Of a stretch of DNA of 64,000 nt, positions 1 to 64,000 are shown piece by piece. Source of the stretch: Cephalotus follicularis (Eukaryota; Streptophyta; Magnoliopsida; Oxalidales; Cephalotaceae); the NCBI GenBank assembly GCA_001972305.1, contig BDDD01000174.1:62001-126000 (forward strand). The letters are read 5' to 3'. How positions within the stretch are numbered: the first letter of the stretch is position 1; each line of letters begins with the position of its first letter. Made by a program: the position numbers and the translations under genes. The notes below the pieces were generated by a model. The model was not told the origin of the DNA. It did no database searches and saw only the letters and a program-made list of their open reading frames with translations.

Positions 1-603
1 CATGCATATATTTCTATATGTATTTACGGAGTTATTCTTGTACGGTGACCATGCATATATTTTTATATATATGTATATACGGAGATATATTGTGAAAATT
101 ACATGTCATGCTGCATCATTATGCATTCATTCATGATACGCATTACCTTGACCTTAAACTGTAATTCATAAACTTTTCTACTTAGCCGAGTGAGGACAAA
201 AGCTAACCCCTACTGTAACAGATTGATGGAGTGGATATGTTGTGGAGCATGCTTGAAGGCTCAAACAGAAGACTGTGTAGTTTCTCTTTTATTATGTACT
301 GGTTTATGGAACAATGACTTGTAATTCGGATTAATGTAACTTGGATTATTATTGTTATCTCGTTACTGTATTATTTCACGCTCCGTTTATGGGCGATCGA
401 CTTTATGTTGGGCTTTGTTATGAGCTTTTGGGCATCACGTAGTATGGGATGCGTGGTGCGTATTTAAATTCGGCTCAATTATATTATTGCTTCCGCTATC
501 AAAGGTTTTTATTATTTTGGTATTTTTGCATGAGCTGAATTGTCCCGTGTTGATTGCCTTACCACTTTGCATGTTGTCTTAAAATGGAAAACAGGGTTTG
601 ACA
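1..603 (+). mobile_element. LTR 3' part, Tekay-like gypsy (probable solo LTR)
   Basis: This is the downstream part of a gypsy LTR whose start lies left of the window. It shares the order of landmarks with the LTR ending at 48192: a TTAGCC...GGCTAA stem-loop at 181-210, the phrase GTAGTATGGGATGC, GCTTCCGC, and a terminal TTTGACA in place of GTGTGACA. Directly after the last base comes 5S-like sequence rather than a primer-binding site, so this is probably a solo LTR sitting inside a Cassandra-like element. The flanking target duplication cannot be checked because the left end is missing. Confidence 0.7.
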
Positions 604-653
604 AGCGTGCTACGCTTAGGGCAAATCCAGGATGGGTGACCTCCTGGGAAGTC
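604..653 (+). pseudogene. 5S rRNA-derived segment
   Basis: Bases 604-653 match the second half of plant 5S rRNA. AGCGTGCT is at 604-611, followed by a degenerate stretch, and then a 25-base block at 629-653 containing GATGGGTGACCTCCTGGGAA is identical to the plant 5S sequence as I remember it, including box C of the polymerase III promoter. The first half of the gene is absent, so this is not a functional rRNA gene. It is best explained as the 5S part of a Cassandra LTR. Confidence 0.8.
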
Positions 654-780
654 TGACCAATCCATCAATTAGGACAAAACCGTGATGGTCCACGTGGAAA
701 CGCAGATTTTTGGGCACTGTATGCTCTGTGTGGGACAAAAGCGAACAATTTCTCATGTGGTTAAGGATCGGGTCGTTACA
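604..780 (+). mobile_element. Cassandra-like TRIM LTR fragment
   Basis: A short stretch that starts inside a 5S rRNA-like sequence and ends in GGGTCGTTACA, a typical LTR-style CA end. Cassandra elements are small non-autonomous LTR retrotransposons of plants whose LTRs contain a 5S rRNA-derived segment with an internal RNA polymerase III promoter. The 5S segment followed by about 125 bases of unique sequence and a CA end matches that plan. The left part is displaced by the LTR that ends at 603, and I saw no primer-binding site or second LTR. Confidence 0.65.
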
Positions 781-1140
781 TCCCATACCACATGATTCCA
801 TCATTTAATACCATTAAGTCATTGTCAATTGTCCTCGAACGAAGCGTGATCAAAAGTCGATCAACATCGCTAATATATCAGTACAGTAATCCAAAATAAA
901 ACATGTCTCAATACATCGTTTAACATTTATTTTAGTAAATAAAACTCCATCTCCCCTCCGATACGGTCGTGCTTGGGTGATATCCATAACACTGCATCAA
1001 TCTGAAATAGTAGGGGGTTAGCCTTTGTCCTCACTCGGGTAGATTATAAATGTAATTTAGGGTCAATGATAATGAATGTCATGAAATGAATGCACTCATG
1101 ATGCAATACATAATATATCTCTGATACCATTTTGGGAACG
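781..1140 (-). mobile_element. Degenerate LTR fragment (minus)
   Basis: Read on the minus strand, 1018-1050 gives the same anchor seen in several LTRs here (CGAGTGAGGACAAAGGCTAACCCC). It is preceded by a GACCCTAAAT phrase that matches the LTR at 45047-48192 upstream of its own anchor. It is therefore a fragment of a related gypsy LTR in the opposite orientation. Neither end is clear, and 781-880 is not recognisable. TCTCTGATACCA at 1126-1137 resembles a reversed methionine-tRNA primer site, but no convincing LTR border adjoins it. Confidence 0.5.
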
Positions 1141-1925
1141 GAAACTATGAGTAATTTAAAGTGAGATAAATTACTAGGTGAAGTAATAAAAAAATAGTAA
1201 AATTAAGAAATGTAGAAAGATGAAAGCAATAAATGATAGAAATATAATAACTGAATTTAAATACTGAATTGAAATAACTGAAAGTAAATCAATTGAAATG
1301 GTTGTATTTAAAATACTGAATTAAAATGACTAAAATAAAGTAAATTAAGTGCTGAATTTAAATACTGAAGAAGTTAAATGGAAAAGGTACCACGTTATCT
1401 AGCGGTAATCCACCTGATAAATGGATCTTTTTAATACTGAAACTAAATAACTGAATGAATACAAGTTTAAGGCACCACTGTATCAGGCGGTTGAATCGTC
1501 CTTATAGATGAATCTTAAACAAAATTGATTAATGAAATAAAATACTTGAATGAAAATTAACATTCTCCACAATGTCAGACGGATAAACCGATCATGTCGA
1601 TGAATAAGTTAAATAAAATTGTTTTGCTTTTATTCAGGGAATTTTACCGGAATAGTAGCCGGAAAACTCAATGAATAGTGGCCATATCGATGAATAATTA
1701 TCAGAAAACTCAATGAATAGTTAAACAGAACAATACTTAATTGGAAATAGATCACATAAAGTATGTACAAAACTTGATTACATGAAATATTTACATGAAA
1801 ATACTTACTAATTGGTTGCCGGAGCTTACTCTGGAATGGTTACAATACTTGAATACTGGAGGACGGTTGGGGGATGGTTACAAGTATATCCAAATACTTG
1901 TTACAATAATTATGGAATGGTTTTT
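1141..1925. other. AT-rich unassigned stretch
   Basis: No coding region is visible. The first 300 bases are a degenerate AT-rich repeat built around AACTGAATTTAAATACTGAA. From about 1385 there are paired phrases (ACCACGTTATCTAGCGG, ACCACTGTATCAGGCGG) about 90 bases apart, so the stretch contains decayed tandem units. It probably belongs to the LTR that ends at 2251, but I cannot show this. Confidence 0.4.
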
Positions 1926-2251
1926 GACATAGGCAGACTACAGAGGTGAGCCTACAATTTCAGATTGACGAAGGAAAATCGAAGGCTTGTTGCTAAAGCT
2001 GTACTTGAAGGTTATATTTTTAAGGTTGTTGTTGTTGTAATAAGTCATACCCTGTTATGTTATATTACATTCTCAATATGTTTTATATAACTCTGTACTG
2101 TATAAGTTTAAGCATGTAGTATGGGCTACATGTGTATGCTATTCCAAATAATCCAGTATATTTTAATGCTTCCGCAAAGTTTTGAATTTTCAATTATTGG
2201 TAAATACTGGATTAAATGATTAACAATGTGTTAAATAAAGACGGGGTGTGA
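1926..2251 (+). mobile_element. 3' end of a gypsy LTR
   Basis: The sequence runs parallel to the last 340 bases of the solo LTR ending at 10041: CTACAATTTCAGATTGA, then TGTATGGGCTACATG-like and GCTTCCGC phrases, ending GGGGTGTGACA. After the end comes Athila-like LTR sequence that is continuous in type with 11391-11549, so this LTR was inserted into the left LTR of Athila-like A. Its start is not certain and may lie left of the window. Confidence 0.65.
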
Positions 2252-2646
2252 CACTAGTAATGGGGTCGACTATGAAGTGCAGCAGCAGACCAGACTTGGA
2301 TTGTTGAGTAGAGCAAACCATGAAGTGCAGACTAGCGGAGTAGAGAATGTAATCTGGTGCACTCTTAAGCGTTGACGCTTTTAATTAACTAGTCATCTCT
2401 TTATAGATAGGCGTTGACGCTTAGAATGAACACGTCGACGCTTTGCTAGCAACTTCTGCAGAACTAGTCAATTTTAAAGCTTTAATCTTTTTATCTTCAA
2501 TTTGCACCAATTTGACAAGTATTTATGCACTTTGATGATTTTGCTTTTGTACTTGAAAATCAATAAAACACAACCAAAGTAGTTTGTTTCAAGCATAAAA
2601 ACATAATAATTAAATCCCTAAAAATAACATATTTCCATGCTAAACA
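2252..2646 (-). repeat. Left (3') LTR of Athila-like A, partial
   Basis: Read on the minus strand the LTR begins TGTTTAGCATGG at 2646, matching the TGTTTAGCATAA start of the Athila-like LTRs at 21792 and 27884. The distal part (2258-2410) matches 11396-11549 of the element's other LTR, including the repeated CAGACCAGACT phrase. It carries M1 palindromes (for example GCGTTGACGCTT at 2368-2380 and CGTCGACGCTTT near 2430). Confidence 0.75.
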
Positions 2647-2661
2647 AATACCCTCATACTT
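2647..2661 (-). promoter_or_regulatory. Polypurine tract of Athila-like A
   Basis: On the minus strand the sequence is AAGTATGAGGGTATT immediately before the LTR start TGTTTAGC. The sister element has AAGTATGGGGGTATT at 27869-27883 in the same place. This is the expected site for plus-strand priming. Confidence 0.7.
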
Positions 2662-3839
2662 AAACGTTGCTTGTCCTCACGCAAATGAAACGAAAAAGAA
2701 AACAAAAACAAAAACAAAAACCATAACTCACTTTCGTAGAAATCACGATTGTATTTAGCATATGCAACAAGCCTTTAAACCCCTAAGTGTCCCTAGTGGA
2801 CGATTTTTGTCTCGTGAGTGTTTTCAGCGAATCAACACACAAAATTCAGTTCATCATAACTTTGCTAGTAGGCAAAATGTATCTCCGCTTATAAATTTAT
2901 AGGCACCCCCATACTTGAATTTTATTATCTTGCTCTAAGTTCTAGAATCATAACACATCTCAATTAAGGAGTCTTACTAAATTTTTCTGTTATTCCACAT
3001 TATTTACAAGTCAAGATATGCATTCTCAGAAGCATAAAATCCTACTTTGGAGTTAGACAAAGAACTTTAGCACTCACATATTTATTTTTTTCTTTTATTT
3101 CTTTATATCATTGAACTCATTCATCCACTACTGTTAGTTTGAATGACATGGATGGAGCATACACCAGAGACCCAAATTACTAAGTAGCGTCAGATTTTAC
3201 AATAATTTGCATATGAGATCAATGAAATTTTTACCAACTAAAATTCGTGCAATGTCTTAGCCTCTTAAGCTTTCTATAAGACCGATGTAGCGAGTTTTGG
3301 ACAGTTACTCTCAAGCCGGTTGGCTTTAAGGAATTAGGTGTAGAACACCCGTAAGGCTTACTTACTCAAATAAAATAGGCTACAGACCAAGACTAAATTC
3401 AAAGAGGTAAAATAGATATATATATATTTTCTTTTCTCTTCTTTTTTTTATATGTAATAACATCAATTCTTTATCCTCTTTCTTACTAAGATTTATGAAC
3501 CCCTAAAGACACATATGATCAGTCTCTTTTTTATTCATTTATATTTGCACAAATCCTACCTTGAGATGTATTCCTTTTCTTTTCCTTGAAAACAAATATT
3601 TTTATTATTTCTCATATGGGGTTTCTATTATTTCTAAGTGCATCAACATTTACTCCTACTTTCAAAATTAAAATGAACTTTGGTACTAAAGCCCCCCGCG
3701 CGCGCATACTAAAAGTTTCATTGTCTACAATGCACTAAAAATCGACTATAGAAATAACAATGAATGATCAACAAATATATGTGAAGCAATGCAATAAATA
3801 AAATAACAAATAAGGGTAGGGTTTACCGAATATGATCAT
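2662..3839 (-). other. 3' untranslated region of Athila-like A
   Basis: About 1.2 kb of AT-rich sequence without a coding frame. It is collinear with 26640-27868 of Athila-like 2: both contain GGTGTTCTACACCTA-type and CTTAAGAGGCTAAGAC-type phrases. CCCCCCGCGCGCGC near 3690 stands where the sister copy has a second G-run (TATTGGGGGGTTTAG near 26758). The long untranslated tail is therefore a property of the family and not host DNA. Confidence 0.65.
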
Positions 3840-5010
3840 GGAGGCTCGAAATAAAGAGGCTCATGAAGATCCATCACCTCTTCCACTGATGCAGCAGAAA
3901 CTCTAAAAACTTCTTCAACTGCTGTCCATTCACCTTAAAAGCGTCTCCAATACCTTGCTTAAAAAGCTTAAACACACAATGTGAGAAAAAAAAATTTACA
4001 ATATAAGAACCATCCTAACGGGATCTCCACCAATAAAATCCATCAAGAACACCGTAATGGTTATGGCCAGCCAGCCAGTCAAACATTTGATCAAGGAGAA
4101 TGCACACCCTCCATCCTGTTTGGACCTTAATAGGCCAAAAACTAGTTCGAGGATGGTAAGGAGTTGCGAGTTTATGAGCGAAATGGGATAGACGATCCCA
4201 TTGACTATCCGAGATGGGATAAATAATCTCATTGCCCAGTTAACTCAAAATTTCCTTTTGGTTGGCTTCCACATCCTCGAATTCCTTCATACTTTCATTG
4301 AAGCTTCTATCAAAGTCTATGTGAAAGTACGTTTGGTCAAGCATGGCAATGGTCGAAGTGGGATTAATGATCCCATTTTCAGCCATGTTAACATTTCCAT
4401 TTGGATGGCTTACACATCCTCTAATTCCCTCATACACTCATTGAAGTTTCTATCAAAATTAATGTTAAAGGACGTGTCAATGGTGTCAAGAATAAAATGT
4501 ATCAGGTAGACTTCATCAAAGTTAGTTGGATGCTTTCCCAAACGGAAGATGTTAAAGTCCATTGACGACTTTCCAAAACTCAACTTCATAAGACCATTTT
4601 GGTAATTAATCAAAGCATTACTAGTGGCCAAGAATGGTCTACTAAGGATAACTGGGATTTGATCTTCGATTTTCGCAATAGGCTTGGTATCTAAAATGAC
4701 AAAGTCGATAGGAAAGAAAAACTCTCCAACCTTGATTAAAACATCTTCAAGTTTCCCTCTCAGTACTTTCACCAATCTATCCGCCAGTTACAAAGTCATA
4801 CTGGTCGGGTGAAGCTCTCCTAAACCTAGCTGCTCATATACTGAAGATGGCAACAGATTCACACTTGCTCCTAAATCGAGAAAATCATGTTCAATTTTGG
4901 TGTTGCCGATTACACAAGAGATTATCGGGCAGCTAGGATCTTTGTACTTTTGTACCTTTGGTTGCGAAAGTATAGCACTGATATTGGTTGCCAAGAAAGC
5001 TTTTTTCGGG
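3840..5010 (-). pseudogene. Protease and C-terminal tail of Athila-like A (broken)
   Basis: Minus strand. About 4400-5000 encodes a retropepsin-like region: a DLGASVNLLP phrase stands at the active-site position, and GRPFLA lies further on. This is the arrangement usual in Athila/Tat elements. About 3840-4400 encodes a tail with repeated LDQTYF...DFDRSFNE-type blocks. The same tail is better preserved at 25800-26630. No reverse transcriptase follows. Several breaks are present. Confidence 0.75.
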
Positions 5011-6780
5011 GTCTGAAGGATCCTCTTTTAGTGCATAAGTCTTTTAGGACTTTTGCATAAGAGGGCACCTGAGTAATTGCATCAAGTAATGGAAGATTGA
5101 TTTGGACGTGTTTAAACATTTCTATGATCTTTTCCATCGTCAGAGCTTTCTTATTTTGTTGCAATCTCTTTGGGAAAGGAATTGCGGGAACGTATGTGCG
5201 TTCAAGTATTTCCGCTGTTTGTTCCTTATTCTCTTCCTCTAATTCTTCCCTAGATTATTCTTATGCGCTTAAATTTGTTGGTTGCACAGAGGAGTCAACC
5301 AACTGCTCACTGAAATTTTTGGTTGTATCCGCTGGTTGGTATTCGTTTCCACTCCTCAGGGAAAAAACTTGTTTTAATGGGCCCGAGGAGGAAGAGGAGC
5401 CTTGCGGATTCCTTGTCGGTTGGGTGTGAGCGGGATGGTTCATGGAAGACCTTGGATTCAGGTCTGGCTGGGAAGGCATCTTTCCTTTCTCTCTTTCTTA
5501 AAGAGAAGAAGCGAGCTGGGAGATTTTCTTCTCCATTTTATGCTGACTAGTCATCACAGTGCTCATGAGAACCTCCATATTCTTTTCCAGAGAAGAAATC
5601 CTAGAGGCATCTACTGGCTCGTACAACAGTCCAAGTGATTGTTGATTTTGAAATGATTGTTGTGGAAAGGGAGGATGGACGTTAATGGAAGATTGAGGAA
5701 ACCTTTGGAAGGTCTGCTGAGGCGCAGACTGACCAGAGAAGCTCGAAGGGTGGCCAGAAAAATTTGAAGGTCCTCTTTGGTTTTGCCCTTGAGTCCATGA
5801 GAAGTTTTGATGATTTCTACAACCCGAATTGTAAATATTACTATACGGGTTTTATTGATTCATAGCGGCTATTAGGCTACATTCTCAGGAGAGTATTGAT
5901 TTTCATAGTAGCTCGGGCATTCTTCCATAACATGACCTGATGATACAAACCAAGAACACATTGGGGTGCTCTGGTTTATGTGATTCGCTTGCTCGAGGCC
6001 CCTAACTATCGACTCTAGTATCTTGAGGAGGCTGTCTAACTGTGCCTCCTTCGACACTGATCCTTCTATAGCATATTCCTTACTCAATAGAGCTCTCTCC
6101 ATCAATTGAGTGGATTACCACTCCCTAGTTCACTCCCCTAAATCTAGCAAGAAATTCCAAGCCTCATTTTCATCGCTATACGAGGTGAACCCATTAGGAC
6201 ACATCGATTTAACCAATTGCTTGGTCTGGTAATAGATGCCTTCATAGGTGAATTGGCATAAATTCCAAGTGTTCAAACCGTGATGAGGACACTCTAAGAG
6301 GAGGTATTTAAGTATTTCCATACTCCTAGAGAATGATTCGTTGGGTCTCTGATGAAACTGGAGAATGTCGTTCCTAAGCTTATTGGTTTTATGGAGAGGA
6401 AAGAATTTCTTTAAGAACAACACTGTGAATTGATCCCATGTAGAGATGGACCCAATGGGCAAACTATAGATCCACCTCTTAGCTCAATGTTTGAGAGAAA
6501 AATTGATAAATCACAATTTGATCACATCATCTGAGAGTTGCTGGAGTTTCATGAGGGCACATACCTCTTTGAACTCGCGAAGGAAGGGATATGCATCCTC
6601 ATTTGGCAGACCATGACAGTGAGGGAGCATGCTAATGAACGGGGATTTCCACTCAAAGTTGTCACCCTGAGGTGCAGGCAACTGGATACAGCATGGTTGC
6701 GCTATCCTTGCAGGATAGAACCTATCATGCAGAGTTTTGATTGGTCGTTCATCCGTCATGTTTGCTTATTCATTAATTCG
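5011..6780 (-). pseudogene. gag of Athila-like A (broken)
   Basis: Minus strand. The start region (about 6500-6760) reads RPIKTLHDRFYPARIAQP, followed by a GLPNEDAYPFLREF-like segment. The region 6130-6460 includes the Athila gag signature STWDQFTVLFLKKFFP and ECPHHGLNTW. A CCHC-type zinc-knuckle region lies near 5900-5960. A glutamine/proline-rich linker (5260-5860) joins gag to protease. The sequence clearly corresponds to the gag at 23427-24560 of the sister element. Several breaks, not functional. Confidence 0.8.
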
Positions 6781-7157
6781 TTCAAGATGATTATTTGGAC
6801 CATGCACCAAATCAGTCATAAACTAAACAGAGTAGGCCACTCACTAGCACAGACCAGACCACTCGTGAATTAATTTTGAGCACGTCAGACCACTCGTTAA
6901 AGTTTATGCAATCAATCGTTAAAGTTTATTAAGGCAGACCACGTGTGAAACACAAACCACTCATTAAGGCAAAGAATCCGACCAGAGAACGTAAATTAAA
7001 CACAGAGAACACTAAGGCAGAGAATTAAGTCAGACTAGAGAACTCATTTTTTTTACTTAAATAAAACTGAAGCTTATACAGAGAATTAACTGAGTTAGAG
7101 GTTATTAAAAATACTACAAATCAGTTGAATAAATTAAAGCTAATCTAAAACGTTGTT

Positions 7158-7175
7158 TCCCTGACAACGATGCCA
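7158..7175 (-). promoter_or_regulatory. Primer-binding site of Athila-like A (tRNA-Asp type)
   Basis: On the minus strand this reads TGGCATCGTTGTCAGGGA, close to the TGGCGCCGTTGCCGGGGA that pairs with the 3' end of plant tRNA-Asp and is usual in Athila elements. It lies a few bases from the LTR border at 7182. Confidence 0.7.
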
Positions 7176-7181
7176 AAAACT

Positions 7182-7305
7182 TGTTCACAAATTTTGAGAA
7201 GAATTAAATTTACACCGCAAGTGGACGGTTGTGCAGTAACGGATCGAACGCTATGAAACAAGTTAAATCAATTTTAATTTATCCAACCTAGGCGAAGTAT
7301 GCAAA
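7182..7305 (-). repeat. Right (5') LTR of Athila-like A, first piece
   Basis: Starts TGTTCACAAATTTT next to the primer-binding site. It contains ACCGCAAGTGGACGG and CCAACCTAGGCGAAGTAT, reversed counterparts of phrases at the end of the LTR of Athila-like 2 (near 22985 and 23050). It stops at the duplicated target GCAAA (7301-7305) of the solo LTR. Confidence 0.75.
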
Positions 7306-7477
7306 TGTAATAACCGCAAATTTAATTCGTGTACATTGTAAAATTGATTAATAAAATGTGCACTCATTTGAATTTAATGTTCACTTATCATAAAGATTGT
7401 GGTTGGTAATTGTTTGGGATGAATGGAGATGCAATTTGGTGGAAATCAAACTTAAGAAACCCTAAAATAACCCTTGA

Positions 7478-7606
7478 CAGCCGACTACCACAAGGGGGAA
7501 GTCGACTGCCTGGTTTATGAAGGGGAAACCGACTGTCACAGGGGAGCAGTCGACTGCCCAATGCGTGTGGTGGACAGTCGACTGGCCAATGCATCCAGTC
7601 GACTGT
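7478..7606. repeat. M3 palindrome array (CAGTCGACTG), first
   Basis: Six copies of CAGTCGACTG or one-mismatch forms in about 125 bases (for example AAGTCGACTG, ACCGACTGT, CAGTCGACTG), spaced roughly 18-25 bases. It lies about 180 bases inside the solo LTR. The motif is its own reverse complement, so it is strand-neutral. Confidence 0.9.
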
Positions 7607-8635
7607 AATAGCACAGAATAGGCACCTGGAAGACGCTGTGATAGTGATGCCATGTGTTCAAACGGTGACATGCATGGGAACTACGTGTCACCAGCTGCCA
7701 TGACATGCAAGGGGAGTGCCTTGCATGCCCTCTATCCACTCATCAAAGATTGCAGACCTGCAACCTGCAAAATTGAAGAGAAAGGGGTAAGAAAGAGGTG
7801 CATGTGAGAGAGAGAAGAAATGGAGAAAGGCTGAGTTATGGCTCTGGCGAATTCGAGATTCCTGAACCCTTATATCAACTGCTAACACTGTGTGAGAGTG
7901 TTAGAAAACACTGGTGATTGAGGAGAACTGCTGGAGCTTGCATTGAGGATTTAGGAAGCTCAAGAAGGAACTTTGAAGCTTTGGTCTCTTGGTAAGTTCT
8001 CAATCTGAATTCTCTGTCGTTATGGTGATAATGTAACTAGGAGAATGTTGGATACCTTCTGTTAACATAATTAAAGATAACAGATTCTAGAATTGAAATG
8101 GAAATTGGTAATTGGATTAAGTGGAAATGATGACTATAACCTCTAGATTGGATTATAGTTGATGTTAAGGTCAAGATATGCTCACTGGTTCCCTAAATGT
8201 ATATATGCATCTTCTGTCAACACACATTAGGATCAAGAATCCAAGATTGAATAATAGTTGACATAGAATGCAAGGAAGTTGTTAAATGGAAGTTAAAACT
8301 TAGGGAACTTGATGATTAAGCTACTATTGCTTGTAACTGTTATGGGTACTACTGAAACCTACTGTTACTGATGCATGTATCCATAAACATGCATGTTTAG
8401 ATTATAATCTGCTGGATTGAAAGATTGTTGGTGAAAGTGACTTGGGGAACTCAAAGAGAAAGGTCAAACTCAATTGATCTTGGGATAGCATTTGAGGTAG
8501 GGGTAGTGATATGTTATGGAAGATATATTGTGCATGTCATGTATGTTCATTTTCTGCATTGTTACATGCCTTGATTGTATTGAAATTGGACATGGAATTG
8601 CATACAAACTGCCACTGCCTGCACTTTCTGGGCAG

Positions 8636-8757
8636 AAGCAGTCGACTGTTCATAATTGCAGTCGACTGCTCAACCTATCCAGTCGACTGCCAAGGCAAAG
8701 CAGTCGACTACTCAACCAAAGTAGTCGACTATTCTTGAGGGCAGTCGACTGTTTTGG
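8636..8757. repeat. M3 palindrome array (CAGTCGACTG), second
   Basis: Six copies, four of them perfect CAGTCGACTG and two GTAGTCGACTA forms, every 17-22 bases. The CTCAACCTATCCAG spacer resembles CTCAATCCATCC in the M3 array of the LTR at 45047 (near 46755). It lies about 1.3 kb into the solo LTR, well separated from the first array. Confidence 0.9.
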
Positions 8758-9677
8758 GTAGAAATTGCATACCATTGATTGAATTGCTACTGTTTTGAAT
8801 TGTTATTGAATTGTATATGCTACCACCACCTAGTATATACTGTTTGATGTTATTTAACATCGCTACTACTGATATTTCAACGATCGAACGAACTATGTGC
8901 TATATGCACAATTTATGGTTTAAACACCTATTTCAAATAAAAAAAAACTATTATTACAAGAAACTACTGATTTATCAACTACTGTTTATCACCTACTGTT
9001 TCATATTCTAATGATTGAATCAACTATGTGCTATATGCACAATACATGATATTAACTATCATTCCCAAATGAACACTTACTGTTTAAAAAGGAACTACTG
9101 ATTTTCCTCCTACATGAGAGGTACCTACTGTTTTGTTTCCTCATCTGGAAACCACTACTGTACTGATATCGTTTTCCTCATATGAGACGTACGATCACTG
9201 AAATGTTATATGTTTCTAAAGAAACCACTGTCATTGCATATTGATGGTATATGTAATATTATTATGAAATGCTTGAATTGTTTGTCTATGATTATTGCCA
9301 GTAGTCGTGTGATGGTTGCGGTCACCGACTACGGTAGGATCCTGGGTGCCAGGAGTTGGCCAACGATTCCCCAAATGTTTGCCTTGCAGAACTTACTGTT
9401 AAACTGCCAGCCAACGCCGGTAGTAAATGTTACCTACCTGTCATCTTCGGAGTGAAGGTGATAGTTAGGTGGTGCACCGTTGGTGCTAGGAGTTAGCGAC
9501 CGATGACAGACAAACCACTGTATGAATTGATTGTACCCTTGTGCGGTATCTTTGCATATGAACTGTTTATGGCCACTTGACATGATTGCTTATATATTGG
9601 CACATTGAAATGTTATTTTATATAAAATGTCATACATGTTGCATTCATATATTCCTTAGCATGCATTATCTTCGTAC

Positions 9678-9707
9678 TTAGCCAAGTGAGGACAACGGCT
9701 AACCCCT
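9678..9707 (+). promoter_or_regulatory. Conserved LTR stem-loop
   Basis: TTAGCC and GGCTAA form an inverted repeat around a 14-base loop. Matching stem-loops stand about 340-440 bases before the 3' end in the LTRs at 1-603, 45047-48192, 50758-52496 and 58995-61476. It is probably an RNA structure in the transcript, perhaps near the end of the R region. The function is inferred. Confidence 0.55.
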
Positions 9708-10041
9708 ACAATTTCAGATTGAGCGAAGACGTTGGAGTTGCCGCTGAAGCTTGGAGAGCTTCTACTTTCGGTTGAAGGTTGTTATTTCCTTTTATGTTAT
9801 GTATTGAACGGTTCATACCCCGTTGCTATCGTACTTCCTTATGTAAGGATAATCATGTTAAATTACCTGCACGTAGTATGGGCTGCATGCGGATGACTTG
9901 TGATTTATATTCCGGCTTATTGACTGCTTCCGCATATTATTTAATGAACTGTTGAATGAAATGCTGGAATATTATGTTTAATTATGATATCACCATATAT
10001 GCTTGTCTTAATGTTAAGGAACCAAAAAATGGGGTGTGACA

Positions 10042-11549
10042 GCAAAATTGAGGGTGATTATTAATTTCTACTCCTAAACAAGCAAAATAACTAACTGGTA
10101 AAGAAAACGTCTTAAGCGTTGTCGCTTAAATGTAAGGCGTCGACGGTATAATCAAAAGCATTGAAAGCGTTGACGTAACTACAAAATAACACTAAAAGTG
10201 TTGACTATCTAGAGAAGCACCGCTAGTTAAGCAAATTGAATCGAAATTATGCAGGAGTTAAAACATGCAATATTGAATTAATAGAACAAGAAATAAACTA
10301 ATTACAATATGTATTATAAAATCGGTTTTAGGGTATAGAAACTCACCATCGATTATATTGAAAACTCACTTACTTGATTGCTCAAACCTTGGTAATTAAC
10401 AGTCGCTAGGTCGATACGGAGTGCGACTGTGATGACAAATCGTATGAGTAGTCATGATAGGTCTATACGGAGTGTGAGTTGATTGACAAATTGTATGAGT
10501 AGTCATGCTATGTCTATACGGAGTTTGTTTAGTGTGACAACTCGTATGAGTGGACATCCATTAATTTCATACAAGCACTATTCATTCAGCAACTTTCTTC
10601 TTCACAGACAAAGTGTATGTCGATTTTAATATGACATACAAAGTGTGGGAGATGCCGGAAAATTGAAGAACAAATCAAAAGTTCAAGGATTTTTATTAAT
10701 GGAGTTTCATCAATACATTTAATGGTTTTGTTCTAAACCTAAAAACCTTGAAAGGTTAACTAGAAAACATTGTAATAAAAATTGTTGAAAAGAAAAGAGA
10801 GAGATGGCTGTGTAAAGCTTGTCCACCCCTTAGGTTTAGCTTTTCTTTCGTTTAAATAGCCTTATAATCCGATGCATAAAAGGAAAGAAAATATAAACTA
10901 ATTATTCTAAAAGGAAAGAAAATCTAAACTAATTATTCTACTTAATGTAAATATTACAACCAGTCAAAGCGTCTAAAAATTTCCATAATTTGTCACCTAA
11001 GTCGTGCTAAGCATTGATGGGTAGAATGTGGCAGATGCGCTAAGCGTCAACGTGTAGTACGTAAATAGCAGACTTGTAATGCGCTAAGCATCGACAGTAA
11101 CATGAAAGGTGTAGGCGCTTTGCAGGTGAAATCATATTAGCCGAGCAGAGTTCCAGACCATCTTTATTAATGCAGAGCATATCTTGTAGACTAGACGACT
11201 AGCATATATAAGACAAAGAAAGCGGACTTGAGTATTGGCAAGACCAGACTTGGATGTTTGTCATACCATGATATGCTTTGAAGGTAGACTTGCAGAGAAG
11301 ACATGAAATGTTGGTCAGACCAGACTTGAAAGTTACTGAGCACCACTTTGTGGAGCACAATAAATTTGTCAGACCAGACTTGAGGTGTTAGCAATCGGGC
11401 CGACTATGAAGTGCAGTAGCAGACCAGACTTAGAGTGTTGAGTAGAGAAAACCATGAAGTACAGAATAGCAGACCAGAGAATGTAGTCTGGTGCACTTTT
11501 AAGCATCGACGCTTTTAATTAACCCGTCAGCACTTTATAGATAAGTGTC
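10042..11549 (-). repeat. Right (5') LTR of Athila-like A, second piece
   Basis: Continues the LTR after the solo LTR. It holds the family's tandem repeats (10410-10560), M1 palindromes (10095-10200 and 11035-11110), and a distal part (11185-11520) with repeated CAGACCAGACTTGRA phrases. Copia 1 interrupts it at 11550, and the rest of the LTR is not seen in the window. With the first piece it makes over 1.6 kb, longer than the 1.3 kb LTR of Athila-like 2. Confidence 0.75.
10410..10560 (-). repeat. Tandem repeats in Athila-like LTR
   Basis: Three units of about 50-57 bases, each with CGTATGAGTAGTCATG and TCTATACGGAGTGTG or close variants. The same units occur in reverse orientation at 22673-22825 and 36333-36450. 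They are subrepeats of the LTR, located in its downstream part in transcript orientation. Confidence 0.85.
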
Positions 11550-11667
11550 TGTTGACGTTTTAGTCTCAATCCTAGTTTTGATGATAACATATTTGCTTCC
11601 AACAAATTTACTTTATATGCAAGATACTTAACAATCTCACAAAAATGTAAAAAGATAGTTTCAGATG

Positions 11668-12240
11668 AAAGACATCGACGTCATTGAAGGAAGACATCGA
11701 CGCCTTTAAAGCACCAGCGGTTATAGGCAGTTATTCTTGAAAGACATCGATCTCATTCCAAAAAGACATCGATCCCTTTTAGAGAAGACATCGACATCTT
11801 TAAACCAAAAAGTTACAGGTCGATTTTAAACAAAGAAATCGATCTTTTTCAGTGAAGACATCGACCGTTTTCATCAAAGTCATCGATCCCTTCAAAAAGG
11901 CATCGATATTTTTAATGCCTCAAAGTTACAGGTTGTTTTTGAAGAAAGACATCGAGTATTTCCTACAAAGACATCGACTCCAAAGTAAAAGACATCGATC
12001 CCTTTTCAAAGACATTGATGTGTTTTTCAAGACTTCTATTTTTCCAGAAAAGACATCGATGCAGTTTGAAGACATCGATGTGTTGCTCAAATCTTCAAAG
12101 CCTGGCCACAACTCCAGAAAAGACATCAACATCATTCATAGACATCGACGTCTTTAGACAAAATTACGCCCTGAACGCTAGCAACAGCTAGTTAACTGAT
12201 GAAGACATCGACGCCTATCAAAAGACATCGACGTCTTTAC
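11668..12240. repeat. M2 palindrome array (GACATCGAYGTC)
   Basis: About 20 degenerate copies of AAAGACATCGACGTCTTT-like words in 570 bases. The left arm AAGACATCGA is usually kept and the right arm varies (CGTCTTT, TCCCTTT, CGCCTTT, TGTGTTT). Two spacers carry TTACAGGT: AGTTACAGGTCGATTTT at 11811-11827 and TTACAGGTTGTTTTT at 11926-11940. Both spacers recur in LTRs of other lineages (22151-22170 and 59900-59914). Confidence 0.9.
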
Positions 12241-12332
12241 TCCAATGGCTACATAACAGAGTTTATAGATTGTCATCAGTTTTCAATTCAAAATCCCCAT
12301 AATTTAAGCAACGGATACATGGATTGTTTTGG

Positions 12333-12342
12333 CTATATAAAG
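12333..12342 (+). promoter_or_regulatory. TATA box in copia 1 LTR
   Basis: CTATATAAAG lies about 90 bases after the last M2 palindrome and about 510 bases before the LTR end, a suitable place for the polymerase II promoter that defines the U3/R border. Confidence 0.65.
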
Positions 12343-12854
12343 GAGGGTTCAAGGCTTCAGAGATCATCAAGAAACAAAGCAATCAAGCAATCAAGCAAGC
12401 TACATTTTACAATATCAAAGTGTTCTTAAGCTTTTCCAAAAAGCCAATAGCTTTACCTTCTGAGTTTTTTCTTTCTAATTCTCTCCTGTTCTTTATTGTA
12501 ACCCAAACCTACTGAGAGGATACATTGTAAACACATTACAAACTTGTAAAAGAGGAGAGTGAATCCTCAAAAGGTCTTGAGGTCAAGATCAAGTGATTGA
12601 GTTCAACCACAAAAACTGTGAGGTGTAACGAATTGCTTCCTTTATCAATTCGAGCTAGTGGAAACTCAAGGATCTACCTTGAGAAAAGTGGACGTAGGCA
12701 AGAGTTAGCCGAACCACTCTAAAAACAGAGAATCTTTCTATCCTTACTCTCTTTACTTTAAATTTTTTTATTTGTTTTTATTTGTTAGTATATTTGTTAA
12801 TATTCAATTCACCCCCCCTCTTGTATATTGCAAGAACTCTTTTTATTATTTCAA

Positions 12855-12868
12855 TTGGTATCAGAGAG
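12855..12868 (+). promoter_or_regulatory. Primer-binding site of copia 1 (tRNA-iMet)
   Basis: TTGGTATCAGAGAG follows the LTR end by one base and matches the usual TGGTATCAGAGC complement of the initiator methionine tRNA. Confidence 0.85.
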
Positions 12869-12911
12869 GTTAAGCTTATTTCTTAATTGTTAGAGGTTAC
12901 AAAGATCCGCG

Positions 12912-13409
12912 ATGGAATTGAATATGACAAACAAAGAGAGCATGTCCATCTCAAAGCCTCCTTTCTTTGACGGTAACAACTACAGTCACTGGAAAGCAAA
13001 GATGATAATCTTCATCCAAGCGCTTGACTTCAACTTATGGGACATCATCATTGACGGCCCTGAACTCCCTGAAATTATAACAAAAGAAGGTGCCAAATCA
13101 CTTAAACCAAGAAGTCTATACACCGATGAGGATAGAAAGAAGGTACAACTTAATGCTAAGGCTAAACATGTAATAATATGTGCCCTGAATTCAAATGAAT
13201 TCAATAGAGTTTCCTCATGTGCTACCGCAAAGGAGATGTGGGATAGACTTGAGGTGACCTATGAGGGAACCAATCAGGTAAAAGATGCTAAAATAAATAT
13301 GCTAGTTAGGGAATATGAAATGTTCTCAATGAAAGGAAATGAAAATATTTCTAGTATGTTTGTACGCTTTACCAATATTATTAACTCACTGCAATCTTTG
13401 AATAAGTGC
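12912..13409 (+). pseudogene. gag N-terminal part of copia 1 (partial)
   Basis: Starts at ATG 12912 after the primer-binding site. It carries the copia gag hallmark SKPPFFDGNNYSHWKAKM near residue 15 and the segment SSCATAKEMWDRLEVTYEG further on, as in UBN2-type gag. It corresponds to the gag of copia A (34452-36331). Beyond about residue 166 the similarity stops because the element is cut off. Zinc knuckles, protease and polymerase are absent. Confidence 0.85.
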
Positions 13410-13541
13410 TACTATCTCATTTTATGACTTAGTACATATACTAAGTTGAATGGGTGAAGGGCTAAGGGTTGTCAGTTTACTAAAGGCATAGGAGATATTA
13501 AGAGAGAGACTAGCATCTCATATCCTTGGTTCTCTACATAC
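13410..13541. other. Unassigned 132-base stretch
   Basis: Sequence between the cut-off gag of copia 1 and the border of Tekay 1. It has no coding signature and matches nothing else I recognise in the window. It may be a leftover of another insertion or filler from a rearrangement. Confidence 0.5.
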
Positions 13542-14840
13542 TGTCACGCCTCGAACCATTGGAGAACCCCACGGCTCGACGTGTGACAAACCGTCCATAC
13601 GATCCATCTTTATAGATAGCATAATGCCCAAAATTACGCTAAAAATTAAAACTTTAATAAACAACCATGCATTGGACGATAACCATTCAGATACTCGCAT
13701 AAATAAATCCAAAGATTATACATAATACTTAACATAAGTCTGCAACACTACCACAAGTCGGCATGTCGATACAACCGAAATACAAAAGTCTTATACAAGG
13801 TAGATAAAAGAGAAACTGAACTGCAAATGAAGTCCTACCCTGAAGGTCTGGCCCAAACTCACTTCGAGGTGTCCTCAGCACTCGACCCTAAATGGTGTGC
13901 CCATTTCGAGAATGGGTTAGCCAACATAGCTATGTAGGCAATACTATATCCAGTGAACTGAATAGGTATATACAGATATATGCCTGGCATGTGAAATGCA
14001 TGAATGCCAATTGTAGGCAGCTTTAGTGCATCAACCAACCATAATCGGTGACATACTTAATGAGTCGTAACCACATAAATTACCTTAGGTCTATAGACAC
14101 TCCATAAATCAATTCATAACCATCCATGAGTACAAATAATCAATAAGGTCTAAGTACCACTCTACCTCTTCAGCCTGAGATATCGTAGCCAAGCGGAGCT
14201 GAGATAACACTAACCATATCAACCATACCATAACGCTAGTCCCCATAGGTTCTAGCCCATAATATATTTTCATTAGTCCATCTAATACTGTGTTCCCTTA
14301 GGTCCATCCACAATGCGTTATTCCCAAAGTTCCACCCCTAAAGCGGTGTTCCCATAGTCCATTCAACTTTCATACGATGTGGTCTAAAACCCCTAACCTT
14401 CATGACGGAACGAAAATTATAAATGGGTTATCTCGTCATGTCTCAAACAATATCAAACCATTAAACCATAACCATACAACCATTTACAGAATACGGAACT
14501 AACCATAAAGGATCACGCAGGATTCATCTGTCAAAACCATTTCCATAACCGTTTCCATAACAATTTCTTGGTCCCTATCGAAGTTAATAAAACAATGGAA
14601 ATAAGGTCCAACTAGGATATTCGCGTCCAAACATCCTAAATAAACGAACCTAGCCATTTATTGAAAACCTCATTGAAATTCATTTTGAAGATTAATTAAA
14701 GGATCAATTGTGTTTAAAAAGGTGGTTCACACAGGTTACACGGACCTATGGAACCCTCCTATGGAACCCATTTGAAGATAAAAGAGTTTGGGGTTGAAAA
14801 GATGACGAAAATATAGCATTTTGTATAAAATAAGGGTTAA

Positions 14841-14965
14841 CAAAACGCCGACACTTTACACAAAGCGTCGACAGTTAGGGTTTTAGGCCAAAGCGTTGAC
14901 AGTTTAGAGTTTTACAACAAAAACGTCGACGCTTTAAACATAAGCGCCGAAGGTTTGACAGTCTA
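14841..14965. repeat. M1 palindrome cluster in Tekay 1 LTR
   Basis: Six degenerate copies of AAGCGTCGACGCTT or AAGCGTCGACAGTT: ACGCCGACACTTT, AAGCGTCGACAGTT, AAGCGTTGACAGTTT, AACGTCGACGCTTT, AAGCGCCGAAGGTTT. The counterpart in the right LTR is at 36949-37045 with fewer clear copies. Confidence 0.85.
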
Positions 14966-15419
14966 GACATAGATGCCAGGCTATCAATAGTTGGGAAATC
15001 GATCCAAATTTCCTTTAAACCATTTAAAACTCGATCCAAAGGAAGCTATAAGCCCCATTGGTCGATTTCAACTGAAAAACAGCTTCAAAACATTGAAATC
15101 AACACCCATAGACCCACAATCAAGAGAGAAAGGAGATTGGGTCTAAATGTCCCAAAACTCACCAATCTCTCTCTGATTTCCATTTTAATCCGTAATAACA
15201 ATCACCTTAACTCATCCATGTAACTCGTATATATCAATCCATAACCATACCATCATGGAAATCGATACAATGTGAAAGTTCAAAGCATATATGTAGAACC
15301 TACCTAAAACTGTTGAAAACGAAGAACGGACGGGATTTGTCGTTGAATCATTGTTCTGATCCTTCCTTCAAATTCAAAACTATGCCACGAATCCAATCAG
15401 TCATTCCTTGATCAATTCT

Positions 15420-15420
15420 G

Positions 15421-15453
<33 letters not shown>
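15420..15453. repeat. CT microsatellite
   Basis: An uninterrupted run of about 16 CT units inside the left LTR of Tekay 1. The LTR of Tekay 2 has shorter GAGA-type runs at the matching place (37565-37605, reversed). Confidence 0.95.
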
Positions 15454-15455
<2 letters not shown>

Positions 15456-15716
15456 ACTCACACTCACATTCTCTCTTTAAGAACAAGAAGAAGAAAGAAA
15501 ATGAGAAGGAAAGGAAGAGTTAGCCTATATGTAGGCTCCGTGGGTGAAAAACTCTGAAATACTCCCTAGGCTCGATTGAACCCCTACAACTCATAAACAA
15601 CCATAAAAGTGAAAATATCATAATACCATATACATTCCCTGCCATCCATAAATACAATACCGTACAATACCATATAAATACAAACAATTATGGGAATGTA
15701 TAACTTCGGGCTTACA

Positions 15717-15732
15717 CCCTCCCCTCCTTAGA
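15717..15732 (-). promoter_or_regulatory. Polypurine tract of Tekay 1
   Basis: On the minus strand CTAAGGAGGGGAGGG directly precedes the LTR start TGTAAGCCCG. The element at 45047 has AAGGAGGGGAGGA at 50745-50757 in the same position. Confidence 0.85.
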
Positions 15733-15744
15733 GAAATCTCGTCC

Positions 15745-17190
15745 CGAGATACCCTAAGGTCAAAACAAGTGAGGGTATAACATTCTCACACATTCCTCAC
15801 ACTCCAAAGTTGCTTTCTTAAGCCCGTTATACTGCCATAATACTTTAACCAATGCGATGTTCTTGTTCCTTAACTGCTTGACTCAGCGATCTAGGATCTG
15901 AACATGTGTGTCTCCTCGAAACTCATATATGTTCTTAACCCCAATGGCTCAAACTGCGAATGAAGGATCTGCATGATACTTTCTCAGCATCAATATGTGG
16001 AAGACATTATGCACCTCTGACAAGTCTGGCGATAAGGCAAATCTGTAGGCAACTGCACCTACTCTTTCAAGGATCTCAAATGGTCCTATATACCGCGGGG
16101 CTAACTTTCCCTTCTTGTCAAACCACATAACTCCCTTGGTTTGTGAAACCTTGAGAAACACATGATATCCCACTAAGAACTCTAAGGTCTCTCCTTTGAT
16201 GGTCCGCATAACTCTTTTTTTGACTCTAGGTTGTGAGAAGTCTTTCCTTCAAAACCCTTGCTTTTACGTTCACTCTTGCACATGCTTTGGCCCCAAAAGA
16301 CTTTGCTCACCTACCTCAAACCAACAAACTAGGGTTCTACACTTTCAACCACAAAGATCCTCAAACGATGTCATTCCAATGATAGAATGATAATTTTTGC
16401 TGTATGAGAACTCCACTAAAGATAGATGCTTGTCGCAACTGCAACCCCAATCCATCACACATGCTCAAAATATGACTTCAAGAGTCTGGATTGTCCACTC
16501 AGACTGACCATCTGTCTAGGGATAAAAACCCGTACTGAAGCTTAACTAAGTACCAAAAACTGCTTGCAGTTTCTTCCAAAATCGCGAAGTAAACCGTGAG
16601 TCCCTGTCGGACACAATACTGACTGGTACTCGGCGAAGCCTAATAATCTCCTTAACATACAAGCATGCCAACCGTTCAACTGGGTAAGTCATATTGATTG
16701 CTAGAAATGTGCAGATTTCATAAAGCAATCAACGATAACACATATGGCATCACGGTTAGTCCTCGTCCTTTGTAACCCTATCACAAAATCCATCATGGTG
16801 TGCTCCCACTCCACTATGCTACTGGCAACGGATTAACCAATCTTGCTGGCCTTTGGTGTTCTGCCTTAACTTGCTAAAATCTTAAGCAGGAAGAAACATA
16901 CTCTTCTTTCTCCCTCTTCATGTCATTCCACCAGTAACTAAGCTTCAGGTCTCAGTACATCTTGGTACTCCCTAGATGTAATGAGAAACTAGAGCGACGA
17001 GCCTACGACAAAAGCTCATTCTTCAGCTCCTTACTGTTAGGAACACAAACTCTACTTTGAAACCTCAACAATCCATCACCATAAAGTGACAACTTGGGTA
17101 GCAACCCTCCTTGACCATCTGATGCAACCTTATGCAAGACTTCATCCATACCCTAAGCCTGTCTAATTCCATCCAACAACCATGGTCGTG
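15745..17190 (-). pseudogene. Integrase with C-terminal chromodomain, Tekay 1 (broken)
   Basis: Minus strand. About 16500-16730 reads as part of the integrase catalytic core (RRVPVSIVSDRDSRFTSRFW). About 15949-16209 is the integrase C-terminal region with APRYIGPFEILERVG and LSEVHNVFHI. About 15760-15940 carries a chromodomain-like segment: a VQILDR-type start, then ALVKVLWQYNG and a PHLF end. A chromodomain in this position is diagnostic of Tekay/Del chromoviruses, which use it for targeting to marked chromatin. Several breaks. Confidence 0.8.
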
Positions 17191-17191
17191 C

Positions 17192-18600
17192 CTAAATTTG
17201 AGTAACTCTCAAGCAAGCTAATCGATGACTTAAGGCATTTTCAACCGCATTAGCTTTGCCTGGATGATACTGTATCTCAAAGTTGCAGTCATTGAGTAAC
17301 TCCATCCACCTCCTTTGTCTCAGATTCAGGTCCTTTTGCGAGAAAAGATTCTTTAAAATTTTATGGTCCATGTAAACATCAAACTTGGCACCATACAAGT
17401 AATGCGTCCATTTGCGTAGTGCAAAAACAGACACTGCTAACTCTAGGTCATGAATTGGATAACTCTCCTCATGAGGCTTCAACTTCCTTGAGGCATAGGA
17501 GATCACCTTCCCATAGTGCATCAGAACATAACCCAAACCATTCCTTGATGCATCATTGTACACTACGAAGTCCTCACTGCCCCCTGGCAACGCCAAGATC
17601 GGCGCAGAAATCAAACGGTGTTTTAACTCCTGAAAACTCCCTTCACAACTATCATCCCAAATAAACCTTGTCTTTTTTTTTTGCGTCAAGCGGGTTAAAG
17701 GTATAGCTATCCGTGAGAATCCCTCGACAAAACAGTGGTAGTAAGCCACTAAGCAGAAAAAACTACGAATTTTTTTCACGCTTGTCGCACGTCTCCAATC
17801 CCTCAAAACTTCTATCTTTGTTGTGTCTATTGATAAACCGACACTGGAGATTATGTGACCAAGAAAAGCCACATCTGACAACCAAAACTCACATTTACTG
17901 AACTTGACATACAACCGATGGTCTCTCAAAACTTGCAATGCCAAGTGCAAATGTTCCTCATGCTCCTCCATAGCCCTTGAATACACCAATATATCGTCGA
18001 TAAAGACTACGATGAACTGGTCAAGATATGGATTAAACACTCTGTTCATAAGGCTCATGAATTCAACAAGGTCATTAGTCACCCCAAACGGCATTATAAT
18101 GAACTCATAGTGTCCATACCGGACTTGAAGATTGTCTTTGGAATATCTTCAGCTCTAACCCTTAGCTGATGATATCCTGATCCCAAATCCAACTTGGAGA
18201 TCACCGAAGAACCTTTCAACTGGTCAAAAAATTCATCGATATGTGATAGAGGGTACTTGTTCTTAACCGTAACCCTGTTGAACTGCCAATAGTTGATACA
18301 CATCCGAAGGGATCCATCCTTTTTCTTGACAAATAAAACTGATTCTCCCCATGGGGAAACACTTAATTTGATAAAACCTCTATCGAGCAAATCCTGCAAC
18401 TGAAGTTTCAAATCTTTCAACTTTGGGGGTGCCATATGATAAGGAGCTCTCGATATTGGTGTTGTTCCTGGTAGGATATCAATAACAAACTCTATATCCC
18501 TCTCAGGAGGTAAGGACGTCAACTCATCCAGAAAAACATTCGGATACTCACTAATAACCGGGACATCCTCCAACCTTTGTACCCATCTTCTACCGTCTGT
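17192..18600 (-). pseudogene. Reverse transcriptase and RNase H, Tekay 1 (broken)
   Basis: Minus strand. The reverse transcriptase core spans about 17900-18560: [55 protein letters not shown] and the catalytic FIDDILVYS. RNase H follows at 17230-17650 (VVYNDASRNGLG, AVSVFALRKWTHYLYG, QRRWMELLNDC, IQYHPGKAN). The order and motifs are those of Tekay gypsy elements. It is broken but long open stretches remain. Confidence 0.9.
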
Positions 18601-18679
18601 CACATGTGCTAGGTAGCCACTGCAACCCTGTGTCATAAGCCTATCAGTATGAATTGCCAATATCATCTGAACTGGCTGG

Positions 18680-19110
18680 TACTCTAAGATCCCAATAACC
18701 TGAAACTGATACTGCCTCGACATATGAAGGTCATGACCTTCCTGTAACAATCCACTTGAGCATAGTGTGTCGCTAACCAATCCATTCCTAGGCTTATATC
18801 CAACTCATCCATCGACAACAGTATTAGATCTGCTATCAAGACACGTTCGCTGATTTCTATGGACAAGGCTTACACACCCATTCGGAAAAAACAGGCTCTC
18901 CTACGGGGGTGCTAAATTCCATAACAAAAGGTAAGGGTTTGGGTTCTACGTTGACATAACATAGAAAATGAAATGCAATGTATGAGTAAGCTGAACCCAG
19001 GTCTACGAGAGTCCATGGTATATGCAAAGAGATACAAATAGTACCTCGTATAACTGAAGCGGATCCCACTGCAGCTCTCTAGTCCATAATATAAACCCTA
19101 CCCTGCAATG
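18680..19110 (-). pseudogene. Aspartic protease region, Tekay 1 (broken)
   Basis: Minus strand. The region reads TLVDLGSAYSYI at the place of the active-site loop, then STPVGEPVFSEWVCK and [27 protein letters not shown], which is the standard run from protease to the reverse transcriptase connector in Tekay elements. Identification rests on this order. Confidence 0.8.
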
Positions 19111-19299
19111 TAGATGTCGATCCCATATGCTGCTTACCACAATTTCCCCTTACTACTGAAGGTGAACTGGTACAAGGACGACCTTCATACAGCTACCCAA
19201 AACCACGGCCTTGCTGATAACCGATACTTTAGTTCTGCTGAGAATCTCCCTGGAATCAACCCAAGCTTTGACCTTGCTGATTCTTTGTACCGAACCTAT

Positions 19300-20507
19300 C
19301 ATGAGGACACTCTTTAGCCATGTGATCCGAAGCTCCACAAACCATGCACTTAATAGCCTTTCACCAACAATCATCTAATGTATGGTTAGTGTGTTGACAA
19401 TGCATGCACGGATCAAAATAAGCCTATCTACCACCACTGGAAAGTCTAGAGTGACATACCTATGTCCCTTGGTTCCTCTGCCGAGAGCCCTGCCCTCAAC
19501 TTTTCTGCTGTAAACCTCGAAGCTATCCTCTCTGTCTTGAAAAATCGGGTGGACTACTGATACTCTGCGCTGAGCCACTCTGACTTTTGTTGCTGTTTCT
19601 TGATTCATGGGATTTGTTACTGCTCTCAGAACTCCTCCCTGATTGCCAATCTAATGAACCAGACCTAGTGTTACTAGCATGAATCCTCAAGTTACATAGT
19701 TCTTCAGCCACAGACTCAGTATCTCTAGCTTTGCTAGCCAACTCAAAGAAGGACCTCAACCGTAGTGGTACTAACTTCTGTCTGATGTCTGGTCTAAGCC
19801 CACTAAGAAACTTCTTGGCTTTCCTTGCCTCTGTGCTAAGCATGTGAGGGGCAACCCTTACCAATTCCATAAACTTGGCCTCATACTGGGGCACAGTCAC
19901 GCTGCCTTGCACTAAACTGAGGAACTCGGCCTCCTTTTTGTCAACCCCGATCTCAAAAAAATACTTCTCATTGAACTCCATGACAATTAAATCCCAAGAC
20001 CTCACTATCCCCGATTCCTCCTAAGAAGAGTCAACCATTCTCCACCAACGTTCTACCTCACCCTAGAGCATGTAAGTAGCAAAAACAACCTTTTGTAAGT
20101 CTGAACACTCCAAGAACCCAAAGATTTTGTCCATTTGCATCAATCATCTCTCAGAGGCAATAGCATCAGAATCTCCCATAAAAGTTTGAGGATTTAGCTT
20201 TAGGATCCTCCCTGTGTGTAGTACGACCAACTAGTCTCTCTGGTACGTCGGCACTTTCAGCTGTTCTAGCAACTGTGGCTCGACCTGATGTAGCCACTTG
20301 GCGTTGCAATATCTCATTCATTTGGGCCATAGTGGCATACATCTCCCTTAGGAAATCCCTTTGCTCTTCTTGAGCGGGTGTAACAAACTACACTTTTGGT
20401 GCCATATTACTTCCTTCTGGTTCCTCAACACCCCTACTAGCTCTAGTGTGCTTGCTTGGTGGCCTACATTTGGCTCACCTAGCAGTTCCTCCACGACGGC
20501 CTTCCAT
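19300..20507 (-). pseudogene. gag of Tekay 1 (broken)
   Basis: Minus strand, starting near the ATG at 20505-20507. It includes SWDLIVMEFNEKYFFE and GSVTVPQYEAKFMELVRVAP with FLSGLRPDIRQKL, the retrotransposon gag core, then a serine-rich linker, and a CCHC zinc knuckle near 19305-19350 (CMVCGASDHMAKEC). It corresponds to the Tekay 2 gag at 39717-40935. Confidence 0.85.
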
Positions 20508-20651
20508 ATCTACCTTATACAAGAGAACAGGTTAGATGTTCGCTTATCTCAACAACAATTCCAAAATAAAATAAAACAATAGACAATCTTAACACGAACT
20601 CTTAATTCCAATAGCCAAGAATCATATCCTGGCATAGCCAACTTAAAGTAG

Positions 20652-20663
20652 TCTTTGATACCA
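20652..20663 (-). promoter_or_regulatory. Primer-binding site of Tekay 1
   Basis: On the minus strand TGGTATCAAAGA, a one-mismatch form of the initiator methionine tRNA complement, lies seven bases from the LTR border at 20670. Confidence 0.8.
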
Positions 20664-20669
20664 CTCAAC

Positions 20670-21791
20670 TGTGATGCCCCGAACCATGGGAGAAACCCAT
20701 GGCTCGACGCATGACAAACCATCCACACGATCCATCTTTATAGATAGCATAATACCCAAAATTACGCTATAAATTAAAACTTTAATAAACAACCATGCAG
20801 CGGACGATAACATTCAGATACATGCATAAATAAATCAAAAGATTATACATAATACTCAACATACGTTTGCAGCACTGGCACAAGCCTGTAGGTTGATACA
20901 ACTAAAATACACAAGACTTATACAAGGTAGATAAAGCAGAAAGTAAACTGCAAATGAAGTCCTGCCCTGTAGATTTGGCCCAAACTCACTTCGAGGTGTC
21001 CTCAGTACTCAACCCTAAAAGGTGAGCCCATTTTGAGAATGGGTCAGCCAACACGGATATCTAGGCAATACTATGTGCAATGAAGTGAACAGGTATATAC
21101 TGATATATGCATGTCATGTGAAATGCATGAATGCCAATTGTGGATAGCGTTAGTACATCAACCGTCCCTAATCGGTGGCATACTTAATGAGACCCAACCA
21201 TAGAAATTATCTTAGGTCTATAGACATTCCATAAATCAATCCATAACCATCCATGGGTACAAACAATCCATAAGGTCTAAGTACCACTATGCCTCTTCGG
21301 CCCGAGATAGCACCTCCACTGTCTACACACTCTCCGTGTTGTAGCTGAGCATATCTGAGATAACACTGACCACATCAACCATACCATAACGCTAGTATCC
21401 ATATGTTATAGCCCATAATATATTCCCATTAGTCCATTTAATACCGTGTTCCCATCGGTCCATCCACAATGCAGTTTTCCTGTAGATCCACCCCTAAATA
21501 GGTGTTCCCATAGTCCATGCAACTTTTATACGGTGTGGTCTAACACCCCTAACCTTCATGACGTTATGAAGATTATGAATGGGTTATCTCATCAAGTCTC
21601 AAACAATATCAAACCATGAAACCATAACCATATAACCATTTAAATGATAGGGATCTATCCATAAAGGATCACGTGGGATCCATCCGTCAAAACCATTTCC
21701 ATAACCATTTTCATAACCATTTCCATAAAAGTTTTCATAACCATTTCTTGGTCCCTATCGAAGTTAATAAAACAATGGAAAGGAGGTCCAT
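20670..21791 (-). repeat. Right (5') LTR of Tekay 1, first piece
   Basis: Starts TGTGATGCCCCGAACC and follows the left LTR base by base, with an estimated 12% divergence. It stops at TCCAT (21787-21791), where Athila-like 2 is inserted, and continues at 36713 with TCCAGCTAAGATATTCGCG, matching CAACTAGGATATTCGCG in the left LTR. Confidence 0.9.
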
Positions 21792-21999
21792 TGTTTAGCA
21801 TAAAAATGTGTTGTTTTTAATGAGTTATTTGTTATATTTTTATGCTTGGAATAGACTACTTTGGTTGTGTTACATTGATTTTCAGGTACAAGTGCCAAAT
21901 GACCAAAGTGCAAGAATACTACCCAAAAGTGTGTAAATTGGAGCTTGAAAGAGTAAAGATTGAAGAATGGACAAATTCGGCAGAAAAAGAGCCAAACGC

Positions 22000-22305
22000 G
22001 TCGATGTCTATAATAAAAACCGATGTCTTTTCTGGGTTTCAGAAAACACGTCGACGTCTTTTGTTAGAAGTCGACGTCTTTTTTGGGCAATACAAAGAGC
22101 TATGAACGAGGGATCGACATGTTTCAATAAAGGGATCGACTTCTTTGAGTAAAATCGACCTGTAACTTTTGACCAAAAGGGATCGACGTCTTTAGTCAAA
22201 GAAGTCGACGTCTTTCAAGCGCATCTCAGCAAATCGTGACTTTTACAAGAAGACATCGACGCCTTTCAAAAGAAGTCGACGTCTTCTCCTGCAGCAGAAA
22301 TAGAA
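22000..22305. repeat. M2 palindrome array in Athila-like 5' LTR
   Basis: About 12 copies, many as GTCGACGTCTTT with a right-arm preference, opposite to copia 1 where the left arm is kept. AAAATCGACCTGTAACTTTT at 22151-22170 is the exact reverse complement of 20 bases in the copia 1 array (11808-11827). The 3' LTR has the same array at 28090-28385. Confidence 0.9.
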
Positions 22306-22373
22306 AGATTAGATTTTTTTGCCAGATTTTGTAACTAGGATTGCTTTATTTCTGTTTTTGATCAATTTTGTAG

Positions 22374-22382
22374 TATATAAAC
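22374..22382 (+). promoter_or_regulatory. TATA box in Athila-like 5' LTR
   Basis: TATATAAAC stands about 70 bases downstream of the M2 array. The 3' LTR has the same box near 28466. The location suits the U3/R border. Confidence 0.6.
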
Positions 22383-22672
22383 AATGTTATTTCGGCCAAA
22401 TAGGGCAGAGTGTGTGGAAGTAGCCACCTCCCTCCTTCTTTACTCCTTAGTTTAGTTTCATTATGTTTTGTAGTTAGTTTTTCAAGGTTTTGGGTTAGAA
22501 CAAAGCCTAGATTGTTATTGTTTCAATTCCATCAATAAAAATCCTTGAATATTTTATTTGTTATTCAATATTTCTACCTTCGCTCACACTTTGTTTGTCT
22601 TATTAAATTCCACACTCATCTTGTCGGTGAAGCTGAAAGTTGGTGAATAAATGGAGCTTAATTCAACGGAGT

Positions 22673-22825
22673 CTACTCATACGATTTGCCGCAACGAACA
22701 CACTTCGTATAGACCTAGCATGACTACTCATACGTCTTGTCTGATTAAAATACACACTTAGTATAGACCTAGCATGACTACTCATACGTCTTGTCATCAT
22801 CGCCACACTCCGTATCGACCTAGCT
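22673..22825 (+). repeat. Tandem repeats in Athila-like 5' LTR
   Basis: Three units of 50-55 bases starting CTACTCATACG at 22673, 22723 and 22778, each followed by an ACTTCGTATAGACCTAGCATGA-like end. The reverse-orientation equivalents are in element A at 10410-10560. Confidence 0.9.
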
Positions 22826-23098
22826 GCCGTTGTTTACCAAGGTATGATCGTTCAACTTCATGGAATTGTTCAATACAATCTACGGTGAGCTTCTATACCC
22901 TAAACCGCTTTTCAATTATATCTTTTCTTAGTTTATATTCATTAGTTTTTAATAGTTTATCTCAAAATTGGTATACTTCACCTAGGTTGGATAGATTACA
23001 AATAGTTTACGTTTCTCTGCGTTCGACCCATTACTGCATGATCCGTGCACTTGCGGCTATAAATTTTAAAACATTCTTTTTCACAGTGAAAAAGTTTT

Positions 23099-23116
23099 TG
23101 GCGCCATTTCCGGGGA
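23099..23116 (+). promoter_or_regulatory. Primer-binding site of Athila-like 2 (tRNA-Asp)
   Basis: TGGCGCCATTTCCGGGGA differs at two positions from the perfect complement of the plant tRNA-Asp 3' end. It lies just after the LTR. Confidence 0.85.
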
Positions 23117-23426
23117 GGCGGTTTAAATTAGTTTAAATTTATTCGGCTAATTCGTAGTATTTATTTTTGTTTTATTTTTCTGTTTTTTGTGTTTTTGTAA
23201 CAATTCTAATTTAGTTTAATTAGGAATCATCATAACCCTTAACAAACCGTAATCTCATTTGCATAATCTTTAACAAAATTCTAACTTAGATAATTAGGTT
23301 CAGCATAAATTTTAACAACATTTTAACTTCATCATTGCATAACTTTAACAATTTTCTAACTTAGATAATTAGGTTTCTTGCTTTAGCTTAGGTTCTCTGA
23401 CTTAGTTTTAGTTTATAACCGATTGG
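23117..23426 (+). other. Untranslated leader of Athila-like 2
   Basis: About 310 AT-rich bases between primer site and gag. It contains repeated phrases TTCTAACTTAGATAATTAGGTT (near 23280 and 23350) and CATAACTTTAACA. No coding signal. Confidence 0.6.
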
Positions 23427-24560
23427 GTGCGTGGTCCAAATCATCGCTTAGAAAGAATTAATCAACCAAGACCAATGGCGGACGCACGCCCACTTCAAAC
23501 TCTTCGTGATAAATTCTACCCCGCTAGGACAGCGCAACCATCCAGTATCCTGTTGCCTGCACCTAACGGGAACAATTTTGAGTTAAAATCACAATTCATT
23601 AGCATGCTCCCGCACTTCCATGATGTACCCAATGAGGATGCATATCTCTTCCTTCGCGAGTTCGATGAGGTATGTGCCCTCATGAAACTTCAGGAACTAT
23701 CTGACGATGATATCAAGTTGCGATTCATCAATTTTGCTCTTAAAGATGGAGCTAAGAAGTGGCTCTACAGTTTCCAACCTAATTCCATCTCCACTTGGGA
23801 TCAGTTCACTGTCTCGTTCCTTATGAAATTCTTTTCGCTTCATAAAACCAATAAACTTAGGAACGACATTCTCCAGTTTCGTCAAAAACCCAATGAATCA
23901 TTTTCTAAGTGTATGGAACGTTTTAAATATCTTCTCTTAGAGTGTCCTCATCATGGTTTGAACACGTGGCATTTATGCCAAATCATCTACGAAGGGATCG
24001 ATTACCAGACCAAGCAATTGGTCGAATCTATGTGTCCCGATGGGTTCACCTCGTACACTGATGAAAACGAGGCAAGGAATTTCCTTTTAGACTTGGGTGA
24101 GCGAACTAGAGAATGGGAGTCAGCTCAAGCTTCTGAGAGAGCATTACCAAATGAAGGGTACGTTATAGAAGGATCACTTGCGCTCATGGCACAGTTAGAT
24201 AGCCGCCTCAAGGGAATAGAGTTGTTGCTTAGGGGTTCAAGACAAGTAAATCAAATCGATCAAAGCACCCCTATGTGTTCTTGGTGTCAGTCCCCAAACC
24301 ATGTTTTTGAAGAATGCCAAATCTATCTTGACAACCATTATGCTCCTGAGAATGTGTCTGCTATGAACCAATACAACCCGTATAGTAACACTTACAATCC
24401 GGGTTGGCGAAATCATCCAAACTTCTCATGGAGTGAAGGGCAAAACATGCGAGGACAATTAAGTTTTTCTGGGCAGCCTTCCAGCGTTGGTGCCCCACCT
24501 TCACACTTTTCGGGACAACCTTCGAATTTTTTTAGCCAGTCTGCTCCATAGCAGACATAT
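23427..24560 (+). pseudogene. gag of Athila-like 2 (largely open)
   Basis: A long open stretch. In order: ADARPLQTLRDKFYPARTAQ near the N-terminus, DVPNEDAYLFLREFDEVC, the gag core STWDQFTVSFLMKFFSLHKT and ECPHHGLNTWHLCQ, GLNTW-linked FTSYTDENEARNFLLDLGE, a CCHC knuckle CSWCQSPNHVFEEC around residues 282-295, and an Athila-typical NTYNPGWRNHPNFSW segment. In other Athila elements this is the capsid/nucleocapsid protein. The rest of the coding region is interrupted, so I class it as a fossil. Confidence 0.9.
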
Positions 24561-25346
24561 CGAAGGTTTCCCCCAAATTCAAACAATGTCCAACCATCCT
24601 TCCCACAAAATCAATTCCAAAATCAACAATCACCTGGATTGTTGAACCAAAGGGAAGAAACGTCTAGGATTTCATCATTAGAAAAGAATATAGAGCTTCT
24701 CATGAGCACTATGATGACTAGTCAGAATAACCTAGAAAAGCAAATCTCTCAGCTAGCATCTGCGGTGCATACAAGAGAAAAAGGGAAGATGTCTTCCCAA
24801 CCCAAACCGAATCCTAGGACGAATATGATTCACCTCGATCGTATTCAACCGCAATGTAATCTGTAATTCTCATCTTCTTCCAACCCATTGGACCAAGCAT
24901 TTGCCTTGCGAAGTGGAAGTGAGTACCAACCAGTGGATAAAGAAGAAAATTTGAGCGAGGAGTTGGTTGAGTCATTTGTGCATAACAAAGCAAAAGAACA
25001 GTTGGTTGACTCCTTTGCGCAACCAACAAATTTGAATGTGCAAGAAGAAGTTAGGAAAGAAAAAGAAAAAGAGAAAAAAGAACAATTAATGGAAATACCC
25101 AAGCGGTCATTTGATTCCCCAGTTCCTTTTCCAAGGAGATTGCAAAATGCGAAAGTCCCCGCAATGGAAAAGATCATCAATACATTTAAACAAGTTCAAA
25201 TCAATATCCCATTGCTTGAAGCCATTGAGCAGGTCCCCTCTTACGCAAAAGTCCTTAAAGACTTATGCACTAAAAAGAGCATACTTCAGACCCCGAAAAA
25301 GGCTTTCTTGGTAGCCAACATTAGTGCACTATTTTCGTAACCCACG
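24561..25346 (+). pseudogene. gag-protease linker of Athila-like 2 (broken)
   Basis: A region coding for glutamine/asparagine-rich and then charged sequence, including LEKNIELLMSTMMTSQNN (likely coiled coil), a SGSEYQPVDK phrase, a glutamate/lysine-rich stretch, and the conserved FKQVQINIPLLEAIEQVPSY segment that precedes protease in Athila elements. The same order is seen in element A (5010-5860, minus). Confidence 0.75.
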
Positions 25347-26630
25347 ATGCGAAAGTATAAAGATCCTGACTGCCCGACAATCTCTTGTGTTATTGGTAAC
25401 ACCAAAATAGATCATGCCTTGCCCGATTTAGGAGCAAGTGTGAATTTGTTGCCTTCATTAGTTTTTGAGAAACTAGGTTTAGGAGAGTTGCACCCGACCA
25501 GTACGACTTTGCAATTAGCTGATAGGTCAGTAAAAGTACCAAGAGGGAAAATTGAGAATGTTTTGATAAAGGTTGGTGAGTTTTTCTTTCCTGTCGACTT
25601 TGTCGTATTAGATACCCAACCTGTTGTGAACATAAAAGACCAAATCCCAGTTATCCTTGGTAGACCATTCTTGGCCATAAGTAATGCATTGATTAATTGC
25701 CGAAATGGTCTCATGAAGTTGAGTTTTGGAAAGTCGTCAATGGACTTTAACATTTTTCGTTTGGGAAAGCATCAATCTGACTTTGATGATGTATACGTGA
25801 TTCGCTCGATTCCTGATACCATTGATTTGTATTTTAATATCTACTTTGATCGCAATTTCAGGAAAGAATTTGAGATAGAGGAAGTTAAACAAAAGGATAG
25901 ATTGATGTGGCTAGAAAATGAGGAAGCGTTAGCGTGGTTAGAAAGTAAGCTCTATGAGCCAACGTCGGATAGTGAATGGGATCATCTATCCCATTACACT
26001 CACAAAATTGCCACGCTTGACCAAACGTATTTTGACGAAGATTTTGATAACAACTTCATGGAATGCTTGAGAGAATTCGAGGAATTGAAGTTCACACAAA
26101 AGGAAATTCTGAGTTGGTTGGACGATGGGGACGTTGATTCAATTTTGGAAGTTCAATGGGACGATCTGTCCCATTTCACTCACAAACTTAGCACCCCATC
26201 CCACCCTCACACCATCCTCGAAAATAACTTTTTCTTTACTAAAGATAAATTAGGATTGAGGGTGGGCATTTGTATGGACCATGTGTGTGATTGGTTGTTT
26301 GGCCGTGATTATTCGTGTTCTCTTCGTTATTTTTACTGGTGGCAATCTTATTGGGACGATGCTTATATTGATAAAATGGTTTTCTCATATTATGTGTTTA
26401 AGTTTTTTCAGGCAGGTATTCATGATTTTTATTGGTGGACATCCTTTTGGGATGATGCTTATATTATTAAACCTATGCTTTCACGTGGTGTTTTTGAGTT
26501 TGCTAAGACAGGTATTGGAGACACGTTCGAAGTAAAAAGGAAGCGACCACTAACGTTTTTCAAATTTAAAGCTGCATTGATTGAAGAGGCCATGGACTTT
26601 CATGAGCCTCGTTATTTTGAGCCTCCATGA
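25347..26630 (+). pseudogene. Protease plus unfamiliar C-terminal tail, Athila-like 2
   Basis: A 427-codon open stretch. Residues 1-120 are a retropepsin-like domain with ALPDLGASVNLLPS at the active-site position, GELHPTSTTLQLADRS, and VILGRPFLAI. Reverse transcriptase would be expected next. Instead residues about 150-270 hold two acidic blocks of one type (TIDLYFNIYFDRNF..., TLDQTYFDEDFDNNF...) and residues about 325-395 two copies of FYWW(Q/T)S(Y/F)WDDAYI spaced 34 residues. I do not recognise this tail. It ends with a basic KRKRPLTFFKFK segment. Element A carries the same tail, so it is a family trait. Confidence 0.75.
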
Positions 26631-27868
26631 TCATATCCGGTAAACCCTACCTCTTTGTTCTTTATTTTATTGCATTGTTTCTTATATTTGTGTGATCATG
26701 CATTTTTCTTTTCTTTAGTTTGTTTCTAGTGCATTGAGGACAATGCAAGATTTAAGTATTGGGGGGTTTAGACCAAAGTTCATTTTAATTTTGAAAGTAG
26801 GAATAAGTGTTGATATTCTTAGAGAAAATAGAAAACCCCATAGGAGATAATAAAAATTTTGTTTCCAAGAAAAAGGAAAGGAATGCATCTCGAGGTAGGA
26901 ATTTTGTGCGAAAATTTAAATAATAAATGAATAAAAAAGGCCGATCTTGTGTGTTTTCATAGTTTCATAAGATTTTATGGAGGAGGAGGACAAGGAATTG
27001 AGGTTCTTGCATATGTGTGTATATATATATATATATGCCAAAAAAAAGAAGAGAAAAAAACATCGGTCTTAGTCTAAAGCCTATTTGGTTCGAGTAATTA
27101 AACCTTAGGGGTGTTCTACACCTAGTTCCTTAAAGCCAACTGGTTTGAGAGCAACTAGTTGAAAACTCGCTACATGGATCTTATAGAAAGCTTAAGAGGC
27201 TAAGACCTATATAAAAATTATATAAATAAATTTACCTCTTTGAATTCCGTCTTAGTCTGTAGCCTATTTGATTAGAGTAATTAAACCTTAGGGGTGTTCT
27301 ACCCCCCTGAACCCCCGCCCGCTGTCCGGGCAGCGGGACCCCCCGTCCGCTCACCGGGGAGCGGAACCCCCGTACTCCCCGAGCGTAGGGTCATACTACG
27401 GGTCCCTTGAAATATCTGCCAATTACATAATAGCAAACATAAATAATATCTTAATTGGAAATTTGGGTTCTTACATTAATGGTGAAATAATAAAATAATT
27501 TGCTAAAAGTTCCTTAATTGAGATGCGTTTTGATTCTAGAACTTGGAACGAGATAATAAAGTTCAAGTATGAGGGTGTTCTATGAATTTTTGAGTATAGA
27601 TACATTTAACCTGTTTTCAAAGTTTTAATGAACTGAATTTTGTGTGTTTATTCGCTTGGAAAACACTCACAAGACTAAACTCGTCCACTAGGGCAACCTA
27701 GGGGTTTAACAGCTTGTTGCATAAGCTAAATGCAATCGTGATTCCTACGGAAGTGAGTTAGGTTTTTGTTTATGTTCTTGTGTGTGCATTTAGTTTTTGT
27801 TTTTGTGTTTACATGTGTTTTCTAGTTTTTAGCTTTCTATTTGGTTTGCTTGAGGACAAGCAAAGTCT
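26631..27868 (+). other. 3' untranslated region of Athila-like 2
   Basis: About 1.2 kb, AT-rich, without a coding frame. It includes AGTATTGGGGGGTTTAG near 26757 (a second polypurine-like run), a TA microsatellite at 27009-27036, a direct duplication of about 45 bases (27070-27122 and 27252-27302), and a GC-rich insert (27302-27415). It is otherwise collinear with 2662-3839 of element A. Confidence 0.65.
27302..27415. repeat. GC-rich double-hairpin insert
   Basis: In an AT-rich surrounding, about 110 bases are strongly GC-rich. Two consecutive inverted repeats are visible: CCCGCTG/CAGCGGG around 27318-27338 and TCCGCTC/GAGCGGA around 27345-27366, each flanked by runs of C. Element A has no such block at the matching place. 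The origin is unknown to me. Confidence 0.8.
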
Positions 27869-27883
27869 AAGTATGGGGGTATT
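27869..27883 (+). promoter_or_regulatory. Polypurine tract of Athila-like 2
   Basis: AAGTATGGGGGTATT directly before the LTR start TGTTTAGC at 27884. Confidence 0.8.
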
Positions 27884-28554
27884 TGTTTAGCATAAAAATG
27901 TGTTGTTTTTAATGAGTTATTTGTTATATTTTTATCGTTAGAATAGACTGCTTTGGTTGTGTTATATTGATTTTTAGGTACAAGTGCCAAATGACCAAAG
28001 TGCAAGAATACTACCCAAAAGTGTGCAAATTGGAGCTTGAAAGAGTAAAGATTGAAGAATGGACAAATTCGGCAGAAAAGGAGCCAAACGCGTCGATGTC
28101 TATAATAAACATCGATGTCTTTTCTGTTTTTCATAAAACACGTCGACGTCTTTTGTTAGAAGTCGACGTTTTTTTGGGCAATACAAAGAGCTATGAACGA
28201 GGGATCGACGTGTTTCAATAAAGGGATCGACTTCTTTGAGTAAAATTGACCTGTAACTTTTGACCAAAAGGGATCGACGTCTTTAGTCAAAGAAGTCGAC
28301 ATCTTTCAAGCGCATCTCAGCAAATCGTGACTTTTACAAGAAGACATCGACGCCTTTCAAAAGAAGTCGACATCTTCTCCTGCAGCAGAAATAGAAAGAT
28401 TATATTTTTTTGCCAGATTTTGTAACTAGGATTGCTTTATTTCCGTTGTTGATCAATTTTGTAATATATAAACAATGTTATTTCGGCCAAATAGGGCAGA
28501 GTGTGTGGAAGTAGCCACCTCCCTCCTTCTTTTCTCCTTAGTTTAGCTTCATTA
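27884..28554 (+). repeat. 3' LTR of Athila-like 2, first piece
   Basis: Follows the 5' LTR with about 4% differences, including the M2 array at 28090-28385 and the TATA box, up to TAGCTTCATTA (28544-28554). Then copia A begins. The LTR resumes at 36332 within the tandem-repeat region, so about 180 bases of LTR are not represented. Confidence 0.9.
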
Positions 28555-28677
28555 CACACGCTTCCGTCTTTATAACTTCTTGTTTATTTTATAAGTTCCT
28601 AAAAATAACTACCTTAACTTTGTTATTGTTAGATCCGAAACAAGATTGGGTTTTGGCATTTTTGATCAATGTTTTGT

Positions 28678-28702
28678 NNNNNNNNNNNNNNNNNNNNNNN
28701 NN
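28678..28702. other. Assembly gap (25 N)
   Basis: Twenty-five unknown bases inside the LTR of copia A. The true size of the gap may differ. Confidence 1.
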
Positions 28703-28855
28703 AAAACAGTGAGAACAAGAATTGGCTTAAAATGTAAAAATAAGACTTTTGATTGAGCTTTTTGATTTGAATGCCTTGAGTGAGATTTCTTTGAATGATG
28801 TTTGTATGTATGATTTGCTTATGTTGTTCTCTCTTCATTCTTCAGAAACTTTCGT

Positions 28856-28865
28856 CTATTTATAG
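28856..28865 (-). promoter_or_regulatory. TATA box in copia A LTR
   Basis: CTATAAATAG on the minus strand, about 70 bases downstream of the last M1 palindrome in the element's direction. The arrangement, palindrome array then TATA, is the same as in copia 1, although the palindrome class differs. Confidence 0.65.
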
Positions 28866-28929
28866 CTTCTTGCCTCATAGATCCGTTGGGATTAGTTTAA
28901 GATTAATTCCTTAATGGAATGTCCACTGA

Positions 28930-29285
28930 AATCTGTCAGAAACTGTTCCTGTCGACTAAAGCGTCGACGGTCATGTGACCGTTGGGGATCTCAAATTTGA
29001 ATTCTCAGCTCAAAGCGCAGGCGTTCAAATGCTGGAGTCGACCGCCAGTTAAAGCGCGAACGCTTAGTCTGTGGGCGTCGATGCTTAGGCACATTTTAAT
29101 TGCCATTTCTCCACTGTCTCAGCCGGCAGGCGCTTTGTGCCTCAAAGCGCAGACGCTTGAATTTTAGGCGTCGACGGTTGGAGTGTTATTCCCAATTCTC
29201 CAAGAGCTTCACCGGTAGACGCTTTGTTCTTGTCTTGACCGTCTGTTAAAGCACAGACGCTTTGATGCTAAGCGTCGACGGTCTG
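28930..29285. repeat. M1 palindrome array in copia A LTR
   Basis: About 12 copies of AAGCGTCGACGGT, AAGCGCAGACGCTT, GCGTCGATGCTTAG and related words. Some arms are CGGT/ACCG rather than CGCTT. Spacing is 20-40 bases. Copia 1 has M2 words at the equivalent U3 place. Confidence 0.85.
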
Positions 29286-29407
29286 GGCAGTTTTTTGCAT
29301 AATTCTTGCTGGTTTGTTTATCTTTTATCTTTCTTGCACATCAAGAAACTTTGTCAAATACAAATATGTTATCATCAAAACATAGGATTGAGACATAAAT
29401 GTCAACA

Positions 29408-29421
29408 ATCTCCCCCTTTTT
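29408..29421 (-). promoter_or_regulatory. Polypurine tract of copia A
   Basis: On the minus strand AAAAGGGGGAGAT stands directly before the LTR start, as is standard in sireviruses. Confidence 0.85.
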
Positions 29422-30185
29422 GATGATGACAAAATTTGTTACATTTTAAAGCATAAAGATTGTTAAGTTATAAACATTAACAAATGAAGAGCAAATGAAG
29501 TAAAAAAATTGAGACCTTAGTTAAGAGTTCAAAAGCAATAGCACCCCCTGAGTTTATTATCTCCCCCTTAGTCATATAAGGGTTATATTACCTTGTCATT
29601 GAACCCATGATTCTATCTCTCAAATTCTCTTTCAATTTTATCATTTCTCCCCCAAACCTTTTTCTTCAAAACTTAAACTAACGCAAATATTCTCCCCCCT
29701 TTTGTTATCATCTTAAAAGGGATTAATGGACATATCCAACCTTATGACTAAACTCTTTTGAGCATACAATCTATGCTCCCAATGTTAACTTATCATCACC
29801 AAAGTCATTGCCATTTTGAACAAGTTATGGAGCTTGTAAACGTTCTGCATATGAATGTGCTGCAGAAAAAAATATTGCAAAAGTGAACATGCACAAAATG
29901 GTAAAGTATGCATCAATATATGAGCTTGTGCATATTGAGATCAATTGAATAACATACTAAATCAATTCTTTCAAGACTTAAAACATCAACATACAACCAT
30001 ATGATATATCAAGCTGCATTTTATAAAGTAATCCAACGCATTAAACATGAATCTCATTGCATTAACACCAAACATTGTCATTACATAATAAGTTTGTCAA
30101 GATACAAACTTAAATTTGCAAACCACAAGAGCATATCCAAAAGCGCAACAAAACATAAAATGCATAAAAAATGGGTTGCACATGC
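29422..30185 (-). other. Spacer between polypurine tract and third frame of copia A
   Basis: About 760 AT-rich bases with no coding region. It has further purine-rich runs when read on the minus strand (from TCTCCCCC, CTCCCCCAAA and CTCCCCCC words near 29560, 29645 and 29690). Multiple polypurine-like runs near the 3' LTR are known for sireviruses. Confidence 0.6.
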
Positions 30186-31496
30186 TTAATCCTCCATGTG
30201 AGTGCCCTCATCATCTCCTCCGAGATCACCCTCCATATCATCAGTGGTTGCACCGTCCGGGGGATCATCGTCGTGGCTGGAGGGAGAAGATATGAGTCCT
30301 CCATACTCAATAAAGCCTGCATCAGCAAATTTTTTAGCAATCCTCTTCTGACGCCTCTTCATGGACTGCATGTTTGTCTTCATTTCCTCAAAATTCTGCT
30401 GCATGCTTTTGATTGCGTCGAACATCTCATCCATCCTATTTCTTGGAGGATGGACATCCGGGGTAGGTTGAGGCTGTGGTTCGATCAGTAGGGGTACATT
30501 CTCAGCTTCTTCCCCTGCTTCGGCTTCTCCTTCTTCTTCCTCTACCCTGTTGGAGTCCTCGTCTCTCGGAATCCAAACACCTGTCCTTTTGTGCTTTTTG
30601 AACCCCATTCTTCCGAGGGTTCCTTTTCCCAGCTTGTCAGAACTTTGTAGATCATTATGCACTTCTCCAGTGAAATCGACACCAAAACACTCGAGAATCC
30701 TTGTTATAATATTGCTATATCCCAACCTAGCATTCTCCCGGTCATGAATCGAATGCATATATTTTATTATAAGAAAGGGAACATTGATAGGTCGGCTTGT
30801 GATAAAATGATACATCGTGAAAGCTTCCATGTGGGTCACTTCATCGAACCCACCGGCCTTAGGTAGAATATGCGTGCAAACCGCACGGTGCAGAAATCTA
30901 TAGTGCACGGGTAAGTTTCTTGTGTATATTCGCTGAATAGGATCAGCGTTCTCACCAAATAAAGTTCGTACACAATCAAGTTTATCGAAACCATCGCCAG
31001 TGACCCAATTGCGATGGTTCCAGCCCTTAGCCCCCAGGTTTGGAACATTCAAGATAGTATGAAGCTCACCTAAATCAAAATCAATAGACTTTGCTTTGAC
31101 AGTAGTGCTTAGGCAGTGCGAAGAGCTACTAAGAATGCGTGCATAGAACTCTTTCATGAGCTCTGGATAACTTGCTTTATATAAAGAAAAAAGAGGTTCT
31201 AGTCCTTGAAACCTAATCCATTCTACAATGGGAAAACCTTCCCTTGAACAAAAATCAAAATCAAGAACTTTACCTACGAGGATTTTTCTATTAAAGTAGG
31301 CCTCTAAATATCTAGGTTTAGGAGCAATCACCTCAGGAGTGGTGGATGAGGTGGTGGCAGCAGCTTTCTCTTTTCCCTTCTTCCCAACAGATTTCTTTTT
31401 GCCTTTGGAGCTTTGCCCTTTCTCAATACCTTTGGTTCTAACCATGATTGATGTTGTAGGAAGGTTAATCTTCGATCTTCGACTTTGAATCGCCAA
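30186..31496 (-). CDS. Third reading frame of copia A, unknown function
   Basis: An unbroken 436-codon frame downstream of RNase H, the place where some sireviruses carry an extra or envelope-like frame. Residues 1-55 are basic (lysine-rich KGKKKSVGKKGKEKAA). Residues about 60-260 form a folded-looking region with AYFNRKILVGKVLDFDFC, FPIVEWIRFQGLEPLFSLY and PELMKEFYARI, which resembles the uncharacterised putative plant transposon protein domain (recalled, not searched). Then come an acidic stretch, a predicted coiled coil (MDEMFDAIKSMQQNFEEMK) and an acidic C-terminus. I see no signal peptide or clear membrane segment. An internal Met (MVRTKG) near 31444 could be the true start. Confidence 0.75.
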   Translation of the reverse strand: MAIQSRRSKINLPTTSIMVRTKGIEKGQSSKGKKKSVGKKGKEKAAATTSSTTPEVIAPKPRYLEAYFNRKILVGKVLDFDFCSREGFPIVEWIRFQGLEPLFSLYKASYPELMKEFYARILSSSSHCLSTTVKAKSIDFDLGELHTILNVPNLGAKGWNHRNWVTGDGFDKLDCVRTLFGENADPIQRIYTRNLPVHYRFLHRAVCTHILPKAGGFDEVTHMEAFTMYHFITSRPINVPFLIIKYMHSIHDRENARLGYSNIITRILECFGVDFTGEVHNDLQSSDKLGKGTLGRMGFKKHKRTGVWIPRDEDSNRVEEEEGEAEAGEEAENVPLLIEPQPQPTPDVHPPRNRMDEMFDAIKSMQQNFEEMKTNMQSMKRRQKRIAKKFADAGFIEYGGLISSPSSHDDDPPDGATTDDMEGDLGGDDEGTHMED

Positions 31497-31551
31497 GAAA
31501 TCACCAGAGAGATGTAATTTTTTAAGTTAGGGTTCGTAACACAGTGAGGCG

Positions 31552-31691
31552 GACGGCGCTTAGAAGCTTAAAACGAGACTAAAGTGTTGACAGAGTGGGT
31601 TTAAGCGTCGGCGCTTAGACCACTTTCCCAAATTCAAACCCTAATTTTGCTTTAAAGCGCTGACGCTTTAAAAGCAATGGTCGGCGCTTAG
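31552..31691. repeat. M1 palindrome cluster upstream of third frame
   Basis: Five degenerate words: GACGGCGCTTA, AAGTGTTGACAG, AAGCGTCGGCGCTTA, AAAGCGCTGACGCTTTA and GGTCGGCGCTTA, in 140 bases. The cluster lies 55-195 bases upstream of the first ATG of the third frame in the element's direction and outside any LTR. Confidence 0.8.
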
Positions 31692-31919
31692 CTCTGTTTT
31701 TCTGCAGATTTTCCGAAATCGCGCGAGAATGTATGCAAATGATGCAATCATGTATAACTAAGCAATTTGAACAAACATGCATATTCACATCAATCATACA
31801 AACATGTTCAGTCACTCAATTTCACACAATCCTAATTCTAGTCTAAATTTCGAGAATGTTTGTTCATCTAGGGGTTTTGTGAATATGTCCGCGACTTGTT
31901 CTTCGGTCGGGACGAAAAT

Positions 31920-32300
31920 TAATTATGTGTCACCCTTTTCAATGTGGTCCTTAATGAAGTGATATCTAATGTCGATGTGCTTAGTTCTAGAGTGGTGAAC
32001 ATGATTTTTCCCTAAGCATATTGCACTAGTGTTATCACACCTAATGGGCACTTTTTCAAAGGTAAAACCATAATCAAGGAGTTGTTGCTTCATCCACATG
32101 ATTTGTGTGCAACAACTTCCTGCAGCAATATATTCGGCTTCGGTAGTCGAAAGAGCTACCGAATTTTGTTTCTTGCTAAACCAAGAAATGAGCATATTGC
32201 CTTAGAATTGACAAGTACCACATGTGCTTATCCTATCCACCTTACATCCTCCGAAATCGGCATCGAAGTAAGTGTGAAGGTCAAATGTTGATTTCCTAGG
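31920..32300 (-). pseudogene. RNase H of copia A
   Basis: Minus strand. SWFSKKQNSVALSTTEAEYIAA, then CDNTSAICLGKNHVHHSRTKHIDIRYHF, the conserved end of copia polyproteins. It is followed by the spacer with the M1 cluster and the third frame. Confidence 0.9.
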
Positions 32301-33280
32301 ATATCATAATCCTAAGGTCGGTGTATATGCTAAATATTTGAAAATGCGTTTTACGGCATGCAAATGTGATTCTTTGGGACAAGCTTGAAATCTAGCACAC
32401 AAGCAAACACTAAACAAAATATCCGGCCTACTTGCCGTTAAATAGAGCAAAGATCCTATCATACTCCTAAATAATATTTGATCGATTGACTTACCTTTCT
32501 CATCTTTGTCAAGCTTTGTTGTTGTGCTCATGGGTGTCTTGCTCTTTTTAGCACTCTCCATCCCAAATCTCTTAAGTAGGTCCTTGACGTACTTTGATTG
32601 ATTAATGAAGATGCCTTCCTCCAATTGTTTGACTTGAAGTCCGAGGAAATAGTTAAGCTCACCCATCATGCTCATCTCAAATTCCACCTGCATAATCTTA
32701 GCAAAGTTCTTGCACAAGTTTTTGTTAGTAGAACCGAAAATAATATCATCTACATACACTTGAACAATCAAAATTTCATTTTTGACAGATTTTGTAAAAA
32801 GAGTGATGTCAATAGTGCCTCTTTTAAAACCATTTTCAAGTAAATATCCACTAAGCTTTTCATACCAAGCTCTTGGAGCTTGTTTTAGTCCATATAAAGC
32901 CTTTGAAAGCTTAAACACATGATTAGGATAATGGGGGTTTTCAAATCTGGGAGGTTGTTCCACATACACTTCCTCCTTAATTAACCCATTTAAAAACGCA
33001 CTTTTGACATCCATTTGAAATAGAGTGAAATCTTTAAAAGATGCATATGCAAGCAACATGCCAATTGATTCTAATTTTGCTACGGGTGCATACGACTCAT
33101 CAAAGTCAATTCCCTCTTCTTGGGAATAACCCTTAGCAACAAGTCTAGCCTTGTTCCTAATTACAATACCTTGCTCATCTACCTTATTCCTATATACCCA
33201 TTTTGTACCTATTATATTTTGATTGCTAGGTCTAGGTACTAAGTTCCATATTTTACTCCTTTCAAATTGGTTCAATTCCT
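32300..33280 (-). pseudogene. Reverse transcriptase of copia A
   Basis: Minus strand, a long open region. [53 protein letters not shown], the catalytic [28 protein letters not shown] and [16 protein letters not shown] appear in the order of copia reverse transcriptase. Sirevirus type by overall likeness. Confidence 0.92.
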
Positions 33281-33281
33281 C

Positions 33282-34436
33282 TTACATGGCATTGATCCAA
33301 TTTTCATCTTTTTCGGTCTCATTTATATTTTTAGGCTCGATTTGAGATAAAAAGGAAATAAAATTATGATTAATACTACTTATAGTAGAAACACCAAATC
33401 TAGGGTTACCTATAATGGCTTCATGTGGATGTCCTCTTACCACCTTCAATGTTTGATCATGAAGTGCCTCTTGATAGTCTTCTTGAGGTGAATCTCCTCC
33501 GGTAGATTCCTCCCTTTTTGCTTCATCTATGTTAATTTTGCTAACACCATTTTCAACGTAATCTGCACAATCATCAACATTAACTTCTTTTGGAAGTTTT
33601 GGGTTAGATTCATCAAAAATAATATGCATTGATTCTTCAACTAATAGAGTTCTTTTGTTAAAACATCTATAAGCCCTACTACAAAAATTTGAAAATTCTT
33701 TAAAAGATTCACTTTTGTGGGCTAAGAAAATAGTCCATGTATATCTAGAGAAATCGTCTACAATGACCATGTCATATGATTTCCCTCCTAGGCTTCTAAC
33801 ATCTATTGGTCCAAATAAATCTATATGTAAAAGTTGCAAGGGCCTAGTTGTGGATATTATGGTCTTGCTTTGAAATGATGCTTTAGTTTGTTTACCATAT
33901 TGACATGCATCACAAATTCTATCTTTTTCAAAGCTAATCTTAGGTAGTCCTTTAACTAGTTCTTGTTTCAAAAGTTTTGAAATGGTTGACATTCCTACAT
34001 GACATAATCCTCTATTCCATAGCCAACTATCATCATTCATGGAAACTAAGCATTTAATATTTACTAAGTCATCTATGTCTACTACATATACATTTCCATG
34101 CCTATGTCCTATAAACTTAACTTGACCACTATTTATGTCTATGACTTTGCACAGGTCCTTTTCAAAAATGACCTTACAATCTTTGTCACATAATTGACTT
34201 ATGCTCAAAAGATTGTGCTTAAGTCCATCTACAAACAAAACATTATGAATAGAAGTTTTGAGATTACCTATGGAGCCAACACCTTTGATTTTTCCTTTTG
34301 CATTGTCTCCGAAAGTTACTTCTCCTCCTTCTTTTAGTTCATAATTGACGAAGAGACTCTTTTCACCCATCATATGCTTGGAGCATCCACTATCCAAGTA
34401 CCATTGTGTCTTCTTGGAAAATGCCTTCAAGCACAC
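33282..34436 (-). pseudogene. Protease and integrase region of copia A
   Basis: Minus strand. Protease active site WYLDSGCSKHM close to the start, then GDNAKGKIKGVGSIG. A gag-pre-integrase zinc-binding part (GLCHVGMSTISKL, ICDACQYGKQTKASF) and the beginning of the integrase core (LHIDLFGPIDVRSLGGKSY, DDFSRYTWTIFL) follow. Integrase is much shorter than is usual for the family. The acidic linker VNVDDCADYVENG lies before reverse transcriptase. Confidence 0.88.
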
Positions 34437-34451
34437 CTACAAGCACAAAAA

Positions 34452-36331
34452 TCAAGTTTTTGTTTGAGGTACCCAACAAATCTTGGGTCCTTTAGGGTTA
34501 GTCAAAATAGTTCCTTTCGGAACCCAACTTCTTCTTGTTCTAGAGAAGTTCAAACCATTCAAAACATTTTGTTTATAAAAACATGAAATTGAAGTGTGTC
34601 CATGATTACCACAAGTATTGCAAGAGAAAACTACATTATTTCTTCTATGGAAACAAGAAGAAAATGCATGACCATATCTACCACAATGTGTACACATAAT
34701 GTTTTTCTTACTCATGGCATTCCTCTTATGAAAACATTGTGAGTGTGTGTGTCCATGTTTTCCACAAAAATTACATGATCTAGTCAAGTTTTTCCTAAAC
34801 ATGGCATTTTTCTTATGGAAACAAGTAAAGGAGGTATGTCCTATTTTACCACAATAATCACATATGGTCTTCTTTCTAATCTTGGCCTTATTAGCCTTTT
34901 CCTTTTCAATTTTCTCATTACAATCAAAGAATGTTTGATAAAGCTTGACATTATTCATTTCTTCAAATCCTAGTCCCGCTTTATCAAAAACGCATTTTTG
35001 CATTCCAAGAAGTTTTTCAACCTTCTCACTACTATTAGAGAACTTTGAAAAGGTTTTCTTTAAGGCCTCTATCTCTTCCTTGAGATTTTTGTTTTCCTTA
35101 ACAAGGTAAGCTATTTCATTTTCAAGGAGGTCTACCTCAATTTCATTTGAGGTTTCTTCCTTAGCCAAATTTAGCTCATCATTTTCATATGTCAAAGTCT
35201 TAACCTTTTTCTTTAAAGAAGCAATTATAGAACTATATTTTTCTACTAACAAGACAAGTTTGTCATATGTTACCTCATCATTTTCTTCTTCATCTTGATC
35301 ATCCAAGGCCATCAATGCTATTTGAGCTACCTCCTCGTTTGTGTCTTCATCCGAGCTGGATTCATCGCTATCATCCCAAGTTGCAATCATAGCCTTCTTC
35401 TTCTTCTTCTTCACCAAGTCCTTCTTCTTTAGGCGAGGACAATCGCTTTTGTAATGCCCCGGCTTGTTGCATTCGAAGCATATGATTTCTTCAAGTTTGC
35501 TTGATTCTCCTTTTTGGTGGAATTTCTTATTTGGTCTTCCACCAAATTTCTTTTTGCTGGCAAGAAATTTCTTGAATCTCCGGGTGATAAATGCAAGTTC
35601 CTCCTCCTCCTCCTCCTCATCATCATCATCATCGGAGTCTTCGGTTTGGGATGACTTTAAGGCTACAATCTTTTTCTTCTTCTTCTCTTTTTCTTCATCG
35701 TCATCCTTCTTTTGCATTGACAATTCATGAGTCATCAATGACCCAAGGAAATCTTCTAAAGCAAGAACATTGAGGTTCTTTGCTTCCTCAATAGCGGTGA
35801 CCTTTGGCATCCATGATCTTGGTAAGCACCTAAGAATTTTCCTCACCATTTCACTGTTAGAATATGTCTTATCTAAAGCTTGCAAAGCATTAATAATGTT
35901 AGTAAATCTAGAGAACATGGATTTAATATCCTCATTCTCGTTCATAGTAAACATTTCATATTCATGAACAAGCATGCTAACTTTGGCCTCCTTGACTTGA
36001 TTGGTCCCTTCGTAGGTGACCTCGTCTATCCCACATTTCGTTGGCACAAATGCAAGATGAAATTCTATTAAAATCATTGGAATTTATAGCACAAATAATA
36101 ATATGCTTGGCCTTAGCATTTATTTGGACTCTTTTCCTATCATTGTCATCATATAGATTCCTAGGTTTGGAGACAACTTCCCCATTCTCAAGTGTGATTG
36201 TGGGGAGATTAGGACCATCAACTATGAGGTCCCAGAGATTATAGTCAAGGGATTGAATAAAAATAGTCATCTTGGCCTTCCAATGGCTATAGTTATTGCC
36301 ATCGAAGAAAGGGGGTTTGGAGATGTTTTGG
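34452..36331 (-). pseudogene. gag of copia A with five zinc knuckles (N-terminus missing)
   Basis: Minus strand. A UBN2-type gag body (SKPPFFDGNNYSHWKAKM near 36310, EVTYEGTNQVKEAKVSML), a long acidic stretch coded by GAT/GAG repeats (35590-35640), a CCHC knuckle CFECNKPGHYKSDC, a coiled-coil region (about 34950-35250), then four more CCHC knuckles of the form CxxCGxxGHTxxxCF (34600-34870). All five fit CX2CX4HX4C. The start of gag and everything upstream is missing; Athila-like LTR follows directly. Confidence 0.88.
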
Positions 36332-36712
36332 GACCTAGCATGACTACTCATACGTCTTGTCTGATTAAAATCCACACTTCGTATAGACCTAGCATGACTA
36401 CTCATACGTCTTGTCATCACCGCCACACTCCATATCGACCTAGCTGCCGTTGTTTACCAAGGTATGATCGTTCAACTTCATGGAATTGTTCAATACAATC
36501 TACGGTGAGTTTCTATACCCTAAACCGCTTTTTAATTATATCTCTTCTTAGTTTATATTCATTAGTTTTTAATAGTTTATCTCAAAATTGGTATACTTCG
36601 CCTAGGTTGGATAGATTACAACTAGTTTACGTTTCCTTGCGTTCGACCTGTTACTGCATGATCCGTGCACTTGCGGCTATAAATTTTAAAACATTCCTTT
36701 TAACAGTGAACA
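36332..36712 (+). repeat. 3' LTR of Athila-like 2, second piece
   Basis: Resumes with ACCTAGCATGACTACTCATACG inside the LTR tandem repeats and runs to AACAGTGAACA (36712). It follows the 5' LTR (22710-23092) closely. The next bases, TCCAG, are the target duplication. Confidence 0.9.
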
Positions 36713-37337
36713 TCCAGCTAAGATATTCGCGTACTAGCATCCTAAATGAATGAACGTAGCCCTTTATTGTAAGCCTCATTGAAATTCATTTTGAAGATTA
36801 GTTAGAGGATCAATTGTGTTTAAAAAGGTGGTTCACATAGGTTGCACAGCCCTAGAGAAGCCTCCTACGAAACCCATTTGAAGATAAAACAGTTTGGGTT
36901 GAAAAGAGGATGAAAATATAGCATTTTGTATAGAACAGGGCTAACAAAGCGCCGACACACTACACAAAGCATTGACAGTTTAGAGTTTTACAGTAAAAGC
37001 GTCGATGCTTTAAACATAAGCATCGACGGTTTGAAAGTCCAGACATCTATGCGGAGCTGGCAACAGTTGAAAAATCAATCCAAATTCCCTTTAAATCATT
37101 TAAAACTCAATCCAAAGGAAGCTATAACTCCTAATGGCCGATTTCAATTTCAAAACAACTTCAAAACATTGAAATCAATACCCATAAACCCATAATCAAG
37201 AGAAAAAAGAGATTGGGGCTTAATGTCCCAAAACTCACCAATCTCTCCCTGATTTCCATTTTAATCCGTAATCAACCATAACAATCACCCTAATACATCC
37301 ATCTAACACGTATATATCAATCCATAGCCACACCATC
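36713..37337 (-). repeat. Right (5') LTR of Tekay 1, second piece
   Basis: Collinear with 14620-15260 of the left LTR, including the M1 cluster (36949-37045) and ATATATCAATCCATA before the break. At 37338 Tekay 2 begins, following CCATC (37333-37337), the probable duplicated target. The left LTR has ACCATCATGG at that point, consistent with a simple insertion. Confidence 0.85.
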
Positions 37338-39557
37338 TGTAATCCCTGAGTTATGGATGTCTTTATTTGATTGTATTTATATGGTATTGTACCCTATTGT
37401 ATTTATGGATGGTATATCATATTATGGTATTTTTCTCTTTCATGGATGTTTATTGGTTATGAGGGTTTGATAAAACCTATGGTGAATTTTTGGGTTTTTT
37501 ACCCTAGGAAACTTATATATAGGCGAGGTGACTCTTCTATTCTCATTCCATTTCTAATTTCATATTCTAGAGAGATAGTGAGAGAGAGTTAGAGAGATAG
37601 AGGTCAAAATCAAGCAAGGAATGATCCATTGGATTCATGACGGAGTATCGAACTTGAAGGAAGGATTAGATAGGGGATTCAACAGTAAATCCTTCCAGAT
37701 CTGCATTTTAATAGTTTTGAGATAGATTCTACATATATGCATTGAATTCATGCATATTACTAGATTGAATGAATTATAGGGTTATGGATTAATAGATCTA
37801 TGCTAGATGAATGAGTTAGGGTGATTGTTACAGTTAATAACGGATTAAAATGGAAATAAGAGAGAGAATTGAGAGTGTTAGGTTTATAGGCCTAATCTCT
37901 TCTCTCTCTTGATTATAGATCTATAGGTATGGAAATAGGGGTTTAAAGTTGTTTTTAAGCTGTAATCAACCATTGGAGTTTATAACTTCCTTTGGATTGA
38001 GTTTCAAGGGGATTTAGATGGATTTGTATGGATTTTGGAACTATTAACAGCAGAGTTCATCTATGTTGTACGACCTCAAACTGTCAACACTTTTGTTAAA
38101 GCTTCGACGCTATGCACGCTTTAACCGATAATGCATTAAGGTAACCTGTCGATGCTTTGGCTGTAACGCGCAAACTGTCGACGCTCTTGCCCAAACCGTT
38201 GCCACTTTGTAGCACTAACAGTCGATGCTTTGACTAAATGATCTGCGCTTAGCGCCCTGTTTTTATACAAAATGGACTGTTTTCAACCCTTTTTCAATTC
38301 CAAACTCTTCTATCTTTAAATGGATCCTATAAGAAGCCTCCCTAAGGCCTTGTAACCTATATGAACCCTCTTTTAATGCAATTGATCGTCAAATCAATCT
38401 TTAAAGTGGAATTCAAGGAAGTTTCATTAAAAGAGTTTTATTAACTTCAATAGGAACCGAAATACAAATACGGTATGGTTGGACCTATGGAAACACCATT
38501 ACAGACTAGAACCTTCTGGGACTAGAAATACAGTAACGGTTTTGATGGATGGATCACACGTGATCCATTACGGATAGGTCCCTATCCTTTAAAAATGATT
38601 TTTATGGGTTTTACATTTAAGGGTTTTGTTATTTATTGTTTGAGACTTGACGAGATAACCCATTCGTAATCTTCACTTTCGTCATGAAGGTTATGGTTGT
38701 TCGACCACATTACACAGGGGTTATCGGAACATCGCTTTAGGAGTGAACCTACGGGGATCACCACATTGTGGATGTAATTATGGAAATACGGTACGGAAAC
38801 ATATTAAATTATTTTACTGTACGGTTGATGTGGTCATTGTTATCTCAACCCCGCTCGGCTACGACCCAAGAGGTGGGTAGACGATGGTTGTACTATCTCA
38901 GGCCGGAGAGGTAGAGTGGTACTCATACCTTACGGATTGTTTGTAACCATGGATTAGTTTTAGGAAGTATCTGTAGACCTAGGGTGTATGGATGATAAAT
39001 TTTATGATTAGGACTCGTTGTGTATGCCACCGCTTTGGGATGGTTGATATACCAACTTTGTCCACAATTGGCATTCATGTATTTCACATGTCATGTATAT
39101 ATATGTATATATCTGTTCAGTTCATTGCATATAGTGTTACCTACATGCTGTGTGTGGCTGGCCCATTCTAGAAATGGGCACAACATCAAGGAGCGAGTAT
39201 TGAGGATACATCAAAGTGACGAGATCGACCTGACCTCTAGGACAAGACTTCCAGTTACATTTCAAATTATTGATATCTACCTTGTATAAGAATGAGTGTA
39301 TAAGACTGTTGTGTACGATGTATTTCAGTTGTATTGACCTGTCGGCTTGTGGTAGTGCTTCAGACGTGTATTGAGTATTCTGTTGCATGACCTTGGTTTT
39401 GCTATACATGTATCTGAATGGTTTTTCATTCTATGGATATTGATTAAAGTTTTTATTTATATCTTATTTTTTATATTGTGCTATGCATATTAATGATTTA
39501 TATGGACAGTTTGACTAGTGTCAGGCCGTGGGGTTTTCCCATGGTTCGGGACGTGAA
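37338..39557 (+). repeat. 5' LTR of Tekay 2
   Basis: 2.2 kb, starting TGTAATCCCTGAG and ending near GGGACGTGAA. Reversed, it is alignable with the Tekay 1 LTRs throughout. It carries a TATA-like CTTATATATAGGCG (37512-37525), an M1 cluster at 38079-38235, and a CCCATT...AATGGGC stem-loop near 39160-39180. The end position is uncertain by a few bases. Confidence 0.85.
38079..38235. repeat. M1 palindrome cluster in Tekay 2 LTR
   Basis: Degenerate words AAACTGTCAACACTTTT, AAGCTTCGACGCTATG, ACCTGTCGATGCTTTGG, AACTGTCGACGCTC and CAGTCGATGCTTTG. The cluster is about 560 bases downstream of the TATA-like box, so it would be transcribed, unlike the arrays in the sirevirus and Athila-like LTRs. Confidence 0.8.
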
Positions 39558-39561
39558 AGTT

Positions 39562-39576
39562 TGGTTGTATCAGAGA
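39562..39576 (+). promoter_or_regulatory. Primer-binding site of Tekay 2 (degenerate)
   Basis: TGGTTGTATCAGAGA resembles TGGTATCAGAGC with two extra bases. It lies just after the LTR end and is followed by CTATGCCGGGATAAGATCC, which matches the leader of Tekay 1 reversed (20600-20640). Confidence 0.65.
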
Positions 39577-39716
39577 CACTCTATGTTGGCTATGCCGGGA
39601 TAAGATCCTTGGCTATTGGAATTAAGTGTTACGGATAAGATTGTTTATGGTATAGTTGTTTTGGAATTATTGTTAAGATAAGTGGATATCTATCCCTTTT
39701 CCCTTATATAAGGTAG

Positions 39717-40935
39717 ATATGGGAGGCTAACGTGGAGGAATTGGAAGAAGAGCCAAAGGTAGGCCGTTGACTAGACGCACCAGGGCTAGCAGGGGTATGG
39801 AAGAAGCAGAGGAAAGTAATATGGCACCATATATAGAATTTTTTACACCTACTCAAGAGGAGCCAAGCGATTTCTTAAGGGAGATGTATGCTACTATGGC
39901 CCAGATGAATGAACTTTTGCAGCGCCAAGTGGCTGCATCAGATAGAGCCACATTTGCAAGAACAACTGGATGTGCAGAAATAGCAGAGAGATCAGTTGAT
40001 CATTCTACATGCAGGGAGGATCCTTTAATCAGGTTCTTGAAGTTAAATCCTCCAGCTTTCGTAGGGGATTCTAATGTTGGTGCCTCTAAGAGATAGTTGA
40101 TGCAGATGGAGAAAATCTTTGGAGTCTTCGAATGTTTAGACTTACAGAAGATTATGTTTGCTACTTACATGCTCCAGGGTGAGGCAGAGCATTGGTAGAG
40201 GATGGTTGATTTTTCTTGGGAGAAATCAGGGATAGTGAGGTCTTGGGAATTTTTTGTTACAGAGTTCAACTAGAAGTACTTTCCCGATGCTGAAGTTGAT
40301 AGAAAGGAGACCGGATTCCTTGGTCTAGTACACGACAGCATGACCATGGCCAGTATGAAACCAAGTTTATTGAATTGGCAAGGATAGTTCTTCACATGAT
40401 CATAGCAGAGGCAAGAAAATCCAAGAAGTTCCTTAGTGGGCTCATACCAGATATTAGACAGAAGCTACTACCTCTACGGTAGAGATCTTTCTTTGCGCTG
40501 GCTACCAGAGTCATAGAGCTTGAGTCTATGGCCGATGAACTGCGCAACTTGAGGATTCAGGCCGGTAGCAGTAGACCTGCTTCTTTAGATTGGCTGTCAG
40601 GGAGGAGTTTTGGGAGTAGTAACAAGTCCCAGAGATCGGGGAACAGTAGCCTGAGTCAAGGTGGTTCACCTCAGAGTATTGGCTGTCTGCTCGGTTTTTC
40701 AGAGCACAAGTGACAGTCTCGAGGTTCATGGCAGAGGTATAGGGGGCAGGGCTCTCTACAGAGGAGCCAGGGGACACAGGGACGCCGCTCTAGACTTTCC
40801 AGTGGTGGTAGTCAGGCTCCCTTTGATCTGTGCATGCATTGCCAATGCACTAATCACGCATCAGCCGATTGCTGGTGGAAGGCTGTTAAATGCCTGAGTT
40901 GTGGAGTTATGGATCACATAGCTAGAGAGTGTCCT
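39717..40935 (+). pseudogene. gag of Tekay 2 (broken)
   Basis: N-terminal RTRASRGMEEAEESNMAPY, EEPSDFLREMYATMAQMNELLQ (likely coiled coil), then LIRFLKLNPPAFVGDSN at the start of the gag core. Gag core features continue to about 40530, followed by a serine-rich linker and two zinc-knuckle-like segments near 40825-40935 (CMHCQC..., CLSCGVMDHIARECPC). Parallel to Tekay 1 gag. Several breaks. Confidence 0.85.
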
Positions 40936-41079
40936 TGTGGCAAGTATGCTTTGGGGAATTAGCAAGGATAGAGTATAGGTAGATCTCAGGGAGGTTCTCA
41001 ACATAACCAGTGTATCAGTTACCAACAGGGTCGTGGTCTTGGACAACAGTATCAGGTCATCCTAATACTGGTGCACCTT

Positions 41080-41770
41080 CTACTGTAAGGGGAGATCATG
41101 GTAAACAACCCAGGGGATTGACACCTATAGTGTAGGGTAAGGTATATGCCATGGACCAGAGAGCTATAGCGGGTTTTGCTTCAGTTATGGGAAGTACTAT
41201 TTGTATGTCTCAACATATGGCACAGACTCTTATACATCCGAGTTCATCTCACTCGCATTTCATTTTCTATGTTACGTTGAGGTGGAACCCAAACCTTTAC
41301 CTTTATGATGGAGGTTAGCACCCCAGTAGGAGAGCGTGTTTATTCTGAATGGGTGTGTAAGTCCTGTGCCATAGAGATTTCATGTCATATCTTGTTGGTA
41401 GATCTTATAGTGTTGTCGATGGATGAGTTATATGTGATCCTAGGGATGGATTGGCTAGCAGCATACTATGCTCAAGTGGATTGTTACGGGAAGGTCGTGA
41501 CCTTCGGCATGCCAAGGCAGTCTCAGTTCCAGTTTATTGGGACTTTAGAGCACCAACCTGTTTAGGTGATATCGGCCATTCATGCTAACCGACTTATGAG
41601 GAAGGGTTGCAGTGGTTACCTGACACGTGTGATGGATAGTGGGAGATGGGTGCCGAGATTGGGGGATGTCCCCGTTCTTTGTGAGTATCCGGACGTATTT
41701 CTGGAGAAGTTGACATCCTTACCTCCAGAAAAGGATATAGAGTTTGTGATTGATCTCCTGCCATGAACAG
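41080..41770 (+). pseudogene. Protease region and connector, Tekay 2 (broken)
   Basis: Contains VSTPVGERVYSEWVCKSC, LIVLSMDELYVILGMDWLAAYYAQVDCYGK and VLCEYPDVFLEKLTSLPPEKDIEFVIDLLP, the protease-to-reverse-transcriptase order of Tekay elements. The protease active-site part upstream (about 41170-41290) is poorly preserved. Confidence 0.75.
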
Positions 41771-42880
41771 CACAGATATTCAGAGCTCCTTATTGTATGG
41801 TACCTCCATAGTTGAAAGAGTTGAAACTTTAGTTACAGGAGTTGCTTGATAGAGGTTTTATTAGACCGAGTGTTTCCCCTTGGGGAGCACCTGTCCTATT
41901 TGTTAAGAAAAATGATGGATCTTTACGGATGTGTATCGACTATCAGCAACTCAATAGGGTTACAGTTAAGAAAAAATACCCACTACCGCATATCAATGAA
42001 TTGTTTGATCAGTTGAGAGGTTCTTCAGTGTTTTCCAAGTTGGATTTCAGATCGGGATATCACCAGCTAAGGGTTAGAACTAAAGTTGTTCTAGAGACAA
42101 CCTTCAGGTCATGCTATGGACACTATGAGTTCGTGGTGATGCCATTTGGGGTGACCAATGCCCTTCCGCATTCATAAGCCTTATGAGCAGAGTGTTTAGT
42201 CCATATCTTGACCAGTTCATCGTGGTCTTCATCGATAATATCTTGGTGTATTCTAATTCTATGGAGGAGCATGGGGAGCATTTGCACTTGGCATTGCAGG
42301 TTTTGAGAGATCACCAGTTGTGTGCCAAGTTCAGCAAATGTGAGTTTTGGTTATCAAAAATGGCTTTGCTTGGTCAGATTATTTCCAGTGCTGGTTTATC
42401 AGTGGACCTAGCAAAGATAGAAGCAGCAAGGGATTGGACACAGCCAACAAATGTGACTAAAGTCCGTACTTTCTTGGGCTTAGCGGGGTACCACCGCCGT
42501 TTTGTCGGGGGACTCTCACAGACAGCTACACCTTTGACCCGGTTGACGCCAAAAAAGACAATGTTTGTTTGGGATGACAATTGTGAAGGGAGTTTTCAGG
42601 AGTTAAAACACCGCCTGATTTCTACAACGATCTTGACTTTGCTTGAGGGCAATGAGGATTTTGTTGTGTATAGGGATGCTTCAGGGAATGGTTTGGGATG
42701 TGTTTTGATGAAATACGGGAAGGTGATTGCCTATGCCTCAAGGAAGTTGAAGCCTCGTGAGGAGAATTATCCCACTCATGACCTAGAGTTGGTAGCAATA
42801 GTCTTTGCACTATGCAATGGAGGCATTACTTGTATGGTACCAAGTATGATGTGTAGACGGACCATGAAAGTTTGAAGCAC
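41771..42880 (+). pseudogene. Reverse transcriptase and RNase H start, Tekay 2 (broken)
   Basis: [69 protein letters not shown], a FIDNILVYS segment at the catalytic position, and [18 protein letters not shown]. RNase H begins near 42660 ([38 protein letters not shown]) and is cut at 42880 by copia 2. Confidence 0.88.
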
Positions 42881-45046
42881 TGTTGGGAATGGTAATCCAT
42901 CCCCGCAAAAATAAATTAGACCATAGGGTGTTAAAGGTACAAACAAATTTTTTTTTGGTTTAAACATGCTAGCGGAAGCAACCATTAACACCACTAAAAC
43001 AGGTCCATACAGAGAATACATGTCACAAGGAACACCACATAAATTACATAATTGAATTCATATCACATATACATGCTTATGTGATATAACTATGGCAACA
43101 CAGAGGAAAAATAGGAGACATACCGAATGGCGATGGCTCCTTCATTTTTGCCGGTACAAGCTTGGGTAGACTCAGGTTGATACTTCAAGCTTTTAGTTTC
43201 TCCTCCAAGTCGAAATTCTGTTGTGCCAAGTAGCGGGTTTCAAAGGCCAGCAACTGATTTTTCAAAAAACCAACTCAGTTTTGCAAGACTCTGTGTTTCC
43301 TATTTGTGCTCACAAAAAGGGAACATTGTAATTGACAAAGGTTGTCAATAACAATCCACCCTAGGTTAGCTCCAAGCTTGGTGAACAAATCAGTGAAGTG
43401 ATTACTCAAGTTTTGGACGCACACCTACCAGCAATTTCACGCTCTGTCTTTACGCCAACAAGTTGAGCACGAAGTTGAATGCACCAGCGCCCATAAATCG
43501 TGCACCATCACTACGCTTCCTCTAAGGAAACCCCTTCCCACTCCCAATGTGCTCCCTCTTTTCTCACTGAGAAGGAAAACCAGCTGGGAGTGGGAGAAGA
43601 ACGTGCCCACATAGTGTGCCAACGTTAAGGCACTAAGCGTCGACGCTTTGTCCAAAGGCGTCAACGCTTAGACATGCTGGGCTTTACACCTGTCAAAAAT
43701 GATTCCAACGCATTCTTTGTATGACACATGTTCACTTCTCCAAGAAAACAACCAACAATAACTTAAATGAGTCCTACTCATTTTAGTAATGCCACATATC
43801 TCTTCGAATATTATTTAAATATAATTTAGCGAATATGTCACGATTTAACGATGACACAATTCGCAAAATACACCTAACCAATATTTGATTTTATAATTGT
43901 CACCAAGACTGAATATGTCCAGCATATTTATGAAGAAATCATTATCGACCAGAGACGCTTTAAAATCTCGTTTAAAATCTGGGGTGTTCATAAATTACCG
44001 AAATACCCCCATGGTTCGGTTAAGCCATTCTAAATAGTCCCAGACCTATTTAAAATGCTTCCGGACTAATATTCAATATTATCAAGGTGAAAAATTAATC
44101 CAATAAATTTTATCATGATTTATTACACACCACCGTAATGCGAGACTTTTTGAGTCGTCGGTTCGCGTGTACTATAATCACTCGTCATACTTAGCCCTGA
44201 TTGAGATCTAGGGTAAGGATATATGCCAATCCTATAAAATACCTCAATGGTTAAAATATCTGATTATCACTAGGACCTTTGGTAGATTCTTCGGAAATCT
44301 AATTTCCAGTCCACCTCAACATTGGCCAATGATTTCATAAGTCCAAAGTACAATCAGACCATAATAAGGCCGATCACCTTCTCTCAGGTGTGACGATCCC
44401 ATATTTTGCACTCACTTATAATCGTATAGATTCGATCATACCCAAAGACCACCCGATTGCAAGCCCCGTGTAAGAATTGGGTAAGGTGGAGATCAAACCA
44501 TAACCTTCTACGTACAATATAGAACAGTCGCTCAAGTCTAAGGATCATATGAGTTCAAGAACTCGCTAAATGACTAGCACATATACACAACCGCAACAAG
44601 TAGGAGTTACTACTGACACGTGAATAGCGACTATCCAAATAGTGCCTCCTACGCGGATCCTGTTCAGTGTACACGCTCCCAGTACCCACCTCGTATTTGC
44701 CCTAGTGTCACAACACAAGTGGTTGTGAGAGAATCCATCCTACAATTCCTAAAATCATGCAACATAAAGTCTTTCTGGTTCACTAATGCCCACTAATTGA
44801 ACCTATGACTTGGAACTAATTCGATACAACGAATAAAGTAGCCAATCTCACTGCCTCCATGCTTGGCATCCAACCTTATGTCCGGGCATTACAAGCGTAA
44901 GTAGGTTTATATAGACTACTTTGATTATATGATAAAACACAAGTGATATTGCCATATTAATTATAAACAAAATAACACATGCGATATATTTGGAATAAGA
45001 TTGTTTATATATGCAAATAGGTTTTATACAAAAGCCTATCCAATGG
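42881..45046 (-). repeat. Left (3') LTR of copia 2, main piece
   Basis: Plus-strand start TGTTGGGAATGGTAATCC, matching 58631. Covers nearly the whole 2.2 kb LTR; the last 24 bases are at 52502-52525. M1 palindromes AAGCGTCGACGCTTTG and GCGTCAACGCTTAG lie at 43637-43671. The element at 45047 is inserted after AATGG (45042-45046). Confidence 0.9.
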
Positions 45047-45734
45047 TGTAACGCCCCGAATTTCACAAATAATTTTTATGAAATTGGTGCGTGTACGATC
45101 GTAATAAAATCGATATAGGCCTGGAGTAATAAAAAGGCATTACGCATTTAAGTCATAATTGTGTTAGCCAAAACGGCTAATAAAGCCTATTTTTAATGCG
45201 CGACAATAAAGCCCAAATGTTCGTATTTTTATTGCGATTATTTTGGTGGCTGTTTGGATATTTTATGTTGCGATTCGCGGAAAAATCGGGACCCCGATCT
45301 TAGTATTTTACCAAAAAATACTAAGGGGGAAGCAAAAGAATAAAGGAAGGGAGAGAGGGACACGGGCGCATCACGCACCCGTGCAAGAAAGAAAGACAGC
45401 GGGCGCTCTGTGCGCCCGTGCCACAGAGAGAGAAAGAGAGACTGGGAGAGACAGCTGAACAGAGAGGGACAGAGGGCACCGAAGACGACGCCGGAGCCAG
45501 CCACGTGACCGGGAGAGGACGGCTGACCACCCAGGCACGCCTACCGCCGGTAAGCTTTTCCCCCTTCCCCTCTTTTCTCTTCTTTTTCTTCTTCTCACCG
45601 CCACTGTCGCGCCTCCCCCCGGCGTTTCCCGGCGCCATTAGCGTCACAGATGGTGTGGGTTAATGTGTAGAAGGCCCGCTCTACCCATTTCGACCACCGG
45701 TGAGGCATGATTCAGCCGGAATTGGCCGAAATTA

Positions 45735-45762
45735 GTTGACTGAGTCGACTCAGCGAGTCAAC
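45735..45762. repeat. Nested palindrome with GAGTCGACTC core
   Basis: TGAGTCGACTCA (45741-45752) is a perfect 12-base palindrome. It is flanked by GTTGAC and AGTCAAC arms. The 3' LTR keeps it at 51446-51473. A related GAGTCGACTCAGTGAGT lies near 45890. The core is one base pair away from the M3 core AGTCGACT. Confidence 0.85.
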
Positions 45763-46495
45763 TCATGACTGCCTGAGACAGCGCTTTCGGCACCGAGTCT
45801 CGGTGAGTCACGGGCAGGGACGCATAGGACTGGTTTATGTGTGGCGTTTTTGGGTGGTGATCGAACCTGTTGAGGTCCGGCGAGTCGACTCAGTGAGTAA
45901 CAACTCACTACCGGCCGTGGCGCAGCGTTCGACACCGATTCCCGGTGAGTCATGAGCGGTTCTGTGTAGACCGTTCAATGTGGAACCCGTTGATGAGTGT
46001 TTCGTAAGCGTGATGAGTCGGCCGAAATCCGGCGGCGTTTCGGTGACGCAATGTTTTGTGTGTCGAGCATAACGGAAATGTGTTGTATGTGCAGTGTGCG
46101 AGTGGTAATTGGATTTGGCATTGAGGAACTGATCAATTGGCGAGAACCGGGGTTCGGTTCAACGGTAATTGGAAAGGTTCGGCAATTGAACCTACGGCTC
46201 GACTGTGCTGTTGTGGCTGTTATTCCTAATTTGGAATCAAAGGTAGGGGATTTTATAAATGTTGTTTGAGTTCAATTATAATAAATGTTCCTTGATGAAA
46301 TGCGTGCATATCGTGTCTTGGAATGATTGTGGGCTGTGGATTGTGGATTGTGTGACTGTGTTAGGGTTTCTATGAATAGTTAACCCGTCATGCATATTGT
46401 GTTTTACAATGATTGTAGATCGGATTACATGTGTTGTATACTTCAACATTATTGGTTTTGAGGTGTGTCGAGGGAATCGTGTTTTGGTTCGCGTA

Positions 46496-46601
46496 ACCGT
46501 CGACGCTTAGGAAAGAAGCATCGACGCTATAGATTGTTATACGGAGAATGTGTCCTGATTCACGATAAATGTCGACGCTTAGAGATAACGTCGACGCTAT
46601 G
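46496..46601. repeat. M1 words in LTR of the 45047 element
   Basis: Four copies: ACCGTCGACGCTTAG, AGCATCGACGCTATAG, TGTCGACGCTTAGAG and AACGTCGACGCTATG. They stand just before the M3 array, so this LTR carries two palindrome classes side by side. Confidence 0.85.
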
Positions 46602-46674
46602 ATTCGTTGTGTGTTAGAATGGATTGATGTGAGTTGTGGCTTCGTTTTGCTGCTGTTATTCTGCACTGTCTGCA

Positions 46675-47010
46675 GAATCCAGCTGATTGTCCACGAGGAC
46701 AGCCGACTGCTCGAGTGCGCCAGTCGATTGTTCGGTATGAACAGCCGACTACTCAATCCATCCATCCGACTGTGCTTGGGAGCCAGTCGACTGTGCATGT
46801 ATGTTACTGAGAAATGCCTGCAGAGGCTTGAGTAGCCGACTGCTGTAGGCCAGCGGCCGACTGTTGGGTATAAACAGCTGACTATCAAGGATGACAGCCG
46901 ACTGTCGAGTGTGGGCAGCCGACTGTCGAGTGTGGGTAGCCGACTGCCAGCTTAGGACGGCCGAGTGTTGAAGGAAAACAACCGACTGCCAGTATGGGAC
47001 AACCGATTGT
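46675..47010. repeat. M3 palindrome array in LTR of the 45047 element
   Basis: About 15 degenerate copies of CAGTCGACTG, mainly as AGCCGACTG, spaced 17-30 bases. The left arm has drifted to GCC while GACTG is kept. The shorter 3' LTR of this element lacks the array. Confidence 0.88.
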
Positions 47011-47682
47011 TTGTGTTTGTCTTGCATTGTGGGCATGTGTATGCATCTTGCACTGTGATGAATTGTGATTGTGAGTGAGTATTGTTGATTGTGAACTGAT
47101 TGTGCATCGTGATAACTGATTGTGAACTGTTGTATCATCCTTTTGGAAGTGCATTCATGATCATTATAAATCATTGCTTTACACGAAAATGTATGTTTCA
47201 AGCAAATATATATTTTCAAAGAACTGTGAAAATGGCTTCCAAACATCGTGAACTGAGTTTTGTAACATCGTGAATCGAGAACCGCGACATCGTGAAAATG
47301 AGTTTTTTTTCAAGTATTTTGTTTTATAAATTACTTGGAAAACTGTTTTGAGCATCGAGATGGCTGTGAATTTGATTGAGCTTGACTATGATTGCTGATT
47401 GTGATTGTGACCGTACTAGTTGCGTGGCGGAGATGCCAGCGATGACTAGTGGTCGGGTTGACCCAGGGGCCAGGAGATGGCTGGGTAACTCACTGCATAT
47501 TGACCTGCATTGTGCCGTCCGGAGTCGGGGCCGATGACGGGATATACGACGTTGGGGCCAGGAGTTGGCGACGCTCTTCGTACCCATCGAGATTTGTGTA
47601 GTCCTTTTTGGGACGTGATTGTGAACTGTGAAATGTGATATGGTGTTATTGTGAATCGTGAATTGTGACATTGTGGTTGGGC

Positions 47683-47689
<7 letters not shown>

Positions 47690-47718
<29 letters not shown>
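47690..47718. repeat. TA microsatellite
   Basis: About 14 TA units within the LTR of the 45047 element. Confidence 0.95.
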
Positions 47719-47721
<3 letters not shown>

Positions 47722-48196
47722 TCAGGATATAGTATGTATTGCATCATGTTGCATTCATTACATAGCATTCTTTATCGTTGACCCCAAATCATGTTTATAA
47801 CTTAGCCGAGTGAGGACAAAGGCTAACCCCCCCTACAGTTTCAGTTTTATTTCAGGTTGATGCAGCGGATTGTTACCGTTGAGCTCCGTGGAGCAAAAAG
47901 GAGTTTATGTTGTTTCTACTTATGAGAAACGTCAATGGATCTTTGTAATAAATTAATCGATGTATTGATGAATATTGTTCATGCTCCGTTTGAGGGCAGT
48001 TAACTTTGATGATGTTTATTATTGTAGCATGTAGTATGGGATGCATGTTACGTTTCATTCAGCTTATATTTAAATGCTTCTGCAAGTTGTTTATAGCATT
48101 GGAAAGTTTTAAATTTATGGTAAATTGCATAAGCTGGATTTATATGTTGATTGCCACCACTATATATGTCGGTTGTGAAACGGGGTGTGACAACAG

Positions 48197-48210
48197 TGGT
48201 ACCAGAGCTT
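48197..48210 (+). promoter_or_regulatory. Primer-binding site of the 45047 element
   Basis: TGGTACCAGAGCTT, a one-mismatch form of the methionine-tRNA complement, four bases after the LTR end. Confidence 0.85.
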
Positions 48211-48329
48211 ATATTCCTTTTATAAGCTATTGCTGGGATACTATCCTCGGCAAGTAAATAATAGGATGAAGAAACTTGTCCCGGCTAATAGGTTCCTTGG
48301 CAATTAACGATTGTTTCCTCCAGATGAAC

Positions 48330-48780
48330 CATGACATCTTTCCTTATAGGAAACAAAATGGATGGAAGGAGAAAATGCAGAAAGCCTCGAGCCGTTAATG
48401 AAGTTTTTCCTAAGGAAGTGAATGACAGAACGGACCCTATGAGCCGTATAGCGGATTAATTCCTGCAGTAGATGGCTGCGAATGTTGCAAACATGGTGGA
48501 TACGCGTTGATTGTATGCTCAAGCTCACCCACAGCACATGGCTCCTGGCCACGGTGCACGTGATGATGGAAATCAGTTTGGAAGGAATCTTGATAGATTC
48601 ATTGAGCATAATCCTTCTAGTTTCAATGGGGAACTTGATGCGACTATTGCTGAAAGATAGTTACAAGATCTGGGGAAGATCTTTACTGTTATGGGTTACC
48701 CGGAAGGCTGGCCTTAAGAAGGCAGACCTCCTGAATCCTACAGGATACATCGAATGAAGAGATAGGGAGGGCTTTGAAGT
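48330..48780 (+). pseudogene. gag remnant of the 45047 element
   Basis: Phrases such as MAANVANMVDT and, in other frames, RFIEHNPSSFNGELDATIAE and GKIFTVMGYPEGW are recognisable as the start of a Tekay-type gag (compare FLKLNPPAFVGDSN in Tekay 2). No long open frame. Broken. Confidence 0.6.
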
Positions 48781-50529
48781 CCGGAATGGTAAAGTGACCA
48801 ACCAAATAAGTCGTAATGGCTAATTGGTCGATCGGATGGGCCGAAAGGCATATCTGTTGTCAGAAAAGTTTTCGTATCGAATAGTGGTTGATCGGAATCG
48901 AATATGAATGGTCATTGCGAATGGCTAGTGTATCATCATGGATCGTATCGTATCGATCGTATCATGATCGTATGAACTGTTATCGAACGGTTAGTAATCG
49001 AATGTATCGCTGTTGAATGGATAGTGACCGAGTGGATCGTTATTGATCGGATAGTGGTCGAATGGACAGTTATCGAATAGATGGGCATTGCGTGAATGCT
49101 CGGAATAGATTGTGAAGGAACCGATGGGCGGCCAACTACTTATATGTGCTGGTATGGGACAGTATGTATATTTAGTCGACCGTTAGGCGACAACTACATA
49201 TGGTCTTAGCCTCTAGATCCCTAGTAAAGTGTGAACGGCTATAAACCGTAAACGGCTATGGACCGTAAACGGATGTGAAATGTAATGGATAGAGCACAAT
49301 CATGGATTGATACGGGACGAAAGGCCCCGAATGATGGTATTTGGTAGAGTTACTGATGACGTATTGTGTTATGACTTATATAGATGTGAAATGACATTGT
49401 TTATATTGCTTATGCTATGTACGCATCTCACATGATTGACATTACACATATATCTGCTACACCCTGGCACGCATTCATTACATATGTATATTGTACACAG
49501 CCATTGGCTGCTGATCTGCTTCATTGAAATGAAGTGGGTCAGGTTTAAGTTCAGGTTCGGGTGGACGCGTCAGTGATTAGACAGTCCAAGTGCAGGGTAA
49601 GAATCTATATTCTTTTATCAATGGTTGTATGAGGTAGTTGATGTAGTGGACAGTGTATTTACATTATATGACCTGCCGGCTTGTGGCAGTGCGAGAATAT
49701 AAATGTGTGTTGATGTATTGGACCTGCCAACATGTGGCAGTGCATCATTTGATCGGTGTATGATATTATTGGATATGATCAAACCCATCATAGAGGGTAT
49801 TGAAAGGATTGTCCTTTGCATGCAAACGATATATTTGGATTTAATTGAGATGTAGTCTGGTGTGGGCGGAGCCCCCAGCATATAGATTGTGATGAGATAT
49901 GAGGGTTAAACCCCAAAACATATAAACTGTGGTTTATCAAGTGGCATGGAGTCCAATAAACGAATACTTCATGCCGAAATTTCGAGAAATCTTAAGAGTT
50001 TGATTTTAATGGATTCATCACTTGAGGTTCTAGAATGATGTAATTCTATTGAATTGTAGTTTGATGAGGGCTTAGCCCATTTGTAAACTGTTGGTTCCTC
50101 CTTCGGGAGTGTGGATATAAATTGTGTTTTCTTTACAAGGGGCATAGTCCTGTAAACGAATACTTCATGCCCGATTTTCGGGAGATTATAAGAGTTGAAA
50201 TGTATTCAACTGATTATTCCGCTGGCATGATGTGATTCTTTAAAGTTCTAGCTTATAGCACTTTTGAGTATGATTGATGTGTGACTGTTGCGGAATTGTG
50301 CTGGATATACTAGTGTAGGATCCTTATTGTTGGGAGATTGAAAGTAATTAACTGAATAAGTGCTAATTGGAGTTATTTGGAGTTGCGGAATAATAATGCG
50401 TAAGATGTTGGGTTCTTGGAGACCTAGTGATATAGATATAGTATGGTTACAAATTGAACGGATACAGATTGTGCGGTTACGGAATGTGCGGTCATAAGCC
50501 ATATGACTATGGATCGTATGATTATGAAT
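48781..50529 (+). other. Interior of the 45047 element without coding regions
   Basis: About 1.7 kb. 48830-49090 is a degenerate array of GTTATCGAATGGATAGT-like words. 49650-49750 has two copies of GACCTGCCRRCWTGTGGCAGTGC, a phrase also seen in the Tekay 2 LTR (near 39340). 49960-50180 contains two copies of a phrase with ACGAATACTTCATGCC. Nothing coding is visible. Confidence 0.6.
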
Positions 50530-50690
50530 GGTTTGATGTGGATGCGCTGTGGTCGCAAGCCTATCGCTCTAGTTTCTCCGTACATCCGGCGATTAGAAAG
50601 ATGTATCGAGATCTGAAGCTCGATATTGGTGGAAGTGTGATGGTAGTACCATGGGCTTGGAAAGCCACTTGGAACGAGAGGAAGAAGTGA
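50530..50690 (+). pseudogene. Integrase zinc-binding remnant
   Basis: RSSFSVHPAIRKMYRDLKLD matches the N-terminal zinc-binding part of gypsy integrase (the HPG.TKMYRDL motif). It is all that remains of pol in this element. Confidence 0.65.
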
Positions 50691-50744
50691 AGGCATTCTA
50701 CCTTCACATGTTTAATCTAGGGAATCTCGGGATGAGATTTCTTT

Positions 50745-50757
50745 AAGGAGGGGAGGA
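50745..50757 (+). promoter_or_regulatory. Polypurine tract of the 45047 element
   Basis: AAGGAGGGGAGGA just before the 3' LTR start TGTAAAGCCCC. Confidence 0.85.
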
Positions 50758-52496
50758 TGTAAAGCCCCGAATTTCATAAATAATTTTTATGAAATTGGTG
50801 CGTGTACGATCGTAATAAAATTGATAGAGGGTCGGAGTAATAAAAAGGCATTACGCATTTAAGTCGAAATTGTGTTAGCCAAAACGGCTAATAAAGCCTA
50901 TTTTTAATGCGCCACAATAAAGCCCAAATGTTCGTATTTTTATTGCGATTATTTTGGTGGCTGTTTGGATAATTTATGTCGCGATTCGCGAAAAAATCGG
51001 GACCCAGATCTTAATATTTTACCAGAAAATACTAAGGGGGAAGCAAAAGAATAAAGGAAGGGAGAGGGGGACACGGGCGCATCATGCGCCTGTGCAAGAA
51101 AGAAAGATAGCGGGCGCTCTGTGCTCCCGTGCCAGAGAGAGAGAAAGAGAGACTGGGAGAGGCAGCGGGAGAGAGAGGGAGAGAGGGCACCGGAGACAAC
51201 GCCGGAGCCAGCCACGTGACCGGGAGAGGACGGCGGACAACCCAGGCACGCCTACCGTCGTTAACCTCTTCCCCCTTCCCCTCTTTTTTCTTCTTTTTCT
51301 TCTTCTCCTTGCCACTGTCGCGCCTCCTCCCGACGTTTCCCGGCGCCGTTAGCGTCGCGGATGGTGTAGGTTATGGTGTAGAAGGCCCGTTCTACCCATT
51401 TCGACCACCAGTCAGGCGTGATTCGGCCGAAAATGGCCAGAATAAGTTGACTGAGTCGACTCAGCGAGTCAACTCATGGCTGCCTGAGACAGCGCTTTCG
51501 GCGCCGAGTCTCGGCGAGTCACGGGCAGGGACGCGTAGGACTAGTGAATGTGTTGCATTTTTGGGTGGTGATCAGACCTGTTGAGGTCCGGCGAGTCGAC
51601 TTAGTGAGTCGCAACTCACTGCCGGCCGTGGCGCGACGTTTGGCGCCGATTCCCAGCTAGTCGTGAGCGGTTCTGTGTAGACCGTTCAATGTGGAACCCG
51701 TTGATGGGTGTTTCGTAAGCTGGATGAGTCGGCCAGAATCCGGCTGCGTTTCGGTGACGCAATGTTTTGTGTGTCGAGCATAACGGAAATGTGTTATATG
51801 TGCAGTGTGCGAGTGGTAATTGGATTTGGCATTGAGGAATTGATCAATTGGCGAGAACCGGGTTCGGTTCAACGGTAATTGGAAAGGTTCGGCAATTGAA
51901 CCTACGGCTCGACTGTGCTGTGGCGGCTGTTATTCCTAACTTCGAATCAAAGGTAGGGGATTTTATAAATGTGGTTTGAGTTCAATTATAATAAATGTTC
52001 CTTGATGAAATGCGTGCATATCGTGTCTTGGAATGATTGTGGGCTGTGGATTGTGTATTCATTACATAGCATTCTTTATCGTTGACCCCAAATCATGTTT
52101 ATAACTTAGCCGAGTGAGGACAAAGGCTAACCCCCCCTACAGTTTCAGTTTGATTTCAGGTTGATGTAGCGGATTGTTACCGTTGAGCTCCGTGGAGCAA
52201 AGTGGAGTTTATGTTGTTTCTACTTATGAGAAACGTCAATGGATCTTTGTAATAAATGAATTGATGTATTGATGAATATTGTTCATGCTCCGTTTGAGGA
52301 CAGTTAACTTTGATGATGTTTATTATTGTAGCATGTAGTATGGGATGCATGTTACGTTTCATTTGGCTTATATTTAAATGCTTCCGCAAGTTGTTTGTGG
52401 CATTGGAAAGTTTTAAATTTATGGTAAATTGCATAAGCCGGATTTATATGTTGATTGCCACCACTATATATGTCGGTTGTGAAACGGGGTGTGACA
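50758..52496 (+). repeat. 3' LTR of the 45047 element
   Basis: Starts TGTAAAGCCCCGAATTT and ends GGGGTGTGACA, 1.7 kb. It matches both ends of the 5' LTR with about 5% differences but lacks the middle of the longer copy, including the M1 and M3 arrays and the microsatellite. The nested palindrome (51446-51473) and the 3' stem-loop (52106-52135) are present. Confidence 0.9.
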
Positions 52497-52501
52497 AATG
52501 G

Positions 52502-52525
52502 CTTGTCGGGTCACCCTATCTAACA
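52502..52525 (-). repeat. Left (3') LTR of copia 2, end piece
   Basis: CTTGTCGGGTCACCCTATCTAACA, the last 24 bases of the LTR; the right LTR has GCTTGTTGGATCACCCTATCTAAT at 63872-63895. On the element's strand this is the LTR start TGTTAGATAGGGTG. Confidence 0.85.
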
Positions 52526-52540
52526 ATGTCCCACTTGACC
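52526..52540 (-). promoter_or_regulatory. Polypurine tract of copia 2
   Basis: On the minus strand GGTCAAGTGGGACAT directly precedes the LTR start TGTTAGATAGG. Moderately purine-rich, as in many copia elements. Confidence 0.65.
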
Positions 52541-52723
52541 CTCAAGCCATGAACTCCTATAGCCTAAGCCCAGCGTCCCACGATGACGCTCCAAAGCCTT
52601 TGTGCCCATTGCCTTTGTCAGCGAAACTGTTGTATTCTCCTCTCAGGAGACTCTCTGAAGCTGAATATCTCCCATACCAATGATCTCTCGAATCAAATGA
52701 TAGCGTCGCTCAATGTGTTTGGA

Positions 52724-54010
52724 TCACTGGTGAGACCGTGGTTCCTTGGCTTGTGCTACATCCCCATTATAGTCATAGTATATTGCAACCGGACTTCTAA
52801 TGGTAGGAACAACTCCGAGTTCAGTGATGATCTTGCATATCCATACACCCTCCTTGGCGGCATCTGAGGCTGCTATGTACTCAGATTCTATTATGGAATC
52901 TGCTATTGTCTCTTGCTTTGAGCTGCGCCAGCCCACAGCACCTGCATTTAGCACAAAAACATATCCAGAGACTGACACCTGATCAGCGGGATCACTATCA
53001 AAACTGGTGTCTGTATAGCCCTCCAATTTCAACTTACTATCCTTCCCATAGATCAAGAAGATATCCTGAGTCCATCTAAGGTACTTTAGAATTCCCTTGA
53101 CCACTTCCCAGTGCTTCTCACCAGGATCAGACTGAAATTGGCTTGCCATACTCAGGGCATACGCGACATTAGGCCTAGTACATAACATGGCATACATGAT
53201 CGACCCTACTACCGAAGCATAAGGCATCCGACTCATGCGTGCTCTCTCCTCAGGTGTCTGTGGAGACATCCTTTGAGAAAGTTGAATTCCTTCACCTATT
53301 GGCAATAGGCTTCTCTTGGAATTCTTTATGCTAAACCTTTTCAGCACCTTGCTGATGTCTTGGTTTTGAGAAAGCGCAAGCAACCATTTGGATCTATCCC
53401 TGTAGATCCTAATACCCAGTATATAGGTGGCTTCTCTCAAATATTTCATGGAAAAGTTCTTAGCTAGACATAATTTTTCAGACTGCAACATCTCTACATC
53501 ATTCCCAATGAGTTGGACATCATCCACATACAGCACTAAGAAAGTGATACTAGGCCCCTATGCTTTCGATAAACACAAGGCTCATCTACATTTTTAGTGA
53601 AGCCAAAAACTTTCACAGCTTCATAAAAACGTAGATTCCAGCTACGTGATGCTTGCTTTAGTCCATAAATGGACCGTTCTAGCTTGCACACTATGTGTAG
53701 ATGCTCAGTGGATGTAAACCCCTCGGGTTGGGACATATAAATGTCCTCTTCAAGACGCCCATTTAAAAATGTCATCTTGACATCCATTTGTCATATCTCA
53801 TAATCATAATGAGCGGCAATCGCAAGCAAAATCCAAATGGATTTGAGTATGGTGACAGGTGAGAATTTCTCAGTATAGTTGACACCATGTCGCTGTCTAT
53901 ACCCTTTCGCCACTAATCGAGGTTTATTGTTTCGATTTTTCCATCTGCATTCACTTCTTTTTGAAGATCCATTTGAAGCCAATAGGCACTATGCCTTTGG
54001 ATGCTTCAAC
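52724..54010 (-). pseudogene. Reverse transcriptase and RNase H of copia 2 (broken)
   Basis: Minus strand. From right to left: RLVAKGYRQRHGVNYTEKFSPV, MDVKMTFLNGRLEEDIYMSQPEGF, SIYGLKQASRSWN, LYVDDVQLIGNDV at the catalytic site, YLREATYILGIRIYRDRSK, MYAMLCTRPNVAYALS, then RNase H SSKQETIADSIIESEYIAASDAAKE. Well preserved in the last 270 codons, with some breaks before that. Confidence 0.9.
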
Positions 54011-55260
54011 CAAATTCCAAACCTAGTTGGAGTACATGGAATCCATCTCAGATTTTATGGCTCCTAGCCGTGCCTCAAATTCAGTGCCATGCACTACCTT
54101 CTGATAGCTGGTAGGCTTGTCGTCTTCAACGACGCTGATCTCATCAGTACCATCAATGAGGAAACCATATCTCTCATGTGCTAATGGGATCTGCCTGATC
54201 TCCTCAAAAGAGCTTTGCCTAACTGAGATCCATTCTCAGCTTGAGATCCAATCTCAACTGTGTCTGTTGAAGGTCCAACCCCCAACTCCTCCGTTTCATG
54301 CGTGGTCTCTATCGGTGGCAACTCCTTGAGTTCCACCTAACTCCCTCTTTTTCCCTTAAGAAGGTATTCCTTCTCTAGGAACACAGCATTTCACGAAACA
54401 AGTATCCATTTTTCGCTAGGATGCTAGTAGTATCCTTTAGTTTCTTTCGGATACCCCTCAAACCTGCAATAGTCTGACCGCGGTTCCAGCTTATCTGCGT
54501 CAAGCCTATTGACATAAGCCAGACTGCCCCAAACCTTTAAATAGCTCAGGATAGCTTTCCTCCATGACCATACCATGTATGGAGTGGAGGGTACATATTT
54601 TGAAGGAATCTAATTCAAGATATAGGCAGCAGTATCTAGGGCATATCCCAAGAGATAGGTGGGAAGGTCAGTAAAAGACATCATGGATCGAAGAATGTCT
54701 AACAAGGTCCGATTCCTCATTTTGGGCACACCAGTATGTTGTAGTGTTCAAGGAGGTGTCCACTGAGAAAGAATTCTGTTATCTCTAAGATAACCTAGGA
54801 ATTCAGTTGACAGGTACTCATCACCTCGGTCCGACCGATGTATTTTAATTGACTTACCAGACTACTTTTCTAATTCAAGTCTGAACTCCATAAATTTCTC
54901 AAAGGATTCTAACTTGTGTCTCATCGGATACACATTACCAAACCTAGATAAATCATCAGTAAAGGTTATGAATTAGTTATAACTCCCTCGCCCACTGACC
55001 GACATAGGACCACATACTTGGGTATGGACTAACCCCAGTAAGTCCATTGCCCTTTCTCTTTCCCTGGAGAAGGGAGATTTGGTCATCTTTCCCAATAAGC
55101 AGGATTCACACATTGGATAGGACTCCAAGTCCCTGATATCCAAAAGGTTATCCTCAGCAATCTGTGTAAGCATGCAATCACTAAGATGTCCAAGTGTAAA
55201 GTGTCAAGTATAGGTTTTATTTAACTCAGTTTCTCTATGTTTTTTCTCATTACATTGCTC
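54011..55260 (-). pseudogene. Integrase region of copia 2 (broken)
   Basis: Minus strand. A gag-pre-integrase segment is clear near 54973-55173: LESYPMCESCLLGKMTKSPF, then GLVHTQVCGPMSV at the start of the integrase core. The rest, down to about 54300, shows pieces of the catalytic core and C-terminal part in several frames. Heavily broken. Confidence 0.75.
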
Positions 55261-55499
55261 AATGGATATGATTTTAGATTTTACAGTATTTAAAACAAAT
55301 AATCCATTGTCGATAGAACCATTACCGACACAAACATTATCAGAATATATAAAACATTGAATGTCTTAGAATTTGAGCTCCAAGCCCAAATTGCATAAGT
55401 ATGAAACACTTATAATATTTCTAACAATGTTCGGTACATAACAACAAGGATTAATAGTCAATACATAACCATTACTAAAAATAACATCAGAAATCCCTA

Positions 55500-56560
55500 C
55501 TGCTTCAGCGATAATCCTAGATCCATCCCCAAGCTGCAAGTCAAACTCTCCAGCTCCAAGCCTTCTAACTTATCTTAGTCCCTGTAATGAATTGCATAGG
55601 TTAGTTCCACATCTAGTATCCAATACCCATGAAGAACTACTATTCAAAGCTAGATTTAGTTCAATCATGAACATACCTGATGTGCTCACACCATGCGAAG
55701 CATCAGAGGAGACTACAGCACCAGTTACCCGACAATCTTTCTTCCAGTGTCCAGTGTTGCCACACTAAAAACAGGCACCCTCAGCCGCTAGTTGCTTCAT
55801 ACGATTATTGGAAACGCTCCCACTAGCTCCAAGCTTGCCCTTAATCTTCTTGTGCTTCTTCTTACCCTTTCCTTTTGTATTCAGAGGCCCGAGTATGCCC
55901 TTCCCTTTAGAGGAAGATGTAGCACTGCCCTTTCCTTGGGCAGACCTAGAAGAAGGAAGAAGTAAGGAGTGGGTCTTTGATTTCCCAGAGTGAAAATCGG
56001 CCTCAGCCATTCTCAACATAGCAATAACCTCTGAAAGAGTTACTTCTATCTTGTTCATATGGAAATTCATTAAGAACTGTTAGAATGACTTAGGAAGGGA
56101 CGTAAGAATAAGATCCACATAAAGATCATGGTCCATCACAAACCCTAGTTGAGCAAGCTGCTCAATCATGTCTATAAACTTCAATCCATGATCATGGCTG
56201 AAGATCCCTCTAGCATCTGCGCCTTGAAGAGCCTACGCTAGAGATTGAACCTCTAAGTTCTAGACTCAGCCCCATACATCTCCTGAAGATGGAGTAGTAT
56301 AGCGGACAATGTATCCATCTTCTCGTGCTGATGCTGCAGCTCCGGTATCATTCCCAGAAGGGCTGAACACCGAGCTTGCTCATCGTGCTCCAGCCACTTG
56401 GCCAAACGGTACGACTCCACAGGCTTACGATCTACACATTCATAACATACTCCATTTTATAGGCCGTTCGGATGATCTTGAGGTTACGATATCAATCATA
56501 AAAATTAGGGCCCTCTAACATGTTGGTCTCTAGAATGCAGGACATAGAAGATTGAAAAGC
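55500..56560 (-). pseudogene. gag and protease region of copia 2 (broken)
   Basis: Minus strand. 55765-56070 includes FHMNKIEVTLSEVIAMLRMA, a serine/lysine-rich basic linker, and leads to a CCHC-like knuckle near 55740-55770 followed by a protease-like SSWVLDTRCG segment near 55610. The N-terminal gag body (56080-56560) is only partly readable. This order is usual in Tork/Angela/TAR-type copia elements. Confidence 0.75.
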
Positions 56561-58630
56561 CATATTCTAGCAACCTAGATAAGGAAACAAAAGATGGGTT
56601 AGCATTTATTCCAATTTTAATATATGACAACCATAACACTTGGTCTTTAGTGTATATGGTTCCTCCCACTATTCTAATCGTATTTCATACGCCCATATGA
56701 AACTCAAGAAGTCCAACTTCCTAGTGGGGATTGGAATCCATCGCAATCATATTATGGCCTTAGCTAGGGCATAACAAACCATAATATATTCAATGGTAGG
56801 CTATCTTGACAATTTGCAGCCAATACAAGATTCAATCATAAAATTCGGCCTTTGATTCAATATGGCCTTAGCTAAGGCATAACAAACCATTATAATCAAG
56901 ATAAGTCAAGCACCCACAATCTTTATTGGAATGCACTAGTGTTAACACCCACACGTAGGCGTGTCCAAGTGCTAAAACATAGCCACCCTTTGTAGTGCTT
57001 AACACCGACGTTGACATAGTATGCCTTAGGATACTAGCCTCAGCTAGGGCATGACAAACTATTAACCCAGGTACACCACTCAACAAAAATTGTGGAAGGC
57101 CACAGGGAACCCCTCCATGAGTTCCTACGTTCAGACTTATTATTTAGTTGAGGAAATTTGAGGTCTCACATTTTAATTTACCAAGACTTTAATTCAATCA
57201 TTGGTTTCATTACCCAATTCCAATTAATTACGGCTTTGCATGCATGACATGTATTTGGACTATCCATCTTATGCACCTTGGATTTATTTCTAAAATAAAT
57301 CAATGGAATGGCAAGGACCACACTATAAGTAATGACTCGAGCCCAAAGTCACTACTCGGTCTTCCTAGGTGCTATGATCAAATCTATCTCTTACATTTAG
57401 CTCCATGCATACATGGCCTTCAATGGTCTTGTACTTCGCTTCTCCTCTTCTCCATCCCTCATTGCAAGGTCTTCTTTTACAAATGAAATTTACATTCCAA
57501 ATAAAAATTACATACAAATTTTAAAGAAGAGAATACATATCAAAGGTGAGAAGAGATCCTATTCTAAAAAGGATACATAAGAGAAAAATAAATGGTGCAC
57601 GCAGGAACCTTATTACATATCATCAATGAATAATAGATAAAATCATCCACAAAAGAAAACCAAAACTACTTCTTGCCCTTATACGCCATGCATTGTGCAT
57701 AAGAGTATTAAAGCATATCTACTATAAGTTCTAAATCAATACACAAATGCCTCTCATAATAACCAATTTCAAATTTTAATAATGATTATTTATCCTCTGA
57801 GTGCCTTATGCAAGAAATTCCAAATTTTTAGCAACAATGTAATTTTATGTCTAGGCGTCGACGCTAAACGCCAAAGCGTCGACAGTTTACAACAAACCAT
57901 CAATGCTCAGCATGCGTCGACACTTACAGCCTAAGAGTCGAAGCTTACTGCCTAAGCATCGACAGTTTGCAACAAACCGTCAACGCTCAAGACAGTAAAC
58001 AATGCTTATCATAAGCGCTTAAGCTAGCGTCAATGCTTTAACCACAAAGCGTCGACGCTTAGCACTTCAGCAGAATAGCACCATGCGACAAATTATAGTT
58101 TTTTCAGGAATTGGACTTAGGCAATTCAATTATCTGCACTATGCAAACATTATATGACCCAAAATGCACTATGCAGGTTCTAAACACAAGTCCAAACCCA
58201 ATGGTCTATGCAATTCACACATTCTTCAACCATTATCCATAAACTAGAAAACAAAGGCATCTCCAAGGATTACATGCAAGAGTATCATGAAGCAAGATAG
58301 TGGTTACATTCATGCTCCCACTATCTCCAACTAATGGACACTTGCCTGCCTATATTAAGTGCAGGAAAATCTGCACAATCCAAGTAATGCTCAATGCATT
58401 CCATATGTCTACGAACCGGGTAAAAAGAACTCCGAATTACATTCCATCTTGTAAACATATAGTAATACAATCGCCGGGACAATATCACACAAAATAGTTT
58501 CTGAATTCCATCCAATTTCATTCAAAAACATACAAAACACCAAATTACACTAAGGCACTTATGGATTGAGTTTAACTGTAAAAAAAAACTCTAATTAAAC
58601 CTTTAATCAATCATCATCCTAGGCATTAAC
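56561..58630 (-). other. Two-kilobase leader of copia 2
   Basis: No convincing coding region between gag and the right LTR. It has three copies of a CTTAGCTAGGGCATAACAAAC-like phrase (56758, 56862, 57042) and an M1 palindrome array (57850-58075). A standard primer-binding site next to the LTR was not found: bases 58615-58630 read, on the minus strand, GTTAATGCCTAGGATG, which is not a tRNA match I recognise. Confidence 0.6.
57850..58075. repeat. M1 palindrome array in copia 2 leader
   Basis: About 11 words in 225 bases, for example GGCGTCGACGCTAA, AAAGCGTCGACAGTTTA, TGCGTCGACACTTA, AAGCATCGACAGTTTG and AAAGCGTCGACGCTTAG. This is the densest M1 array outside an LTR. Confidence 0.88.
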
Positions 58631-58994
58631 TGTTGGGAATGGTAATCCATCCCTGGAAAAAGAAATCGGACCATAGGGTGTTAAAGGTACAAAAAAAAAT
58701 TGATTTAAACATGGTAGCGGAAGCAACCATCAACACCACTAAAACAGGTCCATACAGGGAATACAGGTCACAAGGAACACCACATCAATTACATAATTGA
58801 ATTCATATCACACAAAAATGCTTATGTGATATAACTATAGCAACACAGAGGCAAAATAGGAGACATACCGAATGCTGATGGCTCCTTCGTCATTGCCGGT
58901 TTCAAGCTTGGGTAGACTCACGTTGATACTTCAAGCTTTTGGTTTCTCCTCCAAGTCAAAATTCTACAGTGCTAACCACAAGGTTCCAAACGCC
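58631..58994 (-). repeat. Right (5') LTR of copia 2, first piece
   Basis: Matches 42881-43250 with about 10% differences and stops at ACGCC (58990-58994), the target of the element at 58995. The LTR continues after the second ACGCC (62076-62080). Confidence 0.9.
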
Positions 58995-59214
58995 TGTGAT
59001 GACCCAAATTCTCTTTTTGTACTGTTCATGCATACCTTGTACTGTATCCTACCGTATTGAATTTTATTGAACCGAATTGTACTGTATTGACTTGTACTGG
59101 ACCATATTGTATCGTACCGGCATGAAATAAATATGTACCTATCGGTTATAGTATGGAACGTATGCATGTATAGTCAGGATTTTGGAATAAGTATCGGAGA
59201 GATAAGGAAATTGA

Positions 59215-59223
59215 CTATATAAG
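59215..59223 (+). promoter_or_regulatory. TATA box in the 58995 LTR
   Basis: CTATATAAG about 220 bases into the LTR, followed by a pyrimidine-rich leader (TCCCTCTTTTCTCTC). The M2 array lies about 515 bases downstream, within the transcribed part. Confidence 0.6.
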
Positions 59224-59737
59224 TCGATTTCCTCCCTCTTTTCTCTCATTTTTCACCACCATCTCCCTCTCTATACCTTCCTCATCCTCTCTCTTAGCTA
59301 GACAGCCTCCATCCTTCATCTAGCAGCTCCGGTTTGGCTTCTTCCATCAACAAAGATAGCATTTGCAAGTGGTAGCGTACCAATTAAACAAGAAAAGAGA
59401 GTGGGCTCTTGGGAATCTCTGACTTTGATCAATTGTTTGTTCAACTGTTAAAGCTGCTATAATAGGTAGGACTTCTTACTTGAATTACCTACAGATTGTA
59501 CTGATTGATTGATCGAATTGCATGATTGAATGAATGTATTGAGTGAATTGTAGGTTTTAACTAAATCCTTAGCCAAATTGATATAGAAAATGATAGAATT
59601 TGTAAATTGAAGGTAGTAACTTCTCTTACTAACCTTAAATGATTGATTTTAACACTTGGTTTTCAAAGAATGGGTTTTAAAGGGTTTTTGACCTGAGATT
59701 TGGCTATTTTTCTGCATAAAATCGACCCTGCCCAGTA

Positions 59738-60090
59738 AAGACATCGATCTCTAGCCCATGGACATCGATGTCTTTTGCTTGAAATGCTGCATACTTGTTT
59801 TCTACAACAAAGACATCGATGTCTTTCAAAGACATCCACGTCTTTGCCCATGATTTCTCATTTTTAAAGAAGACATCGATGTCGAGCATCGATGCGTATT
59901 TACAGGTTGTTTTTAATGAAACACGTCGACGCCTTTTTCCAAAGACATCGACGTCTTTAAACCATATGTTTATTCAAATAGAGAAAGACATCAACGTCTT
60001 TCAAAGACATCAATGTCCTTCTACAGTTTTGAAGAATTGCCTGAAACGCATCGATGTCTTTCGCCAAAGACATCGACGCCTACAATGCAG
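59738..60090. repeat. M2 palindrome array in the 58995 LTR
   Basis: About 13 words in 350 bases, for example AAAGACATCGATGTCTTT (a perfect 18-base palindrome, near 59811), AAAGACATCGACGTCTTT and ACGTCGACGCCTTT. The spacer TTACAGGTTGTTTTT (59900-59914) is identical to one in the copia 1 array (11926-11940). Confidence 0.92.
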
Positions 60091-62080
60091 AATGGAATTT
60101 TAACTATTTTAAAGCTGGTTTTCAACTCCTTTTGACATTTGCCGCTTGACCGGAGCCTCACTTGAAGTATTCCAGCGTTTGAAATACAGTTTTCTACAGT
60201 TTTCAAAAATTGGTTTGATAAATTGATAGAGTGATGAAGTGAGCCATAGGAAAGATCCAATGACTTTCATCGACCGGGTAGACATTCCTTTCTATCTCGT
60301 TGATTCGATTGTCACCGTCTATTGACTACTGACTGACTGATCGATCGATTGATTGATTGAGCCATAGGTGTTGCGAGTCTAAGTTCAGAACGTTGGACGC
60401 TTATTCCCATTTCTCCATTAGACATCACCACTTATCGGCTTCGTACTGACAGATTGATTGATTGTATTGTATGGATCCTATAGAGTGACCTTATGACCCA
60501 TATCAGCATGTTAGGTTATCGACCTTGTCCACCTATTTCATCGATCGCCTCATTTATTGTATTGATCTGCTAACAAGCAGTACTGTTACTGATTGACGAT
60601 TGATGCTCCCGAAGGGTCGTAGCTCCCCCATGGTTGTAGCTCATCGATATTGTACTGACCCAGCCATAGGCTAGAAGATCTACGAGTTCCAGCATGATCA
60701 GTTTGAGAACAATAGATAGATCTCCCACCTTTTTCGAAGGACTACCTTCCGTGGGATTGATCATTACTATTGATTGACATTGTACCGACCCGAGGTCACA
60801 TGCTCTATAGGATATGATTGTTTGATTGGGTATTTGATACACCACCATTGAGTGTCTGTGATTGATTGTGATAGATTCTATCCATATGCTCTTTTATGGG
60901 CCAGTGTCATACAGATAGTCAGATCGCCAATTGTATTCATGTATTTGCCATATCATGCATTTATATTGTACACCGCATATTTATATTGCGTAGACTGTCA
61001 TCGATATTGCACATTGTACATGCATACATGCTGCATGGGGTTTCTGCTTAGCCCTGTGGCTAACCCCATCCCTCGGGGTGGGTCTATGTTGTACTCTTAT
61101 GTGTGGCATAGGTAGGGTAGCAGGTAGCAACGGGCAGAAGGATTGAAGTTTTGGTGCGACCGCATGATCGTTTGGATATGACAGAGCCGTCTTACAGATT
61201 GTGCTGATGAGACTGAAGACTAGTGTTGTATGGAAATGTATCAGAATGAAATGACTGACATAGTATTGTAACTGAATAAGTGTTGCATTATAATGACTAG
61301 TACTGTACCGTATTGTATCGCATGAATGAATATTAGTATTGTAGCTTCTGCATATGACATGTGTTTGAAAAGTTGTAAGTTTTCCACTTTTTTTATATTT
61401 CTAGTCCCGACCACTGTATTGTATATTGAATTGAGAGTAATGCCACGTGTTCGTTCTGCGGGCGCGGGGTGTTACAGAATGGTATCAGTGTCATACAGAT
61501 AGTCAGATTGCCAATTGTATTCATGCATTTTCCATATCATGCATTTATATTGTACACCACACATTTATATTGCATAGACTGTCACCGATATTGCACATTG
61601 TACTTGCATACATGCTACATGGGGTTTTTGCTTAGCGTTGTGGCTAACCCCATCCCTCGGGGTGGGGCTGTGTTGTACTCTTATGTGCGGCATAGGTAGG
61701 GCAGCAGGTAGCGGCGGGTAGAAGGTAGCAACGGGCAGAAGGATTGAAGTTTCGGTGCGGCCGTATGATCGTTTCAATATGACAGAGCCGTCTTATAGAT
61801 TGTGGTGATGAGACTGAAGACTAGTGTTGTATGGAAATGTATCAGACTGAAATGACTGACATAGTGTTGTAACTGAATAAGTGTTGTATTATAATGACTG
61901 GTATTGCACCGTATTGTATCGCATGAATGAATATTAGTACTGTATCTTCCGCATATGACATGTTTTGAAAAGTTTTAAGTTTTCCGCTTTTTTTATATTG
62001 CTAGTCCCGACCACTGTATTGTCTATTGGATTGAGAGTAATGCCACGTGTTCGTTCTGTGGGCGCGGGGTGTACAACGCC

Positions 62081-63895
62081 AGCAACTGATTTTCCAGAAA
62101 ACCGTCTCTGTTTTGCACGACATTGTGTTTCCTATATGTGCTCACAAAGGGAACATTGCAATTGACAAAGGTTGTCAATAACAATCCACCCTAGGTTAGC
62201 TCCAAACTTGGTGAACAAATCAGTGAAGGGATTACTCAAGTGTTGGACGCAGACGCACCAGCAATTTCATGCACTGTTTTTATGCCAAAAGGTAGCGCAC
62301 AAAGTTTCACGCACCAGCGCCCACAAATCATGCACCATCACGACACTTCCTCTAAGGAAACCCCTTCCCACTCCCAACGTGCTCCCTCTTTTCTCACTGA
62401 GAAGGAAATTTGGCTGGGAGTGGGAGAAGAACGTGCCCAAGTCGTGTGCCCATGTTAAGGCACTAAGTATCGATGCTTTCTCCAAAGGCGTCGACGCTTA
62501 GACAGGCTGGGCTTTACACGTGTCAAAAATGAGTCCAACTCATTCTTTGTATGGCACATGTTCACTTCCCCAAGAAAATAGTCAACAATAACTTAAATGA
62601 GTCATACTTATTTTAGTAATGCCACATACCCCTTCGAATATTAATTAAATAAGATTAAGCGAATATGTCACCATTTAACGATGACACAACTCGCAAATTC
62701 CACCTAACCAATATTTGATTTTACAATTGTCACCAAGACTAAATACGCCCAACATATTTTATAAAGAAATCATTATCGGGCAAGGACCCTTTAAAATCTC
62801 AGTTAAAATCAGTGGTGTTCATAAATTATTGAAATACCCCTAGGGTTTGGTTAAGTCATTCTAAATAGTCCAAGACCTATTTAAAATGCTTCCGGACAAA
62901 TATCCAATATTATCCATATTAAAAATTAATCTGATTAATTTTCTAATAATTTATTACACACCGCCGTAATGCGGGACATTCTGAGTCATCGGTTCGCGTG
63001 TACTATAAGCCCTCATCATATTTAGCCTCGATTGAGGTTTAGGATAAGGATAAGTGTCAACCCTAGATAATACCTCAATGGCTAAAATATCTGATTATCA
63101 CTAGGACCTTTGGTAGACTCTCCGGACATCCAATTTCCAGTCCACCTCAACCTTGGCCAAGGATTTCATAAGTCCAAAGTACAATCAGGCCATAATAGGA
63201 CCAATCACTTTCGCTCAGGTGTGACGATCCCATATTGCGCACTCACTTATATTAGTATAGATTCGATCATACCCAAAGACCACTCAATTGCCAGCACCAC
63301 GGAAGAACTATGTATGGTGGAGATCAAAACATAACTGTCTCCATATAATATAGAGCGGTCGCTCAGGTCTAAGGATCATACCAGTTCAAGAACTCGCTAA
63401 GTGACTAGCACATATACACAACCGCAATGAGTAGGAGTCACTACTGACACGAGAATAGCGACTATCCAAATAGTGTCTCCTACGCGGGTCCTGTTTAGTG
63501 TACTCGCTCCCAGCACCCACCCCGTATTTGCCCTAGTGTCCAACACAGATGGTAGTGAGAGAATCCAACCTCCAATTCCCAAAAGCAGGCAACATAAGCA
63601 CAAGTCTATCCGATTCACTAATGCCCAAAAATTGAACCTATGACTTGGAACACAAGGAATAAGGTATCCAATCTCACTGCCTCCATGCTTGGCATCCAAC
63701 CTTATGTCCGGGCATCACAAGCACAAGTAGGTTTATATAAACTACTTCGATTATATGATGAAACACAAGTGATATTGCCATGTTAATTATAAACAAAATA
63801 GCACATGTCATATATCTGGAATAAGACTATTTATATATACAGATAGGTTTGATACAAAAGCTCATCCAACGGCTTGTTGGATCACCCTATCTAAT
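62081..63895 (-). repeat. Right (5') LTR of copia 2, second piece
   Basis: Follows 43250-45046 of the left LTR through to the LTR end at 63895. M1 words TATCGATGCTTT and GGCGTCGACGCTTAG lie at 62465-62502, matching 43637-43671. Confidence 0.9.
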
Positions 63896-64000
63896 AGCAC
63901 CTTTTCTCCCAAAAACACTAGAATATGAGACAAAGGAGGTGGATGGAGTTGCTTAATGATTATAACTGTGAGATACAGTACCATCCAGGCAAGGCCAATA
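63896..64000 (+). pseudogene. RNase H continuation of Tekay 2
   Basis: After the second AGCAC copy the sequence codes for QRRWMELLNDYNCEIQYHPG, the same RNase H segment found in Tekay 1 near 17230-17310. It is the continuation of the element cut at 42880 and runs off the window. Confidence 0.9.

Follow-up and report, generated by a model that had tools for sequence, protein, structure and literature searches.

The closest described systems include palindromic repeats in plant transposable elements. Sireviruses carry repeated motifs (RM), palindromic words that number 8 to 32 per element and lie in CpG islands; one location is the LTR, ahead of the TATA box, and another is the stretch that precedes the ENV-like gene (Bousios et al. 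2010, PMC2829016). Two published RM words, those of Vitis (CGGTCGACCG) and Tnd-1 (ACAATCGATTGT), are TCGA centered, and every RM except that of Tnd-1 has a CGG-CCG core (PMC2829016). The motifs were reported as Sirevirus specific and absent from classic copia, and in the available text of that paper the word "helical" occurs solely within the reference list (PMC2829016). In maize, the palindrome CACCGGACNNNGTCCGGTG was reported in 2023 in structured regions of Copia elements and Helitrons (PMC10760457). ONSEN and Terestra/Alesia elements carry heat-responsive nGAAn clusters in their LTRs (PMC10881000), and CBFHV, or RYCGAC, is the element of the cold-responsive CBF/DREB factors (PMC6804553).

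The 64-kb stretch of DNA analyzed here (the window) contains ten nested elements that carry arrays of TCGA-centered palindromic words, and both superfamilies, copia and gypsy, are represented (Table 1). The carriers are two Sire-type copia elements (Sire1 and Sire2), another copia (X), two Athila elements (Athila-1 and Athila-2), two gypsy elements with RT (Tekay-1 and Tekay-2), and the gypsy-type S1, S2, and Y, which are recognized solely by ends, TSD, or PBS. Sire1 has a copia gag piece, its interior past gag lying outside the window. In Sire2, Pfam recognizes copia gag, INT, and RVT_2 along with an ENV-like ORF. The other eight resemble other copia, Athila, or gypsy elements. An earlier sequence-only reading had placed the arrays between 10095 and 62503; they run from 2366 to 62500 and so extend further at the left. 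It had also assigned M2 to a gypsy-type LTR, and M2 is indeed there, but that LTR (S2) belongs to an independent insertion, which has a TSD and a PBS-like site of its own. Restriction to one lineage does not hold within the window, as the ten elements span copia, Athila, and gypsy types.

Table 1. Palindrome arrays, linker copies, and associated features in the window
Feature	Element	Position	Strand	Basis and associated features
M1 sites (3)	Athila-2 3' LTR piece	2366..2444	-	word search; Athila-1 homology; gag Pfam
M3 array a (5 sites)	S1, gypsy-type solo LTR ~7308-10042	7477..7606	+	word search; TSD GCAAA
M3 array b (6 sites; gaps 20, 21, 21, 21, 20)	S1	8638..8752	+	word search
M1 sites (9 at <=5 mismatches, 4 at <=4)	Athila-2 5' LTR region	10113..11536	-	word search
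M2 array (18 sites at <=5 mismatches)	Sire1 LTR ~11549-12855	11668..12238	+	word search; gag Pfam; PBS 12856; TATA 12334
Linker L copy 1	Sire1	11812..11830	+	TCGA center 29 and 19 bp from adjacent M2 dyads
Linker L copy 2	Sire1	11925..11943	+	30 and 19 bp from adjacent dyads
M1 array (5 sites)	3' LTR of gypsy Tekay-1	14842..14956	-	RT/RNaseH/gag Pfam
M2/hybrid array (9 sites)	Athila-1 5' LTR	21994..22286	+	gag PF03732; PBS-like 23099; TATA-like 22374
Linker L, inverted versus Sire1	Athila-1	22148..22166	-	exact over 21 bp (AAAAGTTACAGGTCGATTTTA)
Copy of M2/hybrid array	Athila-1 3' LTR	28086..28377	+	96% identical; linker L 28239-28257
M1 array (9 sites at <=5 mismatches, one via M3 word)	Sire2 LTR	28958..29284	-	gag/INT/RVT_2 Pfam; TATA-like 28864
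ENV-like ORF	Sire2	30189-31526	-	PF20167
M1 sites (3 at <=5 mismatches)	Sire2, just upstream of ENV-like ORF	31602..31690	-	word search
M1 array (4 sites)	split 5' LTR of Tekay-1	36946..37032	-	word search
M1 array (6 sites)	LTR of gypsy Tekay-2	38078..38231	+	RT Pfam; TATA-like 37514
M1 pair, 21 bp apart	copia X 3' LTR	43634..43670	-	RVT_2 Pfam
Element Y	Y	45048-52495		TSD AATGG; PBS-like 48197
M1 array (4 sites)	Y 5' LTR	46494..46600	+	word search
M3 array (10 sites at <=3 mismatches; 8 with RCCGAC core)	Y 5' LTR	46699..46989	+	
M1 array (8 sites)	X leader, left of X 5' LTR	57852..58061	-	word search
M2 array (11 sites)	S2, gypsy-type LTR ~58996-61472	59737..60083	+	TSD ACGCC; TATA-like 59216
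Linker L	S2	59899..59917	+	31 and 19 bp from adjacent dyads
M1 pair	copia X 5' LTR	62464..62500	-	word search

The words are strongly enriched and concentrated in LTRs. Exact copies of GCGTCGACGC, GACATCGATGTC, GACATCGACGTC, and CAGTCGACTG number 4, 3, 4, and 8 in the window. Extended units were compared with means over 30 dinucleotide shuffles: at no more than 4 mismatches AAAGCGTCGACGCTTT had 54 matches versus 1.3 and AAAGACATCGATGTCTTT 42 versus 0.8, and at no more than 2 mismatches GCAGTCGACTGC had 15 versus 0.8. Together, these 111 matches mark 105 distinct dyads, 93 of them within LTRs, and confirm, more strongly than it was first put, the claim that the three TCGA-centered palindromic words are real. 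With both LTR copies per element counted, as also in the shuffle comparison of extended units and the dyad total, LTR DNA (30.6 kb) holds 99 matches versus 1.6 expected and other element DNA (33.3 kb) holds 12 versus 1.4; the 12 non-LTR dyads comprise 8 in the copia X leader, 2 just upstream of the Sire2 ENV-like ORF, and 2 scattered (41822 and 48388). TATA and ATAT excepted, no other palindrome center comes close to TCGA in enrichment (24 versus 3.05 with perfect arms of at least 5). Neither ACGT (1 versus 2.05) nor CCGG (0 versus 1.75) showed an excess in the window at that arm length, and CTAG showed a weak one (19 versus 12.0, arms of at least 4). The division into three classes stands only in part: all three words are present, but M1 and M2 are two flavors of a single core, CRTCGAYG (39 versus 1.4 expected). 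The A/T flanks seen in M1 and M2 are missing from M3.

How the arrays relate to described motifs differs by element. Sire1 and Sire2 resemble published Sireviruses in having at least 8 palindromic copies per element (Sire1, 18; Sire2, 9 in the LTR and 3 before the ENV-like ORF, at up to 5 mismatches or 3 for the M3 word), in a CpG-rich cluster (by observed/expected ratio) upstream of TATA in the LTR, a position also seen in Athila-1, and, for Sire2, in extra copies before an ENV-like gene (the PF20167 ORF). Their consensus, however, is TCGA centered with CG or CA/TG flanks and lacks the CGG-CCG signature, the cores here being CRTCGAYG or CAGTCGACTG. Moreover, sites also occur in the LTRs of X, Athila-1, Athila-2, Tekay-1, Tekay-2, Y, S1, and S2, and thus these eight elements are not filed as carriers of Sirevirus RM. 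The maize palindrome is likewise a single word across unrelated TE superfamilies of one host, but it has a CGG-CCG core and is discussed as an RNA structure or small-RNA template, and the available text mentions neither phasing nor linker sharing (PMC10760457). The nGAAn clusters are also a clustered motif common to LTRs of different families, but nGAAn is the heat shock factor motif, another word with a known factor, and no Athila or gypsy element is named as a carrier in the text available (PMC10881000). The claim that no description covers several lineages needs qualification: a 2010 study had already documented the Sirevirus part (PMC2829016), whereas the spread over lineages appears new, as do the phasing and the common cassette.

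We favor, with a probability of roughly 0.6, the interpretation that the arrays are LTR regulatory modules, in which cooperative dyad sites for a host protein family serve as LTR enhancers gained by convergence and cassette exchange. Spacing bears on this reading. It had been called degenerate, but the dyads are phased, at multiples of about 10.28 bp with odd ones included (bootstrap, 10.22 to 10.34; scan, 9.8 to 10.9). Second LTR copies were dropped from these tests, and two Athila-2 LTR pieces that overlap by about 155 bp were both kept. Consecutive gaps measured 19 to 23 bp in 52 of 91 cases, and none fell at 24 to 27, 32 to 37, or 53 to 62 bp. The pair-distance score at 10.3 bp was 0.551, above the maximum of 500 jittered sets (0.188) and of jittered sets that kept the 19- to 23-bp gaps (0.482). 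Long gaps (at least 24 bp, n = 39) were phased as well (jitter P = 0.0006), although 10.3 bp emerges for them only in the zero-phase test, the one the model calls for; with phase left free, they alone best fit 11.1 bp (R 0.491). In a stricter set without one of the overlapping Athila-2 pieces, 38 of 71 gaps were 19 to 23 bp, long gaps remained phased (P = 0.0004, n = 33), and the best period across the whole 8 to 14 scan was 10.26 bp. By word, the period was 10.30 (M1), 10.24 (M2), and 10.34 (M3), and exact cores alone gave 10.28.

The arrays might instead be selfish minisatellites, a functionless 19- to 23-bp unit spread by slippage or unequal crossing-over. The preponderance of such gaps fits, some stretches are genuine, if short, tandem repeats according to TRF (e.g., 46895-46946, 96%, and 11740-11794, 81%), and local duplication surely contributes. 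The odd multiples (28 to 31 and 47 to 52 bp), however, are frequent and in phase, and thus 21-bp duplication alone is insufficient to explain the spacing. Moreover, these words recur in LTRs otherwise without detectable similarity, persist though linkers differ, and are nearly confined to LTRs, the X leader, and the site before the ENV-like ORF. We consider such an origin quite unlikely. Alternatively, nucleosome rotational positioning or intrinsic curvature might account for the period in the absence of a sequence-specific protein. The helical period is 10.2 to 10.3 bp in nucleosomal DNA and 10.5 bp in free DNA, and 10.28 bp is nearer the former. Nevertheless, an entire 12- to 18-bp word is conserved rather than a dinucleotide pattern, and M3 does without the A/T flanks. 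All TCGA tetramers gave a weaker 10.3-bp signal (0.325, 246 pairs), and the highest scores among the other 14 palindromic tetramers were 0.299 for CCGG (26 pairs) and 0.211 for AGCT (70 pairs). Positioning of this kind seems very unlikely.

How the arrays came to be shared may be read in part from a nonpalindromic linker, L. It is identical over 21 bp between the LTRs of Sire1 and, inverted, Athila-1, and it recurs in the gypsy-type S2. An arrangement in which L stands 28 to 31 bp after one M2 dyad and 19 bp before the next is found twice in Sire1, in S2, and, inverted, in Athila-1. The long form of L had 5 matches versus 0.09 expected, 2 of the 5 being the two Athila-1 LTR copies, and the short form was not enriched at up to 2 mismatches (8 versus 9.08). 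Sharing might be exchange or capture among a few elements at one locus, from which nothing general would follow; the elements are nested in one another, and the identity of L agrees. Nesting by itself, however, copies no sequence between LTRs, and the Sire1, Athila-1, and S2 LTRs have no mutual blastn similarity (1e-8, at least 80 bp). In addition, no L-like linker was found between M1 or M3 arrays of different lineages; one pair, Sire2 LTR versus S1, exceeded all 300 shuffles (26 versus 25), a result that we attribute to chance given 156 comparisons. A purely local explanation is thus highly improbable in our judgment. Flank words vary even within a lineage, Athila-1 and Sire1 having M2 where Athila-2 and Sire2 have M1.

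The palindromes might instead act as RNA. LTR transcripts would form UCGA-loop hairpins, for element use or for host small-RNA processing, as proposed for maize Sireviruses, and a small-RNA excess over maize Sirevirus palindromes has been published, according to the summary in PMC10760457. Four of five folded arrays were far stabler than shuffles (z = -5.0 for Sire1, -9.2 for S2, -3.8 for Athila-1, and -8.0 for the X leader), but folding is expected of any palindrome array, selected or not, and the Y M3 array had no excess structure (z = +0.23). Arms did not covary (420 complementary pairs versus 422.9 +/- 6.4 shuffled), which argues against hairpins, although neutral decay of an ancestral palindrome would give the same outcome. 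Finally, 10.3-bp phasing with odd multiples has no known RNA role. An RNA function therefore appears unlikely.

Protein binding to DNA is the reading that we prefer. The earlier suggestion of clustered dimer-type sites across unrelated LTRs is consistent with LTR confinement, dyad symmetry without covariation, and helical phasing. Strict dimer recognition is not certain, however, as sites are asymmetric in several arrays: upstream and downstream half-site mismatches were near equal in S1 (7 and 8) but numbered 10 versus 43 in Sire1, 7 and 19 in S2, 22 and 11 in Athila-1, and 18 and 7 in Y M3. With TATA-like boxes taken as consensus guesses, the array lies upstream and the last dyad is 105 bp from the box in Sire1, 97 bp in Athila-1, and 101 bp in Sire2. 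The Tekay-2 and S2 arrays, by the same kind of guess, lie about 565 and 520 bp downstream, and thus not all arrays share this promoter geometry. Of seven arrays compared with the rest of their own LTR, six were CpG rich, with an observed/expected ratio of 1.24 in the array versus 0.31 (Sire1) and 0.29 (Sire2) in the remainder; Y showed no contrast (1.09 versus 1.10). As to the protein, RYCGAC is present on either strand in 65 of 108 sites, and RCCGAC is present in 8 of 10 Y M3 sites. The other 43 sites, however, lack RYCGAC, and 13 sites are ATCGAT centered. We know of no CBF factor that acts as a dimer on such palindromes, and CBF/DREB as a putative reader is a lead only.

We infer that the TCGA-centered dyads are probable sites for a host DNA-binding family whose members would bind either in dimeric form or as a pair of monomers facing each other. 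Neighboring sites about 2, 3, 4, or 5 turns apart would place the bound proteins on one helix face, where they may cooperate in enhancing LTR transcription. Flank variants (CRTCGAYG with AAAG...CTTT, or CAGTCGACTG) might suit different family members or conditions. Unrelated LTR lineages would have gained arrays by convergent selection, with cassette exchange between lineages as a probable additional route for the M2 type at least. We speculate, at less than even odds, that most LTR lineages of the plant, whether copia or gypsy, rely on a single host protein family that reads TCGA palindromes on one helix face and trade arrays as orientation-independent enhancer cassettes, such that the flank word changes while core and phasing stay.

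Activators of plant LTR elements are known for few families only. If one family indeed reads arrays in many lineages, a single factor could control much of the genome's mobile load, and the same factor could also let the host control that load. The phasing rule offers a sharp and testable hallmark, and any plant genome can be screened for it. Moreover, the inverted common linker would directly record the transfer of regulatory DNA between Copia and Gypsy elements.

The palindromic words are real. The sequence-only reading had described arrays of three TCGA-centred palindromes, M1, M2 and M3, in unrelated LTR lineages, and the words themselves were borne out, with 54, 42 and 15 matches, respectively, against 1.3, 0.8 and 0.8 in shuffles. 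Within the window, these matches amount to 105 distinct dyads (match centres), 93 of them in LTRs, and, TATA and ATAT excepted, TCGA exceeded every other palindrome centre in enrichment by a wide margin. Two cores are at issue, CRTCGAYG and CAGTCGACTG. The former, an 8-mer common to M1 and M2, has 39 occurrences (1.44 expected), of which 37 are in LTRs; eight control cores of matching form gave counts of 1 to 6. Counted by segment, with six sites that match both M1 and M2 counted twice, LTRs (30.6 kb, taking in a partial end left of 2254) hold 99 matches against 1.6 expected, and the remaining 33.3 kb holds 12 against 1.4. Of those 12, 8 lie in the leader of copia X, 2 lie upstream of the Sire2 ENV-like ORF and 2 are scattered. 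Enrichment over shuffles, segment counts and control cores thus rule out chance as the source of the words. Every one of the 10 elements has sites in at least one LTR, their number ranging from 2 per LTR in X to 16 M2 matches in Sire1. LTR pieces devoid of sites are the 3' LTR of Y, the same partial end, and fragments of Tekay-1, Athila-1 and X. The array in Y showed no CpG contrast with the rest of its LTR.

Self-comparison and Pfam resolve the window into a nest of plant LTR retrotransposons, the boundaries of which were read from the sequence. The labels Tekay, Athila and Sire are provisional and follow LTR ends, PBS, gag and ENV-like ORF. Pfam gave no reverse transcriptase (RT) match for S1, S2 or Y, and these are called gypsy-type from their ends and TSDs and, for Y and S2, also from a PBS-like site. 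X is distinct from Sire2 in its RT (24% over 160 residues). The interior of S2 is nearly absent, leaving one LTR, the PBS-like site and a further LTR fragment. Relative to its 5' LTR, Y is missing 1.4 kb from the 3' LTR, the segment in which both Y arrays sit; elsewhere the two are 93 to 97% identical. A 25-N gap adjoins the Sire2/Athila-1 junction and Sire2 also lacks its 5' LTR; thus, this junction may reflect misassembly. Copia X has a leader of about 2 kb with eight M1 sites inside and no recognised PBS beside the 5' LTR. A nested solo LTR as owner of that leader array would have to be drawn from five TSD candidates, against an estimated 3 to 4 by chance.

Elements and other features of the window, in window positions where given
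Feature	Coordinates	Placement or type	Contents or remarks
Athila-2		reversed	contains S1, a gypsy-type solo LTR, TSD GCAAA
Sire1		next in order after Athila-2	LTR and gag piece
Tekay-1		gypsy element, reversed, after Sire1	contains Athila-1 and Tekay-2
Athila-1		inside Tekay-1	contains Sire2
Tekay-2		inside Tekay-1	contains copia X
Copia X		inside Tekay-2	contains Y (TSD AATGG) and S2 (TSD ACGCC)
Athila-1 gag piece	23412-24548	database query
Rfam snoR71 match	23853-23959 (-)	within Athila-1 gag ORF	43.4 bits (gathering 40)
25-N gap	28678-28702	Sire2/Athila-1 junction
Y 5' LTR segment	46350-47749	absent from Y 3' LTR	both Y arrays
Y 3' LTR	50758-52495
Copia X leader	56564-58629
S2 region	58996-62076
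M2 array	59737-60083	S2
S2 repeat	60902-61472 and 61486-62072		90%

Self-comparison found the LTRs of Tekay-1 and Tekay-2 and those of Athila-1 and Athila-2 to be homologous pairs, and Y and S1 were judged similar by eye. Plain homology between LTRs is rejected as a full explanation because the LTRs of Sire1, Athila-1 and S2 share no similarity at 1e-8 over at least 80 bp. A nested Sirevirus owning the M2 array of S2 was also rejected, on account of the gypsy-type ends, separate TSD and PBS-like site of S2. The LTRs differ between sites, with the exception of L, a nonpalindromic linker between M2 dyads. L (GTTACAGGTYGWTTTTAAA) has five matches at up to 3 mismatches against 0.09 expected, all within M2 arrays, two of them being the two LTR copies of Athila-1. 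Sire1 and Athila-1, the latter inverted, share 21 identical bp of L, and the linker-only score was 42 against a maximum of 23 in 300 shuffles. Moreover, the centre of L (TCGA or TTGT) is flanked by M2 dyads at 28 to 31 bp on one side and 19 bp on the other, a geometry found twice in Sire1, in S2 and, mirrored, in Athila-1. Given the identity of L and its conserved distance to the dyads, an M2 cassette appears to be common to one copia, one Athila and one gypsy-type LTR, once inverted. A short form of L was not enriched. Among 156 linker comparisons, shuffles were run for the 10 highest. Two of these are Sire1/Athila-1 and Sire1/S2; the other eight have nominal P of 0 to 0.06, some being incomplete copies of L in S2 and Athila-1 and the rest taken as chance. 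Words also differ inside lineages, as Sire1 carries M2 and Sire2 carries M1, and Athila-1 carries M2 and Athila-2 carries M1. The flanks of the Athila-1 and Athila-2 LTRs are 77 to 78% alike, and the similarity ends 17 and 18 bp from the first dyad.

Spacing of the dyads follows the helical turn. Second LTR copies were excluded from the spacing, half-site, covariation and exact-core tests, and both Athila-2 LTR pieces (overlapping by about 155 bp) were kept in the main tests. Consecutive gaps (n = 91, from 17 subarrays) fall at 19 to 23 bp in 52 cases, 28 to 31 bp in 7, 38 bp in 2, 41 to 45 bp in 11, 47 to 52 bp in 13 and 63 to 75 bp in 6, and none falls at 24 to 27, 32 to 37 or 53 to 62 bp. 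The best period over pair distances was 10.28 bp (bootstrap over arrays, 10.22 to 10.34; scan, 9.8 to 10.9), and M1, M2 and M3 alone gave 10.30, 10.24 and 10.34 bp. The pair-distance score of 0.551 compares with at most 0.188 when every gap was jittered by up to 5 bp and at most 0.482 when the jitter spared gaps of 19 to 23 bp (500 sets in either case). For the 39 longer gaps taken separately, jitter gave P = 0.0006. A stricter set of 89 dyads, from which the second Athila-2 piece was dropped, had 38 of 71 gaps at 19 to 23 bp, a P of 0.0004 for longer gaps (n = 33) and, over all periods from 8 to 14, a best fit at 10.26 bp. Mismatch-free cores again gave 10.28 bp (51 pairs). Gaps such as 30 and 51 bp span an odd number of turns, which duplication of whole 21-bp units does not produce. 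Two results run against this reading, however. When the phase is fitted as well, the 39 longer gaps considered alone favour 11.1 bp, and the CCGG tetramer scores 0.299, from just 26 pairs.

Palindrome arrays are known from Sireviruses. PMC2829016 describes them upstream of the TATA box and of the ENV-like gene, and words centred on TCGA are reported there for Vitis and Tnd-1. Also reported are one maize palindrome in unrelated TE superfamilies (PMC10760457) and, in Brassicaceae, a heat-shock-factor motif cluster common to LTRs of different families (PMC10881000). GTCGAC in PMC5146874 is a cloning site. Among the titles and abstract starts listed, mainly of open-access papers, no description was found of arrays of TCGA palindromes in LTRs of Athila or gypsy type, or of the phasing or shared cassette of such arrays, and three papers with "transcription factor binding motif," searched inside, contained neither "palindrom" nor "TCGA." Thus, the occurrence of these arrays in Athila and gypsy-type LTRs, their phasing and the cassette common to several LTRs, all seen in one window, appear to be new. 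Two RT pieces found no relatives in viral_contigs, where the exact words occur in 10 and 3 stretches, at a total of 13 loci with at most two matches of any one word at each. No RT match exceeded 74% among the 120 of 7367 listed. Among 120 of 239 matches listed, many nameless, the best named matches of the Athila-1 gag piece were an odd taxonomic pair, Tasmannia lanceolata (72% over 68% of the query) and Cephalotus follicularis (77 to 90% over 33 to 55%). The snoR71 match in the Athila-1 gag ORF may be due to chance or capture.

How the arrays might act is best approached through DNA binding. Four of five arrays can fold as RNA, and the Y array gave no structure. The arms form 420 complementary pairs against 422.9 +/- 6.4 when shuffled; with no such covariation, the sites are probably not conserved for RNA pairing, despite the folding. 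Dyads on one helix face are what cooperative DNA binding by a putative protein would require. The half-site, covariation and consensus tables omit isolated sites at 9226, 10802, 37355, 43476 and 47958, and half-sites were equal in S1 and unequal in Sire1, S2, Athila-1 and Y. RYCGAC, a CBF/DREB-type site, is present in 65 of 108 sites, a motif likeness that makes CBF/DREB a candidate binder as a lead only. The last dyad lies 97 to 105 bp before a TATA-like box in Sire1, Athila-1 and Sire2, and the array lies about 520 to 565 bp after one in Tekay-2 and S2. Enhancer-like action, independent of position and orientation, would suit both arrangements.
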